Position numbers and translations under genes: made by a program. A stretch of 64,000 nucleotides of DNA, from contig NZ_JAFIBW010000001.1 in assembly GCF_017833295.1 (NCBI RefSeq), positions 744,001 to 808,000 of the forward strand. Direction: 5' to 3'. Source of the DNA: Methylobacterium sp. PvR107 (GTDB lineage: Bacteria > Pseudomonadota > Alphaproteobacteria > Rhizobiales > Beijerinckiaceae). Positions 1 through 64,000 of this stretch are shown here, piece after piece. Under the pieces are notes generated by a model. It was given only the letters and a program-made list of their open reading frames with translations, was not told where the DNA came from and did not search any database. The first letter of the stretch is position 1, and the number at the start of each line of letters is the position of its first letter.

Positions 1-434
1 CGCGCGGCGCGGCGGCCGGCGCCTGCCTCGGCGCCTACTATGCCGAACTGGGCCGTCGCTTCGCTTCGGGGTTCGACGTCGCGCTGTCCTGCGACCCGGA
101 GGCGGCGGACATGGTCCGGCCGCGCGGCATCTTCCTGCTCGCCGTCGCGGACGGCCCCCCGGTCGGATGCGTCGGGCTCAAGGGCAACGGCGGCCCGGTG
201 GCGGAGGTCAAGCGGCTCTGGATCGATCCCGCCGCGCGAGGCCTCGGCCTCGCCAAGCGCCTGATGCACGACGTCGAGAATGCGGCCCGGGACCTCGGCA
301 TCCGGACATTGCGGCTCGATACCAGCAGCGCCCTCCCCGAGGCTCTGTCGCTCTACCGGCGCTCCGGCTGGGTCGAGATCGACCGGTTCAACGACGACCC
401 CTACCCGGACCACTTCTTCGAGAAGGTTCTCTGA
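1..434 (+). CDS. GNAT acetyltransferase, 3' part only
   Basis: This is the C-terminal part of a GNAT-family N-acetyltransferase. The frame is already open at base 3, with no start, so the gene begins before the window. A possible internal ATG at 111 would cut off the first beta strand and helix. The acetyl-CoA loop is visible as ARGLGLAKRLM, followed by RLDTSSALPEALSLYRRSGW, the usual last helix of the fold, and a C-terminal FNDDPYPDHFFEKVL. This pattern is common in acetyltransferases fused behind a MarR-type winged helix, so a missing N-terminal MarR domain is possible; that is inference. The gene ends seven bases before the converging hpnN stop, so the two are transcribed toward each other. 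The substrate is unknown. Confidence 0.8.
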   Translation, partial: RGAAAGACLGAYYAELGRRFASGFDVALSCDPEAADMVRPRGIFLLAVADGPPVGCVGLKGNGGPVAEVKRLWIDPAARGLGLAKRLMHDVENAARDLGIRTLRLDTSSALPEALSLYRRSGWVEIDRFNDDPYPDHFFEKVL

Positions 435-441
435 CCGGCGC

Positions 442-3114
442 CTACTTGGCCGGCACCGGTTCCTTCCGCGCCACGCTCTTCCGCAGGGCCGCACCGACGG
501 CCTTCTCAGCCTCGGGACGGTCTTCGTCGGGCTGTGCCGGCGGCTCGCCGAGCGTCGCCGGGACCACGAAGAACGCCGCCACCAGGGTGAAGAACAGCGA
601 GAGCGCGAGCAGCTTGCCCATGCTCGCGGTGCCCGGATGGCTCGACAGGACCAGCGACCCGAAGGCGCTGCCGGTGGTGAGCGCCGAGAAGAAGATCGCG
701 CGGGTCAGGCTGGAGGCGAGCATGTCGTTCACGCCCGCCCGCCACGCGATCACGTAGTAGATGTGGAACGCCACGCCGACCGCGAGCATCAGCGGCAGCG
801 CGATGATGTTGGCGAAGTTGAGCGGCATGCCGACGATGCGCAGGGCCATCAGCGTCCAGAGGGTCGCGATCACCAGCGGGCCCAGGGTCATCGCGACGTC
901 CCAGGGCTTGCGCAGGGCCACCGACAGGATGACGAAGATCAGCACGAAGGCCGTGACCGCCGCCTGCACGAAGGCGCCCAGGATCGTGTAGCTCGACTGC
1001 GTGGTCGCGACGGGCGCGCCTGTGGCATGGGGCGCAACCTTCAGGACCTCGTCCGAGAAGGTCCGGAGCACCTGGTCGTCGTTCGAGTCGCCCTTCGGAT
1101 GGACCTCGATCCGCGCCCGCCCGTCGGCGGCGACCCAGTCGGCCTTGAGCTGCGGCGGCAGGTTGTCCAGCGTGATCTTGTCGGGGTGCAGCAGGTCGCG
1201 CAGGCGTGCCAGCAGCGGACCCAGATCCTTCGTCAGCGCGAAGGACGCGGCCTCGCGCTGCGGGACCGGACCGGCGGCGAGCTTGTCCAGGGTGCCGGCG
1301 AGCTGCTTGGCCGCCTGCGCTCCTTTCGCATCGCCCTTGGCCTCGCCCGCGACGCCGTTGAGGGCCGTCGCGGCATCCTTCAGCGCCTTCACGTTGTCGG
1401 CGTCGGTCGGCGGCGGCGGCCGGCGGCCGGGGTTCAGCACCGGATCGAGAAGCTGGGCCGTATCGGCGATCTGCGCGAGCTTCTTGTCCTGGTCCCGGGG
1501 CACGAACGTATCGATGCTGTTGACCGAAGCCGTCACCGGCAGCGCCGCCAGCGTCTTCGTCAGCGCCGGGACCGCTTCGACATTCGGGGCCAGCACGTCG
1601 ATGAGGTTCGGGCTGGTCTCCGGGTTCTTGATCAGGTCGAGATAGGTCGCGATCGACTGCGTCTTCGGACTGCGCAGATGCATCGGGTTGGAGTCGAACG
1701 GCAGGTTCCAGAGCAGCGGCGCGCCCGCCAGCGTCACAAGCCCGACGGCGAGCAGGATCGGCTTGCGATGGCGGATGATCCACGGATCGACGCCGACGAG
1801 CCACTCGGTCTGAACCGCGGACTTCTCGCCCTCCGGCTTGAACACCGCGATCAGCGCCGGGAGCAGCGTCAGGGAGAACAGGAAGGCCACGACCATGCCG
1901 ACGCCGGCGATCAGGCCGAGCTCGGACACGCCCCGGAAGGCGGTCGGCAGGAACGCGAAGAAGCCCGCCACCAGGGACACCGCGGCGAGGGTCAGCGACC
2001 AGCCGACCCCGCGGGCGGCGGCGCGGATCGCGCTCTCCAGGGTCGGCTGCTCGTAGCGGTCCGCGCGGTAGCGCACCGAGAACTGGATGCCGAAATCGAT
2101 GCCCAGTCCGACGAACAGGGCCGCGAAGGCCACCGAGATCGGGTTGAGCTCCCTGACCATGACGAGGCCGAGGGCGGCCGTGACGATGAGGCCGGCAAAG
2201 GTGGTGATGATCACCGCGCCGACGAGCTTGCCCGAGCGCAGGGCCAGCCACAGGAACAGCACGATGGCGCCGACGATGATGCTGTTGTTGAGGCCCGCAT
2301 CCTCCGACAGGGTCGCGAATTCCTCGTCCGCAACCGCCACCGTGCCGGTCAGGCGCATCCGCAGGCCGTGCTGCGCGTCGATCTTCAGATCCTGCGCGAC
2401 GTTGCGGATCAGCTTGGTCGCCTGATAGCCGGGCTCAAGCGCGTTGAAATCCAGCACCGGCTGGATGATCACGAACTTCATCTTGTCGGTGACGCTGGTC
2501 TGGCCGTTTGCCAGAAGTTCCTGCCACGACATCCGCGCCGGCTGGCCCGCCAGAACCTTCTGGAGGGTCCCGTCGATCTGCCCCATGGGCTTCTCGAGAT
2601 CCTCGAGCTTGGCATCGCCGGTCTTCACGCCGCGGGCGCCCAGCGTCAGCACCCGCATGATGCCGCGCAGCGACGGATCGGCCGCCAGCGGCCCGAGCAG
2701 ACCCTGTTGCTGGGTGAGCTCCTCCAACGTCTTGTCGAGCTCGGCCTGAGACATCAGCAGCAGGCCGTTCTTGTCGAAGAACGGGCCGCCATCGGGGCGA
2801 TAGACGGTCTCGATCAGGTTCTTGTGGGCGGTGAGCGCTTTCGCGAGGTTGGCGGCCGCCTCCTCGGTCTCTTCGGGCGTCTCGCCGTTGATGACCGCCA
2901 CGATCGTGTTGGTTCGCTGCGGGAAAGCCTTCTCGAAATTGATCTCGTCCTGGCGCCAGGGCTCCTTGGGATCGATCAACCGCTCGACATCGGTATTGAT
3001 TCGGAACAGGTGCGCTGCGACCCCGGTACTTGCGACCGTCACGAACGCCACGAGGGCGATGACGATCCACCGATACCGCACCGAGAACGCGACGAGACTT
3101 TCGATCACGAGCAC
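442..3114 (-). CDS. hpnN: Hopanoid-associated RND transporter HpnN
   Basis: A member of the RND superfamily (MmpL/HpnN type) of 890 residues, which in this family moves hopanoids from the inner to the outer membrane. An N-terminal membrane helix (around residues 12-35) is followed by a large periplasmic loop, a block of five to six helices (about 275-420, with the typical GLGIDFGIQFSVRYRADR stretch), a second periplasmic loop rich in Ala/Lys (about 480-710), and a second helix block (about 715-860, VGVAFHIYYVIAWRAG). The C-terminal tail is charged and cytoplasmic. The start is a GTG at 3114; a second in-frame GTG at 3108 is an alternative. The hpnH gene lies on the other side of a 608-bp gap in the opposite orientation, and the pairing of transporter and hopanoid-modifying enzyme supports the assignment. 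Confidence 0.9.
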   Translation of the reverse strand: MLVIESLVAFSVRYRWIVIALVAFVTVASTGVAAHLFRINTDVERLIDPKEPWRQDEINFEKAFPQRTNTIVAVINGETPEETEEAAANLAKALTAHKNLIETVYRPDGGPFFDKNGLLLMSQAELDKTLEELTQQQGLLGPLAADPSLRGIMRVLTLGARGVKTGDAKLEDLEKPMGQIDGTLQKVLAGQPARMSWQELLANGQTSVTDKMKFVIIQPVLDFNALEPGYQATKLIRNVAQDLKIDAQHGLRMRLTGTVAVADEEFATLSEDAGLNNSIIVGAIVLFLWLALRSGKLVGAVIITTFAGLIVTAALGLVMVRELNPISVAFAALFVGLGIDFGIQFSVRYRADRYEQPTLESAIRAAARGVGWSLTLAAVSLVAGFFAFLPTAFRGVSELGLIAGVGMVVAFLFSLTLLPALIAVFKPEGEKSAVQTEWLVGVDPWIIRHRKPILLAVGLVTLAGAPLLWNLPFDSNPMHLRSPKTQSIATYLDLIKNPETSPNLIDVLAPNVEAVPALTKTLAALPVTASVNSIDTFVPRDQDKKLAQIADTAQLLDPVLNPGRRPPPPTDADNVKALKDAATALNGVAGEAKGDAKGAQAAKQLAGTLDKLAAGPVPQREAASFALTKDLGPLLARLRDLLHPDKITLDNLPPQLKADWVAADGRARIEVHPKGDSNDDQVLRTFSDEVLKVAPHATGAPVATTQSSYTILGAFVQAAVTAFVLIFVILSVALRKPWDVAMTLGPLVIATLWTLMALRIVGMPLNFANIIALPLMLAVGVAFHIYYVIAWRAGVNDMLASSLTRAIFFSALTTGSAFGSLVLSSHPGTASMGKLLALSLFFTLVAAFFVVPATLGEPPAQPDEDRPEAEKAVGAALRKSVARKEPVPAK

Positions 3115-3722
3115 CCTGCCTGTTCGCCTCGGACCCGCACCTAGCGCGCCCGGCTCCTGCCATTCGGTCCATCGGAACCCCGGCGATCGGCCCAGCGGGG
3201 TTCAGTGCCCGGTGCCGACCGTCCGGCAATCCGTACGGGCGCGCATCGCCTTCGAGGAACGCTGCGCCGCCCATTCCGGCCGTGCGAAACGCATGCGCAA
3301 GCCGATCGTGCCCGATATGGGCCGCAGCGCAGCCATCCGCCACGGGCCCGACCTTGCATCGCAGCCAAGGGGCTCAGTAAAGAGGGCGATGCCAGATTGC
3401 AACGCGGCGGCACTGGCGCAGCCCTTGCGGGATCGATGTGCGCTAGCGCACGGCACCCGTGGCGCGGGGACTAAACTTGGGCTTGCGGTCGTATTGCCGA
3501 CGCAATGCACAGGCTGTCCTCGGCGACCGGGTTCCACCGCCGACGCGTTCTGCCCGTACGATCGATGTGGCGCGGTTGCGTCAGGCGCGGAATAAGGCGT
3601 CGCGACGCAGCCGAAACGGGATCGTTTCAGATCAGTTCCAAGCTAGATCGCTGGAATTCGAGATTTTTTCGCGTTAAGCACCCCGACACCCCCGGGGCCG
3701 ACGAAGTGAAGGAGCCGCAATC
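3115..3722. other. Divergent intergenic region hpnN/hpnH
   Basis: These 608 bases separate the divergent hopanoid genes and should hold the promoters of both. Several short open frames run through on both strands but none has a ribosome binding site, a recognisable motif or gene-like composition. A perfect 14-bp palindrome, GTGCGCTAGCGCAC, lies at 3438-3451 and is a candidate operator. The last 70 bases before hpnH are locally AT-rich (ATTTTTTCGCGTTAA around 3663-3677). Confidence 0.6.
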
Positions 3723-3725
3723 TTG
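3709..3725 (+). promoter_or_regulatory. Ribosome binding site deciding a TTG start
   Basis: AAGGAG at 3709-3714 stands eight bases before TTG at 3723. No ATG or GTG in the hpnH frame fits both this site and the conserved N-terminus (GIPLRYVAKIGGY), so TTG is the likely start. Confidence 0.75.
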
Positions 3726-4886
3726 GGTATCCCCCTCCGGTACGTCGCGAAGATCGGCGGCTACATCCTGAAACAGCACCTCACGGGTCGCAAGCGCTAC
3801 CCGCTCGTGATGATGATGGAGCCCCTGTTCCGCTGCAATCTCGCCTGCGCGGGCTGCGGCAAGATCGACTATCCGGACGAGATCCTGAACAAGCGGCTGC
3901 CGGTCGCCGACGCGCTCGAATCGGTGCGCGAGTGCGGCGCCCCCGTGGTGGTGATCGCCGGCGGCGAGCCGCTCCTGCACAAGGATCTGCCGCAGATCGT
4001 CGAGGGCATCATCGCCCAGAAGAAGTTCGCGATCGTCTGCACGAACGCCTTGCTCCTCGAGAAGAAGATCAAGGAGTACAAGCCGAGCCCGTACTTCACG
4101 TGGTCGATCCATCTGGACGGCGACAAGGAGATGCACGACCAGTCGGTGTGCCAGCGCGGCGTCTACGACAAGGCCGTGGCGGCGATCGCGAAGGCCAAGG
4201 AGATGGGCTTCCGCGTCACCATCAACTGCACCTTCTTCAACAATTCCGCGCCCGAGAAGATCGCCGACTTCTTCGACAGCGTGACCCGGATGGGGATCGA
4301 CGGCATCACCGTCTCCCCCGGCTACGCCTACGAGCGCGCCCCCGACCAGAAGCACTTCCTGAACCGCAAGGCGACCAAGGAGCTGTTCCGCGGCGTGTTC
4401 CGGCACGGCAAGGAGAAGGGCCGCGAGAAGTGGACCTTCCAGCAGTCCGGCCTGTTCCTCGACTTCCTGGCCGGCAACCAGACCTACCACTGCACCCCGT
4501 GGGGCAACCCGACCCGCACCGTGTTCGGCTGGCAGAAGCCCTGCTACCTGCTCGGCGAGGGCTACGCGGCGACCTTCAAGGAGCTGATGGAGTCCACCGA
4601 CTGGGATTCCTACGGCACCGGCAACTACGAGAAGTGTGCCGATTGCATGGTCCACTCGGGCTACGAGGCCTCCTCGGTGGTCGATTCGGTTCGCAAGCCC
4701 TGGAAGCCGCTGGTCCACGCCATTCGCGGCATCAAGACCGACGGCGCGATGGCGCCCGAGGTCAGCCTGGAGAATCAGCGTCCCGCCGAGTTCGTGTTCT
4801 CGCGCAACGTCGCGCAGAAGCTGTCCGAGATCAAAGCGGCCGGCGTCGACACCAAGCAGGAAGCCCGCAAGCGCACCGCCGCCTGA
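3723..4886 (+). CDS. hpnH: Hopanoid radical SAM enzyme HpnH (adenosylhopane synthase)
   Basis: A radical SAM enzyme of 387 residues that joins the 5'-deoxyadenosyl group to hopene (diploptene), giving adenosylhopane, the first intermediate of extended C35 hopanoids. The iron-sulfur motif CNLACAGC gives cluster cysteines 38, 42 and 45, and an IAGGEPLLHKDLP stretch follows as the SAM-binding GGE motif. The C-terminal third carries further cysteines (CTPWGNPTRTVFGWQKPC and EKCADCMVHSGYE), typical of HpnH. Length and N-terminus agree with the family when TTG at 3723 is used. The gene stands alone on the plus strand, ends in a strong terminator, and faces away from hpnN. HpnN would carry the finished hopanoids to the outer membrane. 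Confidence 0.93.
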   Translation: MGIPLRYVAKIGGYILKQHLTGRKRYPLVMMMEPLFRCNLACAGCGKIDYPDEILNKRLPVADALESVRECGAPVVVIAGGEPLLHKDLPQIVEGIIAQKKFAIVCTNALLLEKKIKEYKPSPYFTWSIHLDGDKEMHDQSVCQRGVYDKAVAAIAKAKEMGFRVTINCTFFNNSAPEKIADFFDSVTRMGIDGITVSPGYAYERAPDQKHFLNRKATKELFRGVFRHGKEKGREKWTFQQSGLFLDFLAGNQTYHCTPWGNPTRTVFGWQKPCYLLGEGYAATFKELMESTDWDSYGTGNYEKCADCMVHSGYEASSVVDSVRKPWKPLVHAIRGIKTDGAMAPEVSLENQRPAEFVFSRNVAQKLSEIKAAGVDTKQEARKRTAA

Positions 4887-4910
4887 CCGGCGCGCGACGC
4901 TGAAGACATG

Positions 4911-4942
4911 AACCCGCGGCCGCGAGGCCGCGGGTTTTTTCG
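4911..4942 (+). terminator. Rho-independent terminator of hpnH
   Basis: A perfect 11-bp stem (AACCCGCGGCC / GGCCGCGGGTT) with the loop GCGA is followed by a run of T. It lies 25 bases after the hpnH stop and also precedes the stop of the converging GNAT gene. Confidence 0.92.
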
Positions 4943-4964
4943 TTTGTCGGGCTCCCGCGGCGTG

Positions 4965-5585
4965 TCAGTCGAGCAGCGGCACGTGCGGGGCGCAGTCCCG
5001 CGGCAGGGTCCCGTCGCGCCGCGGATCCGGTGCGATCTCGACATGGACGGCGAAGGGGTCGAAGCCCGAGCGCCGGTAGAAGGCGAGCGCGCCCGGATGG
5101 TCGAGGGTGCAGGTATGCACCCAGAACCGCGTGATCGGCCGCGCCCAGGCCCGGCTGATCGCCGTATTCATCAATGTGCGGCCGATCCCGGTCCCGACCG
5201 CAGACCCAATCAATCCGAGGAAGACCAGTTCGCAAGCACCGGGCTGTCGGAAATCCAATTCCAGCATGCCGAGGTTTCGCCCGTCCTGGCGCAGCGCGAA
5301 GATCTCGACATCCCGGTCGGCGAGGATCGCCGCCAGCGCGCCGTCCGCCAGGGCGAGCCGCGAGAACCAGAGCCAGTCGGCGCCGACTTCGCGGAACAGG
5401 GTCCGGTAGGTCTCCGGTTCGGGGCGGCCCAGAGGCTCGAGGCGGAGACCGGGCGGAAACGGCCGCCCGGGACGCGGGGGCGGCGGGCGGAGCATCTCCA
5501 GGCTGGTGACGATGGTGGCGAGATGGCCCGGCGGTACCGTCGCGTAGCCCGGGGCGAGCGTCGGAATTCCGGTATCCGGCAGCAT
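4965..5585 (-). CDS. GNAT-family N-acetyltransferase
   Basis: A GNAT acetyltransferase of about 206 residues with unknown substrate. The core begins with LRLEPLGRPEPETYRTLFREVG and the acetyl-CoA loop is IGSAVGTGIGRTLM, followed by VHTCTLDHPGALAFYRRSGFDPF. The N-terminal 45 residues (proline-rich, PPPPRPGRPFPPG) precede the fold. The start was placed at ATG 5585 because GGAGG stands five bases before it; ATG 5588 and GTG 5591 are immediately upstream. The gene is last in a leftward run with the membrane protein (33-base gap), the 66-residue protein and the MfnF-like gene, so it may be co-transcribed with cofactor genes, but I see nothing that ties its activity to C1 metabolism. Confidence 0.82.
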   Translation of the reverse strand: MLPDTGIPTLAPGYATVPPGHLATIVTSLEMLRPPPPRPGRPFPPGLRLEPLGRPEPETYRTLFREVGADWLWFSRLALADGALAAILADRDVEIFALRQDGRNLGMLELDFRQPGACELVFLGLIGSAVGTGIGRTLMNTAISRAWARPITRFWVHTCTLDHPGALAFYRRSGFDPFAVHVEIAPDPRRDGTLPRDCAPHVPLLD

Positions 5586-5618
5586 CATCACCTCCGCGGT
5601 CGCATCGACGGGCCGCGA

Positions 5619-6395
5619 TTACGCCGCCCTCGGGCGCCGTCGCGCGATCAGCCAGGGCAGCACGCTGGCGGCCGACGCCGCGATCGATACGGCGTAGGCG
5701 GCAACCGGATCGACCCGCCCGAGCAGCAGGTGCACGCAGACATAGAAGGCCAGCACGCCGAAGGCGCCCTGGGCGCTGCCGCGCACCACGTCGAGCGCGG
5801 CCCCGACCCCGCCCTGCGCCCGGGCGAAGGCGATGAGCGGCCAGGAGATGATCGGGATTGGCGCCAGGACGCCGCTCAGGCCGGGGCCGAGGCGCGGAGC
5901 GAGCGTCGAGACCAGCAGGACCAGGATCGTGGCGGCCGCGAGCCGCGCCGGCATGTCCCAGCGCGGCGGCCGGGACCGGCGGGCCGGCGCCTCGGGGCCG
6001 GGCCGACACAGGGCGACCGCCAGCGCCATCGCCGGCAGATCGATCGCCGTGGCCAGCCACAGGCCGGGCTGGATCACGCCGTGCAGCAGGGCGCCCCCGA
6101 GGACGAAGGCCGCGAGGGCGAGAAGGATCGCCGCGAGGATGCCCATCCGCGGCGCGCAGAAGGCGTAAGCGAGGTAGCTGGCCGTGACCGCGCCCAGCCC
6201 CTCCACCGAGCCGACGGCGGCGTCCGCGGCGAAGTGCTCGCCCTGCTCGGCGGCGAGGTAGATCGAGATCGGCGCCGAGGTGAGCGGCAATCCCGAGAGC
6301 AGGCCGCCCACGAGGCTGCCCCACCGGCGCGCGGCCGTCGAGACGGCCCACATCAGCGTCGGCGTGACGATGATCTTGGCGGCGATCAGGCTCAT
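5619..6395 (-). CDS. Conserved membrane protein in the H4MPT-linked operon
   Basis: A polytopic membrane protein of 258 residues with about seven to eight hydrophobic segments (around 3-20, 28-48, 66-82, 83-105, 110-130, 150-170, 175-195, 207-250). The first half contains SGLPLTSAPISIYLAAEQG, a polar stretch inside a helical hairpin. I do not recognise a characterised family; it may be a small transporter or permease. It lies 14 bases after the 66-residue gene and in the same orientation as the MfnF-like gene, so it is probably in one operon with them. That context points to membrane transport or a cofactor-related role in methylotrophs, which is inference only. Confidence 0.7.
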   Translation of the reverse strand: MSLIAAKIIVTPTLMWAVSTAARRWGSLVGGLLSGLPLTSAPISIYLAAEQGEHFAADAAVGSVEGLGAVTASYLAYAFCAPRMGILAAILLALAAFVLGGALLHGVIQPGLWLATAIDLPAMALAVALCRPGPEAPARRSRPPRWDMPARLAAATILVLLVSTLAPRLGPGLSGVLAPIPIISWPLIAFARAQGGVGAALDVVRGSAQGAFGVLAFYVCVHLLLGRVDPVAAYAVSIAASAASVLPWLIARRRPRAA

Positions 6396-6409
6396 GGCGA
6401 TCCGGAGGG

Positions 6410-6610
6410 TCAGGCCGCCTCGGGCGGCCCGTCATCCTGCGGCTCGGCGGGCGAGTTGAGGATATCCTCCAACTCGTCGACCAGCCTGTCGATCTGGTCC
6501 TCGGTGGCGAGCACCTTCAGGACCTCGCCCGATTCCGACTCGACGGCGAGCTCGATATGCGGCCCGACCCGCGCCGTGAGGACACGGGCCAGGATCTTGA
6601 TGGCGCTCAT
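6410..6610 (-). CDS. Small conserved protein, 66 aa, unknown function
   Basis: An acidic protein of 66 residues. It starts with MSAIKILARVLTARVGPHIE, a beta-strand-like stretch, continues with a predicted strand (VLKVLATEDQ) and an amphipathic helix (IDRLVDELEDILNS), and ends in a disordered acidic tail. Its ATG overlaps the stop of the MfnF-like gene by four bases (ATGA at 6607-6610), which indicates translational coupling. This tight coupling, and not sequence similarity, is the reason for calling it real. It might be a small partner or regulator of the MfnF-like protein. I do not recognise a family. Confidence 0.7.
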   Translation of the reverse strand: MSAIKILARVLTARVGPHIELAVESESGEVLKVLATEDQIDRLVDELEDILNSPAEPQDDGPPEAA

Positions 6611-7656
6611 GCGACTGTCTCCTCCGCGGCGATGAGGCCGGCCGCAACCGCCGGCCCACAGGTCGAGATTGCGTCGCGCGCGCCGGCGATCCGGTCGCCC
6701 AGCAGCGACACCAGCAGGCTGGACGGCCGCCCGAGCCGCTCCGCCAGGCGGGGGCCCAGGAAGGCGCCGGCCCCGCAGAGGATCAGGGGCGCCTGCGTCG
6801 GCAGGTCGGGTCGGGTGAGCAGGAGCGCGGCGGCGTCGTGCAGCAGACGCAGCTGCGCCTCGGCGAAATGCGCGGCCAGGGCCGGCCAGGCCGCGGCCTG
6901 GGCCTCCGCGCGGTCACGGCCGACGATGCGCGCCAGCCGCGTCTCGCTCTCCGCCACCGATTTGCCCTTCCGGTCGCCGCTCGTCTGCTGGTCGGCCCCC
7001 TCGGGCAGCAGGCCGAGGATGCGGTAGACGTCCGCCATGTGGGCGAAGGTCTCGGTCATCAGCCGGGTGCGTCGGCCCGCGAAGGGGGCGTGGTCGTCGA
7101 GCGCGATCACCGGCGTGCGCACGATTCCGGTATAGACGAGCTCGCTGCTCGCCAGGCGTTCGGCGTCGCTGTAGCCGGAGGCCGCCGGGCGGCCGCCGAC
7201 GATCGGGATCAGGTCGGCGGTGGTGGAGCCGATATCGATGAGGAGCGCGTCCGGGGCGATTCGCCCGGTGAGCGCCGCGGTGGCGTGCCAATTGGCCGAG
7301 GCGACGTCGGCCGCGACATCCGCGGCGGCCTCCGGGGCGACGAAGCCGGAGCGGCCGGCATAGATCCGCACGGCGCCGGTCAGGTGCGCCCCGGCCCAGC
7401 CGGAGAGCGCCGCGACGCCGTCCCGCCGGTCGGCGAAGCAATCCGTCAGCTCGCCGGTCATGGTGACCGCGTGTGCGGCCTCGCCGCGCGCCCAGTCCGG
7501 CAGGGCGGCGAGCGCCGGATCGAGGGCCTTCACCCCCTGCCAGAGCGGGCACGGGACCTGCGCGGCGGCCAGGACCCGTCCGTCCTCGACCAGCGCGGCC
7601 TTGACGTGGACCCCGCCCAGGTCCCACCCGATCGTCTTTGGGAATGGTGAGCGCAT
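6607..7656 (-). CDS. MfnF-like ASKHA protein, H4MPT/methanofuran-linked
   Basis: A 349-residue protein of the hydantoinase/ASKHA ATPase fold, of the group found only in methanogens and in bacteria with tetrahydromethanopterin-dependent C1 transfer. Archaeal members (MfnF) couple an aminomethylfuran diphosphate to gamma-glutamyltyramine in methanofuran synthesis; the bacterial members are thought to serve the methylofuran analogue. Phosphate-binding motifs are visible: IGWDLGGVHVKAALVEDG near the N-terminus and LLIDIGSTTADLIPIVGGRP in the middle, with ILCGAGAFLGPRLAERLG near the C-terminus. The ATG at 7656 directly abuts the ATG of the divergent HisA/F-like gene. The 66-residue gene, the membrane protein and a GNAT gene follow in the same direction. 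Confidence 0.8.
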   Translation of the reverse strand: MRSPFPKTIGWDLGGVHVKAALVEDGRVLAAAQVPCPLWQGVKALDPALAALPDWARGEAAHAVTMTGELTDCFADRRDGVAALSGWAGAHLTGAVRIYAGRSGFVAPEAAADVAADVASANWHATAALTGRIAPDALLIDIGSTTADLIPIVGGRPAASGYSDAERLASSELVYTGIVRTPVIALDDHAPFAGRRTRLMTETFAHMADVYRILGLLPEGADQQTSGDRKGKSVAESETRLARIVGRDRAEAQAAAWPALAAHFAEAQLRLLHDAAALLLTRPDLPTQAPLILCGAGAFLGPRLAERLGRPSSLLVSLLGDRIAGARDAISTCGPAVAAGLIAAEETVA

Positions 7657-8439
7657 ATGAACGCGACGAGCGCCTCGACGGACCACAGGATCGGGCGCCC
7701 CGGCTTCGCGGTGATCCCGGTGCTCGATCTCCGGGGCGGCCGCGTGGTGCGGGCGCGCCGCGGCGAGCGCTCTTCCTATGCCCCGATCGAGACGCCCTTG
7801 GCAAAGGGATCTGCGCCCGACGCGGTGGCACGCGGGCTCCGCGACGCCTGGCCTGCCGCCCTCTTCTACGTCGCCGATCTCGACGCCATCATCGACGGGG
7901 CGGCACCCGATCTCGGGGCGCTTGAGGCCATCGCCCGCGCCTGCCCCGGCGTCGGCCTGTGGGTGGATGCCGGCTTCGCCGAGCCTGCGGGGGTGGAGGC
8001 GTTCCTGGCCGCCGGCCTGGGCCGGCCGGTGATCGGCAGCGAGAGCCAGTCGGATCCCGGCCTGGTGACGCGGCTGGCGGACCGGGCGGTGTTCTCCCTC
8101 GACACGCGCGGCGCGGAGCGGCTCGGCCCGGCGGCGCTCCACGACGACCCGTCGCTCTGGCCGCCCGAGGTGATCGCCATGACCCTCGCCCAGGTCGGGG
8201 CCGGCGCCGGACCGGACGTCGCGGCCCTGGGCGCTCTGCGGGCCCGGGCGCCGGATCGCCGCCTCTACGCGGCCGGCGGCGTGCGCGGCCCGGACGACCT
8301 GCGGGCTCTGCGCGACGCGGGGCTGGCCGGGGCGCTGGTCGCCTCCGCGCTCCACGACGGCGCCCTGTCGTGGGCCGCGGCCCCGGACCTTGCCGAGGGA
8401 CTTGGCGTGATGCTTCCGGCCCGCGCCGGGGGCTGCTAA
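7657..8439 (+). CDS. HisA/HisF-related TIM-barrel protein
   Basis: A 260-residue beta/alpha barrel related to the histidine enzymes HisA and HisF but clearly different from both. It begins with [20 protein letters not shown], the first phosphate-type strand of the family, has [13 protein letters not shown] as the next strand with an acidic residue, and ends with [31 protein letters not shown], which resembles the phosphate-binding end of HisA/F. Genes of this kind occur in methanogens and H4MPT-containing methylotrophs and are assigned to cofactor biosynthesis, with no firm reaction known to me. The ATG at 7657 abuts the divergent MfnF-like ATG, with no obvious ribosome binding site. A later GTG at 7708 would give a tighter barrel start. 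leuD follows after 40 bases. Confidence 0.75.
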
Positions 8440-8479
8440 ACCGTCGCCCCGAAGAGCCACCGTCACGGGCCGTCAAACG

Positions 8480-9082
8480 ATGGAAAAGTTCACGATCCTG
8501 GAGGGCGTCGCGGCGCCCATGCGGACGATCAACGTCGACACCGACCGGATCATCCCGGCCAAGTACCTCAAGACGATCAAGCGGACCGGGCTCGGCAAGA
8601 GCCTGTTCGCCGAGATGCGCTACCGCGAGGACGGCTCGGAGAACCCGGATTTCGTGCTGAACCAGCCCGCCTACCGGAACGCCAAGATCCTGGTCGTCGG
8701 CGACAATTTCGGCTGCGGCTCGTCGCGGGAGCACGCCCCCTGGGCGCTCGCCGATTTCGGCATCCGCTGCGTGATCTCCACAAGCTTTGCCGACATCTTC
8801 TTCAACAACTGCGCCAAGAACGGCATCCTGGCGATCGTCGTGTCGCCCGAGGATCTGGAGAAGCTGTTCGAGGACGCCGAGCGCGGCGCCAACGCGACCC
8901 TGACGGTCGACCTGGAGGCCCAGACCATCAAGGGGCCGGACGGCGGCGTGCTGCGTTTCGACATCGATGCCGGCCGACGGCACAACCTGCTGAACGGGCT
9001 CGACGAGATCGGCCTGACGCTGGAGCGCGCCTCGGCGATCGACGCCTACGAGCAGAAGCTCGCGCAGCGGGAATGGGCCTGA
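8480..9082 (+). CDS. leuD: 3-isopropylmalate dehydratase small subunit
   Basis: LeuD, 200 residues, the small (swivel) subunit of isopropylmalate isomerase, which with LeuC interconverts 2- and 3-isopropylmalate in leucine biosynthesis. The hallmark motifs [16 protein letters not shown] near the N-terminus and [17 protein letters not shown] in the middle are both present, and the length fits the family exactly. No leuC is in this window, so the two subunits are encoded apart, as is usual in Methylobacterium and rhizobia. It lies 40 bases after the HisA/F-like gene on the same strand and could be read from the same transcript, although the functions are unrelated. Confidence 0.96.
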
Positions 9083-9169
9083 CCGACGCGAAGTCTCCGG
9101 GACATCCGACGGCGGCCGTCGCCTGCCGAGGCGGCCGTCCATCAGCCCCTGTGCGGGGTGGTGCGGCGT

Positions 9170-9841
9170 TCAGCCGAGCCGCATCGACAGCTCGACATCC
9201 TCGGCGAACGGGACCGACAGGTAGCCTTTGTTCGGTGCGCGCACCCGGGCCAAGTAATCGGGGCTGTCATCCGCGTTGTCGGCCACGACAAGGGCGCCCG
9301 GCCGGAGACGGCTCTCCACGAGGCTGAGGATCTCTGGATAGAGCCCCTTGGCGCCGTCGAGCAGCAGCAGATCGACGGTGTCCGGCAGGTCGAGGCTCAG
9401 CATCTGGAGGGCGTCGCCTTCGCGGAACTCGACGAGATCCGCGAGGCCGGCGGCCGTCAGGTTCGCCTGCGCCCGGACCACCTTGGACGGCTCGAACTCG
9501 CAGGTGATCAGCCGCCCTCCCCCGTTGTCCCGAAGGCCTGCGGCGAGGTGGAGCGTCGAGAGGCCGAAAGAGGTGCCGAACTCGACGATCGAGCGGGCGC
9601 GGCTTCCGCGGGCGAGCAGGTAGAGCAGCCGTCCGGTCTCGCGAGAGACGGCAAGCGGCATGTCCCTGAGACGGCCGTAGAAGTCCCGGTAGCCGGTCTT
9701 GCTGCCCATCAGCCGCGCCCGCTCGTCGGCAGACAAATCGGCGAGGGCGGTCAACGGTGAGGATGCCTCGGCTTGCGCGAAGAGACTGTCCAACACCGTC
9801 GAGACAGGGGGCTCGGCGAGGGTTGAAATCTGGTGTGACAT
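9170..9841 (-). CDS. Class I SAM-dependent O-methyltransferase
   Basis: A 223-residue methyltransferase resembling the small O-methyltransferase (COG4122, catechol/caffeoyl-CoA type) group. The SAM site is SIVEFGTSFGLSTLHLAAGL, followed by the acidic ribose-binding strand GRLITCEFEP and the DLLLLDGAKGLYPEIL stretch, whose Asp corresponds to the metal-binding region. The start at ATG 9841 has GGAAAG upstream; the open frame continues upstream without a better start. The gene is divergent from a TetR-family gene 92 bases away, so it is probably the regulated target of that repressor. The substrate is unknown. Confidence 0.85.
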   Translation of the reverse strand: MSHQISTLAEPPVSTVLDSLFAQAEASSPLTALADLSADERARLMGSKTGYRDFYGRLRDMPLAVSRETGRLLYLLARGSRARSIVEFGTSFGLSTLHLAAGLRDNGGGRLITCEFEPSKVVRAQANLTAAGLADLVEFREGDALQMLSLDLPDTVDLLLLDGAKGLYPEILSLVESRLRPGALVVADNADDSPDYLARVRAPNKGYLSVPFAEDVELSMRLG

Positions 9842-9933
9842 GATCCGTTGCTTTCCGTCTTGGCGTTCGTCTGAACAAGACGCAGAGTACCGGCGTGCCC
9901 CGGCCCTCGCTATTCGCGTTCCGAGCCCGTCCC

Positions 9934-10587
9934 ATGGCTGACCGTCCAAGTCTCGGTATCTCCAGGCGAAAGCAGCCCCGGCAGGCCCGTTCCAACGACC
10001 TCGTTTCGGCCATCCTGCAGGCGGCCGCTCAGGTTCTGGCGCAGGTTGGAACCCAAGGTTTCACCACCGCGCGCGTCGCGGAGCGCGCCGGGGTGAGCAT
10101 CGGCTCGCTCTATCAGTATTTCCCCAACAAGGCGGCGATCCTGTTCCAGCTGCAGAGGGATGAATGGCGGGACACCTCTGCGCGACTCGCCGCCATCCTG
10201 GAGACTCGCGACGCGCCGCCGGGCGAGCGGCTGCGCACCGCCGTGCACGCATTCGTGCGTTCGGAATGCGAGGAGGCGGCCATGCGACGGGCGCTCGACG
10301 ATGCGGCGCCCGATTATCGGGACGCACCGGAGGCCGCGGAGCCGCAACTGGCCAGCTCGCGAGTCTTCCGGGACTTCCTGTGCGAGGCACTCCCCGGAAC
10401 TGCCGAGCCGGACAGGCTCCGGGCGGGTGAGATCATCGCCATGGCCCTGAGCGACATCGGCGAGCGCATCTCGGAGCGGTCTTGCCCGGAGACGACGATA
10501 CAGGACGATGCCGACGCGCTGGCCGACATGCTCTGCGCCTATCTGGACCGGCTCCGGCGCAACGATCCGGCCGCCGCTCCGGGCTGA
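9934..10587 (+). CDS. TetR/AcrR-family transcriptional regulator
   Basis: A 217-residue TetR-family repressor. The N-terminal helix-turn-helix is clear: AILQAAAQVLAQVGTQGF, then TTARVAERAGVSIGSLYQYFPNKAAILFQL. The C-terminal ligand domain is not diagnostic. ATG 9934 is preferred to ATG 9895 because the first gives a normal short arginine-rich arm before the DNA-binding domain (ISRRKQPRQARS). It is transcribed away from the O-methyltransferase gene, and the shared 92-base gap is the likely operator region. Regulation of the methyltransferase and of itself is inferred from this arrangement. Confidence 0.88.
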   Translation: MADRPSLGISRRKQPRQARSNDLVSAILQAAAQVLAQVGTQGFTTARVAERAGVSIGSLYQYFPNKAAILFQLQRDEWRDTSARLAAILETRDAPPGERLRTAVHAFVRSECEEAAMRRALDDAAPDYRDAPEAAEPQLASSRVFRDFLCEALPGTAEPDRLRAGEIIAMALSDIGERISERSCPETTIQDDADALADMLCAYLDRLRRNDPAAAPG

Positions 10588-10706
10588 GTGCGGCGCGCCG
10601 ACCGCGCTCAGGATCGCGGTGATGCAGCCCGGTCACACGCTTCGTTAACCCTCATGTCGCCTGAATCCGCGCCCAGACTTCGCCCCGCATCGTGAGGAAT
10701 GCCAGA

Positions 10707-11921
10707 ATGCCGAAGCACCCGACGGGACCGAGACTGGCACGCGCGCTCGGGCTGCTCGCCGGCATCGCGGCCCTGCCCCTGGCGAGCCTGCCGGCCCTGG
10801 CCGATTTCGACGGCTGCCTCGCCGGCATCCAGTCCCAGGCGGCCGCCGCGGGCGTCTCGGCGCAGACGTTCCGGGCCGCCACGAGCGGCATCAGCTACGA
10901 CGACAAGGTGATCGAGCTGTCCCAGGCGCAGCCCGAATTCAAGACGCCGATCTGGGACTACATGGCGGCACTGGTCGACGACGAGCGGGTCGAGGACGGG
11001 CGCGCCGCCATGCGCCAGAACGCGGCGGCTTTGGCCCAGGCCGAGTCGCGCTACGGGGTCGACCGCTACACGATCGCGGCGGTCTGGGGCGTCGAATCAA
11101 ATTTCGGCAAGAATCTCGGCAAGATGCCGCTGGTGCAGTCGCTGGCGACGCTGGCCTGCTCAAGCAATCGCCGCCGGGACTTCTTCCGCGGCGAGCTGAT
11201 CGCCACCCTCCGGATCATCGAGCGCGGCGACATCGCGCCGGAGCGGCTGACCGGCTCCTGGGCCGGCGCCTTCGGCCAGACCCAGTTCATGCCCACGACC
11301 TATCACCGCCTCGCCGTGGACGGTGACGGCGACGGCCGGCGCGACGTGGTCGATTCGGTCGCCGACGCCGTCGCCTCCACCGCCAACTTCCTGCACGTCG
11401 CCAAGTGGCAGCACGGCCAGGTCTGGGGCTACGAGGTGAAGCTGCCCCGCGGCTTCAACGTCGGCGCTGCCGGGCGCAAGAACAAGAAGCCGGTCGCCCA
11501 CTGGGCGTCGCTGGGCGTCACCCGAGCGGATGGCCGCCCGCTCTCGGGCGACGGTCCCGCCGGCATCATCGCGCCCGCCGGCATCGACGGCCCGGCCTTT
11601 CTGGTGACCCGGAACTTCGACGCGATCTACTCGTACAACGCCGCCGAATCCTACGGTCTCGCCATCGCGGTCCTGTCCGACCGGCTGCGCGGCAAGGCCG
11701 GCGTCCAGGCGGCGTGGCCGACAGACGATCCGCCCCTGTCGCGGGCCGAGCGGCGCGATCTCCAGACCCGGCTGGCCGCCCGCGGCTACGATGTCGGCGA
11801 GCCGGACGGCAAGGTCGGCCAGAAGACCCGCGACGCCATCAAGGACGTCGAGCGCCGGTTCGGCATGACTCCGACCGGCCGTCCCGGCGGCAAGGTGCTG
11901 GAAGCCCTGCGCGGCGGATGA
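10707..11921 (+). CDS. Lytic murein transglycosylase, MltB/SLT2 type, with PG-binding domain
   Basis: A periplasmic lytic transglycosylase of 404 residues that cleaves the MurNAc-GlcNAc bond of peptidoglycan. A signal peptide (GLLAGIAALPLASLPALA) ends near residue 32. The SLT2 catalytic domain shows AAVWGVESNFGKN with the acid/base Glu, GSWAGAFGQTQFMPTTY, and VDGDGDGRRDVVDSVADAVASTANFL. A C-terminal peptidoglycan-binding domain begins at LSRAERRDLQTRLAARGYDVGEPDGKVGQKT. ATG 10707 is chosen because AGGA lies eight bases upstream; a GTG at 10692 is in frame. The stop overlaps the RidA start by four bases. Two hydrophobic stretches at the signal make inner-membrane anchoring less likely than release. 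Confidence 0.92.
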   Translation: MPKHPTGPRLARALGLLAGIAALPLASLPALADFDGCLAGIQSQAAAAGVSAQTFRAATSGISYDDKVIELSQAQPEFKTPIWDYMAALVDDERVEDGRAAMRQNAAALAQAESRYGVDRYTIAAVWGVESNFGKNLGKMPLVQSLATLACSSNRRRDFFRGELIATLRIIERGDIAPERLTGSWAGAFGQTQFMPTTYHRLAVDGDGDGRRDVVDSVADAVASTANFLHVAKWQHGQVWGYEVKLPRGFNVGAAGRKNKKPVAHWASLGVTRADGRPLSGDGPAGIIAPAGIDGPAFLVTRNFDAIYSYNAAESYGLAIAVLSDRLRGKAGVQAAWPTDDPPLSRAERRDLQTRLAARGYDVGEPDGKVGQKTRDAIKDVERRFGMTPTGRPGGKVLEALRGG

Positions 11922-12301
11922 GTCGACGGCTGATCACGTCGGGCTCGCCGTTCGAGCGGGATTACGGCTACTCCCGGGCGGTGATCGACGGCGACACCGT
12001 CTACCTGTCCGGGACGACCGGCTACGACTACGCCACGATGACGATGCCGGAGGGCGCCGCCGCGCAGGCCGAGGCCTGCTGGCGGACGATCCGGGACGTC
12101 CTGGCAGTGGCAGGATCCAGCCTCGCCGGCATCGTGCGCGCCACCTACTACGTCACCGACCGGAACGATGCCGAGGCGATGCTGGCGGTCTGCGGCCGGG
12201 TGCTGGCCGCTGTCCGGCCGGCCGCCACGATCGTGATCGTGGCCGGATTGCTGCGCCCGGAGATGCGCGTCGAGATCGAGGTCACCGCGCGGATCGGGTA
12301 G
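11918..12301 (+). CDS. RidA/YjgF-family protein (first copy)
   Basis: A RidA-family protein of 127 residues. Family members are trimeric imine/enamine deaminases or related enzymes. The N-terminal LITSGSPFERDYGYSRAVIDGD and VYLSGTTGYD, then ATYYVTDRND and RPAATIVIVAGLLRPEMRVEIEVTARI, follow the RidA fold. The canonical arginine of active RidA lies in the stretch corresponding to VRPAATI, where it appears to be present as the arginine before PAAT. The start codon overlaps the stop of the lytic transglycosylase gene as ATGA, so the two are translationally coupled. A second RidA gene at 41180 is also coupled to an exported protein. Confidence 0.88.
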   Translation: MSRRLITSGSPFERDYGYSRAVIDGDTVYLSGTTGYDYATMTMPEGAAAQAEACWRTIRDVLAVAGSSLAGIVRATYYVTDRNDAEAMLAVCGRVLAAVRPAATIVIVAGLLRPEMRVEIEVTARIG

Positions 12302-12699
12302 CGGCGTCCGGATCCGGATAGCGTCGGCGACAATACCCATCGCGCCGTTCCGCCGGGCCGCAGAGGCATTCGATCAACCGGCCCGAACGGCCCCAGGGCG
12401 CCCGAACAGGCGTCGATCCCGTGCCGGATGCCGCCCCAATGTCGGGCCGGTCCGCGAATCCGTTCGCGTGCTGCGGGTGCGCGGCGATGCGATGATCTCA
12501 GGTTCCGCTTTCAGGATGACGGCCCATCCCGGCGTCCGATGGTTGCGCTCCGAAGAGAGCGACGGGCTGATTTTTCTTCAGATCTCATCGGCACAACTTG
12601 TAGATCTCGTCTTCGATATGAAGACCTTTCTTGACATGACGGTTCAGATTTATCAGATCTCGCCCCCGCATCGCTTACGTTGGCGGTCTGCGGGAATGC
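12302..12699 (+). promoter_or_regulatory. Upstream region of the chemoreceptor, three AGATCTC repeats
   Basis: No gene in 398 bases; short open frames here show no motif. The last 130 bases are clearly less GC-rich than the surroundings and should hold the chemoreceptor promoter. AGATCTC occurs at 12580-12586, 12602-12608 and 12655-12661, all on the plus strand, with spacings of 22 and 53 bases (about 2 and 5 helical turns). TTGACA at 12631-12636 looks like a -35 element but has no good -10 at 17 bases. Confidence 0.5.
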
Positions 12700-14391
12700 A
12701 TGATGCTCGTTAAATTCTGGAAGAAGAGTGTGTCGCGCCGGATCATGGCGCAAATTGCACTGACCGGCTTGATTGTTACGCTTATCGGCGCCGCCGGTCT
12801 GCGGTTGTATTATCAGGAAATGTTATCCGAGCGGCTGCAATCGCTGCGCGCCATTACGGAGCTGTTCACCACCTACGCGCAGAATCTCGAGGCCCGGGTG
12901 AGGAGCGGCGCCCTGACCCGGGAGGCGGCCCTGGCGCAGCTGGCCGAGACCGCCATGGGCATGCGCTTCGACGACGGCACCAACTACGTCGCCATCTACG
13001 CGATGGACGGCACGGTCGTGGCGGTGCCCGACCGCAGCCTCGTCGGCAGCAACCAGCTGGATACCCGGGTCAACGGTGTGCGCGTGGCCGGGACGCTGAT
13101 CGACCTGCTGAAGACGTCCGATTCGGCCATGATGACGTACCGATACGCCCGGCCAGGACATGAGGGCCTGTACGCGAAGACCACGTTCGCCGTCAGGTTC
13201 GAACCCTGGAAGATCGTGATCGCAGCGGGGACCTACACCGATGACATCAAGGCGGCCTTTCTCTCGCTCGCGTTCGCGGCGATCGGCCTGCTCCTCGGCG
13301 TCGGCGCCCTGGGGTTTGTCGGCTCGCTCCTGATCGGACGCAGCATCACGCGCCCCCTCGACCAGCTCGGCCGCCGCATGCAAACCCTCGCCGGCGGGGA
13401 CGTCGCCAGCCCGATTTCCGGGCTCGACCGCGCGGACGAGATCGGCCACATGGCCGGCGCCGTCGAGGTGTTCCGCCATGCGCTGATCGCAAAGGCCGAG
13501 CTGGACGGGGCGGCTTTACGCGCGGCGGAGGCGGATGCCCGGCATGCGCAGGTCCTCGGCGCCCTGACCCAGGCGTTCGAGGCCAATGCTGGGGCCCTGA
13601 TGACGGGTGTCGCCGCGGCCGCCACGGAGATGCAGGTGGGCGCAGAGGCGATGACGCGGACGGCATCGCGCTCGAGTGCGCGGGCCACACGCGTGGCGGA
13701 GGCCGCGCAGGAGACGGCTGGGAGCGTTCAGAGCGTTGCCGCCGCCACCGAGGAGATGGCGGTCACCATCCAGGAAATCTCCGGACAGATGGCGCAATCC
13801 TCGGCCCGGACGGCGCAGGCGGCGGCCGAGGCACAGCGCACGAATGCCCTCGTGGGCGAACTCGCGGACGGTGCCGAGCAGATCGGCGCAGTCGCCAGCC
13901 TGATCGCCGGCATCGCCCGCCAGACCAACCTGCTGGCGCTCAACGCCACCATCGAGGCGGCCCGCGCCGGCGAGGCGGGCCGGGGCTTCGCGGTCGTGGC
14001 GGCCGAGGTCAAGGCGCTGGCCGAACAGACCGCAGCCGCCACCGAGGAGATCGCGGCCCGGATCGGTGCGGTTCAGGCCTCGACCCGGCAGGCCGTCGAC
14101 GCGATCCAGGGGATCGGCCGGACCATGGACGCGGTGAGCGGTCTTGCGACGACGGTCGCGGCCGCGATCGAGCAGCAGGGCGCGACCACCGAGGAGATCG
14201 TGCGCAGCGTCGCGCGGGCCGCGGAAGGCACCGAGGCGGTCACCGGTAACATCACCGACGTTTCGAAGGGGACCGAGGAGACGGGCGGCGCGGCCGAGCA
14301 GGTGCTCGGCGCCGCACGCGGCATGGCGCAAAAGTCCGAGCAGCTCTCCGCCGAGATCCACCGGTTCCTCGACGGGATCCGGGCCGCCTGA
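12700..14391 (+). CDS. Methyl-accepting chemotaxis protein with periplasmic Cache domain
   Basis: A transmembrane chemoreceptor of 563 residues. The first membrane helix lies at about 16-38, a periplasmic sensor at 40-188 carries the Cache signature [18 protein letters not shown], and the second membrane helix ([20 protein letters not shown]) lies at about 189-212. HAMP ([19 protein letters not shown]) spans about 215-265, followed by the signalling domain with the hairpin tip [20 protein letters not shown] near 405-425, which binds CheA and CheW. Glu/Gln-rich helices flank it as methylation sites. No C-terminal CheR/CheB docking pentapeptide is present. It stands alone, without che genes nearby; ligand unknown. 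Confidence 0.93.
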
Positions 14392-14432
14392 GCCACCGGC
14401 TATCGACGGCCGAGACGGTGCTGTCGGCCAAG

Positions 14433-14467
14433 AAAAAACCGGCCCGGCTGAGCCGGACCGGTTTGAA
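14433..14467 (-). terminator. Terminator of rplS (possibly bidirectional)
   Basis: On the minus strand a 13-bp stem with one G-T pair (AAACCGGTCCGGC, loop TCA, GCCGGGCCGGTTT) is followed by further T residues. It lies 41 bases after the rplS stop and also 42 bases after the converging chemoreceptor stop, so it probably serves both. Confidence 0.88.
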
Positions 14468-14507
14468 ACAACACGATCACTCCGCCCTGCGGAGCGCCTC
14501 GGACAGC

Positions 14508-14909
14508 TTACTCGGCGGCGGCAGGGGCGCCGGCCGGAGCCTCCTTGGCCTTGTAGCGGTCGGTCCGCTCGACGATACGGGCCGACTTCCCGCGGCGGTC
14601 GCGCAGGTAGTACAGCTTGGCGCGGCGCACCTTGCCGCGGCGGGCCACCTTGATCGAATCGATCATCGGGGAATGCACCGGGAAGACGCGCTCGACGCCC
14701 TCACCGTAGGAGATCTTGCGGACCGTGAAGCTCTCGTTGAGGCCGCCGCCCGAGCGGGCGATGCAGACGCCCTCGTAGGCCTGGACGCGGGTGCGCTCGC
14801 CTTCCTTCACGCGGACGTTGACGATGAGCGTGTCGCCCGGCTCGAAATCCGGAATGGTCTTGGCCAGGCGCGCGACTTCCTCGCGCTCCAGCTGCTCGAT
14901 GATGTTCAT
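14508..14909 (-). CDS. rplS: 50S ribosomal protein L19
   Basis: L19, 133 residues, a protein of the large ribosomal subunit at the interface with 30S. The sequence opens with [20 protein letters not shown], continues with the characteristic [20 protein letters not shown] and [21 protein letters not shown], and reaches [19 protein letters not shown], all standard L19 segments. A short alanine-rich tail ([12 protein letters not shown]) is typical of alphaproteobacteria. In many bacteria rplS follows trmD and rimM; here neither is upstream within the window and the upstream neighbour is a HAD-phosphatase gene, so rplS must have its own promoter. Confidence 0.97.
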
Positions 14910-14994
14910 GGCATAGCTCCAGCCGTCGCGCCGTGACGCCCCTCATGGGCGGTCGGCGCCAGGATTTCGGCGATCCTGTTGTGAGTTGGCCGGC

Positions 14995-15023
14995 TCTCTA
15001 CAGGATTGATCCCGGCTTGTCGA
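14995..15023 (-). promoter_or_regulatory. Possible promoter of rplS
   Basis: On the minus strand TCGACA (15018-15023) and TAGAGA (14995-15000) are 17 bases apart, a sigma-70-like spacing, and lie 86 bases before the rplS start. The 339-base gap 14910-15248 contains no gene that I can support. Not unique enough to be certain. Confidence 0.3.
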
Positions 15024-15248
15024 TTGGGTCGCAGGCGTGATCGGCCGGAGGCGCGTGCGCCGGATCCATCCGTCGCTCCCCCGTCCGAGCTCGCGGGTGG
15101 TGCCCGCCAGCCGCATCGCGGAAAGCCGGGTTCTCGCCGCCCCCTGGCCCTCATCGCTGCCGCGCAGGATCACAGGGCATATGCCCCGACTCTCCGAGCC
15201 CACGCCGGCGACCTGCCTGCTATCGGGGCGGTCCTTGGGGACGGCGCC

Positions 15249-15989
15249 CTATCCCGGCGTCACGCCGGCCTCGGGCAGCACGCAGGCGGACAGGAAGGTC
15301 GCGAGGTCGTCGGTGATGTGGTCGATATGCGCCTCGCGAACCGCTTCCTGCTCGAACGCCTCGCGGTAGGGATCGGCGATCTTCGGGACGACCAGCACGG
15401 TCGCCATGCCGAGGTCATGCGGCACGGCGAGGTTGCGGGCAATGTCCTCGAACAGGGCGGCACGGGTCGGCTCGACCCCGTGGGTCCGGAGGAACCGCTC
15501 GTAGGTCGAGCGCTCCGGCTTCGGGATGAAGTCGGCGGCGGCGATGTCGAACACGTCCTCGAAATGGTCGAGGATGCCGAGCTTGGCGGCGACGTTCTCG
15601 GCGTGCCGGCGCGACCCGTTGGTGAGGATCAGCTTGCGCCCCGGCAGACGCTCGATCGCATCACCGAGATCCGGGTCGAGCTTGATGGTCGAGTGATCGA
15701 TGTCGTGGGCGAAGTCGAGGAACTCGTGCGGATCGACCCCGGCCTCGACCATCAGCGCCTTCAAGGTCGTGCCGTAGCGGTGATAGAAGTGCTTCTGCAG
15801 GGCGCGGGCCGAGATCCCGTCGAGCCCGTAGAGCTTCATGACGTAGAGCGTGATCCGCTCGTCGACCTGCGGCCAGACCCGGGCGTCGCTCGGATAGAGC
15901 GTGTTGTCGAGGTCGAACACCCAGGTGTCGACCTCTGCGAACCCGCGCGACGCGGTGGTGGTGAACTGGGCCTTGTCGGGGTGATGCAC
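15249..15989 (-). CDS. HAD-family pyrimidine 5'-nucleotidase
   Basis: A HAD-superfamily phosphatase of about 246 residues of the pyrimidine 5'-nucleotidase group, likely removing phosphate from pyrimidine nucleoside monophosphates. Motif I is WVFDLDNTLYP with the Asp nucleophile, motif II is ILTNGSRRHAENV, and motif III/IV is FIPKPERSTYERFL with FEDIARNL. GTG 15989 is the preferred start (sequence VHHPDKAQF follows), because extensions upstream are proline/arginine-rich and do not look like the family. The same neighbourhood, this gene beside argB, is common in alphaproteobacteria; argB lies 153 bases upstream on the same strand. Confidence 0.85.
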   Translation of the reverse strand: MHHPDKAQFTTTASRGFAEVDTWVFDLDNTLYPSDARVWPQVDERITLYVMKLYGLDGISARALQKHFYHRYGTTLKALMVEAGVDPHEFLDFAHDIDHSTIKLDPDLGDAIERLPGRKLILTNGSRRHAENVAAKLGILDHFEDVFDIAAADFIPKPERSTYERFLRTHGVEPTRAALFEDIARNLAVPHDLGMATVLVVPKIADPYREAFEQEAVREAHIDHITDDLATFLSACVLPEAGVTPG

Positions 15990-16142
15990 CGGATCCCTTT
16001 GGCTCGTGGTCCCCTGTGGACAAGTCTGGACCGAGACGGTCAAGCTCGCAAGGCCGGCCTGCACGAGGCTGGTCCGGGGCACGACAATGCGCCGGCGGGG
16101 CGGAAGTTGCCGCCCCGCGCGCAACCCGGCTGAGCGCGGCGC

Positions 16143-17036
16143 TCAGCCCCGCCGGATCAGGGTGCCGGCGCCGTAATCGGTGAACAGCTCCAGCAGCACC
16201 GCGTGGTTGACCTTGCCGTCGAGAATGACGACCGCCTCCACGCCGCGCTCGATCGCGTACATGCAGGTCTCGATCTTCGGGATCATCCCGCCGGTGATGG
16301 TGCCGTCGGCGATCAGGCGGCGGCAATCCTCCACGGTCAGCTCGGGAATCAGCTTCTTGTCCTTGTCGAGCACGCCCGGAACATCGGTGAGCAGCAGCAG
16401 GCGCTTGGCCCGGAGCGCGCCCGCGATCGCCCCCGCGAAGGTGTCGGCGTTGACGTTGTAGGTCTGACCGTCCGCCCCGTAGGCGACGGGCGCCAGGACC
16501 GGGATCAGCTCGGCCTTTAGGACGGCGTCGAGGACTCCGCGCTCGACATGTTCCGGCTCGCCGACGAGGCCCAGATCGACGGTCTGCTCGACATGGCTCT
16601 CGGGATCGACGACGGTCTTCATCGCCCGCTTGGCCCGGACCATGTTGCCGTCCTTGCCGCACAGGCCGATCGCCCGGCCGCCCTCGGCGGAGATCCAGCC
16701 GACGATCTGCTTGTTGATCAGGCCGGCCAGGACCATCTCGACCACCTCGACGGTGGCTTCGTCGGTGACGCGCAGGCCGCCGCGGAACTCCGACTGGATG
16801 CCGAGCCGGTCGAGCATCTTGCCGATCTGGGGCCCGCCGCCGTGCACCACGATCGGCTTCAGCCCGGATTGCTCCAGCAGGACGATGTCCTCGGCGAAGT
16901 CCTCGGCGGCGGCGCGGTCGCCCATGGCGTGGCCGCCATACTTGATCACCACGATCTCCTGGTCGTAGCGCTGCATGTGGGGCAGCGCCTGAGCCAGGAC
17001 CTCGGCGCGCACGTGCACGTTCGGCAATTCGGTCAT
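16143..17036 (-). CDS. argB: Acetylglutamate kinase
   Basis: ArgB, 297 residues, an amino acid kinase that phosphorylates N-acetylglutamate in the second step of arginine biosynthesis. The nucleotide and substrate loops are visible: [31 protein letters not shown], then [14 protein letters not shown] and [15 protein letters not shown], with [12 protein letters not shown] and [15 protein letters not shown] at the C-terminal half. The start ATG 17036 has GAAGGA upstream. The last residues GTLIRRG end the usual 290-300 residue family length. It is expected to be feedback-inhibited by arginine, as in other hexameric ArgB enzymes with the N-terminal helix, which is present here ([16 protein letters not shown]). 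Confidence 0.96.
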
Positions 17037-17097
17037 CGCAGTCCTTCGCCGATCCTTGGGGCGGGTCCTCGGGAGCGGGGCGCTTCTACAGGAAGCC

Positions 17098-17153
17098 GCC
17101 CGCGCTGCGAAGCGGCATCGGCGCGGTGGGCGAGGCCGCTTCGCAGCGCGGGC
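17098..17153. repeat. Perfect 19-bp inverted repeat upstream of argB
   Basis: The arms 17098-17116 and 17135-17153 (GCCCGCGCTGCGAAGCGGC and its exact complement) are separated by 18 bases. The inner arm end lies 62 bases before the argB start on the opposite strand. No run of T follows on either strand, so it is not a typical terminator; it may be a leader structure or operator. Confidence 0.85.
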
Positions 17154-17647
17154 CCGGGGCCCGGCCCGCACCGCGCGCCGTCGCGAAGCTTTCATCCACC
17201 AGGTTGTTACGTCCGGGCGCCAGATCGAAGGAGATCCCGGCATGGTCGGGTTGCATCGTTGCGGCACTCAGACCATGCTGCGTTGCAACAAGCCGCTGGG
17301 CGGGCTGCCGGGAGGGCCGGATGCGGAGTGCGATCATTGAGGCCGGCACTGTCGGCCCGATCCCGGGCACATGCTCGGCCGATTCCGGCGCTCCCGAGCG
17401 GGTCGCGCATCGGGCAGCCTCATCTAGCTGCCTCCGGCGACGCGGAGAGCGCCCGGCAGAGACGGCGTCTTGATCGCCGCCGCCGCACTCCGCAGGGCGG
17501 CATTCCCGCTTCGGATCTCGCCGGCCCGGAAAAGATGTCTTCGGGATACCGGCGTGCCGCGTGTAGACGGGGTCCGGCCGGCATGGCGCAACTGTGGCTT
17601 TCTGATGATCGTCCCAGCGTTACAGCAGCCAGTCGAGTCGTCCAATC

Positions 17648-17676
17648 TTGGCATTGTGGCCGTGGGAATTGGATAA
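17648..17676 (+). promoter_or_regulatory. Possible promoter of the polyketide synthase operon
   Basis: TTGGCA (17648-17653) and GGATAA (17671-17676) are separated by 17 bases. The expected transcription start near 17683 would leave a leader of about nine bases before ATG 17692, without a ribosome binding site. Either the message is nearly leaderless or translation begins at a later in-frame GTG (17827 or 17842). The rest of the gap 17154-17691 shows no gene. Confidence 0.4.
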
Positions 17677-17691
17677 GCCGCTGATGAATAC

Positions 17692-20600
17692 ATGTCACAG
17701 CCTCCGGCAATTTCACCGCGCAGGGATGACCTCGCGTTGGGGCTGGTTGGACACCGCAATGGTGCCACAGTAAGGGGTGAGAGGGTACTCACTCGTCGAG
17801 AGCCGAGCCGACTTCCGATAACGAGCGTGTGCGAACCGAACGTGACACAACGTACAGACATTGCGATCGTCGGACGCGCTTGCCGACTGCCCGGGGCCCC
17901 CAGTGTGGATGGGCTGTGGTCACTCCTCTCCGAGGGGCGCTGCGCCGTCAGCAAGGTGCCGGCCGACCGGTTCTCCCTGGAGCGGTTCGCGCATCCCCGC
18001 GCCCATGAGCGTGGCAAGAGCTACACCTGGGCGGCGGGCGTCATCGACGACGTGTGGTCGTTCGACCCGGCGGTGTTCGGCATCTCGCCCCGCGAGGCCG
18101 AGCAGATGGATCCGCAGCAGCGGATGCTGCTGGAGCTGACCTGGGAGGCCCTCGAGGATGCGGGCCTGCGCCCGTCGAGCGTGGCCGGCAGCAACATCGG
18201 CGTGTTCGTCGGCGCCTCGTCGCTCGATTACGGCAACCTGCGCATTCTCGACGCGCCGTCGGGCGATGCCTACGCGGCGACCGGCAACACGCTCTCGATC
18301 ATCTCGAACCGCATCTCGTACATCTTCGACCTGAAGGGCCCGAGCTTCACGGTCGACACGGCCTGCTCGTCCTCGCTCGTCGCCTTCGACAACGCCGTGC
18401 AGGCGATCCGGTCGGGCCGCGTGGACACCGCGGTCGTCGCCGGCGTGAACGTGCTGGCGAGCCCGTTCAACTTCATCTGCTTCTCCACCGCGCAGATGCT
18501 CTCGCGCACCGGCCTGTGCCAGGCGTTCTCCAAGAACGCCGACGGCTACGTGCGCTCGGAGGGCGGCGTGGTGTTCGTGCTGCAATCGGCCGAGGCCGCG
18601 CGGCGCAACGGCGCCACGGTCCGCGCCGTGGTGGCGGCCTCGGGGATCAACTCCGACGGCCGCACCACCGGCATTTCGCTCCCCTCGGGCTACGCCCAGG
18701 GCGCCCTGCTGGAGAAGGTCTATCGCGAGGCCGAGATCGGGCTCGACGACCTCGCCTTCATGGAAGCCCACGGTACCGGCACGCCGGTCGGCGACCCGAT
18801 CGAGGCCTCGGCCATCGGCTCGAAGCTCGGCCGCGGCCGGCAGGCGCCGCTGCCGATCGGCTCGATCAAGACCAATATCGGCCATACCGAGCCGGTTTCG
18901 GGCCTCGCCGGCCTGATGAAGGCGACGCTGGCGCTGGAGCACGACCTCGTGCCGCCGTCGCTGCACGCGGCCGAGCTGAATCCCGAAATCCCCTTCGGCG
19001 AGCTGAACCTGCAGGTCGTGCGGGAGGCCATGCCGATCAGCCGTGGCTCGCGCGAGCGCTTTGCGGGCGTGAACTCCTTCGGCTTCGGCGGCACCAACGC
19101 CCACGTGGTGATCACCGACGCGCCCGCCTGGGCGACGCAGGCGGGTGCCACCGCGGAGCCCAAGGCCCAGGTGCTGCTGCTCTCGGCACAGACCCGGGCT
19201 GCCCTGAACGAATTGGCCCTGGACTACGCCGAGCGCCTGGAGGCCGAGCCGGCCCAGGTCCCGACCGTGGCGGCCGCCGTCGCGCATCGCCGCGAGCGCA
19301 TGCCGGCCCGCCTCGCCATCGCGCTCGACGGTAAGACCGACGTGGCCGCGGCCCTGCGTGCCGTCGGCGAGGGCGAGGACACCCAGGACGCCTTCACCGG
19401 CACCGCAGTCGACCGCGTCGCCGAGGTCGCCTTCGTCTATTCGGGCAATGGCAGCCAGTGGGCCGGCATGGGCCGCGAGGCCTACGAGGAGAACGCGACG
19501 TTCCGCGCCGCCTTCGACCGGATCGATACCCTGTTCCGGGTTCATTCGGACTGGTCGCTGAAGGACGCGCTCTACGCGGAGGACCTCGACGAGCGCCTCG
19601 TGCTCACCAGCGTCTCGCAGCCGCTGATCTTCGCCATCGAGAGCGCCTCCACGGCCGCGCTCAGGGCGAAGGGCCTGATCCCGTCCTACGTGCTCGGCCA
19701 CAGCGTCGGCGAGATCGCGGCCGCCGAGGCCGCCGGCGTCCTGAGCCTGGAGGACGCGGTCCGGGTCATCTACTACCGCAGCCACCACCAGGAGACGACG
19801 CACGGACAGGGCACCATGGCGGTGCTGCTGATGCCGTCCGAGGAGGTCGAGACCTTCCTCAAGGATTACCCGACCCTCGACATCGCCGCCTACAACAGCC
19901 CGAAGGCTGTCACGGTCGCGGGTCCGGTGGCCGATATCGACGCCGCCCTCAAGGCCCTGTCGCGCAAGCGCCGCCGCGGGCGCAAGCTCGACCTCGCCTA
20001 CGCCTTCCACGGAAGGCTGATGGACCCGACCGAGAAGCCGCTTCTGCGCGACCTCGCCGGGCTGAAGGCCCGGGCCGGCACCACCGCGATGGTCTCGACC
20101 GTCACAGGCTCTGTGTTGGACGGAAGCCATTTCGGCGCCTCCTACTGGTGGCGCAACATCCGCGAGCCGGTGCGCTTCTCCGAAGCCGTGCAGGACGCCA
20201 CCCGCCGCGGCGCCCGCGTCTTCGTCGAGGTCGGCCCGCGCGCGACCCTCATGTCCCATGTCGGCGACGCGGTCGAGCCGCTCGGCATCGAGACCGCCAC
20301 GGTCGGCGTGATGCACCGCAAGGCGTCGGGCGGCGACCCGATCGCCAAGGCCGTAAACGCCGCCCTGGTCCAGGGCGCGCAGGTCGACGAGACCCTGCTG
20401 TTCGGCGACGCGCCGAAGGGCGACGTCCGCCTGCCGACCTATCCCTGGCAGCGCCGTCCGTTCCGGCTGGCCGACACCACCGAAGGCGTCGGCGCGATGA
20501 GCGCCCGCCCCTACCACCCGCTGATCGGGTCGCGCACGACCTTCGACGGTCTGGAGTGGAACGGCTTCGTCGATCCGGCGACCGTGCCCGAGTTGGAGGA

Positions 20601-23600
20601 CCACAAGGTCGACGGCCAGGTGATCATGCCCGGCGCCGGCTTCGTCGAGATGGCTTTGGCCTGCGTCCGCGAGGCGATGCGCGACGATGAGGTCGTGCTG
20701 GCCGATTTCGAGATCGTCGCGCCGATGGTGTTCGCCGAGGATGCCCTGCGCGAGGTCGCGGTGCGCCTGTCGGGCTCCGGCAACGGCATCCAGGTGCTGA
20801 GCCGGCCGCGCCTGACCCAGACGCCCTGGCAGCTCCACGCCCAGGCCAAGATCGTCGAGGGCACCTTCTCGGCCCCGAAGACGCCGGATCTCGACGGCTT
20901 CAGCTTCGAGACCGCGGGCGAGCATGTGCTCAGCGGCGACGCGCTCTACGCCAAGGCCCTCGCCTCGGGGCTCGCCTTCGGGCCGAGCTTCCAGCAGGTC
21001 GCGATGAGCGCCCGTCTCGACGACGCCACCATCGTCTCCGACCTGCTGCCGGCTGAGCCCGACAGCCGCTACGCCCTGGTGCCGAACCGGCTCGATGCCT
21101 GCTTCCACGGGCTGATCCTGCTCTTCGCCGACCTGCTCGGCGAGAACGGCGGCAAGGCCTACATCCCGGTGCGCTTCGGCGAGGTCCGGCTGCTGCGCCC
21201 AGGCGCGGTGATCGCCCGCTCGATCATCCGCACCCGCCGCTGCAACGAGCGCTCGATCCTGGCCGACTTCACCCTCCTCGACGCCGAGGGCGCGGTGGTC
21301 GCCACGATCCGCGAGGGCCGGTTCCAGGCCCTGCGCTCCAAGCATGGCGGCGATCTTGCGGCCTTCGCGATCTCGCAGGTCCCGGAGCTGGCCACCGAGC
21401 CGACCGCGATCCCGATGGAGCGCCGGCCGAGCGTGGCCGCGCGGCTGCGTCCGCTCGCCGCCGAGGCGAAGGGGCCGGCCGACGCCGCCCTGTCGCCGGG
21501 CCACCTCCTGCTGGAGGGCTGGGCGACCTCGCTCGCCTACCGCCTCGCCTCCGGGCTGGCGCAGGGCGAGACCGTGTCGGTCACCGACAGCCGCGTGCCG
21601 GAGGCGCTGCGCCCCTGGCTGCTGAACGCCCTCTACGCCCTCGACAGCAGCGGCCTCGCCGAGCGCGCGGGCCAGAACTGGACGCTCGGCGACGGTTCAG
21701 CCCTCCCGGCGCCCGACGAGATCATGCGCTGGATCGCCGGCGACCATCCGGATCTCTCGGCCGAGCTCGTGCTGATCGCCGATGTCGGCGCTCTGGTCGA
21801 CCGGCTGCTCGCCGGCAAGCTCACCGACGCGCCGGCCCTGCCGCAGGGGGCGATCGACGCCTTCGTGCTGCGCTCGGCCACCGCGCGCCACGGCGCCGAC
21901 GTGGTCGCCGCCCTGATCGAGCGGAGCCGTGCCCAGCTCCCGAAGGAGCGGGCGCTGCGGTTCCTCCAGGTCGGGTTCGGCCCGCTCTCGGCGCAGACCG
22001 CGAGTTTCGCGTCCGCCGCCGAGGCCCGGCTCACCGTCTTCGAGACCGACCGTCGGCTCGCCGAGCGCGCCCGCCTGTCCCTCGGCCGCGCCGCCGCCGT
22101 GGTCGAGACCGCCGAGGAGCTCCCTCCCGGCAGCTTCGACCTGATCCTGGCGTCCGGCAGCCTGCACCGTGGTGACCGCGCCCTTCCGGGCCAGCTCGCC
22201 GGGGCGCTCGCCACCGGTGGCCTGCTGGTGGCCGTCGAGCCGGGAGCGTCCCTGTTCCGCGACCTCGTGTTCGGCCTCACGTCCGGCTGGTTCGAGGAGG
22301 CCGCGGGCGGCCTGCCCGTCGGCCGGCTTGAGGATATCGAGGGCTGGCAGCGGACGCTCAGCGCCCACGGCCTCGTCAAGGTCGAGGTCGAGCGTGCGGC
22401 CTCCGCCAACGGCGACGACCTGCTGCTGACCGCCGAGGCGCCGGTACGTCCGGGCCCGGCCCCGGCGCAGAGCTTCGCCTTCGTCATCGGTTCGGACGAC
22501 GAGTTCGCGGCCGAGACCGCCTCCTCCCTGGCGACCCTGCTGGTCGCGGGCGGCGTGCATGTCTCGATCATCCTCGACTCCGAGACCTCCCTGATGGAGC
22601 TGGAGAAGGAGACCCCCGACACGGTGGTGTTCCTGGCCGGCGCCTTCACCCGGGGCGGCGAGGCGGCCGAGCGGCTGCGCGACCGCTGCCTCAGCCTCAA
22701 GCGCTGCACGGAGCATCTCGGCGCCCGTCAGACCCGCCTTTGGGTCGTGGCGCCCGGCGCCACCCGCGATCGCGGCGGCCAGACCACCAACATCGAGGCC
22801 GGCGTGTGGGCCTTCTCCCGCACCCTCGCCAACGAGGCCCCGAACCTCGACGTCCGCCGCATCGACCTCTCCCCCGAGATGTCGTCGAAGCGCGCCTCCG
22901 AGCGCCTGCGCGACCTCATCCTCTCCGGCACCCCGGAGACCGAGATCGTGCTGGACGACGAGCGGACCCAGGTTGTGCGGTTCCATGCCGGCCGGCCGCA
23001 GCATCGGGATCCGGCGGATCTGGTCCCGGCCGAGGCCGCGCGCCTGGAGCGCAGCAACACCGGCGGCCTGAGCGAGATGGTCTGGGGTCCGGCCGAGCGC
23101 CGCACTCCCGGCAAGGGCGAGATGGAGATCGCGGTCGAGGCCACCGGCCTCAACTTCCGCGACGTGCTCTGGGCGCTCTCGATGCTCCCCGAGGAGATCC
23201 TGGAGGACGGCTTCGCCGGCCCCCGCCTCGGCCTCGAATGTGCCGGCCGCGTCACCGCCGTCGGCCCGGGCGTGAAGGGCTTTAAGGTCGGCGATCCGGT
23301 CGTCGCCTTCGCCCAGTCGGGCTTCGCCACCCACATCGTGGTGCCCGATCTCGTCGTCGCGCCGATGCCGCATGGCCTCGACTCGATGGCGGCCGCCACC
23401 GTGCCGGTGGCCTTCCTCACCGCCTATTACGGCCTCGTCTCCTGCGCCCGGATGCGGCGCGGCGAGTGGGTGCTGGTCCATGGCGGCGCGGGCGGCGTCG
23501 GCTTGGCGGCCCTGCAGATCGCCAAGCTTAAGGGCGCGCGGGTCATCGCCACGGCCGGCTCCCGCGAGAAGCGGGCGCTCGTGAAGGCGCTGGGTGCCGA

Positions 23601-25284
23601 GCACGTGCTCGATTCGCGCTCGCTCGCCTTCGTGGACGAGGTTCGGGCGATCACCGGCGATGGTGTCGACATCGTGCTGAACAGCCTGTTCGGCGAGGCG
23701 ATGGAGCGCTCGCTCAACGCGCTGCGGCCCTTCGGCCGGTTCGTCGAGCTGGGCAAGCGCGACTACGTCGCCAACACCCATATCGGCCTGCGCCCGTTCC
23801 GGCGGAACCTCAGCTACTTCGGCGTCGACCTCGACCAGGTGATCCAGCACCAGGGCGACGACGGCGCGCGGATGTTCCGCGAGGTCATGGCCCTGTTCAA
23901 CGACGGCGGCCTCAAGCCCCTGCCCTACCAGCCCTTCACGGCGGCCGAGACCTCGGACGCGTTTCGGCTGATGCAGCAGTCGGGTCACATCGGGAAGATC
24001 GTGATCAGCCCGCCCAAGGCCGGCACGATCATGAAGGACACGGCCCGGCCGTTCACGGTCTCGGCCGAGGGCGTCCACCTGCTGACCGGCGGCCTCGGCG
24101 GCTTCGGCCTCGAGGCGGCGCGCTGGCTGATCGACCGGGGCGCCAAGCATCTCGTGCTCGCGGGCCGCAAGGGTGCGGCCACCGACGAGGCCAAGGCGAT
24201 CGTCGCGGAGCTCACGGCGCGCGGCGTGACCGTCGAGGCCAAGGCCGTCGACATCACCAGCCGCGCCTCGGTGGACCGGCTCATCGCCGGGATCGAGCAG
24301 GGCGGCAAGAAGCTGGCCGGCGTGCTCCACGCCGCGGCGGTTCTCCAGGACGGCCTGATCTCCAACATCGACGCGGCTGCGCTCGACGCGGTGATTGGCC
24401 CGAAGGTGGTCGGCGCCCAGCACCTGGACGCCGCGACCCGCGACCGGAGCCTCGACTACTTCGTCCTGTTCTCCTCGGCGACGACCTTCATCGGCAATCC
24501 GGGCCAGGGCTCCTACGTGGCGGCCAACGGCTTCATGGAGGGGTTGGCGCGGCAGCGTCGTCGCCGCGGCCTGCCCGCTTTGGCGGTGGCCTGGGGCGCC
24601 ATCGGCGACGTCGGCATGCTCGCCCGCAACAAGGCGGTCATGGAAGGCCTCGCCGGCCGCGTCGGCGTCACGCCGATGGAGGCCCGCCGCTGCCTCGACC
24701 TGATGGCCGAGGCGCTGGGTAGCCAGGGCGCGTCGCCCGACGAGGCCGTCATCGCCATTGCGGCGATGCACTGGGGCAAGGCGCGCGAGCGTCTCGCCAC
24801 CATGCGCTCGCCGAGCTACGCCGAACTCGGGTCTGACCAGCAGGCGGAGGCCGGCGGCGTCCAGGCGATCAACATCGCGGCGCTGCTCAAGGGCGGCGAC
24901 CTCGACGTGGTCCGCAAGACCGTGTCGGACGCGATCGTCGAGGACATCGCCCGCATCCTGCGGCTGCCGAAGGACGACATCAGCCGGGTGCGCCAGCTCT
25001 CGGAGATCGGCCTCGACTCGCTGATGGGCGTCGAGCTCGGCGCCAGCCTGCAGGAGCGCTTCGCCCTCGACGCGCCGCCGGCAGGCCTGTCCTCGGGCAT
25101 GACCGTCAACGAGCTGTCGGAGTCCTTAATTCAGGCGGTTTCCGCGCCCATGGACGAGGCGGCCGGCGTCGCGATGAGCCTTGTCTCGAAGCATGTCGGC
25201 GGTGAGGTCGATGCGCAGATGATCGCGCCGCTCAGGGAACTCATCGAGCAGACGTCCAGCGGAATCAAAGAGACCAACTCATGA
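17692..25284 (+). CDS. rkpA: Reducing type I polyketide synthase, RkpA-like (KS-AT-DH-MT-ER-KR-ACP)
   Basis: A 2530-residue iterative-type synthase. Domains in order: ketosynthase about 56-480 with Cys225, His360 and His398; acyltransferase about 577-915 with GHSVGE (Ser671) and YAFH; dehydratase about 945-1200 with DHKVDGQVIMPG (His971) and Asp1135; a degenerate methyltransferase-like segment near 1420-1560 whose SAM loop reads VGFGPL; enoylreductase about 1790-2110 with VHGGAGGVGLAA; ketoreductase about 2125-2345 with TGGLGGFGLEAA and Tyr2275; ACP about 2425-2500 with GLDSL (Ser2443). There is no thioesterase. Full reduction predicts a saturated, fatty-acid-like chain. S. meliloti RkpA, needed for K-antigen, has the same design. 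The N-terminal 55 residues look non-native, so the true start may be later. Confidence 0.9.
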   Translation: MSQPPAISPRRDDLALGLVGHRNGATVRGERVLTRREPSRLPITSVCEPNVTQRTDIAIVGRACRLPGAPSVDGLWSLLSEGRCAVSKVPADRFSLERFAHPRAHERGKSYTWAAGVIDDVWSFDPAVFGISPREAEQMDPQQRMLLELTWEALEDAGLRPSSVAGSNIGVFVGASSLDYGNLRILDAPSGDAYAATGNTLSIISNRISYIFDLKGPSFTVDTACSSSLVAFDNAVQAIRSGRVDTAVVAGVNVLASPFNFICFSTAQMLSRTGLCQAFSKNADGYVRSEGGVVFVLQSAEAARRNGATVRAVVAASGINSDGRTTGISLPSGYAQGALLEKVYREAEIGLDDLAFMEAHGTGTPVGDPIEASAIGSKLGRGRQAPLPIGSIKTNIGHTEPVSGLAGLMKATLALEHDLVPPSLHAAELNPEIPFGELNLQVVREAMPISRGSRERFAGVNSFGFGGTNAHVVITDAPAWATQAGATAEPKAQVLLLSAQTRAALNELALDYAERLEAEPAQVPTVAAAVAHRRERMPARLAIALDGKTDVAAALRAVGEGEDTQDAFTGTAVDRVAEVAFVYSGNGSQWAGMGREAYEENATFRAAFDRIDTLFRVHSDWSLKDALYAEDLDERLVLTSVSQPLIFAIESASTAALRAKGLIPSYVLGHSVGEIAAAEAAGVLSLEDAVRVIYYRSHHQETTHGQGTMAVLLMPSEEVETFLKDYPTLDIAAYNSPKAVTVAGPVADIDAALKALSRKRRRGRKLDLAYAFHGRLMDPTEKPLLRDLAGLKARAGTTAMVSTVTGSVLDGSHFGASYWWRNIREPVRFSEAVQDATRRGARVFVEVGPRATLMSHVGDAVEPLGIETATVGVMHRKASGGDPIAKAVNAALVQGAQVDETLLFGDAPKGDVRLPTYPWQRRPFRLADTTEGVGAMSARPYHPLIGSRTTFDGLEWNGFVDPATVPELEDHKVDGQVIMPGAGFVEMALACVREAMRDDEVVLADFEIVAPMVFAEDALREVAVRLSGSGNGIQVLSRPRLTQTPWQLHAQAKIVEGTFSAPKTPDLDGFSFETAGEHVLSGDALYAKALASGLAFGPSFQQVAMSARLDDATIVSDLLPAEPDSRYALVPNRLDACFHGLILLFADLLGENGGKAYIPVRFGEVRLLRPGAVIARSIIRTRRCNERSILADFTLLDAEGAVVATIREGRFQALRSKHGGDLAAFAISQVPELATEPTAIPMERRPSVAARLRPLAAEAKGPADAALSPGHLLLEGWATSLAYRLASGLAQGETVSVTDSRVPEALRPWLLNALYALDSSGLAERAGQNWTLGDGSALPAPDEIMRWIAGDHPDLSAELVLIADVGALVDRLLAGKLTDAPALPQGAIDAFVLRSATARHGADVVAALIERSRAQLPKERALRFLQVGFGPLSAQTASFASAAEARLTVFETDRRLAERARLSLGRAAAVVETAEELPPGSFDLILASGSLHRGDRALPGQLAGALATGGLLVAVEPGASLFRDLVFGLTSGWFEEAAGGLPVGRLEDIEGWQRTLSAHGLVKVEVERAASANGDDLLLTAEAPVRPGPAPAQSFAFVIGSDDEFAAETASSLATLLVAGGVHVSIILDSETSLMELEKETPDTVVFLAGAFTRGGEAAERLRDRCLSLKRCTEHLGARQTRLWVVAPGATRDRGGQTTNIEAGVWAFSRTLANEAPNLDVRRIDLSPEMSSKRASERLRDLILSGTPETEIVLDDERTQVVRFHAGRPQHRDPADLVPAEAARLERSNTGGLSEMVWGPAERRTPGKGEMEIAVEATGLNFRDVLWALSMLPEEILEDGFAGPRLGLECAGRVTAVGPGVKGFKVGDPVVAFAQSGFATHIVVPDLVVAPMPHGLDSMAAATVPVAFLTAYYGLVSCARMRRGEWVLVHGGAGGVGLAALQIAKLKGARVIATAGSREKRALVKALGAEHVLDSRSLAFVDEVRAITGDGVDIVLNSLFGEAMERSLNALRPFGRFVELGKRDYVANTHIGLRPFRRNLSYFGVDLDQVIQHQGDDGARMFREVMALFNDGGLKPLPYQPFTAAETSDAFRLMQQSGHIGKIVISPPKAGTIMKDTARPFTVSAEGVHLLTGGLGGFGLEAARWLIDRGAKHLVLAGRKGAATDEAKAIVAELTARGVTVEAKAVDITSRASVDRLIAGIEQGGKKLAGVLHAAAVLQDGLISNIDAAALDAVIGPKVVGAQHLDAATRDRSLDYFVLFSSATTFIGNPGQGSYVAANGFMEGLARQRRRRGLPALAVAWGAIGDVGMLARNKAVMEGLAGRVGVTPMEARRCLDLMAEALGSQGASPDEAVIAIAAMHWGKARERLATMRSPSYAELGSDQQAEAGGVQAINIAALLKGGDLDVVRKTVSDAIVEDIARILRLPKDDISRVRQLSEIGLDSLMGVELGASLQERFALDAPPAGLSSGMTVNELSESLIQAVSAPMDEAAGVAMSLVSKHVGGEVDAQMIAPLRELIEQTSSGIKETNS

Positions 25285-26648
25285 CCGACACGGCACGGCC
25301 GGACGGCGGGCGCGCGGCGCTCGCCGGCTTCGTGACCAACCGGCTCGGGCGCGCGACGCCGCGCCCGGCCCCCGTCAAAGCGGCCTCCCCGGCCGGCAAG
25401 TCGGCGGCGCAGAACTTCGAGAACCTGCCGGGCTACCGCGAGCTGAAGCTCCAGCGCCAGGCGGCAGAGCTGATCGGCTTGGGCAACCCGTTCTTCCGCG
25501 TCCACGACGCGAAGGCCGGCGCGACCACGCGGATCGACCAGAAGACCTTCACCAACTTCTCGTCCTATGATTATCTCGGCCTGAACGGCCATCCGCGGGT
25601 GAGCAACGCCGCCCGGGAGGCGATCGACGCCTACGGCACGTCCGCGTCGGCCAGCCGCGTGGTCGCGGGCGAGCGGCCCGGCCATATCAGCCTCGAGCAG
25701 GCCCTGGCCAAGCACTACCACTCCGAAGGCTGCGTGGTGATGGTGAGCGGGCACGCCACCAACGTCACGACGATCGGCGCCCTGCTGGAAGCCGGCGACG
25801 TCATCTTCCACGACGCCCTGTCCCACAACAGCATCGTCACGGGCGCCCAGCTCTCGGGCGCGCAGCGGCGCTCCTTCGCGCATAACGACCTCGACGCCCT
25901 GGAAACCCTGCTCCAGTCGACCCGCCACGAGCATCGCCGGGCGCTGATCGTGGTCGAGGGTCTGTACAGCATGGACGGCGACGCGCCGGACCTTGCTGGG
26001 CTCATCGCGCTGAAGAAGCGTTATGACGCGTGGCTGATGGTCGACGAGGCCCACGGCCTCGGCGTCACCGGCCGGACCGGCGCGGGCCTGTTCGAGCATT
26101 GCGGTGTCGATCCCAAGGAGGTCGACATCTGGATGGGCACGCTGTCGAAGACGCTCTCGACCTGCGGCGGCTACATCTGCGGCCCGATCGCGCTGATCGA
26201 GTACCTGAAGCATTCGGCCGGCGGCTTCGTCTACAGCGTCGGCATGTCGCCGCCGCTCGCCGCGGCCGCCGAGGCGGCGCTCGCCGTGATGCATGCCGAG
26301 CCGGAGCGGGTCGAGCGCCTGCGCCAGAACGGCACGCTGTTCCTGGCGACCGCCAAGAAGCTCGGCCTCGATACCGGCTTCAGCCTCGGCCTCGCCGTGG
26401 TGCCGATCATCGTCGGCGATTCGCTGAAGGCCGTCACCCTGTCGGATCGGCTGTTCCGCCGGGGCATCAACGTCCAGCCGATCATCCACCCGGCGGTGCC
26501 GGAGCGGGCCTCGCGGCTGCGCTTCTTCCTGACCTCCGAGCATACCCCCGACCAGATCCGCGACACCGTCAATGCGGTGGCCGAGGAACTGGCGGCGATC
26601 GACAAGGGCGGCTCGCTGATCGAGCAGCTCCTCGCCAAGCGGGCCTGA
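25281..26648 (+). CDS. rkpG: PLP-dependent alpha-oxoamine synthase, RkpG-like
   Basis: A 455-residue enzyme of the alpha-oxoamine synthase family (AONS, KBL, ALAS, serine palmitoyltransferase), which joins an acyl thioester to an amino acid with loss of carbon dioxide. Motifs: FSSYDYLGLNGHPRV, SASASRVVAGERPGH, VVEGLYSMDGDAPDL, VDEAHGLGVTG (His258) and GTLSKTLSTCGG with PLP-binding Lys290. About 60 residues precede the family core. Its ATG overlaps the PKS stop as ATGA, and that PKS ends in an ACP without a thioesterase, so this enzyme most likely takes the chain directly from the ACP, giving an amino ketone as in sphingoid base or fumonisin synthesis. The amino acid substrate cannot be read from the sequence. 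Confidence 0.88.
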   Translation: MTDTARPDGGRAALAGFVTNRLGRATPRPAPVKAASPAGKSAAQNFENLPGYRELKLQRQAAELIGLGNPFFRVHDAKAGATTRIDQKTFTNFSSYDYLGLNGHPRVSNAAREAIDAYGTSASASRVVAGERPGHISLEQALAKHYHSEGCVVMVSGHATNVTTIGALLEAGDVIFHDALSHNSIVTGAQLSGAQRRSFAHNDLDALETLLQSTRHEHRRALIVVEGLYSMDGDAPDLAGLIALKKRYDAWLMVDEAHGLGVTGRTGAGLFEHCGVDPKEVDIWMGTLSKTLSTCGGYICGPIALIEYLKHSAGGFVYSVGMSPPLAAAAEAALAVMHAEPERVERLRQNGTLFLATAKKLGLDTGFSLGLAVVPIIVGDSLKAVTLSDRLFRRGINVQPIIHPAVPERASRLRFFLTSEHTPDQIRDTVNAVAEELAAIDKGGSLIEQLLAKRA

Positions 26649-26706
26649 GCGCGGCCGGGGCCTCCGGCCCCGGATCGTGGCCGATACCGGACGATCGACG
26701 AAAACC

Positions 26707-26741
26707 GAAAACGGGCGCGGATCCCATCCGCGCCCGTTTTC
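26707..26741. terminator. Bidirectional terminator between the PKS operon and the exporter gene
   Basis: A perfect 16-bp stem, GAAAACGGGCGCGGAT and its complement, with a three-base loop CCC; A-run before and T-run after allow use on both strands. It separates the converging alpha-oxoamine synthase and exporter genes. Confidence 0.95.
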
Positions 26742-26795
26742 GCATTCGGTCGAGCATCGGTCCGTCGTCGCCGGCCTCGGGACCGGCCACGCGTC

Positions 26796-27983
26796 CTACT
26801 TCGCGTAGTAATACGCCGTTGCGACCGACGAGATCGGTCCGGTGACGCCGCTGAACGCGGAGAGCACCTTGGAGACCTCAGTGAACGGCGCATTCGAGAC
26901 GTAGATGAGGTCGCGGTTGCGCATCCGGAACGCCTGGGAGACGAACAGGCTGTTGGGGTCGCGCATGTCGATCCGGTAGACCACCGGCACCAGCGGCGTG
27001 CCGAGCAGCCGCGAGCCGGGGCTGAGCCGGCGCACGACGCTGGCCGGCTCGAACCGGAAGATGAACGTGCCGGCCGGGTCGGCGGCGAAGTCCGACAGGC
27101 CGCGGGCCTTGGCCAGCGCCTGCGCCAGGGTGATGCCGTCGGCCTGGAACGCCAGCTCGGTGCTGTTGCCCAGCGCGCCGACCGCGATGAAGGTCTGCGG
27201 ATCGCGCACCAGCGTGAGCACGTCGTTGGGCCGCAGGTAGATGTTCTCCTTGGGGTTCGACACCACCGCGGTCAGCGGCACGGTGGCGGTGACCGGCCCG
27301 CGCGAGAGCCGCACGAAGGTCTCGCTGACCGGCGCGCGGTTGCCGCCGGCGGCCGCGATGACGTCGAGGATGCGGTCGCCGTGGCCCGAGAGCGGCAGGC
27401 GGGCGCCGGCCGCGCCCTCGCCGGTGACGGTCACGGCCTGGCTGATCGGCCGCGTGACCGAGACCAGCACCTGCGGCTGGATGGCCTTTCCGGCGAGCTC
27501 GGTCTCGATCAGCGCCTGCACGTCCTGGGTGCGGCGGCCGGCGACCTTGATGCGCCCGGCATAGGGCACCGAGATGGCGCCGTCGCGCCCGACCGGCTGC
27601 TCGGGGATGAGGGCGGACTTGGAGCCGGCCGAGAACCGGTCGGCGACCAGCGGCCCGGAGAACAGGCCGCCGGAGCCGGCTTCCCAGACCGAGACCGAGA
27701 CCATGTCGCCGATGCCGATGACCGGCTCGGTCGAGGGGCGGTGGTCGCCGAACGAGGCGAGCAGGCTGTCCAGCGGACGGCCGCGCAGGGCCTCGACCAC
27801 GCTGGGGGTGACGTCGATGATCTCGTAGCGCGCCACCAGGCCGCCATCGGCGGTCGCAACCTCCGCACCCGCCTGGATCGCGCTCGCCGTCGGACCCGCC
27901 GCGGGCAGGTACGTGCAGCCGCCGACCGATCCCGCCGCCAGTGCGGCCATCAAGGCGGTGCGCGTCGTCTTACGCAGCATCAC
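26796..27983 (-). CDS. Polysaccharide export lipoprotein, Wza/KpsD type
   Basis: A 395-residue outer-membrane polysaccharide exporter. A lipoprotein signal ends at VGGCTYLP, with Cys about residue 23 as the lipidated position. The export domain begins with IGIGDMVSVSVWEAG, and continues with RDGAISVPYAGRIKVAGRRTQDVQALIE, the Wza signature. Two SLBB-type domains follow (QVLVSVTRPISQAVTVTGEG and PQTFIAVGALGNSTELAF), as in Wza-family octamers. ATG 27980 or GTG 27983 can start it; GGAG lies 8-11 bases upstream. It is oriented against the PKS operon but belongs with the KpsC- and KpsS-like genes functionally. No inner-membrane Wzc or Kps ABC genes are present in the window, so these must lie elsewhere. 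Confidence 0.9.
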   Translation of the reverse strand: MMLRKTTRTALMAALAAGSVGGCTYLPAAGPTASAIQAGAEVATADGGLVARYEIIDVTPSVVEALRGRPLDSLLASFGDHRPSTEPVIGIGDMVSVSVWEAGSGGLFSGPLVADRFSAGSKSALIPEQPVGRDGAISVPYAGRIKVAGRRTQDVQALIETELAGKAIQPQVLVSVTRPISQAVTVTGEGAAGARLPLSGHGDRILDVIAAAGGNRAPVSETFVRLSRGPVTATVPLTAVVSNPKENIYLRPNDVLTLVRDPQTFIAVGALGNSTELAFQADGITLAQALAKARGLSDFAADPAGTFIFRFEPASVVRRLSPGSRLLGTPLVPVVYRIDMRDPNSLFVSQAFRMRNRDLIYVSNAPFTEVSKVLSAFSGVTGPISSVATAYYYAK

Positions 27984-28174
27984 AGAGACTTCTCCTCGCC
28001 GAACCCCCTGCCATCGCTGGCATGGGCCGGGACATCCAGTTTGATCGCCAAACGCTGCGATCGCTTTAACGGCCGCGCCGAACCCGCGGCCGTCTGGCGG
28101 ACGGTCGCGCTATCGGTCGGCAATGCGTCACCAGCGTGGCACGGCCACGCTTATGGCGTTCAAGCTTAACCGTA

Positions 28175-29665
28175 TCATGTCCGAACGGCCATGTCCGCAG
28201 GCGCGGTGGCGAGGGCGCCGCGAAGCGCCCGCCCGAGGGCATCGGCGGGCATATCGACCCGGCGCGGTGGGGCCGACGCGTGGCCGAAGCGGAACAGGGC
28301 GTATTCGGTGGTCCGGCCCCCGAAGCCTGGCTTGCAGGTCGGCAGCGAGGGCGCGTGGTCTCCGAATACGCAGAGCGTCATCGTCTGACGACGCTCGCGG
28401 GCCAGGGCATCGAGCCCCTCCACGAGGGCCTCCACCATCCGCCCGGTATTGGCGACGTGGTGGAGGTACTGCGCCTGCGGGTCGTCGAGCCCGGGCAGCC
28501 GACCGGGCTTCCAGGGACCGTGATTTTCCATGGTGACGCAGAACAGGAACAGCGGCGTCGGTCGGGCTCGCACCTCGGCCAGCAGGCGCTCGCCCAGGGC
28601 GACGTCCCCGACATACGGGCCGACCCGCGGCGCCTCCGCAAAGGCCTCACCCATCACGAGGTCGGCGAAGCCGAACGCCTCCATGATCGTCGCCCGGCGG
28701 AAGAAGTCCCGGTGGAAGGGGTGGAGAAACAGGGTCGCGTAGCCTCGGGCCCGGGCAAGACGGGCGAGGCTCGTCGGCTCGTCGCCGCTGCGCGACGTGT
28801 AGGGATCGTACCGGCCGAAGCCGAGGCTGTCGGACGGCCGGCCGGTGAGCACCGCGTGCTCGCTGCGCATCGTGTAGGCGCCGTGCGCCGGCACCTGGAG
28901 ACGGCCATACTGCGCGGCCCGCGTCCGGAACAGCTCCATCGCCGGCAGCCTCGCGCCGCCGAGCCGCTCCGGGTCGATGAAGGATTCGAGCTGGACCACC
29001 ACCACGACGTCGTCGCCCGTTCCGGAGGGCAGCGTCGGCGCTTCGGGTACCGGCTCGCCACCCGCCAGCGCCCGGGCGGTGTAGCCGAGAAGGCTCGCCG
29101 GAAGGCCGACCCGGGCCACGTCCGCCTCCAGGTCAGGGCGCGGGAACCAGCGGGCGATCAGCCCGGTGAGCGGAGGCCGCGGCGCGGCCTTGACCACCAG
29201 CCAGAGCAGCAGCGGCAGGCCGAGGAGGGCAAGGACGCGCGGCAGGGTGGACGCGGGCAGCACGCTCGGCTCGGTCCGGTACCACAGCACGGTGGCCGCC
29301 AGGGTGAGCAGGACGGGCACGGAGATGCGCGGATCCCATAGCGGCGGGATGTAGTAGAGCTGCGGGTGGCGCGGCACCTGCGGCAGCAGGGCGAAATCGC
29401 TGAACAGCAGCGGTTCGCCGATCACCGAGCGCTTGGCGCGGCTGACGACGATGAGGATCGCCACGGTGATCACGCAGGTCAGCGCGGCGAGCCAGGGCCG
29501 CCAGGAGAATTCGAACCAGAACAGCAGGATCAGCAGGTAGCCGGCAAGCCGCAGGCCGAGGTCGCGCGGCGCGAGGCTCGCCCGGGTGATCGAGTCGCCG
29601 ACGAACACCTCCAGGGCAAGGCAGACGGCGAGCGCGAGGCCGGTGGCAATGAGGAAGGTCGTCAA
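28175..29665 (-). CDS. LTA-synthase-like membrane enzyme, probable RkpI homologue
   Basis: A 496-residue protein with about four to five N-terminal membrane helices (first 180 residues, e.g. LGLRLAGYLLILLFWFEF and ISVPVLLTLAATVLWY) and an extracytoplasmic alkaline-phosphatase/sulfatase-superfamily domain. The latter shows VVVVQLESFIDP, HGAYTMRSEHAVLTG with a Thr in the nucleophile position, VTMENHGPW, and FGDHAPSLP as metal ligands. Lipoteichoic acid synthases, phosphoethanolamine and phosphoglycerol transferases share this layout, so a transfer of a phosphoalkyl group to a glycan or lipid at the outer face is likely. Position beside KpsC/KpsS-like genes agrees with rkpI of the rhizobial K-antigen cluster. 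The donor and acceptor are not known. Confidence 0.82.
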   Translation of the reverse strand: MTTFLIATGLALAVCLALEVFVGDSITRASLAPRDLGLRLAGYLLILLFWFEFSWRPWLAALTCVITVAILIVVSRAKRSVIGEPLLFSDFALLPQVPRHPQLYYIPPLWDPRISVPVLLTLAATVLWYRTEPSVLPASTLPRVLALLGLPLLLWLVVKAAPRPPLTGLIARWFPRPDLEADVARVGLPASLLGYTARALAGGEPVPEAPTLPSGTGDDVVVVVQLESFIDPERLGGARLPAMELFRTRAAQYGRLQVPAHGAYTMRSEHAVLTGRPSDSLGFGRYDPYTSRSGDEPTSLARLARARGYATLFLHPFHRDFFRRATIMEAFGFADLVMGEAFAEAPRVGPYVGDVALGERLLAEVRARPTPLFLFCVTMENHGPWKPGRLPGLDDPQAQYLHHVANTGRMVEALVEGLDALARERRQTMTLCVFGDHAPSLPTCKPGFGGRTTEYALFRFGHASAPPRRVDMPADALGRALRGALATAPADMAVRT

Positions 29666-29882
29666 GACTCGGGCACTCGGCGTGGGACGGGCCTGCTCGC
29701 CGCCGGGCGACGGTCCGGCGGGAAACAGCGCGCGAAAGCAAGGGTTTGCGAGCCGCTCCTAATCCGTATTGTTCGGGGGCGGCCCGGGGCGTGCTGCGGA
29801 CGGCCGACCTGAGCGGCGTGCGCTATCGCCTTGGTCTCACAGCAAGATCTGGGAAATCGGGTTCCTTGCCCCGGGAGCCGTC

Positions 29883-31385
29883 TCATTGCGGGCCGCCTCC
29901 GGTCTCGCGGCCGACGCCGCGCCGGCTGCGCAGAGCCCGCACGATCGGGTTGAGGAGCCCGTAGCGGGCGCGCATCAGCAGATGGGCCGCCCGTCCGATG
30001 GACAGGGCGCTGCGCGGCGCCGCGTCTCGGGCCGCGCTGAGCCGGTCGAGGAGCTGCTCCGGGCTGCACGGCTTCATCGCCACGGGATCGAGGTAGCGCG
30101 GATAGAGGATCATCGCCCCGGCCACCAGCGCATCGAGGCTCAGCCGGCGGCCCCGGTCGGCCCCCGGCGCCAGATCCTCCGACAGGCCCCAGCCCGCGTA
30201 GAAGGGCCGGCCATGCGTCGCCACGGTGAGGCCGCGGATCAGCGCCTCGAAGCCGGCGAGAGACGTCATGGTCTCGACGTGGTGCACCCGGTCGAGCAGG
30301 TCGACGATGCTGATGCCGGCGACGATCCGGTCGGCCAGCGTCAGCGCCTCCGCCTCCGGGATGGTGCCGGGGCGGAAGCCCGCCTCCACGTCGGGATGCG
30401 GCTTGTAGAGCAGGAACGCGTCCGGGTTGCGCCGCCGCGCCGCCTGCAGGAGCGCCCGGTTCGAGCGGACCAGGGGCGAGCCGTGCCGCACCGAGGCGTC
30501 GTCCTCCACCTGGCCGGGCACGAGCACGATCCGCTGTCCGGCCGGCCAGTCGAGGGAAGCGGCGTCGAGGCCGACATTGTACTTGCTGAGCCGGCGCGCC
30601 ACGACCTCCTCGCGCAGGCGGCGCGCCCGGTCGACGAGGTCCGGGGTGAAGTCCGCCTCGGCGAGCAGCCGCTGGAGGCGGCTCTCCCGGCGCGGGTCGT
30701 AGTAGATGCCGAGATCGTCGACCACGATGGAGGCGCCCGGCTGCAGGCTGGCACCGAGACCGACCGAGCGCAGGAATCCGTCCTCCACCCGGGCCAGCGG
30801 CAGCCCGGCCTGCGCGCAGGCCTCCTCCAGCTGGCCCGGCGCCCGGGTCGCCCAGGCGAGGACACGGCCGCGATGACGCCGGCCGGCCCTGATGGCGGCC
30901 TCGGTGGTCATGGTGTGGATCGGGCGCCCGGCGGGCCCGGCCGCGAGCACGTCGAGGGCCGGCCGCTTCCAGCGCGACATCCCGACATAGATGACCCGCC
31001 GGTCGTTCTCGGAAAAGCGCGCGGCGAGCCACGCCACCCGCTCGGCGCAGGCCGCGCGGTCGATCGGCGCCCGGGTCCAGGGATCGAGGTAGTGGACGCC
31101 GGCCTCCCCGCCGACCGGCACACCGTCGAGGCTGATCCTCAAGGACGCGAAACCGGTCTCCGGCGCGTCGTACGGGCTGAGGAGCGGCCCGGGTGCGACC
31201 ACGAGGCGGCGCCGGCCCGCCAGCGCCAGCAGACGCCCGGCCGGGCTTCCGGCGCCCCAGACCGCACCGACCGCACCGGACTGCGCCGGCGCGAAGGCGA
31301 GGCCCGTCGCGGCCTCGATCTCCGCCCGCAGACGGCGGATCGTGCGGCCGGTCGCGTAGAGCGACGGGGTGGGTCTAGAGGCCAT
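29883..31385 (-). CDS. Capsule polysaccharide synthesis protein, short KpsC-like
   Basis: A 500-residue protein related to KpsC, the Kdo-transferase that builds the linker joining group 2 capsules to phosphatidylglycerol. Recognisable stretches are IYVGMSRWKRPAL, ARVEDGFLRSVGLG, SIVVDDLGIYYDPRRESRL, VPGQVEDDASVRHG, LYKPHPDVEAG, VHHVETMTSLAGFEAL and YAGWGLSEDLAPG. E. coli KpsC is about 670 residues with two transferase domains; here only one complete domain plus a short N-terminal part is present. ATG 31385 is taken because the upstream extension (MSKSFPGRGGG...) looks random. The gene points away from the KpsS-like gene across a 334-base gap. Confidence 0.85.
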   Translation of the reverse strand: MASRPTPSLYATGRTIRRLRAEIEAATGLAFAPAQSGAVGAVWGAGSPAGRLLALAGRRRLVVAPGPLLSPYDAPETGFASLRISLDGVPVGGEAGVHYLDPWTRAPIDRAACAERVAWLAARFSENDRRVIYVGMSRWKRPALDVLAAGPAGRPIHTMTTEAAIRAGRRHRGRVLAWATRAPGQLEEACAQAGLPLARVEDGFLRSVGLGASLQPGASIVVDDLGIYYDPRRESRLQRLLAEADFTPDLVDRARRLREEVVARRLSKYNVGLDAASLDWPAGQRIVLVPGQVEDDASVRHGSPLVRSNRALLQAARRRNPDAFLLYKPHPDVEAGFRPGTIPEAEALTLADRIVAGISIVDLLDRVHHVETMTSLAGFEALIRGLTVATHGRPFYAGWGLSEDLAPGADRGRRLSLDALVAGAMILYPRYLDPVAMKPCSPEQLLDRLSAARDAAPRSALSIGRAAHLLMRARYGLLNPIVRALRSRRGVGRETGGGPQ

Positions 31386-31719
31386 GGTCGGCGCGTCCGG
31401 CTCCGGTCGGGCAAGGTGGTGGGCCGCCTGTAGCGCATTTTCGTCGGCGTGGGATGGCCGTGCAACGCGGGGACAACCTCGGCCGACGTCACCGCCGCCA
31501 CGACCTGGAAAGGATTTGGACATATCGTCGCCGCGATTGCCGGCCTAATCCGAATCCCGAACCGCTGACGCGCCACCGTTGCAGACGGGCCACGCCGACG
31601 CGGAAAAACCGTGCTGCGGCACGGCTTTGGATTGCCGGGCCGTCAGGCTCCGTGCCACCTGATGATTTATCATCGGCCCGGCTCGTCCGGCCCAGGGTCA
31701 AGGATAGAAGCGCCGCGGA
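31386..31719. other. Divergent intergenic region between KpsC-like and KpsS-like genes
   Basis: These 334 bases should hold back-to-back promoters. I see no gene. A symmetric hexamer pair GATGAT-TT-ATCATC at 31661-31674, about 46 bases before the KpsS-like start, is a candidate operator. No clear -35/-10 pair was found. Confidence 0.5.
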
Positions 31720-33027
31720 ATGCAACAGCCCGCCCCCGACGCCCTCCGTAACCGCCCTGCGACCTTCCTCTTCCTTCAGGGCATCGCCACGCCGTTCTTC
31801 TCCGACCTCGGAAAGGCGCTGCGCGCGCGGGGGCATCAGGTCCGGCGCATCAATCTCTGCCCCGGCGACTGGCTGTTCTGGAGCGGCGAGGCGGACAGTT
31901 ACCGCGGCCGCCGCGAGGCCTGGGGCGAGTATCTCGACTCCTATCTCGACCGCGAGAGCGTCACCGACATCGTGCTGTTCGGGGATTGCCGGCCGTTCCA
32001 CAAGGCCGCCCGGATGATCGCCGAGTATCGCGGCCTGCGGGTGCACGTGTTCGAGGAGGGCTACATCCGCCCGAACTGGATCACTTGCGAGCTGGGCGGC
32101 GTGAACGGCTTCTCGTCGCTGCCGCGGACGGCCGACGAGATCCGGGCCCTGGCGCGGCGCCTGCCGCAACCGGGCCGGGCGATGCCCTCCACGGGCGACA
32201 TGGCCCGACGCAGCATCTGGGACGTCGGCTACAACCTCGCCAACGTCCTGTTCCCCTACCTCTTCCCGCATTTCCGCAGCCATCGGCCGACCCATATCGC
32301 GGCCGAATACGCGGGCTGGATCAAGAAGTTCACCCGCCGCGCCCACACCCGCCGCGAGGCCGCGCGCTGCGACGAGATCTACCGCGCCGTCGGCTGCGAC
32401 TACTTCCTGCTGCCCCTCCAGCTCGACAGCGATTACCAGATCCGGGTCCACTCGCCGTTCCTCGGCGTCGAGGGCTTCATGGATCGGGTGATCAAGTCCT
32501 TCGCCGACGCCTCCGCGGCGCCGACGCGTCTGCTGGTGAAGCTGCACCCGCTCGACAGCGGCCTGATCAATTGGCGCAAGTTCGCCCGCGCCTCGGCCCG
32601 CCGCCACGGCGTCAGCGACCGGCTCGACTTCATCGACGGCGGCGACCTCCCGGCCCTGATCAAGGGCGCGCGCGGCGTGGTCATCGTCAACTCGACGGTG
32701 GGCATGCTGTCGCTGGAGATGGGCTGCCCCACCCACGCGGTCGGCAGTGCGATCTACAACATGGCCGGCCTGACCCATCAGGGCGACCTCGACGGATTCT
32801 GGAAGAGCCCGACGGCGCCCGATATGAGCCTGATGGCCGATTTCCGCCGCGTCGTGCTGCATCGGACTCAGGTCAACGGCGGCTTCTTCTCCAAGGAAGC
32901 CATCGACCGGGCCGTGGCCGGCTCTGTGCCGCGGATGGAGGCGGCCCTCCCAGATTCGATGCTGGCGGCGGCGCGGGCGATCCGCGAAACGGCTGCGCGG
33001 GACGGCGAACTCGCCCCGGTTTACTGA
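31720..33027 (+). CDS. Capsule polysaccharide export protein, KpsS-like (probable RkpJ)
   Basis: A 435-residue cytoplasmic protein of the KpsS/LipB family, which works with KpsC to add beta-linked Kdo to a phosphatidylglycerol acceptor for capsule anchoring. The family start FLFLQGIATPFFSDLGKALRARGH and INLCPGDWLFW are present, with DIVLFGDCRPFHKAA, VFEEGYIRPNWITCE, LLPLQLDSDYQIRVHSPF, LLVKLHPLDSG and VVIVNSTVGMLSLEMGCP, all in usual order. ATG 31720 has AGGATAG upstream. It is divergent from the KpsC-like gene. S. meliloti RkpJ is a capsule-export protein of this kind, from memory. Confidence 0.9.
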   Translation: MQQPAPDALRNRPATFLFLQGIATPFFSDLGKALRARGHQVRRINLCPGDWLFWSGEADSYRGRREAWGEYLDSYLDRESVTDIVLFGDCRPFHKAARMIAEYRGLRVHVFEEGYIRPNWITCELGGVNGFSSLPRTADEIRALARRLPQPGRAMPSTGDMARRSIWDVGYNLANVLFPYLFPHFRSHRPTHIAAEYAGWIKKFTRRAHTRREAARCDEIYRAVGCDYFLLPLQLDSDYQIRVHSPFLGVEGFMDRVIKSFADASAAPTRLLVKLHPLDSGLINWRKFARASARRHGVSDRLDFIDGGDLPALIKGARGVVIVNSTVGMLSLEMGCPTHAVGSAIYNMAGLTHQGDLDGFWKSPTAPDMSLMADFRRVVLHRTQVNGGFFSKEAIDRAVAGSVPRMEAALPDSMLAAARAIRETAARDGELAPVY

Positions 33028-33134
33028 CCGAAATCCGCGCGGGCAGAGAGATCTGGGGCATTTGACTCGGCTTTCGCCGTCGGTGAGCTCCTCCCGACCT
33101 TGATCTTTCCACGCCCGGCGGCGTAACCCGCCCC

Positions 33135-33902
33135 ATGCCCCGCATTCTGATCACCGGCGCGTCGAGCGGCATCGGCGCTGCGCTGGCGCGCCACTACGCG
33201 CAACCCGGCGTCAGCCTCATCCTCGTCGGCCGCAACGCCGAGCGCCTGGAGACGGTCGCCCGCGACTGCCGCGCCAGCGGCGCCACGGTCGATGCCGCCC
33301 GCCTCGACACCCGCGACCGGGCCGCCGCGGTGGCGCTCGTGCGCCGGTCGGACGCGGAGGCGCCCCTCGACCTCGTCATCGCCAATGCCGCGGTAAACGG
33401 CGGCAACCAGGAGGGGCAGGTCGAGGCCGAGGACGTGGCCTTCGAGACCGCCGACATCAATTACACCGGCTCGCTCAATGTCGTGCTGCCCGGCCTGACG
33501 CTGATGCTCGAGCGCGGACGCGGCCAGATTGTCCTGCTGTCGTCGCTGGCGGCCTATGCGCCGCTGCAGGACGCCCCGGCCTATAGCGGCGCCAAGGCGG
33601 CCCTCGTTGCCCACGGTCTCGCGCTCCGCCAGAAGGTCGGGCCCCGGGGCGTGAAGGTCAACGTCGTGACCCCGGGCTACGTGAAGACCCCGATGGGCGG
33701 CGAGCTGAAGGGCTGGCGGCCTCTGGAGATCAGCGCCGAGCAGGCCGCCGTGCGCATCGCCAAGGGCATCGCGGCCAATCGCGACGTGATCGCGTTTCCC
33801 TTCATCCTCGCGGCGCTCGCCCGCACCGTGCTGCTCCTGCCGGAGAACGTCCGCAAGGCCGGGCTCTACGCCTTCCGCTTCCAGCGGCGGAAGCGTCGCT
33901 GA
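33135..33902 (+). CDS. Short-chain dehydrogenase, probable RkpH
   Basis: A 255-residue classical SDR. The cofactor motif GASSGIGAALARHY is at residues 8-21, followed by LDLVIANAAVNGG and VLLSSLAAYAP, and the active-site YSGAKAALVAHGLALR with Tyr and Lys. The C-terminal TPGYVKTPMGG and hydrophobic FILAALARTVLLLPENV suggest membrane association. The gene is next to the KpsS-like gene and overlaps the formyltransferase gene by one base (TGATG). In the rkp cluster RkpH is an SDR, and 3-ketosphinganine reductases are the same type. Reduction of the oxoamine synthase product to an amino alcohol is therefore plausible; this is inference. Confidence 0.88.
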   Translation: MPRILITGASSGIGAALARHYAQPGVSLILVGRNAERLETVARDCRASGATVDAARLDTRDRAAAVALVRRSDAEAPLDLVIANAAVNGGNQEGQVEAEDVAFETADINYTGSLNVVLPGLTLMLERGRGQIVLLSSLAAYAPLQDAPAYSGAKAALVAHGLALRQKVGPRGVKVNVVTPGYVKTPMGGELKGWRPLEISAEQAAVRIAKGIAANRDVIAFPFILAALARTVLLLPENVRKAGLYAFRFQRRKRR

Positions 33903-34756
33903 TGGCGCGGCCCCGGATCGCGCTGTTCGTCCTGGAGGCGCTGCCGAACGCCCGCGTGGTCCGCCGGCTCGTCGCCGATTACCGGGCCGACATCGCCTTC
34001 GTGGGACTCTCCAATGCCGAGCGGCCGTCGAGCGGCGGCCTGACCGGGCAGATCCGGCGGCACCTCGCGCGCTCGGGCGCCGGCATCCTGCCCTATCTGG
34101 CGGTCAATTTCGGCCTGCCGGACCTGCTGCGCCCGCTGGCGCCGCTGACGCAGGCGGCGGCCGGAAGCGGTGATGCGCCGGAAGCGACGCCGCTCAAGAC
34201 CCTGTGCCGGCGCCTCGACATCCCGACCCTGACGATTGACGACGTCAACGGTCCCGAGATCGCGCTGCGGCTGCGCGAGGCGGCGCCGGACCTGATCCTG
34301 ACCTACCATTTCGACCAGATCCTGAAGCCGGAGACGATCGGGCTGGCGCGGCTCGGGGGCATCAACGGCCATCCCGGCCTGCTGCCGCGCCACCGCGGCC
34401 CGGTGCCGACGATCCACGCCCTGGCCGAGGGCCCCGGTAGCTTCGGCATGACCCTGCACCGGCTGGCCGCGACCATCGACACTGGGGCGATCCTCGCCCA
34501 GGAATCCGTGCCCCTGCCCCCCGGCACCACCGCGACCCGGGCTGCCGTGGCGCTGCATGCCCACGGGCGCGGCCTGCTGGACGGGCTTCTCGACACGATC
34601 GCCCGGACCGGCGCGATGCCCGAGGGCCGGACCCATGCGGTGCTGCCGTACTGCCCGTTCCCGGACCGGGCGATGCTGGCATCCCTGCGCCGTCGGGGCC
34701 TGCGGCTGACCGACGGTCAGGATCTCCGGGAGGCGCTGAGCCTTTCGGTCCGGTGA
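33902..34756 (+). CDS. Formyltransferase-family protein
   Basis: A 284-residue protein of the methionyl-tRNA/glycinamide formyltransferase fold. The catalytic region reads GGINGHPGLLPRHRGPVPTIHALAEG, with the Asn and His of the N-H-D triad, and the Asp follows in ATIDTGAILAQES. This implies transfer of formyl from 10-formyltetrahydrofolate to an amine. It lacks the C-terminal tRNA-binding domain of Fmt and is not Fmt. The ATG overlaps the SDR stop by one base, so both are translated together. No formyltransferase is part of the rkp gene set I know, which makes it an added step. Formylation of an amino sugar or of the amino lipid produced by the synthase is possible. Confidence 0.85.
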   Translation: MARPRIALFVLEALPNARVVRRLVADYRADIAFVGLSNAERPSSGGLTGQIRRHLARSGAGILPYLAVNFGLPDLLRPLAPLTQAAAGSGDAPEATPLKTLCRRLDIPTLTIDDVNGPEIALRLREAAPDLILTYHFDQILKPETIGLARLGGINGHPGLLPRHRGPVPTIHALAEGPGSFGMTLHRLAATIDTGAILAQESVPLPPGTTATRAAVALHAHGRGLLDGLLDTIARTGAMPEGRTHAVLPYCPFPDRAMLASLRRRGLRLTDGQDLREALSLSVR

Positions 34757-34800
34757 GGTGAGCTTCAGATTTTGAATTCGCGCGGCTCGCCTGCGGCGCA

Positions 34801-34942
34801 CCGTCATTCCGGGGCGCCGCAGGCGAGGCCGGAGCCGAAGGGGCACGCTGGAGGGGCAATCCAGACCCAGCCGCGATGCACGTCCTTGACGGCCTCGGCG
34901 GGTCTCGATCCCGCGTTCCGCTGCGCGGCCCCGGGATGACGG
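34801..34942. repeat. Imperfect intergenic palindrome, copy A
   Basis: Left end CCGTCATTCCGGGGC (34801-34815) and right end GCCCCGGGATGACGG (34928-34942) are complementary with one mismatch. Between them lie further GC-rich segments that resemble copies at 37064, 42668 and 51668. It sits in a 383-base gap without genes; short frames through it are not believed. Confidence 0.75.
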
Positions 34943-35073
34943 GGACGGCTTTCGGTTCGGACGACCCTTCGGACATGGACTGGGTTGGGGATCCTCGTGC
35001 GGCTCAGAGGGCCATGCTCCGCCAAGCGGCGGAGGTTTGGCTCAAGGCTTCGCCGGACGTTCAGGGCGTCCTC

Positions 35074-35088
35074 TTAACCGGTCATTAA
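35074..35088 (+). promoter_or_regulatory. CtrA-type binding site upstream of flgC-like gene
   Basis: TTAA-CCGGTCA-TTAA matches the alphaproteobacterial CtrA consensus TTAA-N7-TTAA exactly. It lies 51 bases before the start of the flagellar rod gene, a position where CtrA often activates class II flagellar promoters. Confidence 0.7.
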
Positions 35089-35139
35089 GCCTATCGCGCC
35101 GAGGATCGCTCACTGTCCTTCCGCCGCCCAGGCCCGCGC

Positions 35140-35550
35140 ATGCCGGATACCAGCGCCCTCCACTCGGCCTCCGACGCGCTGGCGGCTGGCCGGCAGGTGC
35201 AGACGGGCCGGATCCGCACGATCTCCGAGAACATCGCCAACGCCGATTCCGCGCCGACCGAACCGGGCGGGACGCCCTATGCCCGCAAGATCGCGGTGTT
35301 TTCGCCCGTCGTGGCCGACAGCCCGAACAGCCCGGTCGGCCGCATCGTGCGCGACAGCAGCGACTTCCGCCGGCGCTACGACCCGTCGAACGGCGCCGCC
35401 GACCTCAGGGGGTATGTCCGCCTGCCCAACGTCAACACCGCCGCGGAATCGGCCGACCTGCAGCGGGTGGTCCGGAACTACGAGGCCAATCTCAACGCCT
35501 CGGCCACGATCGACAAGCTGACCCAGGCGACGATCAACCTGATCAGCTGA
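35140..35550 (+). CDS. flgC: Flagellar basal-body rod protein FlgC-like
   Basis: A 136-residue protein of the flagellar rod family. The N-terminal helix (ALHSASDALAAGRQVQTGRIRTISENIANADS) carries the rod-protein SENIANADS motif, and the C-terminal helix reads AESADLQRVVRNYEANLNASATIDKLTQATINLIS, the rod-protein self-assembly end. Length is that of FlgC. FlgC normally sits with flgB and fliE; here neither is adjacent, so this is either a displaced flgC or a second copy. A CtrA-type site precedes it and agrees with flagellar control. The stop overlaps the convergent permease stop by eight bases. The ribosome binding site is weak. Confidence 0.82.
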   Translation: MPDTSALHSASDALAAGRQVQTGRIRTISENIANADSAPTEPGGTPYARKIAVFSPVVADSPNSPVGRIVRDSSDFRRRYDPSNGAADLRGYVRLPNVNTAAESADLQRVVRNYEANLNASATIDKLTQATINLIS

Positions 35551-36937
35551 GCCGGGCGCGCCGCCGGCCGTAGCCGGCATAGATCGCGAGGCCGAGCACC
35601 AGCCAGAGGGCGAGGCGGATCCAGGTCTCGACCGGGAGCGAGGCCATCAGCGTCAGGCACGACAGGATGCCGAGCCCGGCCGTGAGCGTCGCCGCCGGCA
35701 CCCGGAAGGGGCGCGGCCGGTCCGGCTCCGTCCGGCGCAGGATCAGCACCGTGGCGCAGACGAGGCAGAACGCCAGGAGCGTTCCGATGCTGACGATCTC
35801 GCCCAGGATGTCGATCGGCACGAGGCCCGCCACCGCGGCCGTGAACAGGCCGATCACGAGCTGGCTCGCCACGGGCGCCCGCGTCACCGGATGCACCCGG
35901 CAGAAGGCCTCCGGGAGGAGGCCGTCGCGGGCCATGGCGAAGAAGATCCGGCCCTGTCCGTAGAGCGCGGTGAGCGCCGAGGTGGTCAGGCCGATCAGGG
36001 CGCCGGCCTTGATCACCGTCGCGAAGCGCGACAGGCCGATCGTGTCGACGGCCTTGGCCACAGGATCCGCGACGTCGAGGTCGCGGTAGGGGACGAGGCC
36101 GGTGAGCACGGCCGCCATGGCCACGTACAGGATTGTGGTGATCAGCAGCGACCCGATCAGCCCCACCGGTGCGTCCCGCTGCGGCGCCCGGCACTCGCCG
36201 GCGGCCGTCGCCACGGTCTCGAAGCCCACGAAGGCGAAGAACACCACTGCGGCGCCGCGGAATACGCCGCTCCAGCCATAGGCGCCGAAGCTCCCCGCGT
36301 TGTCCGGCACGAACGGGTGCCAGAGCTCCGGCTTGAGATGGGCCGCGCCGACGCCCACGAAGGCCAGGATGATCGCCACCTTGCAGGCGACCAGCAGCGC
36401 GTTGATCAGGGAGGCCTCCCGGGTGGCGCGCATCAGGAGGGCGGTCAGCATCAGCACGATGCCCACGGCCGGAAGGTTCACGAGGCCGCCATCCCCGGGC
36501 GCCGCGGCGAGCGACGCCGGCAGCCGCAGACCGAAATCCGCCGCGAGCGATTGTGCGTAGCCCGACCAGCCGACCGCCACCGTCGCCGCCGCCACGGCGA
36601 ATTCGAGGACGAGGTCCCAGCCGACCACCCAGGCCGGAAACCGCCCCAGGCTCGCGCGGGTGTAGGTGTAGGTGGAGCCCGGCTCCGGGATCATGGCGGC
36701 GAGTTCGGCGTAGCACAGGCCGACGAAGCCGCACGCGATCCCGCCGATGACGAAGGAGAGGCTGAGGGCGGGGCCGGCATATTGCGCCGCCGCGGTCCCT
36801 GTGAGCACGAAGATGCCGGCGCCGATCGTGGCGCCGAGCCCGATGGCGACGAGGCCGGGGGCCGTGAGGCTCCGGGCCAGGGCGCGGCTCTGCCCGGGCT
36901 CGGCGCTTATGCCGGTCGTCACCGCGGTTTCGGCCAT
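35543..36937 (-). CDS. APC-family amino acid permease
   Basis: A 464-residue inner-membrane amino acid transporter of the cationic amino acid transporter (CAT/YfnA-like) type, with about 12 helices. The first helix carries the APC motif GLGATIGAGIFVLTG, and the family stretches CYAELAAMIPEPGSTYTYTRASLG, FFAFVGFETVATAAGE and SALTALYGQGRIFFAMARDGLLPEAF are all present. ATG 36937 was chosen since GGGGAG precedes it; the frame is open 16 residues further upstream. The substrate is probably a basic or small neutral amino acid. No periplasmic binding protein or regulator is next to it. Confidence 0.92.
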   Translation of the reverse strand: MAETAVTTGISAEPGQSRALARSLTAPGLVAIGLGATIGAGIFVLTGTAAAQYAGPALSLSFVIGGIACGFVGLCYAELAAMIPEPGSTYTYTRASLGRFPAWVVGWDLVLEFAVAAATVAVGWSGYAQSLAADFGLRLPASLAAAPGDGGLVNLPAVGIVLMLTALLMRATREASLINALLVACKVAIILAFVGVGAAHLKPELWHPFVPDNAGSFGAYGWSGVFRGAAVVFFAFVGFETVATAAGECRAPQRDAPVGLIGSLLITTILYVAMAAVLTGLVPYRDLDVADPVAKAVDTIGLSRFATVIKAGALIGLTTSALTALYGQGRIFFAMARDGLLPEAFCRVHPVTRAPVASQLVIGLFTAAVAGLVPIDILGEIVSIGTLLAFCLVCATVLILRRTEPDRPRPFRVPAATLTAGLGILSCLTLMASLPVETWIRLALWLVLGLAIYAGYGRRRARLS

Positions 36938-37063
36938 CCCGTCTCCCCTTACCTGCTGGATCGCGCCTCGGCCGACGAGGAGCAAGCGGCGCGCCCGAAC
37001 GTGTCCGGCTCAAGTCTCGCGTCGAAGCATCGCGCAGCGTGGCCGCAAACGGAATGATTCATC

Positions 37064-37182
37064 GGACCCTCCCGGGGGCCGCGCAACGGAGTCCGGGATC
37101 CCGAATCGCCGGTGCCCCCAGGCTGAGCCAACCGGGCGGATCTGGTTTCCCGGCCCTGCTTCGCAGTCCCGAATGACGCCGC
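37064..37182. repeat. Imperfect intergenic palindrome, copy B (diverged)
   Basis: CCCGGGGGCCGCGCAACGGA near 37071 and CCCGGCCCTGCTTCGCAGTCCCGAATGACG near 37149 give the same bracketed layout as copy A. It is part of a 482-base gap 36938-37419 before rpsO, in which I see no gene. Confidence 0.6.
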
Positions 37183-37419
37183 TTGGCGCGACGATCTCGG
37201 GCGGGGTCGATCGGACACGGTGGCCCGCAGGCGCCGGGGCTGGCATCTCCGGCGGTTTCGTGTCATGGATCGCGGGCCTCGACCCGGGTTACCGGGCGGG
37301 GCTTGAACCGCTTGGCGCTGTGACCGTGCTGGACGACATCCCGGCACTGGCCGAACGCCGAGCCCGCGCGTGCCCGAATGGGGCTCCGCATCCGACCAGC
37401 ACAACCCGAAAGGCATGCG

Positions 37420-37689
37420 ATGTCGATCACGGCAGAGCGCAAGACCGCGCTCATCAAGGAACACCGCAAGGACGCTAAGGACACCGGGTCCCCCGAGGTC
37501 CAGGTGGCGATCCTGACCGAGCGGATTACCAACCTCACCGGCCACTTCAAGACCCACGCCAAGGACAACCATTCCCGGCGCGGCCTCCTGAAGCTGGTCT
37601 CGCAGCGCCGCTCGCTGCTGGACTACGTCAAGCGCAAGGACGAGGCCCGCTACCGCGCCCTCATCGAGCGTCTCGGCATCCGCCGCTAA
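37420..37689 (+). CDS. rpsO: 30S ribosomal protein S15
   Basis: S15, 89 residues, binds the central domain of 16S rRNA and helps form bridge B4. The sequence [71 protein letters not shown] is standard S15, shown here only in part. ATG 37420 with AAAGG upstream is better than the upstream in-frame ATG at 37378, which would add 14 unmatched residues. The pnp gene follows after 209 bases, the classical rpsO-pnp pair. Two hairpins lie between the genes. Confidence 0.97.
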
Positions 37690-37699
37690 GGCGTCTATC

Positions 37700-37730
37700 G
37701 CGCGGTTCCGAGCCCGGCTCGGGGCCGCGC
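37700..37730 (+). terminator. Long hairpin just after rpsO
   Basis: A 14-bp stem with two G-U pairs and the loop CCG begins ten bases after the rpsO stop. Only a short T pair follows, so it may be an attenuator or an RNA-stabilising structure rather than a full terminator. Confidence 0.6.
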
Positions 37731-37810
37731 TTCACCATCGCGGGCTGCCGGAATGGGTCCGGCCTCCCGACAAACGGGCCGCTTCGAGGCGTCGGCATCG
37801 GGGCAGGATC

Positions 37811-37840
37811 GCGAGACACTTCATCCGGGAAGTGTCTCGC
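37811..37840 (+). promoter_or_regulatory. Leader hairpin of pnp (RNase III-type)
   Basis: A perfect 12-bp stem, GCGAGACACTTC with its complement and the loop ATCCGG, lies 58 bases before the pnp start. In E. coli a pnp leader duplex is cut by RNase III and then controls PNPase by autoregulation; the position here suggests the same. Confidence 0.75.
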
Positions 37841-37898
37841 CGTCTTGCCCCCGGCGGCGCCGGGCTTGGGCCCGCCGCAGGCAAGGAAGAAATCAAGA

Positions 37899-40118
37899 AT
37901 GTTCGACGTTCAACGCGAAGAGCTGATGTGGGGCGACCGCAAGCTCGTCCTGGAGACCGGCAAGGTCGCCCGCCAGGCCGACGGCGCCGTGGTCGCCACC
38001 TACGGCGAGACCTCGGTGCTCGCCACCGTCGTGGCCACGAAGGAGCCGAAGGCCGGCATCGACTTCATGCCGCTCACCGTGAACTACCAGGAGCGGGCCT
38101 ACGCGGCCGGCCGCATCCCCGGCGGTTACTTCAAGCGCGAGGGTCGTCCCTCCGAGAAGGAGACCCTGGTCTCCCGCCTGATCGACCGCCCGATCCGCCC
38201 GCTCTTCGTCGAGGGCTGGCGCAACGACACCCAGGTCGTCGTCACCGTCCTGACTCACGACCTCGAGAACGATCCCGACATCGTCGCCATGGTCGCGGCC
38301 TCCGCCGCCCTGACCCTGTCGGGCGTGCCGTTCATGGGCCCGATCGGCGGCGCCCGCGTCGGCTACATCAACGGCAGCTACCGGCTGAACCCGCTGGTCA
38401 CCGAGACCAAGGAGGAATCCAGCCTCGACCTCGTCGTCGCCGGCACGCAGGACGCGGTGCTGATGGTCGAGTCGGAGGCCAAGGAGCTGTCCGAGGACGT
38501 GATGCTCGGCGCCGTGATGTTCGGCCACAAGCATTTCCAGCCGGTGATCGAGGCGATCATCCGCCTGGCCGAGAAGGCCGCCAAGGAGCCGCGCGATTTC
38601 AAGGCCCCCGAGAACGCCGACGTCGAGAAGGCCGTCCTCGAGGTCTGCGAGACCGAGCTGCGCGCCGCCTACACCAAGACGGTCAAGCAGGAGCGCTACG
38701 CCGCCGTCGACGCCGTCAAGGCGAAGGTGATGGCCGCCCTCTGCCCCGAGAGCGCCGAGAAGTACCCGGCCGAGAAGGTCAAGGCCGCCTTCAAGGAGGC
38801 GCAGTCGAAGGTCGTGCGCTGGAACGTGCTCGACACCGGTTCGCGCATCGACGGCCGCGACCTGAAGACGGTCCGCCCGATCGTCTCCGAGGTCGGCGTC
38901 CTGCCGCGCGCCCACGGTTCGTCTCTGTTCACCCGCGGCGAGACCCAGGCCCTCGTGGTCGCCACGCTGGGCACCGGTGAGGACGAGCAGTTCATCGATT
39001 CGCTGGAAGGCACCTACAAGGAGCGCTTCCTGCTCCACTACAACTTCCCTCCCTACAGCGTCGGTGAGACCGGCCGGATGGGCTCCCCGGGCCGTCGCGA
39101 GATCGGCCACGGCAAGCTCGCCTGGCGGGCGATCCGCCCGGTCCTGCCGCCGGCCCACGAGTTCCCCTACACGATCCGCGTCGTGTCGGAGATCACCGAG
39201 TCCAACGGCTCGTCCTCGATGGCCTCCGTCTGCGGCGGCTCGCTGTCGCTGATGGATGCCGGCGTGCCGCTGCGCCGTCCGGTGGCCGGCATCGCCATGG
39301 GCCTCATCCTCGAGGGTGAGCGCTTCGCGGTCCTGTCCGACATCCTGGGTGATGAGGATCACCTGGGCGACATGGACTTCAAGGTAGCCGGCACGGACGA
39401 GGGCGTGACCTCGCTCCAGATGGACATCAAGATCGCTGGCATCACCGAGGAGATTATGCGGGTCGCCCTCGACCAGGCGAAGGACGGGCGTGCCCACATC
39501 CTCGCCGAGATGGCCAAGGCCCTGACCGCTGCCCGTCCGGAGCTCGGCGAGTACGCGCCGCGCATCGAGACGATGCAGATCCCGACCGACAAGATCCGTG
39601 ACGTGATCGGCACCGGCGGCAAGGTGATCCGCGAGATCGTCGAGAAGACCGGCGCCAAGATCAACATCGAGGATACCGGCATCGTCAAGATCGCCTCGGC
39701 CGACGGCAAGGCGATCAAGGCGGCCTACAACTGGATCCGCTCGATCGTGGCGGAGCCGGAGGTCGGCGTGATCTACGACGGCACGATCGTGAAGTGCATG
39801 GAGTTCGGCGCCTTCGTGAACTTCTTCGGCGCCAAGGACGGCCTGGTCCACATCTCGGAGCTCGCTGCCCAGCGGGTCGCCAAGGTTCAGGACGTCGTCA
39901 AGGAAGGCGACAAGGTCAAGGTGAAGTTCCTCGGTCAGGACGACCGCGGGAAGATCCGCCTGTCCATGAAGGTCGTCGACCAGGAAACCGGCGAGGACAT
40001 CACCGAGAAGGTGAAGGCCCAGCGCGACGCCGACCGGCCCGAGCGCGGCGACGAGCCGCGGGAGCCCCGCGAGGGCGGCCGCCATCGCGGCGAGCGCCGC
40101 CGCGAGGCGGGCGAGTAA
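37899..40118 (+). CDS. pnp: Polyribonucleotide nucleotidyltransferase (PNPase)
   Basis: PNPase, 739 residues, a phosphorolytic 3'-5' exoribonuclease of the RNA degradosome. Order: first RNase PH domain (about 1-140, [24 protein letters not shown]), helical domain, second RNase PH domain (about 315-545, [13 protein letters not shown] and the catalytic region [18 protein letters not shown]), KH domain ([19 protein letters not shown], about 567) and S1 domain ([17 protein letters not shown], about 625). The tail is basic and acidic mixed and likely disordered. ATG 37899 has AAGGAAG upstream. It ends in a terminator at 40167. Confidence 0.97.
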
Positions 40119-40166
40119 GCCTCGGGACACACGCGCCGGCTCCGGCCGGTGCGGGATGTCTCAGAC

Positions 40167-40196
40167 GGGCGCGGTCCTCAGGGGCCGCGCCCTTTT
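40167..40196 (+). terminator. Rho-independent terminator of pnp
   Basis: GGGCGCGG at 40167-40174 and CCGCGCCC at 40185-40192 form an eight-pair stem followed by TTTT, 48 bases after the pnp stop. Confidence 0.85.
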
Positions 40197-40291
40197 CTGT
40201 TCGCCGCCAGGGCACCGCCCGTCCCGGCCGCGAGCCGGGAACGGGGCGCCGGATGCCGCGTTCCCCCGCGACTTCCCAACCGGAGACCCTC

Positions 40292-40513
40292 ATGGCCAAC
40301 GACATGATGCACGACATCTTCAGCGGGCAGCCGAACCTGTCGACGACGGAGCGCGCCGTCTCGGTGGCGCTCGGCCTCGGCATCGCCGCCGCCGCCGCGC
40401 AGCCCCGTCCCAACAAGCTCCTGAGCCTGCTGGCGCTCGTCGTCGGCGTCGGCCTTGCGGTGCGCGGCGCGACCGGCCATTGCGCCGTGAAGGCCGCGTC
40501 CGAGCATTTTTAA
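40292..40513 (+). CDS. Small DUF2892-type membrane protein
   Basis: A 73-residue protein with two hydrophobic segments: ERAVSVALGLGIAAAAA (about 21-37) and LLSLLALVVGVGLAVRGATG (about 43-63), ending in HCAVKAASEHF. The pattern (short polar start, a helix beginning STTERAVS, a second helix ending in RGATGHC) is that of DUF2892 domains, as also found in YgaP. The role is not known; a conserved Cys near the end might bind or react with sulfur, as in YgaP, but this is only suggested. The gene stands alone between the pnp terminator and a repeat. Confidence 0.75.
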   Translation: MANDMMHDIFSGQPNLSTTERAVSVALGLGIAAAAAQPRPNKLLSLLALVVGVGLAVRGATGHCAVKAASEHF

Positions 40514-40550
40514 GCCCCGACTTTCGAGGGCTTCGGCGCCACCGTTTGTG

Positions 40551-40625
40551 CGAGCGAAGCGAAGCAATCCAGGCCCCGCACCGTTCGCCATCGCGGGGCT
40601 GCCCTTGGTCACTTCGCTGCGCTCG
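40551..40625. repeat. Second-type intergenic inverted repeat
   Basis: CGAGCGAAGCGAAGC (40551-40565) and CTTCGCTGCGCTCG (40612-40625) are near-complementary, with a central CCCCGC...GCGGGG pair. The motif GAAGCGAAGCAATCCAG is frequent in intergenic DNA of this genus; only one copy is in this window. Confidence 0.6.
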
Positions 40626-40678
40626 TCATGCCGGCGGGCGCGGTGGCGGAACCCCAAGCCGGAATGCGTCAGCCGGAC

Positions 40679-40708
40679 AACAAAAGGGGCGCCCCACGGG
40701 GCGCCCCT
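40679..40708 (-). terminator. Terminator of the YeaQ/YmgE-like gene
   Basis: On the minus strand the arms AGGGGCGCCC and GGGCGCCCCT (40685-40708) end in a short T-run at 40682-40685. It lies 27 bases after the stop of the YeaQ-like gene. Confidence 0.85.
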
Positions 40709-40734
40709 CGTCATTCCGGGACCTGCCGGACGGA

Positions 40735-40998
40735 TCAGTAGGTCGTGGTGCGCCGGCCGGCGATCAGGCCGTAGATGAACAGTACGACCACGGCGCCCAC
40801 GATCGCACCGATGAAGCCCGCGCCCTGATTCGGTCCGTACCAGCCGACGGCCTGGCCCAGGAAGGTCGCCACGAAGGCGCCGACGATGCCGAGGATTGTG
40901 GTCAAGATGAAGCCGGCGGGCTCGTTCGGGCCGGGCATGAGGAACTTGGCGATGACGCCGGCGATGAACCCGATGATGATGGTCCAGAGGATACCCAT
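40735..40998 (-). CDS. GlsB/YeaQ/YmgE-family membrane protein
   Basis: An 87-residue membrane protein. Three glycine-rich hydrophobic helices are visible: ILWTIIIGFIAGVIAKFLM, GFILTTILGIVGAFVATFLG, and GFIGAIVGAVVVLFIYGLIAG. The first is followed by PGPNEPAGF, the family hallmark of transglycosylase-associated/YeaQ proteins. They are small stress-induced inner-membrane proteins without a clear biochemical role. The chosen start ATG 40998 makes the protein begin directly with the first helix, as in the family; upstream in-frame residues look random. The terminator on the minus strand closes the gene, and the RidA gene is divergent 181 bases away. Confidence 0.88.
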   Translation of the reverse strand: MGILWTIIIGFIAGVIAKFLMPGPNEPAGFILTTILGIVGAFVATFLGQAVGWYGPNQGAGFIGAIVGAVVVLFIYGLIAGRRTTTY

Positions 40999-41179
40999 AA
41001 CAAACCCCAAGGCGTGACTGTCGATGCCGGCAGAACGCGCCGCGGCCCGCGACGGTTGCCCGCACCCAGGCCCGTCGTGACGATTTTCCTCGGGTTCCAG
41101 CAACGTCCGGACGCGCGGCCCTTTACGACCGGGTGGGTGCGGCGGCAGATACGCCGGTTCTTGAGGCGCGGAGGCGGGT

Positions 41180-41536
41180 ATGGACATTCAGCGGATCGAG
41201 CCGGGCAAGCGGATGTCGCAGGCCGTGACCTTCGGCGACATGGTCTATCTCGCCGGTCAAGTCGCCGCCGACACGGTCGGCACCGGGGTGACGATCCAGA
41301 CGCAGCAGATCCTCTCGGAGATCGACCGGCTGCTGGCTGCGGCAGGCAGCGACAAGGAACGCATCCTCTCGGCCACCGTCTATCTCGCCGACATCGCGAC
41401 CTTTGCGGAGATGAACGCGGCCTGGGATGCCTGGGTCGCCCCGGAGAACCCGCCGGCCCGCGCCACCGTCGAGGCCAAGCTCGCCGCGCCTGAGTATCTC
41501 GTCGAGATCGTGGTCGTGGCCGCGAGGAGCCGGTGA
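41180..41536 (+). CDS. RidA/YjgF-family protein (second copy)
   Basis: A RidA-family protein of 118 residues. The stretch MSQAVTFGDMVYLAGQVAAD is the typical first hairpin and SATVYLADIATFAEMNAAWDAWV the central helix, followed by NPPARATVEAKLAAPEYLVEIVVVA, where the arginine of the PPARATVE motif corresponds to the catalytic residue of true RidA deaminases. GGAGG lies upstream of ATG 41180. The stop overlaps the GTG start of a spermidine/putrescine-type binding protein (GTGA at 41533-41536), so the two are coupled. The pairing suggests that it handles reactive imines from polyamine or amine metabolism. Confidence 0.9.
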   Translation: MDIQRIEPGKRMSQAVTFGDMVYLAGQVAADTVGTGVTIQTQQILSEIDRLLAAAGSDKERILSATVYLADIATFAEMNAAWDAWVAPENPPARATVEAKLAAPEYLVEIVVVAARSR

Positions 41537-42639
41537 GCGGCCTCCGTCGCCTCGTCCTGGCGGCCGTCCTTCTCGCCGCCCTCCCCCTCGCGCAGCCTGT
41601 CCGTGCCGCCGAGGAGCGGATCCTCAACATCTACAACTGGTCGGACTATATCGACCCGAAGGTACTCGAGGCCTTCACCCGCGAGACCGGCATCAAGGTC
41701 GTCTACGACACCTACGACAACAACGAGATCCTCGAGACCAAGCTGCTGGCGGGCCGCTCCGGCTACGACATCGTCGTGCCGTCCGGGCCCTACCTGCAGC
41801 GGCTGATCCGGGCCGGCGCCTTCCTGCCGCTCGACAAATCCAAGCTGAAGAACCTCGGCAATCTCTGGCCCGAGGTGACGAGCCGGCTGGCGGCCTACGA
41901 TCCCGGCAACGCCTACGCCGTCGACTACATGTGGGGCACCACCGGGATCGGCTACAACGTCGCCGCCGTGCGCGAGCGCCTGGGTGCCAACGCGGCCGTG
42001 AACTCCTGGAACCTCGTCCTCAATCCCGCTTCCGCCAACAAGCTGAAGGAATGCGGGATCATGATGCTCGACAGCCCGGAGGATCTGATCCCGAGCATGC
42101 TGCCGGCCTTCGGCGCCAAGGCCGATTCCAAGCGCTGGGACGACATGACCCTGGTGACCGACGCCCTCTACAAGGTGCGCGGCAGCGTGCGGAAATTCCA
42201 CTCGTCGGAGTATATCCAGGCGCTGGCCAACGGCGATATCTGCGTGGCGGTGGGCTACTCGGGCGACGTGATGCAGGCCAAGCGCCGGGCCGACGAGGCC
42301 AAGAACGGGACTGAGATCGCCTACGTGGTGCCGAAGGAAGGCGCCCTGATGTGGTTCGATACCTTCGCGATCCCGAAGGATGCCGCCCACCCGGCCGAGG
42401 CGCTCGCCTTCATCGACTACATGCTGCGACCCGACGTGGCCGCGGCCAACACCAACTTCGTGGCCTATGCCAGCGGCAACCTTGCGGCGAAGAAGTTCGT
42501 GAAGCCGGAGATCCTGAGCAATCCCGGCATCTACCCGGACGAGGCGACGATGCAGCGCCTCTCGATCAACACCGCCTGGGACGACCGCACCCAGCGCTTC
42601 GTCACCCGCCTGTGGACCCGGGTCCGGACCGGGCGCTGA
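41533..42639 (+). CDS. Spermidine/putrescine-type ABC substrate-binding protein
   Basis: A 368-residue periplasmic binding protein of the PotF/PotD family. The signal peptide (LVLAAVLLAALPLAQPVRAA) ends near residue 26, and the mature part begins ERILNIYNWSDYIDPKVLEAFTRETGIKVVYDTYD, the family hallmark. Further segments are GYDIVVPSGPYLQRLIRAGAF, YAVDYMWGTTGIGYN, CVAVGYSGDVMQAK and YVVPKEGALMWFDTFAIPKDA. Start is GTG 41533. No permease or ATPase gene (potGHI) is nearby, so it is an orphan binding protein that must work with transporters elsewhere. It is translationally coupled to the RidA gene. Confidence 0.92.
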   Translation: MSGLRRLVLAAVLLAALPLAQPVRAAEERILNIYNWSDYIDPKVLEAFTRETGIKVVYDTYDNNEILETKLLAGRSGYDIVVPSGPYLQRLIRAGAFLPLDKSKLKNLGNLWPEVTSRLAAYDPGNAYAVDYMWGTTGIGYNVAAVRERLGANAAVNSWNLVLNPASANKLKECGIMMLDSPEDLIPSMLPAFGAKADSKRWDDMTLVTDALYKVRGSVRKFHSSEYIQALANGDICVAVGYSGDVMQAKRRADEAKNGTEIAYVVPKEGALMWFDTFAIPKDAAHPAEALAFIDYMLRPDVAAANTNFVAYASGNLAAKKFVKPEILSNPGIYPDEATMQRLSINTAWDDRTQRFVTRLWTRVRTGR

Positions 42640-42667
42640 GCGGGCCTCGCGACGCACGATTCCAGAG

Positions 42668-42783
42668 CCGTCATCCCGGGGCCGCGGAGCGGAGCCCTGG
42701 ATCCAGACCCGCCGAGGCCGCAGGAATAAGCACCGACGGTGCGTAGGAATTTCGGCCTCACCGCCGGCGCCCCGGAACGACGA
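42668..42783. repeat. Imperfect intergenic palindrome, copy C
   Basis: GCCGTCATCCCGGGGC (42668-42683) pairs with GCCCCGGAACGACG (42770-42783). The internal part contains GGATCCAGACCC followed by a short internal palindrome CACCGACGGTG. It fills most of the 234-base convergent gap between the binding-protein and DUF3597 genes. Confidence 0.78.
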
Positions 42784-42873
42784 GGTCTATGGCCGCTGGC
42801 AGCCGTTCGGGCAGGAGCCCGGCGCTCCGCGTCGCCGGGCCCTCGCCGTCAGGAGGGGCTCTGGCGCCGCCTC

Positions 42874-43278
42874 CTAGTGCTTCAGGTCGTCCGGCACCTT
42901 GCCGCCGTTCTCGGCGAGCTTCTGCATGACCTGCTTGTGCAGCCAGATGTTCATCGAGGCCGAGTCGTCCTTGTCGCCGGTGTAGTGCAACTCGTCGGCG
43001 AGCTGCTTGCGCGAGGCGAGCCCGGAATCGAGGCCGAGCAGCTTCATCAGGTCCACGATCGAGTGGCGCCAATCGAGCGTCTGCGGGTTCTTCTCGGCGA
43101 GGCCCGTGAGCACGGCCGCGACATCCACGGGCTCGCTGCCGCCGGAGCTGCCGGGGGCCGACGGGGTGCTGGAAGTGGCCGGACCACCCGAGCCGGCCGT
43201 GGCCGAGGGCGCGGCCTCCGCGGTTCCACCGCCGAACGGGTGGAGGATCTTGCCGACGATGCTGCCGAGGAGGCTCAT
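42874..43278 (-). CDS. DUF3597-domain protein
   Basis: A 134-residue soluble protein with a short N-terminal segment (MSLLGSIVGKILHPFGGG), a Ser/Gly/Ala-rich linker (about 20-50) and a C-terminal helical domain, VDVAAVLTGLAEKNPQTLDWRHSIVDLMKLLGLDSGLASRKQLADELHYTG, here given only in part, of the DUF3597 type. This domain is found in many proteobacteria without a known role. ATG 43278 with GGAGCG upstream sets the start. It is convergent with the polyamine binding-protein gene. The 333-base gap 43279-43611 to the next gene shows no supported feature. Confidence 0.85.
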   Translation of the reverse strand: MSLLGSIVGKILHPFGGGTAEAAPSATAGSGGPATSSTPSAPGSSGGSEPVDVAAVLTGLAEKNPQTLDWRHSIVDLMKLLGLDSGLASRKQLADELHYTGDKDDSASMNIWLHKQVMQKLAENGGKVPDDLKH

Positions 43279-43611
43279 GGCTTCGCTCCGATTCTCGTAA
43301 CCCAGCAATCGCACCGGGCGGCCTGACAACAGGTGATGCGGCTCGACGTTCCGTAGCCCGGTCCCCGGGACGCGCGGAACGGCGTTGCGCATCCGGATCG
43401 ACCGCGTGCGGGGTGCGACCGCCGAGACGGGACGCGCCTCTCGGTCAACTGCTAAGCTCGATGGCTTTCGCCGACGGGAAACCGATTCGACCCTGTGCGC
43501 CCGCGGCAGTTGCGGCGGTCGCACTGGGACCGGCCGGACCGAAGCGACCCGGCCCTGCACCGGGCAGATCGGATGTCGTCGCACCCGCCTGGACCAGCCG
43601 AGGATCATGTC

Positions 43612-44667
43612 GTGAGATCAGGTGTCAGTCTGTCCGAGCGGTCCTTCACCCTCGTCCTCTGGCTGGTGGCCGTTGCCTTCGCGGGCTTCCTGATCGGTCT
43701 CGGATCCCTGGTTGTCGGCGACCTGCCGGAGGTCGAGCACCCCTCTACACTCGAGCAATTCCTCGACACCGGGAAGTCGCAGGCCACCGCGGCCGCGCTG
43801 AAGCAGCTCCGCCGTGAGCGCAGCGACAACCAGCAGCAGACGGATCAGGCCCAGCTCGCCCTCGACGCGGCGCGCTCGGCCTCCGCTTCTGCCCGCGAGA
43901 CCTTCGCCAACTGGCTGAAGACCCGGGACATCACACAGCGCGTCGACCAGGATCCCGATCTGATCGCCCGGACGCAGCAACTCGACGCCCTGAAGGCCGC
44001 CGAGCGGGCGGTCGAGGAACGGCTGGAAGGCTTGGCTCAAGCGGATCTCGACTTCGCGCAGAAACAATCGGCGCTGATGGCCGACGACAGCGAGGAACGC
44101 GCGGCCGCCCAGCAGAAGCTCCAGGCCACCGAGGGCACGCAGGAGCTGCGGGTCTTCGGCTACCGGCTCGCCGTGACCCTGCCGCTGCTGGTTCTGGCCG
44201 GATGGCTGCTGCTGAAACGGCGGAACACACGCAATTGGCCGTTCGTGTGGGGGTTCGCGCTGGCGGCGGCCTTCGCGTTCTTCGTCGAGCTGGTGCCGTA
44301 TCTGCCGAGCTACGGCGGCTACGTCCATTATGGCGTCGGGGTGGTGGTCACGCTCGTGGCCGGGCGCGCGGCGATCAACGCCCTCCACACCTACCGGGAG
44401 CGCCAGCGGATCGCGGAAGCGCGGCCCGACGAGGAGCGACGAACCGAGATCGCCACCGACCAGGCCCTGCTCCGCCTCGCCAAGAAGGTCTGCCCGGGCT
44501 GCGAGCGGCCCATCGACGTCACGAGCCCGAATGCGAATTTCTGCCCGCATTGCGGGATCGGCCTGTTCGAGCGATGCCCCGCCTGCGACCATCGCAAGAG
44601 CACGTTCGAGCGGTTCTGCTCCGCCTGCGGCAGCCGCGGCCGTGATGCCATCCCGGGGCAGGCCTGA
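43612..44667 (+). CDS. Membrane protein with coiled coil and double zinc ribbon
   Basis: A 351-residue protein with no recognised name. One membrane helix (about 8-33) is followed by a long charged helical region (about 45-190, heptad-like, many Ala, Gln and Glu), then three further helices (FGYRLAVTLPLLVLAGWLLL, FVWGFALAAAFAFFVELV, YGVGVVVTLVAGRAAI) and a cytoplasmic tail. The tail carries two zinc ribbons: CPGCERPIDVTSPNANFCPHCG and CPACDHRKSTFERFCSACG. GTG 43612 follows AGGA with seven bases spacing; the ATG at 43607 is out of frame. The layout suggests a membrane-bound sensor or scaffold. The gene stands alone. Confidence 0.72.
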   Translation: MRSGVSLSERSFTLVLWLVAVAFAGFLIGLGSLVVGDLPEVEHPSTLEQFLDTGKSQATAAALKQLRRERSDNQQQTDQAQLALDAARSASASARETFANWLKTRDITQRVDQDPDLIARTQQLDALKAAERAVEERLEGLAQADLDFAQKQSALMADDSEERAAAQQKLQATEGTQELRVFGYRLAVTLPLLVLAGWLLLKRRNTRNWPFVWGFALAAAFAFFVELVPYLPSYGGYVHYGVGVVVTLVAGRAAINALHTYRERQRIAEARPDEERRTEIATDQALLRLAKKVCPGCERPIDVTSPNANFCPHCGIGLFERCPACDHRKSTFERFCSACGSRGRDAIPGQA

Positions 44668-44848
44668 CGGCCCAAGGGGCAAACCGCCCGGCAGACATGC
44701 GAATGCGCGCGGCTGGCAGCGTCTCCGACGGTTCCGCCGAGAAGCCGGAGCCACCGCTCGGGTCGGCCGCTCTGCGGTCCTGCCGCCACGCCGCTACCGT
44801 GACGTCTCCCTTCGCGTGATCCGGTGCATCGGGATGGGCGCGAATGGC

Positions 44849-45016
44849 CTACACGCGGGCGCTGTGCAGTGCCGCGCCGAGCAGGCACAGGCCGAGCACG
44901 AGGCAGATCCCGCTCCAGCGCTCGAAGACGGCCGCGCGGGCCGGATAGCGCAATGAAAGACCCGCGAGACTCACGCCGCAGATTAGGCACACCAAGCTCA
45001 TCACGGCGACCAGCAC
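44849..45016 (-). CDS. Small two-helix membrane protein (below usual ORF size)
   Basis: A 55-residue frame, GTG start at 45016 (GGAAG nine bases upstream) or ATG 45001. It reads MLVAVMSLVCLICGVSLAGL, a membrane helix, then a short basic loop SLRYPARAAVFERW and a second helix SGICLVLGLCLLGAALHSARV. The two-helix hairpin with one arginine-rich loop is typical of conserved small membrane proteins of Rhizobiales. There is a clear composition match to coding DNA. It lies between two unrelated genes, 181 bases after the zinc-ribbon gene on the opposite strand. Function unknown; a chance frame cannot be excluded. Confidence 0.5.
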   Translation of the reverse strand: MLVAVMSLVCLICGVSLAGLSLRYPARAAVFERWSGICLVLGLCLLGAALHSARV

Positions 45017-45344
45017 GTTCCCCTGCTTCCGGACTTGATGCGCGTACCCATAGTCAGATTTCGCCGATAGGCGAGCGGAAAAGCACCGTCATCCAGAGCA
45101 AATCCGGGCTAATCAAGTTTTTGTCATCGCCCCGCAGCTTAATTCGAGAATGTTAAATCTGAGGTTGTATGGGGATGACAGTTTAGAAACGAGCGATGCC
45201 AGCGTTATCGGTATTAAACCGAACTTGAAAATTGACATTTGTTGCAAGCGGCGATCAAAAAATGCTCCGCCTGAAGACAGGTGCGGCCCCGCCGGGACCA
45301 GGAACCGCGGGGGTGCGGATTCCGATCCGTCGCGACAGGACGCA
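45017..45344. other. AT-rich intergenic segment, no gene seen
   Basis: From about 45040 to 45270 the sequence is clearly richer in A and T than any other part of the window (for example AATCAAGTTTTTGTC, TTGAAAATTGACATTTGTT). No open frame, tRNA or repeat explains it. It could be a promoter region for flanking genes, or the remnant of an insertion. Confidence 0.5.
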
Positions 45345-45668
45345 TTACGTCGGGTTCGACAGGGCCGTGACGATGGCGATCCGCTCCTCCGCCGGGGTCC
45401 CGTGCGGTCCTGGGCGGCCTGCGCGCCCGTACCAGTAGCGCGCGTTGCCCGTGTCGCCCTCGAGCCTGTGGAGATGGGCGTGCACCCAGGCGGCCTCGGG
45501 TCCGGACGCGTCCTGAACGAGGGCGTGCGCCCGCTCCCAGGCCGCCGGGTCCGAGCCGGACGGATCCTTGGCCAGCCACCAGAGGGCGGCTAGCGGCGCC
45601 GGCCAGGACGGTGGGGGCGCGGCCTCGGCCAGGGCCGCGGCGAAGGCGGCAGGCAGGCTCTCGATCAT
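45345..45668 (-). CDS. Conserved hypothetical protein, 107 aa
   Basis: A 107-residue protein. It begins MIESLPAAFAAALAEAAPPPSWPAPLAALWWLAKGD-like and has helical stretches with small residues (AAWERAHALVQDASGPEAAWVHAHLHRLEGDTGNARYWYGRAG), which resemble short helix-turn repeats of TPR type. The GGGGAG site just before ATG 45668 is one of the best ribosome binding sites in the region. Proteins like this are widespread in Rhizobiales with no assigned function. It lies 41 bases after the stop of the SF2 helicase gene on the same strand, so it may be its second gene. Confidence 0.75.
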   Translation of the reverse strand: MIESLPAAFAAALAEAAPPPSWPAPLAALWWLAKDPSGSDPAAWERAHALVQDASGPEAAWVHAHLHRLEGDTGNARYWYGRAGRPGPHGTPAEERIAIVTALSNPT

Positions 45669-45708
45669 GGTGCTTCTCCCCTCGGTCGCGTCGGTCCCGC
45701 GGCTCGGC

Positions 45709-47559
45709 TCAGCGGCCGGCAGCGCGCTCCGGCTGCCAGCGCCCGCGGCGCTGCCGGGCGGACCATGCGTAGCGGGCATCACCGTCGAGGCGGTCGAGAT
45801 GGTCCGAGAGGCGGTTGCGTTCAAGCCAGGCGAGCGCCGCCTCCAGCTCCGGCAGGGTCATGGTCGCGCGGCCCTTGCCGAGCACGCGCTTCAGCACGGC
45901 GTTGTAGCGATGCCCGAGGTTGCCGCCGCGGGGCACCCGCAGCGAGGCCTCGTCCTCCACCGCCTGCGACGCGACCGCGACGGCGAGCCGCTGGCGCAGC
46001 GTCCGCTCGGTGAGGGAGGGCGGCTCGGGTGTCGGCGCCATCGCCGTCGGCTCGGCGAGGCGCGGGCGCAGGAGGGCGTAACGCAGGCCGATCGCGTTGC
46101 TCTCCAGGGGGGTGATTCCGGCGGGCTCGTCGTCGCGCCAGCGGGTCCGCTCGGGCACGACGGCGCTGGCCGGGCGCTCGCGCGGGGGCCGGACGCTGCT
46201 GCCCTGCTCGGTCTCAAGCTCCAGGCGGAAGCGGGCGAAGAGCGGGTCGTCGGGGTGGAAGATCAGGGCCTGCTGCGTGTCGTAGGCACCGGCATGGGGA
46301 TCGACGCGGGTCGCCCGGGCGAGCATCTGCTCCAGCCAGGGGCGCGAGCGGATATGGGTGAGGGCCGCCACCACGGCGACCTCCGGCGCGTCGAGGCCCT
46401 CGTAGGCCATCGCCACCGTCACGAGGATCGCCGGCTCCGGGGTCAGGCGGAAGGCGGCCAGTGCGGCATGGGCGTCGCCCTGACTGGAGGTCGCCAGGCG
46501 GACGTCGCGCTCCCCCTGCCCGACCGGCATCCAGCTTCGCAGGGTCGCCAGATAGGCGCGCGCGCTCGCCTGATCCGGCGCCACGACGAGGAGCTTGCCG
46601 AGGCCCCTCACGGCCTCCCCGGGCGCGAGGTCCCGATCGGCCCGGCGCCGGGCGCGCAGCCGCTTCGTGGCGTGGAACGCTTCGCTCAGGAGATCGCGGG
46701 CGAAGCCGGTGCGCAAGGCCGTGAACAGGGCCGGCCGCGTTGTGACCCGCACCGAGCCGGCGCCCAGCCGGTGCGGCCCGACCCGGGGGCTGTCGCCGGC
46801 GATCCGGCCGCCCTCAAGCCAGCTCGCCTCGCCGTCGATCGCCCCGAAAGTCACCGGCAGCACGGCCCGCTCGGCGAGGGCCTGGGCGCGCGAATAGCCG
46901 ATCACCGCGAGGCCCGGCGCGTCGAGGTCGAGTTCCGGTCCGCGGCCCGGCGCGGCGGGCTGGTAGGGCAGGCCGAGGATGCGCCGGCCGTCCGCCCGCT
47001 CGAGCGTGCCCGACAGGTAGAGCCGGAAGGCCGCAGCCTCCATCACGGGCAGCATTGCCCGGGACCATGCCCCGGCCTCCGCGTCCTCGGCGGAGGCCTC
47101 CTCCGCCCCCGGCCTGCCCGGCACCGGCAGGTGATGGACCTCGTCGACCACCAGCAGGGTCCGGTGCGCCCGCGCTTCTGCGAGGTGAAGCGCCGGCGCG
47201 GCGGCCACCGCCTGGTAGGTGGTGATGTAGCCGGAAAGCCCCCGGGTGGGGTCGCGCTCGTTGTCGGCCGCCCGCACCGAGAGCGTGTGTCCGAAGGCCG
47301 CGCGCCAGAGCGGATCGGCAAAGGCCTCCTCGGCCTGCAACCGCAGCGAATCCCGCGGCACCACCCAGACCACGCGCTCGACGAGACCGGCTTCGATGAG
47401 CCCCTGTGCGGCGATCACCGGCAGCAGCGACTTGCCGCCGCCGGGCGTCACCGCGGCCAGGATCCTGCGGACATGCCCCGCCTCCCCGCGCGCCATGGCC
47501 GCGACCAGGGCCATCAGCGTGCGCTGGTGGGACCGCAGGGACGGGGCGGGACGGGTCAA
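45709..47559 (-). CDS. DEAD/DEAH-type SF2 helicase
   Basis: A 616-residue superfamily 2 helicase. Motif I is AAVTPGGGKSLLPVIAA, motif II LLVVDEVHHL, motif III LYLSGT, and the C-terminal RecA-like domain has VTVAMAYEGLDAPEVAVVAALTHIRSRPWLEQMLARATR, containing motifs V and VI. A helical C-terminal third (about 490-616, VPRGGNLGHRYNAVLKRV) is unassigned. The start appears to be TTG 47559, without a clear ribosome binding site, so the true start is uncertain; an internal ATG follows at residue 16. Proteins of this type occur on plasmids and integrative elements as well as chromosomes. It lies beside tRNA-Tyr, a common insertion site. Confidence 0.85.
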   Translation of the reverse strand: MTRPAPSLRSHQRTLMALVAAMARGEAGHVRRILAAVTPGGGKSLLPVIAAQGLIEAGLVERVVWVVPRDSLRLQAEEAFADPLWRAAFGHTLSVRAADNERDPTRGLSGYITTYQAVAAAPALHLAEARAHRTLLVVDEVHHLPVPGRPGAEEASAEDAEAGAWSRAMLPVMEAAAFRLYLSGTLERADGRRILGLPYQPAAPGRGPELDLDAPGLAVIGYSRAQALAERAVLPVTFGAIDGEASWLEGGRIAGDSPRVGPHRLGAGSVRVTTRPALFTALRTGFARDLLSEAFHATKRLRARRRADRDLAPGEAVRGLGKLLVVAPDQASARAYLATLRSWMPVGQGERDVRLATSSQGDAHAALAAFRLTPEPAILVTVAMAYEGLDAPEVAVVAALTHIRSRPWLEQMLARATRVDPHAGAYDTQQALIFHPDDPLFARFRLELETEQGSSVRPPRERPASAVVPERTRWRDDEPAGITPLESNAIGLRYALLRPRLAEPTAMAPTPEPPSLTERTLRQRLAVAVASQAVEDEASLRVPRGGNLGHRYNAVLKRVLGKGRATMTLPELEAALAWLERNRLSDHLDRLDGDARYAWSARQRRGRWQPERAAGR

Positions 47560-47833
47560 CGGCCGACGAAGCAGGGCGACATGCGCGCAAAGTGGCCGAT
47601 CCGGCTTCCTTTGTGAATCCCCGGAGTCGCGGAACGTTCGCGTTTTCGTCCCGGCGGAATCAGCGGGATCCGATCCGAGCCCGGCTCACACGCTCATGCG
47701 CGAGCGGTCTCGCCCAGAGAAACCGACGGCCCTCCACGGCCGCCGCACGCGGGAGACCGGATCCGGCCATCACAAGCGTTGACACCCGGCCCACCCCTCA
47801 CCATAAGGGCGCCGCGGGCGAAAAACCCGCCTT

Positions 47834-47917
47834 GGGGGAATGTCCCGAGCGGCAAAGGGGGCGGACTGTAAATCCGCTGCGTAAGCTTCGTAGGTTCGAG
47901 TCCTACTTCCCCCACCA
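47834..47917 (+). tRNA. tRNA-Tyr (GTA)
   Basis: A class II tRNA with an acceptor stem GGGGGAA/TTCCCCC, the anticodon stem GCGGA/TCCGC with loop CTGTAAA (anticodon GTA at 47868-47870), a long variable region and a T arm GTAGG-TTCGAGT-CCTAC. The 3' CCA is encoded. It is convergent with ruvC, whose stop is 18 bases away. Confidence 0.96.
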
Positions 47918-47934
47918 AGTTCTTCCCGATCCCG

Positions 47935-48558
47935 TCAGCCTTGTTTCGCCAGCGCCGCCTCGATGCGTGCGGCGGCGGCGGCGGAGAAGCCCTTGCCTTC
48001 GAGGCCCTGCCCCGCAGCCGCCTGACCGGTGAGGCTGCGGCGCTTGCCCGCCGGCAAATGCGCTTTGCGCAGCGCGTGCGAGTCCCGGTGGCTGGCATGG
48101 GTGATGGCGATGGCCAGCGCGTCGGCGGCGTCGGCGATGCGGAACTCGGCCTTCGGCAGCAGGAAGCGCACCATCGCCTGGATCTGCACCTTCTCGGCAT
48201 GGCCGGAGCCCGCCACGGTCTTCTTGATCAGGTTGGCGGCGTATTCGAACACCGGCAGCCCGGCGAGCGCCGGCACCACCAGCGCCATGGCCCGGGCGTG
48301 ACCCAGTTTCAGGGTCGCCTGCGCGTCCTTGTTGACGAAGGTCTCCTCCACGGCGACCTCATCGGGCTTCACGCCGTCGACGATGCGCCCGATTCCCTCG
48401 AACAGCTCGCGCAGGCGCAGGGCCAGCGGCAGGTCGCCGTCCGAGGTCACGACGCCGCAATCGCCGTAGGTGAGCTTCGTGCCCTGCGCGGTGATGAGGC
48501 CCCAGCCGGTACGGCGGAGCCCGGGATCGATCCCGAGGATGCGGACGGGGCTGGTCAT
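47935..48558 (-). CDS. ruvC: Holliday junction resolvase RuvC
   Basis: RuvC, 207 residues, the endonuclease that resolves Holliday junctions in the RuvABC complex. The catalytic acids are in ILGIDPGLRRTGWGL (first Asp), VAVEETFVNKDAQATLKLGHARA (Glu) and the C-terminal DAADALAIAITHA (last Asp pair). ATG 48558 follows GGAG with six bases spacing, and the length fits. ruvA and ruvB are not downstream in the window as the tRNA follows directly; in alphaproteobacteria the three genes usually stand together, so here ruvC is separate or its partners have moved. An alanine-rich tail extends the family end by about 20 residues. Confidence 0.95.
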   Translation of the reverse strand: MTSPVRILGIDPGLRRTGWGLITAQGTKLTYGDCGVVTSDGDLPLALRLRELFEGIGRIVDGVKPDEVAVEETFVNKDAQATLKLGHARAMALVVPALAGLPVFEYAANLIKKTVAGSGHAEKVQIQAMVRFLLPKAEFRIADAADALAIAITHASHRDSHALRKAHLPAGKRRSLTGQAAAGQGLEGKGFSAAAAARIEAALAKQG

Positions 48559-48647
48559 GATGCTCCAACGCTCGACGAACGGCCCGAGGCTGCCGTACGT
48601 ATCGTGAACGCCGGGTTTCACCAAGACGCGGCTTCTGGAGGATGACC

Positions 48648-49220
48648 ATGAGCGCCGACGCCCCGATCAGCCGCTTCCCGGTGCCGAAACTCTCCGAGAT
48701 GCCGGAGGACCTGCGCGCCCGGATCGCCCTGGTGCAGGAGAAGGCCGGCTTCGTGCCCAACATCTTCCTGGCGCTGGCGCATCGCCCGGACGAGTTCCGC
48801 GCCTTCATGGCCTATCACGACGCGCTGATGGACCGGCCGGGCGGTCTGACCAAGGCTGAGCGCGAGATGATCGTGGTGGCGACCAGCGCGGCCAATGACT
48901 GCCTGTACTGCGTCGTCGCCCACGGCGCGATCCTGCGGGTGCGGGCCAAGAACCCGCTGATCGCCGACCAGATCGCGGTCAACTACGCCAAGGCCGACAT
49001 CACCCCGCGCCAGCGCGCCATGCTGGCCTTCGCGGTCAAGGTCGCGACCGAGTCCCGGAATGTCGGTGCAGAGGACCACGCGGCCCTCGCCGGCCACGGA
49101 TTCAGCGCGGACGACATCTGGGACATCGCGGCGATCACCGCGCTCTTCGCCCTGTCGAACCGGATCGCCAGCGTCGCGGAGCTGCGCCCGAACGATGCGT
49201 TCTACGCGATGGGCCGGTGA
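48648..49220 (+). CDS. Peroxidase-related AhpD-like enzyme
   Basis: A 190-residue carboxymuconolactone decarboxylase/AhpD-fold protein of the peroxidase-related type. The redox center is SAANDCLYCVVAHG, with the CxxC and a following His, in the typical helical context (LTKAEREMIVVATSA before it). ATG 48648 follows GGAGG by six bases; ATG 48642 is slightly upstream and less well spaced. It may detoxify hydroperoxides. The gene is divergent from ruvC across 89 bases, and convergent with ynfA, whose stop is seven bases after its own. Confidence 0.88.
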   Translation: MSADAPISRFPVPKLSEMPEDLRARIALVQEKAGFVPNIFLALAHRPDEFRAFMAYHDALMDRPGGLTKAEREMIVVATSAANDCLYCVVAHGAILRVRAKNPLIADQIAVNYAKADITPRQRAMLAFAVKVATESRNVGAEDHAALAGHGFSADDIWDIAAITALFALSNRIASVAELRPNDAFYAMGR

Positions 49221-49227
49221 GACCGAC

Positions 49228-49548
49228 TCAGCCGCGGCGGCCGAGCAGGATGATGGCGGTCCCGGCGAGGCAGACAGCGCCGCCCGCGAGATCCCAGCGG
49301 TCCGGCCGCTGGCCCTCGGCGAGCCAGAGCCACAGGACCGAGGCGGCGACGTAGACGCCGCCATAGGCCGCGAAGGCGCGCCCGGCCGCCGGGCTGTCCA
49401 CCAGGGTCAGCAGCCCCGCGAAGGCCGCCAGCGAGCCCAGGCCCGGCAGAATCCACCAGGCGGAGCGTCCCAGCCGGAGCCAGGACCAGAACGCGAAGCA
49501 ACCGGCGATCTCCGCGAGGGCGGCGCCGGCATAGGCGAGGAGCGTCAT
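49228..49548 (-). CDS. ynfA: YnfA/UPF0060 small membrane protein
   Basis: A 106-residue inner-membrane protein with four helices: [64 protein letters not shown], and [19 protein letters not shown]. The EIAGCFAFW motif and the [16 protein letters not shown] segment identify UPF0060; members are related to small multidrug-resistance transporters and have been proposed as efflux proteins. ATG 49548 gives the usual N-terminus, and an in-frame GTG at 49554 is an alternative. It is the only such gene in the window. Confidence 0.92.
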
Positions 49549-49649
49549 GGACACAGCTTGGCACGACCTCGTGCGCCAAGCGACCGTCGTGCTGTCCTTC
49601 CCGGCCGCACGTTAAGCCCGCAGCAAGGATGATCCGGTCGATAGGGCCT

Positions 49650-50615
49650 ATGAACGCGCGTGCGCCTGACCACGATCTGCTACTTCCGGGCGATGCCCGC
49701 CTGCGCGAGGCCGTTCAGGCCTGGCTCGATGGGCTCGCGCGGGAGCGGCGGATGGCGCCCAACACCGTCGAGGCCTATGCGCGCGACCTGCGCCAGTTCC
49801 TCCACCATCTTGCCTCGCGCCAGGGCACCCCGACGATCCCGATGCTCGTGGCCCTGAAGGTGCGCGACATCCGCGCCTTCATGGCCGCGCGGCGGGCCGA
49901 CGAGGTTTCCGGGCGCTCGCTGATGCGCATGCTCGCGGGCTTGCGCTCCTTCGCGCGCTACCTCGAACGGGAGGGCTATGGCACGGTCTCGGCGCTGGGC
50001 GGCGTGCGCTCGCCCAAGGTGCCCCGGCGGCTGCCGCGCCCCCTCCCCGTCTCCGCCGCGGTGGCGCTGACCAACACGGGGATCCGCGCCGGCGAGGAGC
50101 GCGAGCCCTGGGTGCTCGCCCGGGACGCTGCCGTTCTGGCGCTGCTCTACGGGGCCGGCCTGCGCATCTCCGAGGCGCTGGGTCTCGCACGGCGCGATGC
50201 GCCGCTGCCGGGCATCGATCAGGTCACCGTGCTCGGCAAGGGTGGCAAGGAGCGGATGGTGCCGATCCTGCCCGTGGTCGCCCAGGCGGTCGCCGACTAC
50301 CTGGCCGCCTGCCCGCTGCCGCTGCCGCCGGAGGGTCCCCTGTTCGTCGGGGCCCGCGGCGGCCCGCTTTCGCCGCGTATCATCCAGTACACGGTCGCCC
50401 GCGCCCGGGGCGCCCTCGGCCTGCCCGAGACCGCGACGCCGCACGCCCTGCGGCACTCCTTCGCCACGCATCTCCTCGCCCGGCAAGGGGAGCTCCGCGC
50501 CATCCAGGAACTCCTCGGCCACGCCTCCCTGTCGACCACCCAGCTCTACACCCAGGTCGATGCGGCCCGGCTGATGAGCGCCTACGCGGCCGCCCATCCC
50601 CGAGCCGGACGCTGA
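49650..50615 (+). CDS. xerC: Tyrosine recombinase XerC
   Basis: A tyrosine recombinase of about 321 residues of the XerC type, which with XerD resolves chromosome dimers at dif. The N-terminal SAM-like DNA-binding domain is LREAVQAWLDGLARERRMAPNTVEAYARDLRQFLHHL. The catalytic domain has the first Arg in YGAGLRISEALGL, Lys in GKGGKERMVPIL, HALRHSFATHLL (His-x-x-Arg) and LLGHASLSTTQLYTQV with the nucleophile Tyr. ATG 49650 has AGGG upstream; an in-frame ATG at 49629 adds seven residues. No prophage genes are next to it, so it is more likely the housekeeping XerC than an integrase. Confidence 0.92.
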   Translation: MNARAPDHDLLLPGDARLREAVQAWLDGLARERRMAPNTVEAYARDLRQFLHHLASRQGTPTIPMLVALKVRDIRAFMAARRADEVSGRSLMRMLAGLRSFARYLEREGYGTVSALGGVRSPKVPRRLPRPLPVSAAVALTNTGIRAGEEREPWVLARDAAVLALLYGAGLRISEALGLARRDAPLPGIDQVTVLGKGGKERMVPILPVVAQAVADYLAACPLPLPPEGPLFVGARGGPLSPRIIQYTVARARGALGLPETATPHALRHSFATHLLARQGELRAIQELLGHASLSTTQLYTQVDAARLMSAYAAAHPRAGR

Positions 50616-50769
50616 TCTAAACTGCCAAGGACGGCTGTTTTGGCGCGGTATGTTACTAGCCTCTGCAGAACATCGACTGGTTCGAGTCAGCAGTCGTTTT
50701 CTTTAAGAGCTTCGTCATGATCTACGGCCAATCTAGCGGACGAGACAGAGATCGGCTTGGGCGGGCGTC

Positions 50770-51627
50770 ATGGAGCTTCAGGAGGGGATGACGCCGGCAC
50801 GAGTTGTAATCGCGGATTGCGACGCGGGCCGCCGCACTGCCCTCAAGGAGATCGTTCAGCGCTTCGATGCCCGGGCGATCATCGAGGAAGCGACCTCCGG
50901 TCAGGCGCTCTGCGACATCCTGCTTCGCCACCGTCCGACCCTGGCCTTCGTCGGCCTGCAACTCGAGGATCTGAGCGGACCCGAAGCCGTCGCGGTGGCG
51001 CGTCGGGCGGGCGCAGAGCCGCCCTGCCTGGTTCTGGTCGCCACCCGCGTGCTGGCACATTGGCAGGAAATCGCCAGCAGCCTCGGCGCCTACGAGGTCC
51101 TGAAAACACCTCTCGACCCGAGCCATATCGAGCAGCTTCTGCACGCCGATGCCCGCCGCCGCGCGCCGACCCGGGCGCTGCTCGCCTGCTCGACAGCGGC
51201 TGGCCGATCCGCGATCAGCCGGGTCGTGGCCCGCAGCGGCTTCGCGATCGAGCTCGACGAGACGGATGACGGCCGCCACGCGCTGAGGCAGCTCAAGCTC
51301 GCGGCCTACGATTTCGCCTTCATCGACGTGAAGCTCACCGGCATCGACGGGCTCGAACTCGCCTGCCAGATTCAGCCTCTCGGTCTCGCGACCCGGATCA
51401 CCCTGTTGACCACCGCCGAGCTGGAATCGGTCGCCCAGGCGGGCCGCTATTTCGGCGTCGACGCGGTGCTGCGGATGCCGTTCTACGCCCGCGACATCGA
51501 TCTCGCCCTGCACAACGCCCTCGGCCTGCGCCGGCCGTACCTGCTGAACGCCCTCACGGCTCCGCCTGCGCCGAGCGCGCTCCTGCGGATTGCCGATCTG
51601 CCGAATTCGCGGCGCAAGATCGCCTGA
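50770..51627 (+). CDS. Tandem receiver-domain protein, first receiver degenerate
   Basis: A 285-residue protein with two CheY-like receiver domains and no output domain. The first (about 9-130) has VVIADCDAGRR in the acidic pocket, but the stretch that should hold the phosphorylated Asp reads LAFVGLQLEDLSGPE, with a Gly at its place. The second (about 135-260) has FAFIDVKLTGIDGLELA with an intact Asp and LLTTAELESVAQAGR with the conserved Thr region. A proline-rich tail follows. Such proteins pass or store phosphoryl groups in two-component networks. No histidine kinase is adjacent. ATG 50770 was used; ATG 50788 is also in frame. Confidence 0.8.
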   Translation: MELQEGMTPARVVIADCDAGRRTALKEIVQRFDARAIIEEATSGQALCDILLRHRPTLAFVGLQLEDLSGPEAVAVARRAGAEPPCLVLVATRVLAHWQEIASSLGAYEVLKTPLDPSHIEQLLHADARRRAPTRALLACSTAAGRSAISRVVARSGFAIELDETDDGRHALRQLKLAAYDFAFIDVKLTGIDGLELACQIQPLGLATRITLLTTAELESVAQAGRYFGVDAVLRMPFYARDIDLALHNALGLRRPYLLNALTAPPAPSALLRIADLPNSRRKIA

Positions 51628-51667
51628 TCGTCCTGCGGGTCTGAGAAACGACCGGACGATGGGGCGC

Positions 51668-51785
51668 GCCGTCGTTCCCGGGCCGCGCAGTTGAGCCCTT
51701 AATCCATCGATACCGGCGAGCTCAGGTCCCGCGCGGAGTGCGGATCTGAATTCCGGGCGGGCCCTCGGCGACCCGGAATGATGCC
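51668..51785. repeat. Imperfect intergenic palindrome, copy D
   Basis: GCCGTCGTTCCCGGGCC near 51668 pairs imperfectly with GGCGACCCGGAATGATGCC near 51767. It lies in the 258-base gap between the receiver protein and the converging lpd gene, which holds no gene. Confidence 0.68.
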
Positions 51786-51885
51786 GTGCGGGGCCGGAGC
51801 ATCGCGGATTGGTCTCTGAGGGGGCTTCCGCGCGGCCTGCCTCCGGGATCGGGAAGCGGTCGGGGTACCGAACGCTCCCTCTCGC

Positions 51886-53289
51886 TCACACGTGAATGGC
51901 CCGCTTGTTCACCGCCAGCGCGGCTTCCTTGACCGCCTCGGTCAGCGTCGGGTGCGCGTGGCAGGTGCGGGCGATGTCCTCGGACGAGGCGCCGAACTCC
52001 ATCGCCACCGCCACCTCGGCGATCAGGTTGCCGGCGTCAGCGCCGACGATGTGCACGCCGAGCACGCGGTCGGTCTGGGCATCGGCCAGAACCTTCACGA
52101 AGCCGTCCGTGGTGCCGTTCGCCTTGGCGCGGCCGTTCGCGGTGAACGGGAACTTGCCGGCATTGTAGGCGATGCCGTCCTTCTGCAGCTCCTCCTCGGT
52201 CTTGCCCACCGAGGCGACCTCCGGGAAGGTGTAGACCACGTTGGGGATCACGCCGTAATTCACGTGGCCGGATTGCCCGGCCAGCATCTCGGCGATGGCG
52301 ACGCCCTCGTCCTCGGCCTTGTGGGCCAGCATCGGGCCCGCGATCACGTCGCCGATGGCGTAGATGCCCGTCACGTTGGTGGCGTAGTGTGAATCCGTCA
52401 GGATCCGGCCCTTGTCGTCGCGCTGGACGCCGACCGTGTCGAGCCCCAGGCCCTCGGTGTAGGGCACCCGGCCGATCGCCACGAGGACCACGTCGGCCTG
52501 CAGGGTCTCCGCGCCGCCGCCGGCGGCCGGCTCGACGGTGACGCTCGCGCCCCCCTTCTTGCCGATCTCGACGCCCGTCACCTTGGTGGATAGCTTGAAG
52601 GCGATGCCCTGCTTGGTCAGGATCCGCTGGAACTGCTTGCCGACCTCGCCATCCATGCCGGGCAGCACCCGGTCGAGATACTCGACCACGGTGACCTCGG
52701 CGCCGAGCCGGCGCCAGACGGATCCCAGCTCCAGCCCGATGACTCCGGCGCCGATCACCAGGAGCTTCTTCGGCACCCGGTCGAGTTCGAGGGCGCCGGT
52801 CGAGGACACCACGACCTTCTCGTCGATGGTCACGCCCGGCAGGCGCGTCACGTCGGACCCGGTGGCGATGACGATGCTCTTGGTCTCGAGCATCTGGTTG
52901 CCGCCATCGTCAGACACAACCTCGACCCGGCCCGCGCCGGCGATCCGGCCGGTGCCGTGGAAGGTCTCGACCTTGTTCTTCTTGAGCAGGAACTCGACGC
53001 CCTTGGTGTTGCCGGCCACGCCCTCGTCCTTGAAGGCCATCATCCTCTTGAGGTCGAGCTTCGGCGTGCCGACGTCGATCCCGAGATCGGCGAAGTGCTT
53101 GTTGGCTTCCTCGAACGCCTCGGAGGCGTGGAGCAAAGCCTTCGACGGGATGCAGCCGATGTTGAGGCAGGTGCCCCCATGGGTCGCGCGCTTTTCGACG
53201 ACCGCGGTCCGCAGGCCGAGCTGCGCCGCGCGGATCGCGCAGACATAGCCGCCCGGGCCGGTGCCGATGACGACGAGATCGTAGGACAT
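51886..53289 (-). CDS. lpdA: Dihydrolipoyl dehydrogenase (E3)
   Basis: E3, 467 residues, the flavoprotein that reoxidises dihydrolipoyl groups with NAD in 2-oxoacid dehydrogenase complexes. The FAD motif [17 protein letters not shown] is at 9-25, the redox disulfide is [13 protein letters not shown] (Cys41, Cys46), the NAD motif is [25 protein letters not shown] is the second FAD contact, and [16 protein letters not shown] carries the active-site His. It is the last gene of the leftward odhA-YCII-odhB-SDR-lpd group and is almost certainly the E3 of the 2-oxoglutarate dehydrogenase complex. A 61-base gap separates it from the SDR gene. Confidence 0.96.
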
Positions 53290-53350
53290 GTGCGTTCGCT
53301 TCCGGTCGGTCGTGCCGCGTGTCAGACGGGCAATGAATGTCAGGTTGGAC

Positions 53351-54106
53351 TCAGCGGCCGCCGCCGATGTCGAGGATGGCGCCGGTGGTGTAGGCGGCCT
53401 CCTCCGAGAGGAGCCACACGATGGGGGCGGCGACCTCCTCGGCGGTGCCGGCCCGCCCCATCGGGACGCCGGGGCCGAGGCGCTCCACCCGGTCGGGCTC
53501 GCCGCCGCTGGCGTGGATCTCGGTGGCGATGATGCCGGGCGCCACCGCGTTGACGCGGATGCCCTCCCCGGCGACCTCGCGGGCGAGCCCGATCGTCAGA
53601 GAGTCGATGGCGCCCTTGGAGGCGGCGTAGTCGACGAACTGGCCGGGTCCGCCGAGGCGTGCCGCCACCGAGGACAGGTTGACGATCGATCCGCCGGCGC
53701 CGCCGCGCTTGGTCGACATGCGCCGGACCGCCTCGCGGGCGCAGAGGAAGCTGCCGACGACGTTGGTGGTCATCATCCGTTGTAGGCGCTCGACGCTCAT
53801 GTCGGCGACGTCCGACTTCACGTCGACCACGCCGGCATTGTTGACGAGCGCCGTCAGGCGGCCGAGGCCGTCGGCCGCCTGGAACAGGGCGATCACGTCG
53901 GCCTCGCTGCCGACATCACCCTTCACGGCGAGCGCCGTCCCGCCCTGGGCTTTGATCGCGTCCACCACGCCTTGCGCCGCGGCTTCATCCGACACGTAGC
54001 TCAGGCAGACCGCGTAGCCGCGCTCCGCCAGGAGCAGCGACACCGCACGGCCGATGCCGCGGCCGCCGCCAGTGACGATGGCGACCCTGTTCTCAGCGCC
54101 CGACAT
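53351..54106 (-). CDS. Short-chain dehydrogenase within the odh operon
   Basis: A 251-residue classical [26 protein letters not shown] at the N-terminus, [31 protein letters not shown], and the active-site [19 protein letters not shown] with Tyr and Lys, ending in [13 protein letters not shown], as in glucose/3-oxoacyl reductase-type SDRs. Substrate unknown. It lies seven bases after odhB and 61 before lpd, inside the E2-E3 gap. A similar SDR is commonly found between sucB and lpd in rhizobia and relatives, so its position is conserved, though it is not part of the known complex. Confidence 0.9.
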
Positions 54107-54113
54107 GACAGCC

Positions 54114-55433
54114 TCAGAGGTCCAGCACGAGGCGCGCCGGATCCTCCAGCGCCTCCTTGACCCGCACCAGGAAGGTCACGGCCTCCTTACCGTCGACGAT
54201 GCGATGATCGTACGACAGGGCGAGGTACATCATCGGCCGAGCCTCGATCTTGCCGCCGCGGACCACCGGGCGCTCCTCGATGCGGTGCATGCCCAGGATG
54301 CCGGATTGCGGCGCGTTAAGGATCGGCGTCGACATCAGCGAGCCGTAGATGCCGCCATTGGTGATCGTGAAGGTGCCGCCCTGCATGTCCTCGATGGAGA
54401 GCTTGCCGTCGCGGGCCTTCTTGCCGAAGCCGGCGATCTTCTTCTCGATGCCGGCGATCGACAAGTCGTCGGCGTCGCGCACCACCGGCACGACGAGGCC
54501 CTTATCGGTGCCGACCGCGATGCCGATGTGGTAGTAGTTCTTGTAGACGAGGTCCTGCCCGTCGATCTCGGCGTTGACCGCCGGCACGTCCTTGAGGGCA
54601 CCGATCACCGCCTTGGTGAAGAAGCCCATGAAGCCGAGCTTCGTGCCGTGCTTCTTCTCGAAGATGTCCTTGTACTGGCTGCGCATCGCCATCACGGCCG
54701 ACATGTCGACGTCGTTGAACGTCGTCAGCATCGCCGCGGTGTCCTGCGCGTCCTTCAGGCGGCGCGCGATGGTCTGGCGCAGCTTGGTCATGCGCACGCG
54801 CTCCTCGCGCGCGGCATCGTCCGGCGCCGAGGGCGCGCGCGGCAGGGTCGGGCGCGCTTCCCTGGCGGGCGCCGACGGAGCCGGCCCCTTGGCAATGGCG
54901 CCGAGCATGTCGCCCTTGGTGACGCGGCCGTCCTTGCCGGACCCGTTCACGCTCGACGGATCGACGCCGGATTCGCGGGCGAGCTTGGCGACCGCCGGGC
55001 CGTTGTCGCCGACCGGGCGCTGCTGGGTTGCCGGAGCCGCGGCATCGCCGTGATTGCCGTAACCCGCCGAGGATTCCTGAGCCGGCGCCTCGGCCTTCGC
55101 GGGCGCGGCGGCCTTGGGGGCCTCGCTCCGGCTCTCGGCCTTGGTCTCGGCGACCTCTTTCGGCGCGGCCTTCTTGGCCGTCCCGCCGCCAGCACCGGCC
55201 TCGACGATCGAGCCGAGCAGGGCGCCGGGCTCCACGGTCTCGCCGTCTTTGACCAGGATCTCGCCCAGCTGGCCGGCCGCCGGGGCGTTCACCTCCAGGG
55301 TGACCTTGTCGGTCTCGAGCTCGACGATCGGCTCGTCGGCCGCAACCGTGTCGCCGGGCTTCTTGAACCAGCGGCCGATCGTGGCTTCGCTGACGGATTC
55401 GCCGAGGGTCGGGACGAGGATGTCGGTTGCCAT
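54114..55433 (-). CDS. sucB: Dihydrolipoyl succinyltransferase (E2 of 2-oxoglutarate dehydrogenase)
   Basis: E2, 439 residues, the core of the 2-oxoglutarate dehydrogenase complex. The single lipoyl domain has [12 protein letters not shown] with lipoylated Lys43, a long Ala/Pro/Lys linker covers about 85-135, the peripheral-subunit-binding domain is about 140-178 ([22 protein letters not shown]), and the catalytic domain (about 205-439) ends in [19 protein letters not shown] with the His-Asp pair. ATG 55433 is the clear start. It follows the YCII gene by 50 bases. The succinyl specificity is inferred from the adjacent odhA and sucCD genes. Confidence 0.96.
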
Positions 55434-55483
55434 GCTCTCTTCTGCCCCCGCGGGGGGCCTCCTCTGGATGTCGGGTCGCGACG

Positions 55484-55783
55484 TCAGTGCCGCAGGATCA
55501 GGGATGGAACGGGCGAGACACGGTACCGGAAGCCCGCCTGCGCCATCACGACGGGATCCGCCGCACCGAGTGCCTGGGCCTGCGCCGCATCGGCTGCCTC
55601 GACCAGGGCCAGGCCCCAGGTGCCGCCGGACTCGAAAACGGGCCCGACCGCGATAGCGGCTCCACTGGCCGCCTCCTCCATCCAGTAGCCGGAATGCGCC
55701 GAGAACAGCGCTTTCTCGGCATCCGTCGCGTCGAACGGGAAGCTCGGGCGGGGCGGTTCCAGACGGAGCAGGAAGTAGGCCAT
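55484..55783 (-). CDS. YCII-related protein
   Basis: A 99-residue protein of the YCII (DGPF-like) fold, a dimeric alpha-beta barrel. It begins [20 protein letters not shown], followed by a His-containing helix ([17 protein letters not shown]), the [19 protein letters not shown] stretch, and an end [13 protein letters not shown] His-Asp pair is typical of the YCII family, and the His of FSAHSGY may be it. Family proteins act as small enzymes or stress-related factors with mostly unknown chemistry. It lies between odhA (ten bases) and odhB (50 bases) in the same direction, so it is co-transcribed with 2-oxoglutarate dehydrogenase. Confidence 0.82.
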
Positions 55784-55793
55784 GGCCGGACGA

Positions 55794-58784
<2,991 letters not shown>

Positions 58785-58867
58785 GGTGCGTCCATCCTGA
58801 TCGCGCGGGCAGGCTCGCCTGCCCCTCGGGCTCCCCGTCAGCGCGGCGGCTTGCCCTGAAACCGAAA

Positions 58868-58942
58868 CGGGGCGGGTGACCGCCCCGCTGAAATCGTCTG
58901 CACACCCGATATGGGCGTTGCGGCCCTGCGGTGGCCGCAACG
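58868..58942 (-). terminator. Two hairpins between sucD and odhA
   Basis: On the minus strand the first hairpin (58916-58942, 10-bp stem CGTTGCGGCC) follows the sucD stop by 15 bases without a T-run; the second (58868-58887, 8-bp stem CGGGGCGG) ends in TTTC. The second is terminator-like. The 173-base gap probably carries the separate promoter of the odh genes. Confidence 0.6.
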
Positions 58943-58957
58943 CAGGCGCGCTTGCCT

Positions 58958-59842
58958 TCAGCCCTTCAGGACCTCGACCAGGGTCGAGCCCAGCCGGGCC
59001 GGCGACGGCGACACGCGGATGCCCGCGGCCTCCATGGCGGCGATCTTGTCCTCGGCGCCGCCCTTGCCGCCCGAGATGATCGCGCCGGCATGGCCCATGC
59101 GGCGGCCCGGAGGCGCCGTGCGGCCGGCGATGAAGCCGACCATCGGCTTCTTGCGCCCGCGCCTGGCCTCGTCCTTCAGGAACTGGGCGGCCTCCTCCTC
59201 GGCCGAGCCGCCGATCTCGCCGATCATCACGATCGACTCGGTCTTCGGGTCGGCCAGGAACAGCTCCAGCACGTCGATGAACTCGGTGCCCTTCACCGGG
59301 TCGCCGCCGATCCCCACCGCGGTGGTCTGGCCGAGGCCGGCATTGGAGGTCTGAAACACCGCCTCGTAGGTCAGCGTGCCCGAGCGGGACACGATGCCGA
59401 CGGAGCCCGGCCGGAAGATGTTGGCCGGCATGATGCCGATCTTCGACTCGCCGGCCGTGACGATGCCCGGGCAGTTCGGCCCGACGAGACGGGACTTCGA
59501 GCCCGTCAGCGCTCGCTTTACCCGCACCATGTCGAGCACCGGGATGCCCTCCGTGATGCAGACGATCAGCGGCACCTCGGCGGCAATCGCCTCGCAGATC
59601 GCGTCGGCGGCACCCGGTGGCGGGACGTAGACCACCGAGGCCTCGGCGCCCGTGGCCTCGCGGGCCTCGGCCACGGTGTCGAACACCGGCAGGCCGAGAT
59701 GGCGGGAGCCGCCCTTGCCGGGGCTCGTGCCGCCGACCATCTTGGTGCCGTAGGCGATGGCCTGCTCGGAGTGGAAGGTCCCGTTCTTGCCGGTGAAACC
59801 CTGGCAGATGACCTTGGTGCTGGCGTCGATCATCACCGACAT
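58958..59842 (-). CDS. sucD: Succinyl-CoA ligase alpha subunit
   Basis: SucD, 294 residues, the CoA-binding alpha subunit of succinyl-CoA synthetase. The N-terminal CoA site is [47 protein letters not shown] and [21 protein letters not shown] follow, with the phosphorylated His in GHAGAI. ATG 59842 has GGAG upstream and lies two bases after the sucC stop. It is located after sucC in the same operon, as in most alphaproteobacteria. The gap to odhA carries hairpins. Confidence 0.97.
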
Positions 59843-59844
59843 GA

Positions 59845-61041
59845 TCAGGCTCCCTTCACGGCGGCGACGATCTTCTGGGCGGCGTCGTCGAGGTCGTCCG
59901 CCGGGATGACGTTGAGGCCGGAATTGCGGATGATGGCCTTGCCCTGCTCGACGTTGGTGCCCTCGAGGCGCACCACCAGCGGCACCTGCAGGCCCACCGC
60001 CTTCACGGCCGCGATCACGCCGTTGGCGATCACGTCGCATTTCATGATCCCGCCGAAGATGTTGACGAGGATGCCCTTCACCTGCGGATCGGCGGTGATG
60101 ATCTTGAACGCCGCCGTGACCTTCTCTTCGGAGGCGCCGCCGCCGACATCGAGGAAGTTGGCCGGGCTCTCGCCGTAGAGCTTGATGATATCCAGCGTCG
60201 CCATGGCGAGCCCGGCGCCGTTGACCATGCAGCCGATCGTGCCGTCGAGCGCGATGTAGGCGAGGTCATATTTCGATGCCTCGATCTCCTTGGCGTCCTC
60301 TTCGGTCTCGTCCCGCAGGGCGACGATGTCGGCGTGCTTGTAGAGCGCGTTCGAGTCGAACGAAATCTTGGCGTCGAGGCACTTGAGATGGCCGTCGGCG
60401 GTCAGCACCAGCGGATTGATCTCCAGCATGCTCATGTCCTTGGCCACGAACGCCGCGTAGAGCTTCTCGGTGAGCGAGGCCGCTTCCTTGGCCTGGGCGC
60501 CGGTCAAGCCCAGCGCCTTGGCGACCGCGCGGCCGTGATGGGGCATGACGCCCGTGGCCGGATCGACCGCGATCGTGTGGATCTTCTCGGGCGTGTCGTG
60601 AGCGACCGCCTCGATGTCCATGCCGCCCTCGGTGGAGACCACGAAGGCGACCCCACCGGTGACACGATCGACCAGCATCGACAGGTAGAATTCCTCGGCG
60701 ATCTGGGCCCCCTCCTCAATGTAGAGGCGGTTGACCTGCTTGCCGGCCGGGCCGGTCTGGATCGTCACCAGGGTCTGGCCGAGCATCTCGCCGGCATATT
60801 GCTTCACCTCGTCGATCGACTTGGTGACGCGCACGCCGCCCTTGGCACCCTCGGGTGCGCCCTTGAAGGTGCCCTTGCCGCGGCCACCCGCATGGATCTG
60901 GCTCTTCACGACCCAGACGGGGCCTCCGAGCTCCTTGGCGGCGGCTTCGGCCTCCGACGGGTTGAAGATGGCAACGCCGCGGGAGACGGGCAGGCCGAAC
61001 TCCTTCAGCACGGCCTTGGCCTGATATTCATGGATATTCAT
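59845..61041 (-). CDS. sucC: Succinyl-CoA ligase beta subunit
   Basis: SucC, 398 residues, the ADP/GDP-forming beta subunit. The ATP-grasp N-terminus ([22 protein letters not shown]), [39 protein letters not shown] and the C-terminal [18 protein letters not shown] and [15 protein letters not shown] are all standard. ATG 61041 is the start. mdh ends 102 bases upstream and sucD follows after two bases, giving the classical mdh-sucC-sucD order. The 102-base gap has no strong terminator, so read-through from mdh is likely. Confidence 0.97.
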
Positions 61042-61143
61042 CGGAGCCTCGTAGGGAGGAGCGAATAGGTGACGGCGAACAGCGCGTGGCGATTGGGACT
61101 CGAATCCCCGAACGCGACGCGCTGCCCGGTATCCGCTTACCGG

Positions 61144-62505
<1,362 letters not shown>

Positions 62506-63081
62506 TCAGAGAATTCCGGAGCGCAGGACCCGCTGGATCGCGTGGATGACGGCCCCGAACCGGGCCTCGATCAGGTCACGGGGCACTTCGGCATCGTGCT
62601 GGATGGCCAGGGGGTGCGTGAAGCGGTAGCTCGCGTCGAAGATGTAGGCGATCGCCCGCTCCCGATCGCGCGCCGAGAAGATGCCGGAGGTGATACCCTC
62701 CTCCACCACGCGCTCGACCAGGCTGCGCAGCCGGACGCGATGCCGCCGGGCGATCGGCCGGGCCGAGACCGTGGCGTCGAGATGGACCGCGAACAGATTC
62801 GGTTCGTCGAACAGGGCATCCCGCTGGACCGTCGCGAGGGCGGTCAGCAGCCGCTCGATCTTGTCGTCGGCGGGATCGGGCGCGTCGGCGATGCCGGCGA
62901 GCCGGGCTTCGACCTCGCGCAGCCAGCGGCCCGCCACCGCGTCGAGGAGCGCGTCCTTCGACGGGAAATAGCGGTACACGTTGGCATGCGTCATGCCCGC
63001 CTCGGCGGCGACGGCCACGACCGTCACGCGCTTGGGCCCGAGCCGCGAGAGATGTTCGGTTGCGATACCGAGCAGGCGCAC
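62506..63081 (-). CDS. TetR-family regulator
   Basis: A 191-residue regulator. The helix-turn-helix VTVVAVAAEAGMTHANVYRYFPSKDALLDAVAG and the following TetR_C domain (SLVERVVEEGITSGIFSARDRERAIAYIFDASYRF) are clear. The start at GTG 63081 falls inside the usual first helix and has only a weak ribosome binding site. The reading frame stays open and gene-like for about 65 codons upstream (LPFLKPESDGSKEEALTAKA), yet contains no ATG, GTG or TTG, so the real start is unclear. The target gene is unknown; the closest neighbours are mdh and gloB. Confidence 0.78.
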   Translation of the reverse strand: MRLLGIATEHLSRLGPKRVTVVAVAAEAGMTHANVYRYFPSKDALLDAVAGRWLREVEARLAGIADAPDPADDKIERLLTALATVQRDALFDEPNLFAVHLDATVSARPIARRHRVRLRSLVERVVEEGITSGIFSARDRERAIAYIFDASYRFTHPLAIQHDAEVPRDLIEARFGAVIHAIQRVLRSGIL

Positions 63082-63429
63082 ATCGGCCGCAACCGGTGCT
63101 CGGGGCCGCGTTGCGCCGGCCGTATTGCCACCGTCGCGGGGCGTGCCGGTCTCGGCATCGGCGAGGGTGAGCTTGGCCTTGGCGGTGAGCGCCTCTTCCT
63201 TGGATCCGTCAGATTCTGGCTTGAGGAACGGAAGTGGAAGGCGGGAAGTGGACAGGTGGTAGGGCGAGACGGACCCCCATCATACCGGCTGAAGCGTCCC
63301 GGCGCTTCGCGTTGACGTTGCGGCTTCCCCCCGGGAGCCCGGTTACCTCAGCGGATTAGGACCGCTTAAATAACCCTATGTGTCAGTTCGCCTTGAGAAG
63401 GCAACAAATTTTTCTCGTTACCCCCTGCG
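63082..63429. other. Intergenic region with coding-like extension of the TetR frame
   Basis: The TetR frame continues open through 63082-63277 without a start codon. From about 63355 to 63425 the DNA is AT-rich (TTAAATAACCC, CAACAAATTTTTCTCG) and probably holds the TetR promoter. No other gene. Confidence 0.5.
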
Positions 63430-64000
63430 TCAGAAGCGGTTCTTCCACGCTCGTAGGGCGACGAACACTGCCTCTGGATCACTTTCCAGTGGCATATCGA
63501 CCGACTTGGCCAGGGCCGGCTCGGCGCTGCGCAGGAAGGGATTGGTCGCCCGTTCCACGGCCAGGGTCGACGGGATCAGGAACCGGCCTTGCGCCTTCGC
63601 CCGCTCGGCGTCGGCGAAGCGGGTCTTAAGATCCGCGTTATCCGGATCCGCCGCCAGGGCGAAACGCGCGTTGCTGAGGACATAATCGTGACCGCTGAAC
63701 ACCTGCGTGTCGTCGGGCAGGTCGTCGAAGCGCCGGAGGGACCGGTAGAGGGTCTCGGGCGGGCTCTCCATCACCCGCCCGCAGCCCAGCGTGAACAGCG
63801 TGTCCCCGGCGCAGACGAGGCCGGCCTCGGCGAACCAGTAGGTGACGTGGTCGGCGCAATGGCCCGGCGTTTCCCAGACCTGGGCCTCCAGGTTGCCGAC
63901 CCGCACCCTGTCGCCCTCGCGCACGGTGATGTCCACCAGCGGGACGGCGTCCCCGGCCTTCGCGGGCGCCGTCACGCGCGCGCCCGTCGCCTGCTTCACC
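63430..64000 (-). CDS. gloB: Hydroxyacylglutathione hydrolase (glyoxalase II), C-terminal part
   Basis: The C-terminal 190 residues of glyoxalase II, a metallo-beta-lactamase-fold hydrolase that splits S-lactoylglutathione to D-lactate and glutathione. The N-terminal metal motif (THxHxDH) lies beyond the window. Metal ligands seen are the His in ETPGHCADHVTYW, the Asp in LVCAGDTLFTLGCGRV and His in FSGHDYVLSNARFAL, with the substrate-binding C-terminal domain (IPSTLAVERATNPFLRS) following. The length and NPFLR motif fit GloB and not another family member. Near the end DPEAVFVALRAWKNRF closes the protein. Confidence 0.93.
   Translation of the reverse strand, partial: VKQATGARVTAPAKAGDAVPLVDITVREGDRVRVGNLEAQVWETPGHCADHVTYWFAEAGLVCAGDTLFTLGCGRVMESPPETLYRSLRRFDDLPDDTQVFSGHDYVLSNARFALAADPDNADLKTRFADAERAKAQGRFLIPSTLAVERATNPFLRSAEPALAKSVDMPLESDPEAVFVALRAWKNRF

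What the first reader, a model, noticed from the sequence alone, without database searches (positions are those of the whole stretch)
17692..34756. Polyketide synthase plus alpha-oxoamine synthase coupled to capsule genes: a likely sphingoid-like lipid pathway
A fully reducing seven-domain synthase lacks a thioesterase and ends in an ACP; its stop overlaps the start of an alpha-oxoamine synthase. An SDR, a formyltransferase, an LTA-synthase-like enzyme, Wza-, KpsC- and KpsS-like genes follow within 10 kb. The set resembles S. meliloti rkpA, G, H, I, J for K-antigen. Taken together the sequence predicts that a saturated chain leaves the ACP by decarboxylative condensation with an amino acid, is reduced to an amino alcohol and may serve as a capsule anchor. 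The lipid itself has, to my knowledge, not been defined.
Basis: partly seen in the sequence, partly recalled or inferred. Interest (0 to 1): 0.75.

Follow-up and report, generated by a model that had tools for sequence, protein, structure and literature searches.

The report
Capsule locus with sphingoid-lipid synthesis genes
A Methylobacterium chromosome carries, beside its capsule-priming genes, an iterative polyketide synthase coupled to a sphingolipid-type enzyme and a phosphoglycerol transferase relative, which suggests that these bacteria tether their sugar capsule with a home-made sphingoid lipid, a testable answer to the old question of what the rhizobial rkp-1 genes make.

Summary
The set is a rearranged Methylobacterium version of the Sinorhizobium rkp-1 capsule region, in three strand-separated blocks rather than one operon, plus a formyltransferase. 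The pathway idea is partly known: rhizobial papers call the rkp-1 product a lipid carrier or anchor, and in 2025 a related PKS plus oxoamine synthase (SgaAB, Pseudomonas) was shown to make C24-C28 sphinganines from serine, with probable phosphoglycerol-sphinganines (PMC12134224). What I add: the LTA-synthase-like gene is closest in fold to a phosphoglycerol transferase, abuts the SDR or PKS in 36 of 38 cases, and among 59 sampled genomes with KpsC/KpsS-type genes was found in 14 of 18 with a sphingoid-base synthase and 0 of 41 without. Best model: PKS-ACP hands a saturated chain to the oxoamine synthase, the SDR reduces the ketone, the LtaS-like enzyme adds phosphoglycerol, and this lyso-PG mimic is the acceptor for KpsS/KpsC. 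The first steps rest on a characterised relative; the phosphoglycerol and anchor steps are inferred. Against: a reported 'phospholipid anchor' in S. meliloti 1021, enzyme topology, and LtaS-like genes in some genomes without either partner.

The parts
17692..25284 (+). Iterative, fully reducing type I PKS/FAS (RkpA/SgaA type): KS-AT-DH-(degenerate MT)-ER-KR-ACP, no thioesterase found
   Evidence: Pfam scan, motif check against 5 homologues, 36-40% identity to them incl. the S. meliloti RkpA-position protein 40%
25281..26648 (+). Alpha-oxoamine synthase (RkpG/SgaB type), presumed PLP lysine K290 invariant in 20 rows; start overlaps PKS stop (ATGA)
26796..27983 (-). Wza/OPX outer-membrane polysaccharide export protein (RkpU-like)
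   Evidence: PF02563, PF22461; HMM 596 bits (the window protein was one of the rows of that HMM)
28175..29665 (-). LtaS/GacH-like membrane phosphoglycerol transferase homologue (RkpI-like); N-terminal hydrophobic segments plus sulfatase-fold domain
29883..31523 (-). KpsC-like beta-Kdo transferase with one transferase module found
   Evidence: PF05159 at 221-474; solved KpsC modules
31720..33027 (+). KpsS-like (RkpJ-like) first-Kdo transferase
   Evidence: PF05159 264 bits; NF050054 KpsS 255 bits, below its cut-off of 600
33135..33902 (+). SDR (RkpH/SgaC position), proposed 3-ketosphinganine reductase
   Evidence: PF00106; best NCBIfam model NF005437 is also the best for the Pseudomonas L110 cluster SDR, both below cut-off
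33902..34756 (+). Formyltransferase (PF00551), start overlaps SDR stop; proposed N-formylation of the base or of a sugar
   Evidence: PF00551 genes follow the AOS directly in 5 other loci

Best explanation
The genes make a sphingoid lipid on which the capsule is started. Step 1: the iterative PKS builds a long saturated acyl chain on its own ACP. Step 2: lacking a thioesterase, it hands the chain to the oxoamine synthase, which condenses it with an amino acid, most likely serine, releasing CO2 to give a 3-ketosphinganine. Step 3: the SDR reduces this to a sphinganine; in Methylobacterium the coupled formyltransferase may cap the amine. Step 4: the LtaS/GacH-like enzyme transfers phosphoglycerol from phosphatidylglycerol to the 1-hydroxyl, giving sphinganine-1-phosphoglycerol, a one-chain mimic of lyso-phosphatidylglycerol. 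Step 5: KpsS adds the first Kdo to the terminal glycerol, KpsC extends it, and the capsule grows and leaves through the OPX pore. Shown here: gene content, conservation, co-occurrence, predicted folds. Inferred from a characterised relative: steps 1-3 (serine use and chain length not shown here). Inference only: steps 4-5.
Against: A 'phospholipid anchor' is reported for the S. meliloti 1021 Kdo polymer (Fraysse 2005, title only; Pellock 2000 cited so in PMC7902896). LtaS-type domains act outside the inner membrane (recalled) while KpsS works at the cytoplasmic face, so a flip would be needed. LTAS was not found in 4 of 14 Methylobacterium genomes that keep AOS and PF05159. Outside the 16 AOS-clade genomes, 8 have LTAS at 240 bits or more; 5 of these lack PF05159 (G797, G571, G627, G474, G527), and in only two of those five (G474, G527) is a PKS match beside it. 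At E up to 1e-40 G717 (155 bits) has PF05159 but no AOS-clade or SPT match. G249 and G732 have the clade AOS without PF05159. In MYb115 raising sphinganine did not raise phosphoglycerol-sphinganine, whose structure was assigned by mass. The AOS passes no NCBIfam SPT cut-off; its best model is bioF, also below cut-off. BcsG, a phosphoethanolamine transferase (recalled), is not far below LtaS in fold score. Statistics are not corrected for kinship (16 AOS genomes, 8 families), score limits were set after seeing the lists, and searches scored only the best 3-4 candidates per genome. No KpsMT was found in the window, only weak KpsM matches in the genome.
Confidence: 0.45

Rival explanations
1. The PKS-AOS-SDR genes make a free sphingolipid (membrane lipid or signal), as claimed for SgaAB, and the capsule genes are neighbours for another reason.
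For: SgaAB lipids act on a nematode host and were described as secondary metabolites; in 8 of 20 Methylobacterium loci no part of the capsule block is within the ~20 kb read; G249 and G732 have the clade AOS without PF05159.
Against: Linkage to KpsS, KpsC, LTAS or OPX in 40 of 50 named loci against 0 of 14 control loci; co-retention when unlinked; rkp-1 is needed for K-antigen in Sinorhizobium (PMC4881576 passage).
Confidence: 0.15
2. The lipid is sphingoid and serves the capsule, but the LtaS-like enzyme decorates the exported polysaccharide with phosphoglycerol, and another route links lipid and Kdo.
For: LtaS-type make-up with a hydrophobic N-terminus; its nearest solved relative GacH adds glycerol phosphate to a polysaccharide (recalled).
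Against: 36 of 38 LTAS genes abut SDR or PKS; LTAS was not found at 240 bits in the 41 PF05159 genomes without a sphingoid-base synthase as counted here.
Confidence: 0.2
3. Conventional anchor: the capsule sits on lyso-PG as in E. coli, and the PKS lipid is only an accessory for export.
For: [quoted passage not shown] meliloti 1021, with a sentence each in PMC7902896 and PMC4881576.
Against: Does not explain why an LtaS-like enzyme and an SDR travel with PKS-AOS; a phosphoglycerol-sphinganine would also score as a phospholipid (inference).
Confidence: 0.2
4. The oxoamine synthase uses another amino acid (glycine, alanine), giving an amino ketone or 1-deoxy base without a 1-hydroxyl.
For: Best NCBIfam model is bioF (361.6 bits) above the SPT models (298.6 and less), none over cut-off.
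Confidence: 0.15

Closest known systems
Sinorhizobium meliloti rkp-1 region (rkpU, rkpA, rkpG, rkpH, rkpI, rkpJ)
   Same: Same six gene families; L108 order OPX-PKS-AOS-SDR-LTAS-KpsS-KpsF (rkp names assigned by order); AOS in the same clade
   Different: Window order is scrambled on both strands, adds KpsC-like and formyltransferase genes; the PKS is 40% identical
Pseudomonas fluorescens MYb115 SgaAB(C) sphinganine cluster (PMC12134224)
   Same: Single-module PKS plus AOS plus SDR
   Different: Nearest stand-ins are Pseudomonas L110 and L117
Paraburkholderia/Caballeronia/Burkholderia capsule clusters (wcbR/wcbT type; that naming is recalled)
   Same: SDR-LTAS-PKS-AOS in L109 and L111, with capsule export genes in L111
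   Different: An LpxC-like gene sits between PKS and AOS and often a GNAT follows; no formyltransferase match in the stretches read
Canonical bacterial sphingolipid pathway (SPT with separate ACP and acyl-CoA synthetase; PMC9386255 abstract start and passages)
   Same: Same enzyme class and proposed product type
   Different: Own genome has no match over the NF047603 cut-off; the acyl donor here is taken to be the PKS's own ACP
E. coli group 2 capsule (KpsS/KpsC on lyso-PG; PMC7694667 passages)
   Same: KpsS-like and KpsC-like Kdo transferases, OPX
   Different: Extra lipid-making genes; one module found in KpsC instead of two

Membership tests
rkp-1 type capsule lipid region | RkpA-type PKS directly followed by RkpG-type AOS | tested here: met
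rkp-1 type capsule lipid region | SDR, LtaS-like, KpsS-like and OPX genes close by | tested here: met
rkp-1 type capsule lipid region | Needed for capsule production or secretion | not testable with these tools
   needs mutants
SgaAB-type sphinganine cluster | Single-module, fully reducing PKS without thioesterase plus AOS in the SgaB clade | tested here: inconclusive
   architecture and clade with Pseudomonas cluster AOS met, but the SgaB sequence itself was not in hand
SgaAB-type sphinganine cluster | Serine-specific condensation, C24-C28 product | not testable with these tools
   needs enzyme assay and lipidomics
Canonical serine palmitoyltransferase (NCBIfam NF047599, NF047600, NF047603) | Score over the curated cut-off | tested here: not met
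   268.6/500, 298.6/640, 200.3/670
Alpha-oxoamine synthase superfamily | Fold and PLP lysine | tested here: met
LtaS/GacH phosphoglycerol transferases | N-terminal membrane segments plus sulfatase-fold domain with conserved nucleophile and metal ligands | tested here: met
LtaS/GacH phosphoglycerol transferases | Transfers glycerol phosphate from PG | not testable with these tools
   needs assay
ABC-transporter-dependent capsule | KpsS and KpsC Kdo transferases | tested here: met
   PF05159 in both; one module found in the KpsC-like protein
ABC-transporter-dependent capsule | KpsMT transporter with KpsE | tested here: inconclusive
   no match in the window; two weak KpsM-like matches elsewhere in the genome

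The most novel reading that the evidence does not exclude
There is a further kind of lipid anchor for ABC-exported capsules, next to lyso-PG-Kdo and the Vi-type acylated hexosamine (PMC12220298 passage): a PKS-derived sphinganine-1-phosphoglycerol, N-formylated in Methylobacterium. The RkpI-type LtaS-like enzyme is the missing phosphoglycerol transferase, and the SgaAB clusters published as secondary-metabolite sphingolipid clusters are in fact capsule-anchor loci.
Probability: 0.22. Interest if true: 0.85.

Novelty: new variant of a known kind. Interest (0 to 1): 0.6.

Why it matters
In the passages seen here the product of rkpA, G, H and I is described only as a lipophilic molecule, lipid carrier or anchor. 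Linking it to a biochemically characterised sphinganine pathway, and giving the LtaS-like gene a definite job, turns that question into a direct lipidomics test. If true it would join two separate literatures (rhizobial K-antigens and PKS-made sphingolipids), explain the phosphoglycerol sphinganines of Pseudomonas, and suggest that many Proteobacteria not known to make sphingolipids use them at the cell surface.

Tried and rejected
Considered and rejected: (a) a chance grouping (see controls); (b) canonical SPT elsewhere in the same genome, no NF047603 match over cut-off; (c) a C-methylating PKS, because the MT-like stretch lacks a SAM motif in all six proteins compared; (d) a specific KDSR label for the SDR: NCBIfam and PDB sequence searches give only general SDR matches, so the reductase role rests on context; (e) serine specificity from fold: SPT and KBL structures are nearly tied.

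Led nowhere: paper search joining rkpG with serine palmitoyltransferase (0 papers); WcbR/WcbT capsule papers (4 listed, none opened); Kiss 1997 and Muller 2009 (PMC ids) and Fraysse 2005 are not held and are cited by title from other papers' reference lists; sponge PKS papers concern mainly other sub-families; own-genome KpsM-like neighbourhoods gave two transposases, a methyltransferase, an ABC2-membrane match below its cut-off and four proteins without a Pfam match. That the anchor of this pathway is not in print rests, 82 of an open-licence library only.

Rows dropped: of 80 named loci, 26 under 19 kb and 4 without a strong PKS match were left out of the 50-locus count; 40 of the 144 extracted AOS sequences were left out of the tree to thin near-duplicates. 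In the 59-genome count, G082, which has a divergent AOS (323 bits) and PF05159 but no LTAS match, was counted as without a sphingoid-base synthase. The 14 control loci come from four genomes. Several loci counted (the plasmid-collection ones) also supplied rows of the HMMs.
Full report
WHAT IS THERE. The window lies in a Methylobacterium chromosome (G000, one contig of 6.36 Mb, window at 744001-808000; nearest named AOS is 98% identical, M. tardum). The genes of the finding are real. Block 1, plus strand: PKS 17692-25284 and oxoamine synthase (AOS) 25281-26648, sharing ATGA. Block 2, minus strand: KpsC-like 29883-31523, LtaS-like 28175-29665, OPX 26796-27983. Block 3, plus strand: KpsS-like 31720-33027, SDR 33135-33902, formyltransferase 33902-34756, the last two sharing one base.

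THE SYNTHASE. Pfam gives KS, AT, DH, ER, KR and ACP and no thioesterase among 17 families. A methyltransferase-like stretch is under its cut-off and lacks a SAM motif in all six proteins compared. Patterns for the other active sites match in the window protein; single patterns failed in some homologues (patterns recalled). A fully reduced, unbranched chain is therefore expected. Identity to the S. meliloti RkpA-position protein is 40%, to the Pseudomonas plasmid homologue 36%.

WHAT IS ALREADY KNOWN. Peters et al. 2025 (PMC12134224; abstract and sections 7, 8, 9, 15 read, passages elsewhere) show that P. fluorescens MYb115 SgaA (PKS) and SgaB (AOS) make C24, C26 and C28 sphinganines. Purified SgaB is nearly exclusive for serine, a nearby SDR (SgaC) is the proposed reductase, and compounds 154 Da heavier are read as phosphoglycerol sphinganines. 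They count 6,101 homologous clusters, dominantly in Burkholderia. Words beginning capsul, rhizobi, polysaccharide, kps and LTA do not occur in the main text. [quoted passage not shown] A phospholipid anchor is reported for that polymer (Fraysse 2005, title only; a sentence in PMC7902896). In E. coli, KpsS adds the first Kdo to (lyso-)PG and KpsC extends it (PMC7694667 passages).

THE SET IS CONSERVED. S. meliloti Ak57 (L108) shows OPX-PKS-AOS-SDR-LTAS-KpsS-KpsF, with the LTAS gene (rkpI position) missing from the PLSDB table but present in the DNA. Paraburkholderia, Caballeronia, Shinella and a Pseudomonas plasmid carry overlapping sets in other orders, with KpsMT, KpsE, KdsA, KdsB or KpsF nearby in some. 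Acidisoma has SDR, AOS, KpsS, KpsC, LTAS and KpsMT but no PKS in the 25 kb read. With strict score limits 29 of 50 show LTAS, 21 an SDR, 26 a kps-type or Kdo gene, 43 any of these; 7 show none. Only about 2.4 kb upstream of the PKS is visible, so these are lower bounds. As a control, 0 of 14 regions around BioF, ALAS, SPT and other AOS genes in four genomes hold KpsS, KpsC, LTAS, OPX or PKS matches.

WITHIN THE GENUS. All 37 genomes of the genus examined (own plus 36) have the AOS. In 20 loci read at about 20 kb, the whole block follows in 8, a rearranged block without LTAS in 3, OPX alone in 1, and none of it within reach in 8. Of 14 genomes with unlinked, incomplete or contig-cut loci (13 of those read, plus G583), all keep PF05159 genes and 10 keep the LTAS-like gene elsewhere. 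In G522 PKS-AOS and the block OPX-LTAS-KpsC-KpsS-SDR lie on two contigs. This suggests that the two parts are retained together by selection, not only by linkage. Exceptions: G249, of the same family, has two clade AOS copies and no PF05159 match, and G732 has the AOS and LTAS but no PF05159 match.

MECHANISM. A phosphoglycerol transferase acting on a sphinganine would give the +154 Da lipid seen in MYb115; I saw no enzyme named for that step in the sections read. That product has one chain, a phosphate and a terminal glycerol, as lyso-PG has; KpsS could thus accept it. The Pseudomonas cluster L110 has six gene steps from PKS to SDR, with LTAS at step five; the MYb115 locus tags span six steps too. 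I therefore predict an LtaS-like gene at KW062_RS19780 and a capsule function for SgaABC. Neither was checked, as I had no copy of that genome.

WEAK POINTS. LtaS domains normally face outward (recalled) while KpsS works inside, so a flip is needed. LTAS was not found in four Methylobacterium genomes that keep AOS and PF05159. Sphinganine and phosphoglycerol-sphinganine levels did not move together in MYb115. The reported phospholipid anchor of S. meliloti 1021 may be a true glycerolipid. My odds: sphingoid product about 0.75, lipid serves the capsule about 0.65, whole scheme 0.45. The rivals overlap, so their odds need not sum to one.

THE FORMYLTRANSFERASE. In the 11 Methylobacterium loci with the block it is next to the SDR. 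In five other loci (L133, L135, L136, L137, L165) a PF00551 gene follows the AOS directly. Elsewhere GNAT or LpxC-like genes take similar places. This suggests a variable N-cap on the base, but sugar formylation is not excluded: its best solved relative is ArnA.

Noticed in passing
window 33902-34756; L133, L135, L136, L137, L165 just after the AOS: Formyltransferase genes recur beside the SDR or the AOS in separate lineages, hinting at an N-formylated sphingoid base.
   Followed up: partly
L109, L111, L144, L151, L166, L169 and other Burkholderiales loci: An LpxC-like deacetylase gene sits between PKS and AOS and in many of them a GNAT gene follows; its substrate in this pathway is unexplained.
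   Followed up: partly
window 29883-31523: One transferase module was found in the KpsC-like protein where E. coli KpsC has two; it matches solved KpsC chain 6mgd (215 bits) far better than the other KpsC chains (144-149 bits).
   Followed up: no
L116 (Acidisoma plasmid): AOS, SDR, LtaS-like, KpsS, KpsC and KpsMT together without a PKS in the 25 kb read: the base may be made there from ordinary acyl-ACP or acyl-CoA.
   Followed up: no
L113 5584-13182 and L114 8341-13164: ACP-AOS fusion synthases in Planktothrix and Streptomyces; no capsule genes are annotated in the stretches shown.
   Followed up: partly
L085, L086, L087 (three Methylobacterium genomes): Rearranged capsule block without the LtaS-like gene; no LTAS match elsewhere in these genomes at E 1e-30.
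   Followed up: partly
L108 14292-15851: The S. meliloti LtaS-like (rkpI position) gene is missing from the PLSDB gene table although the frame is open.
   Followed up: yes
G797, G571, G627 (L274-L276): LtaS-like relatives (253-274 bits) in genomes without the clade AOS or PF05159; what they act on is unknown.
   Followed up: no
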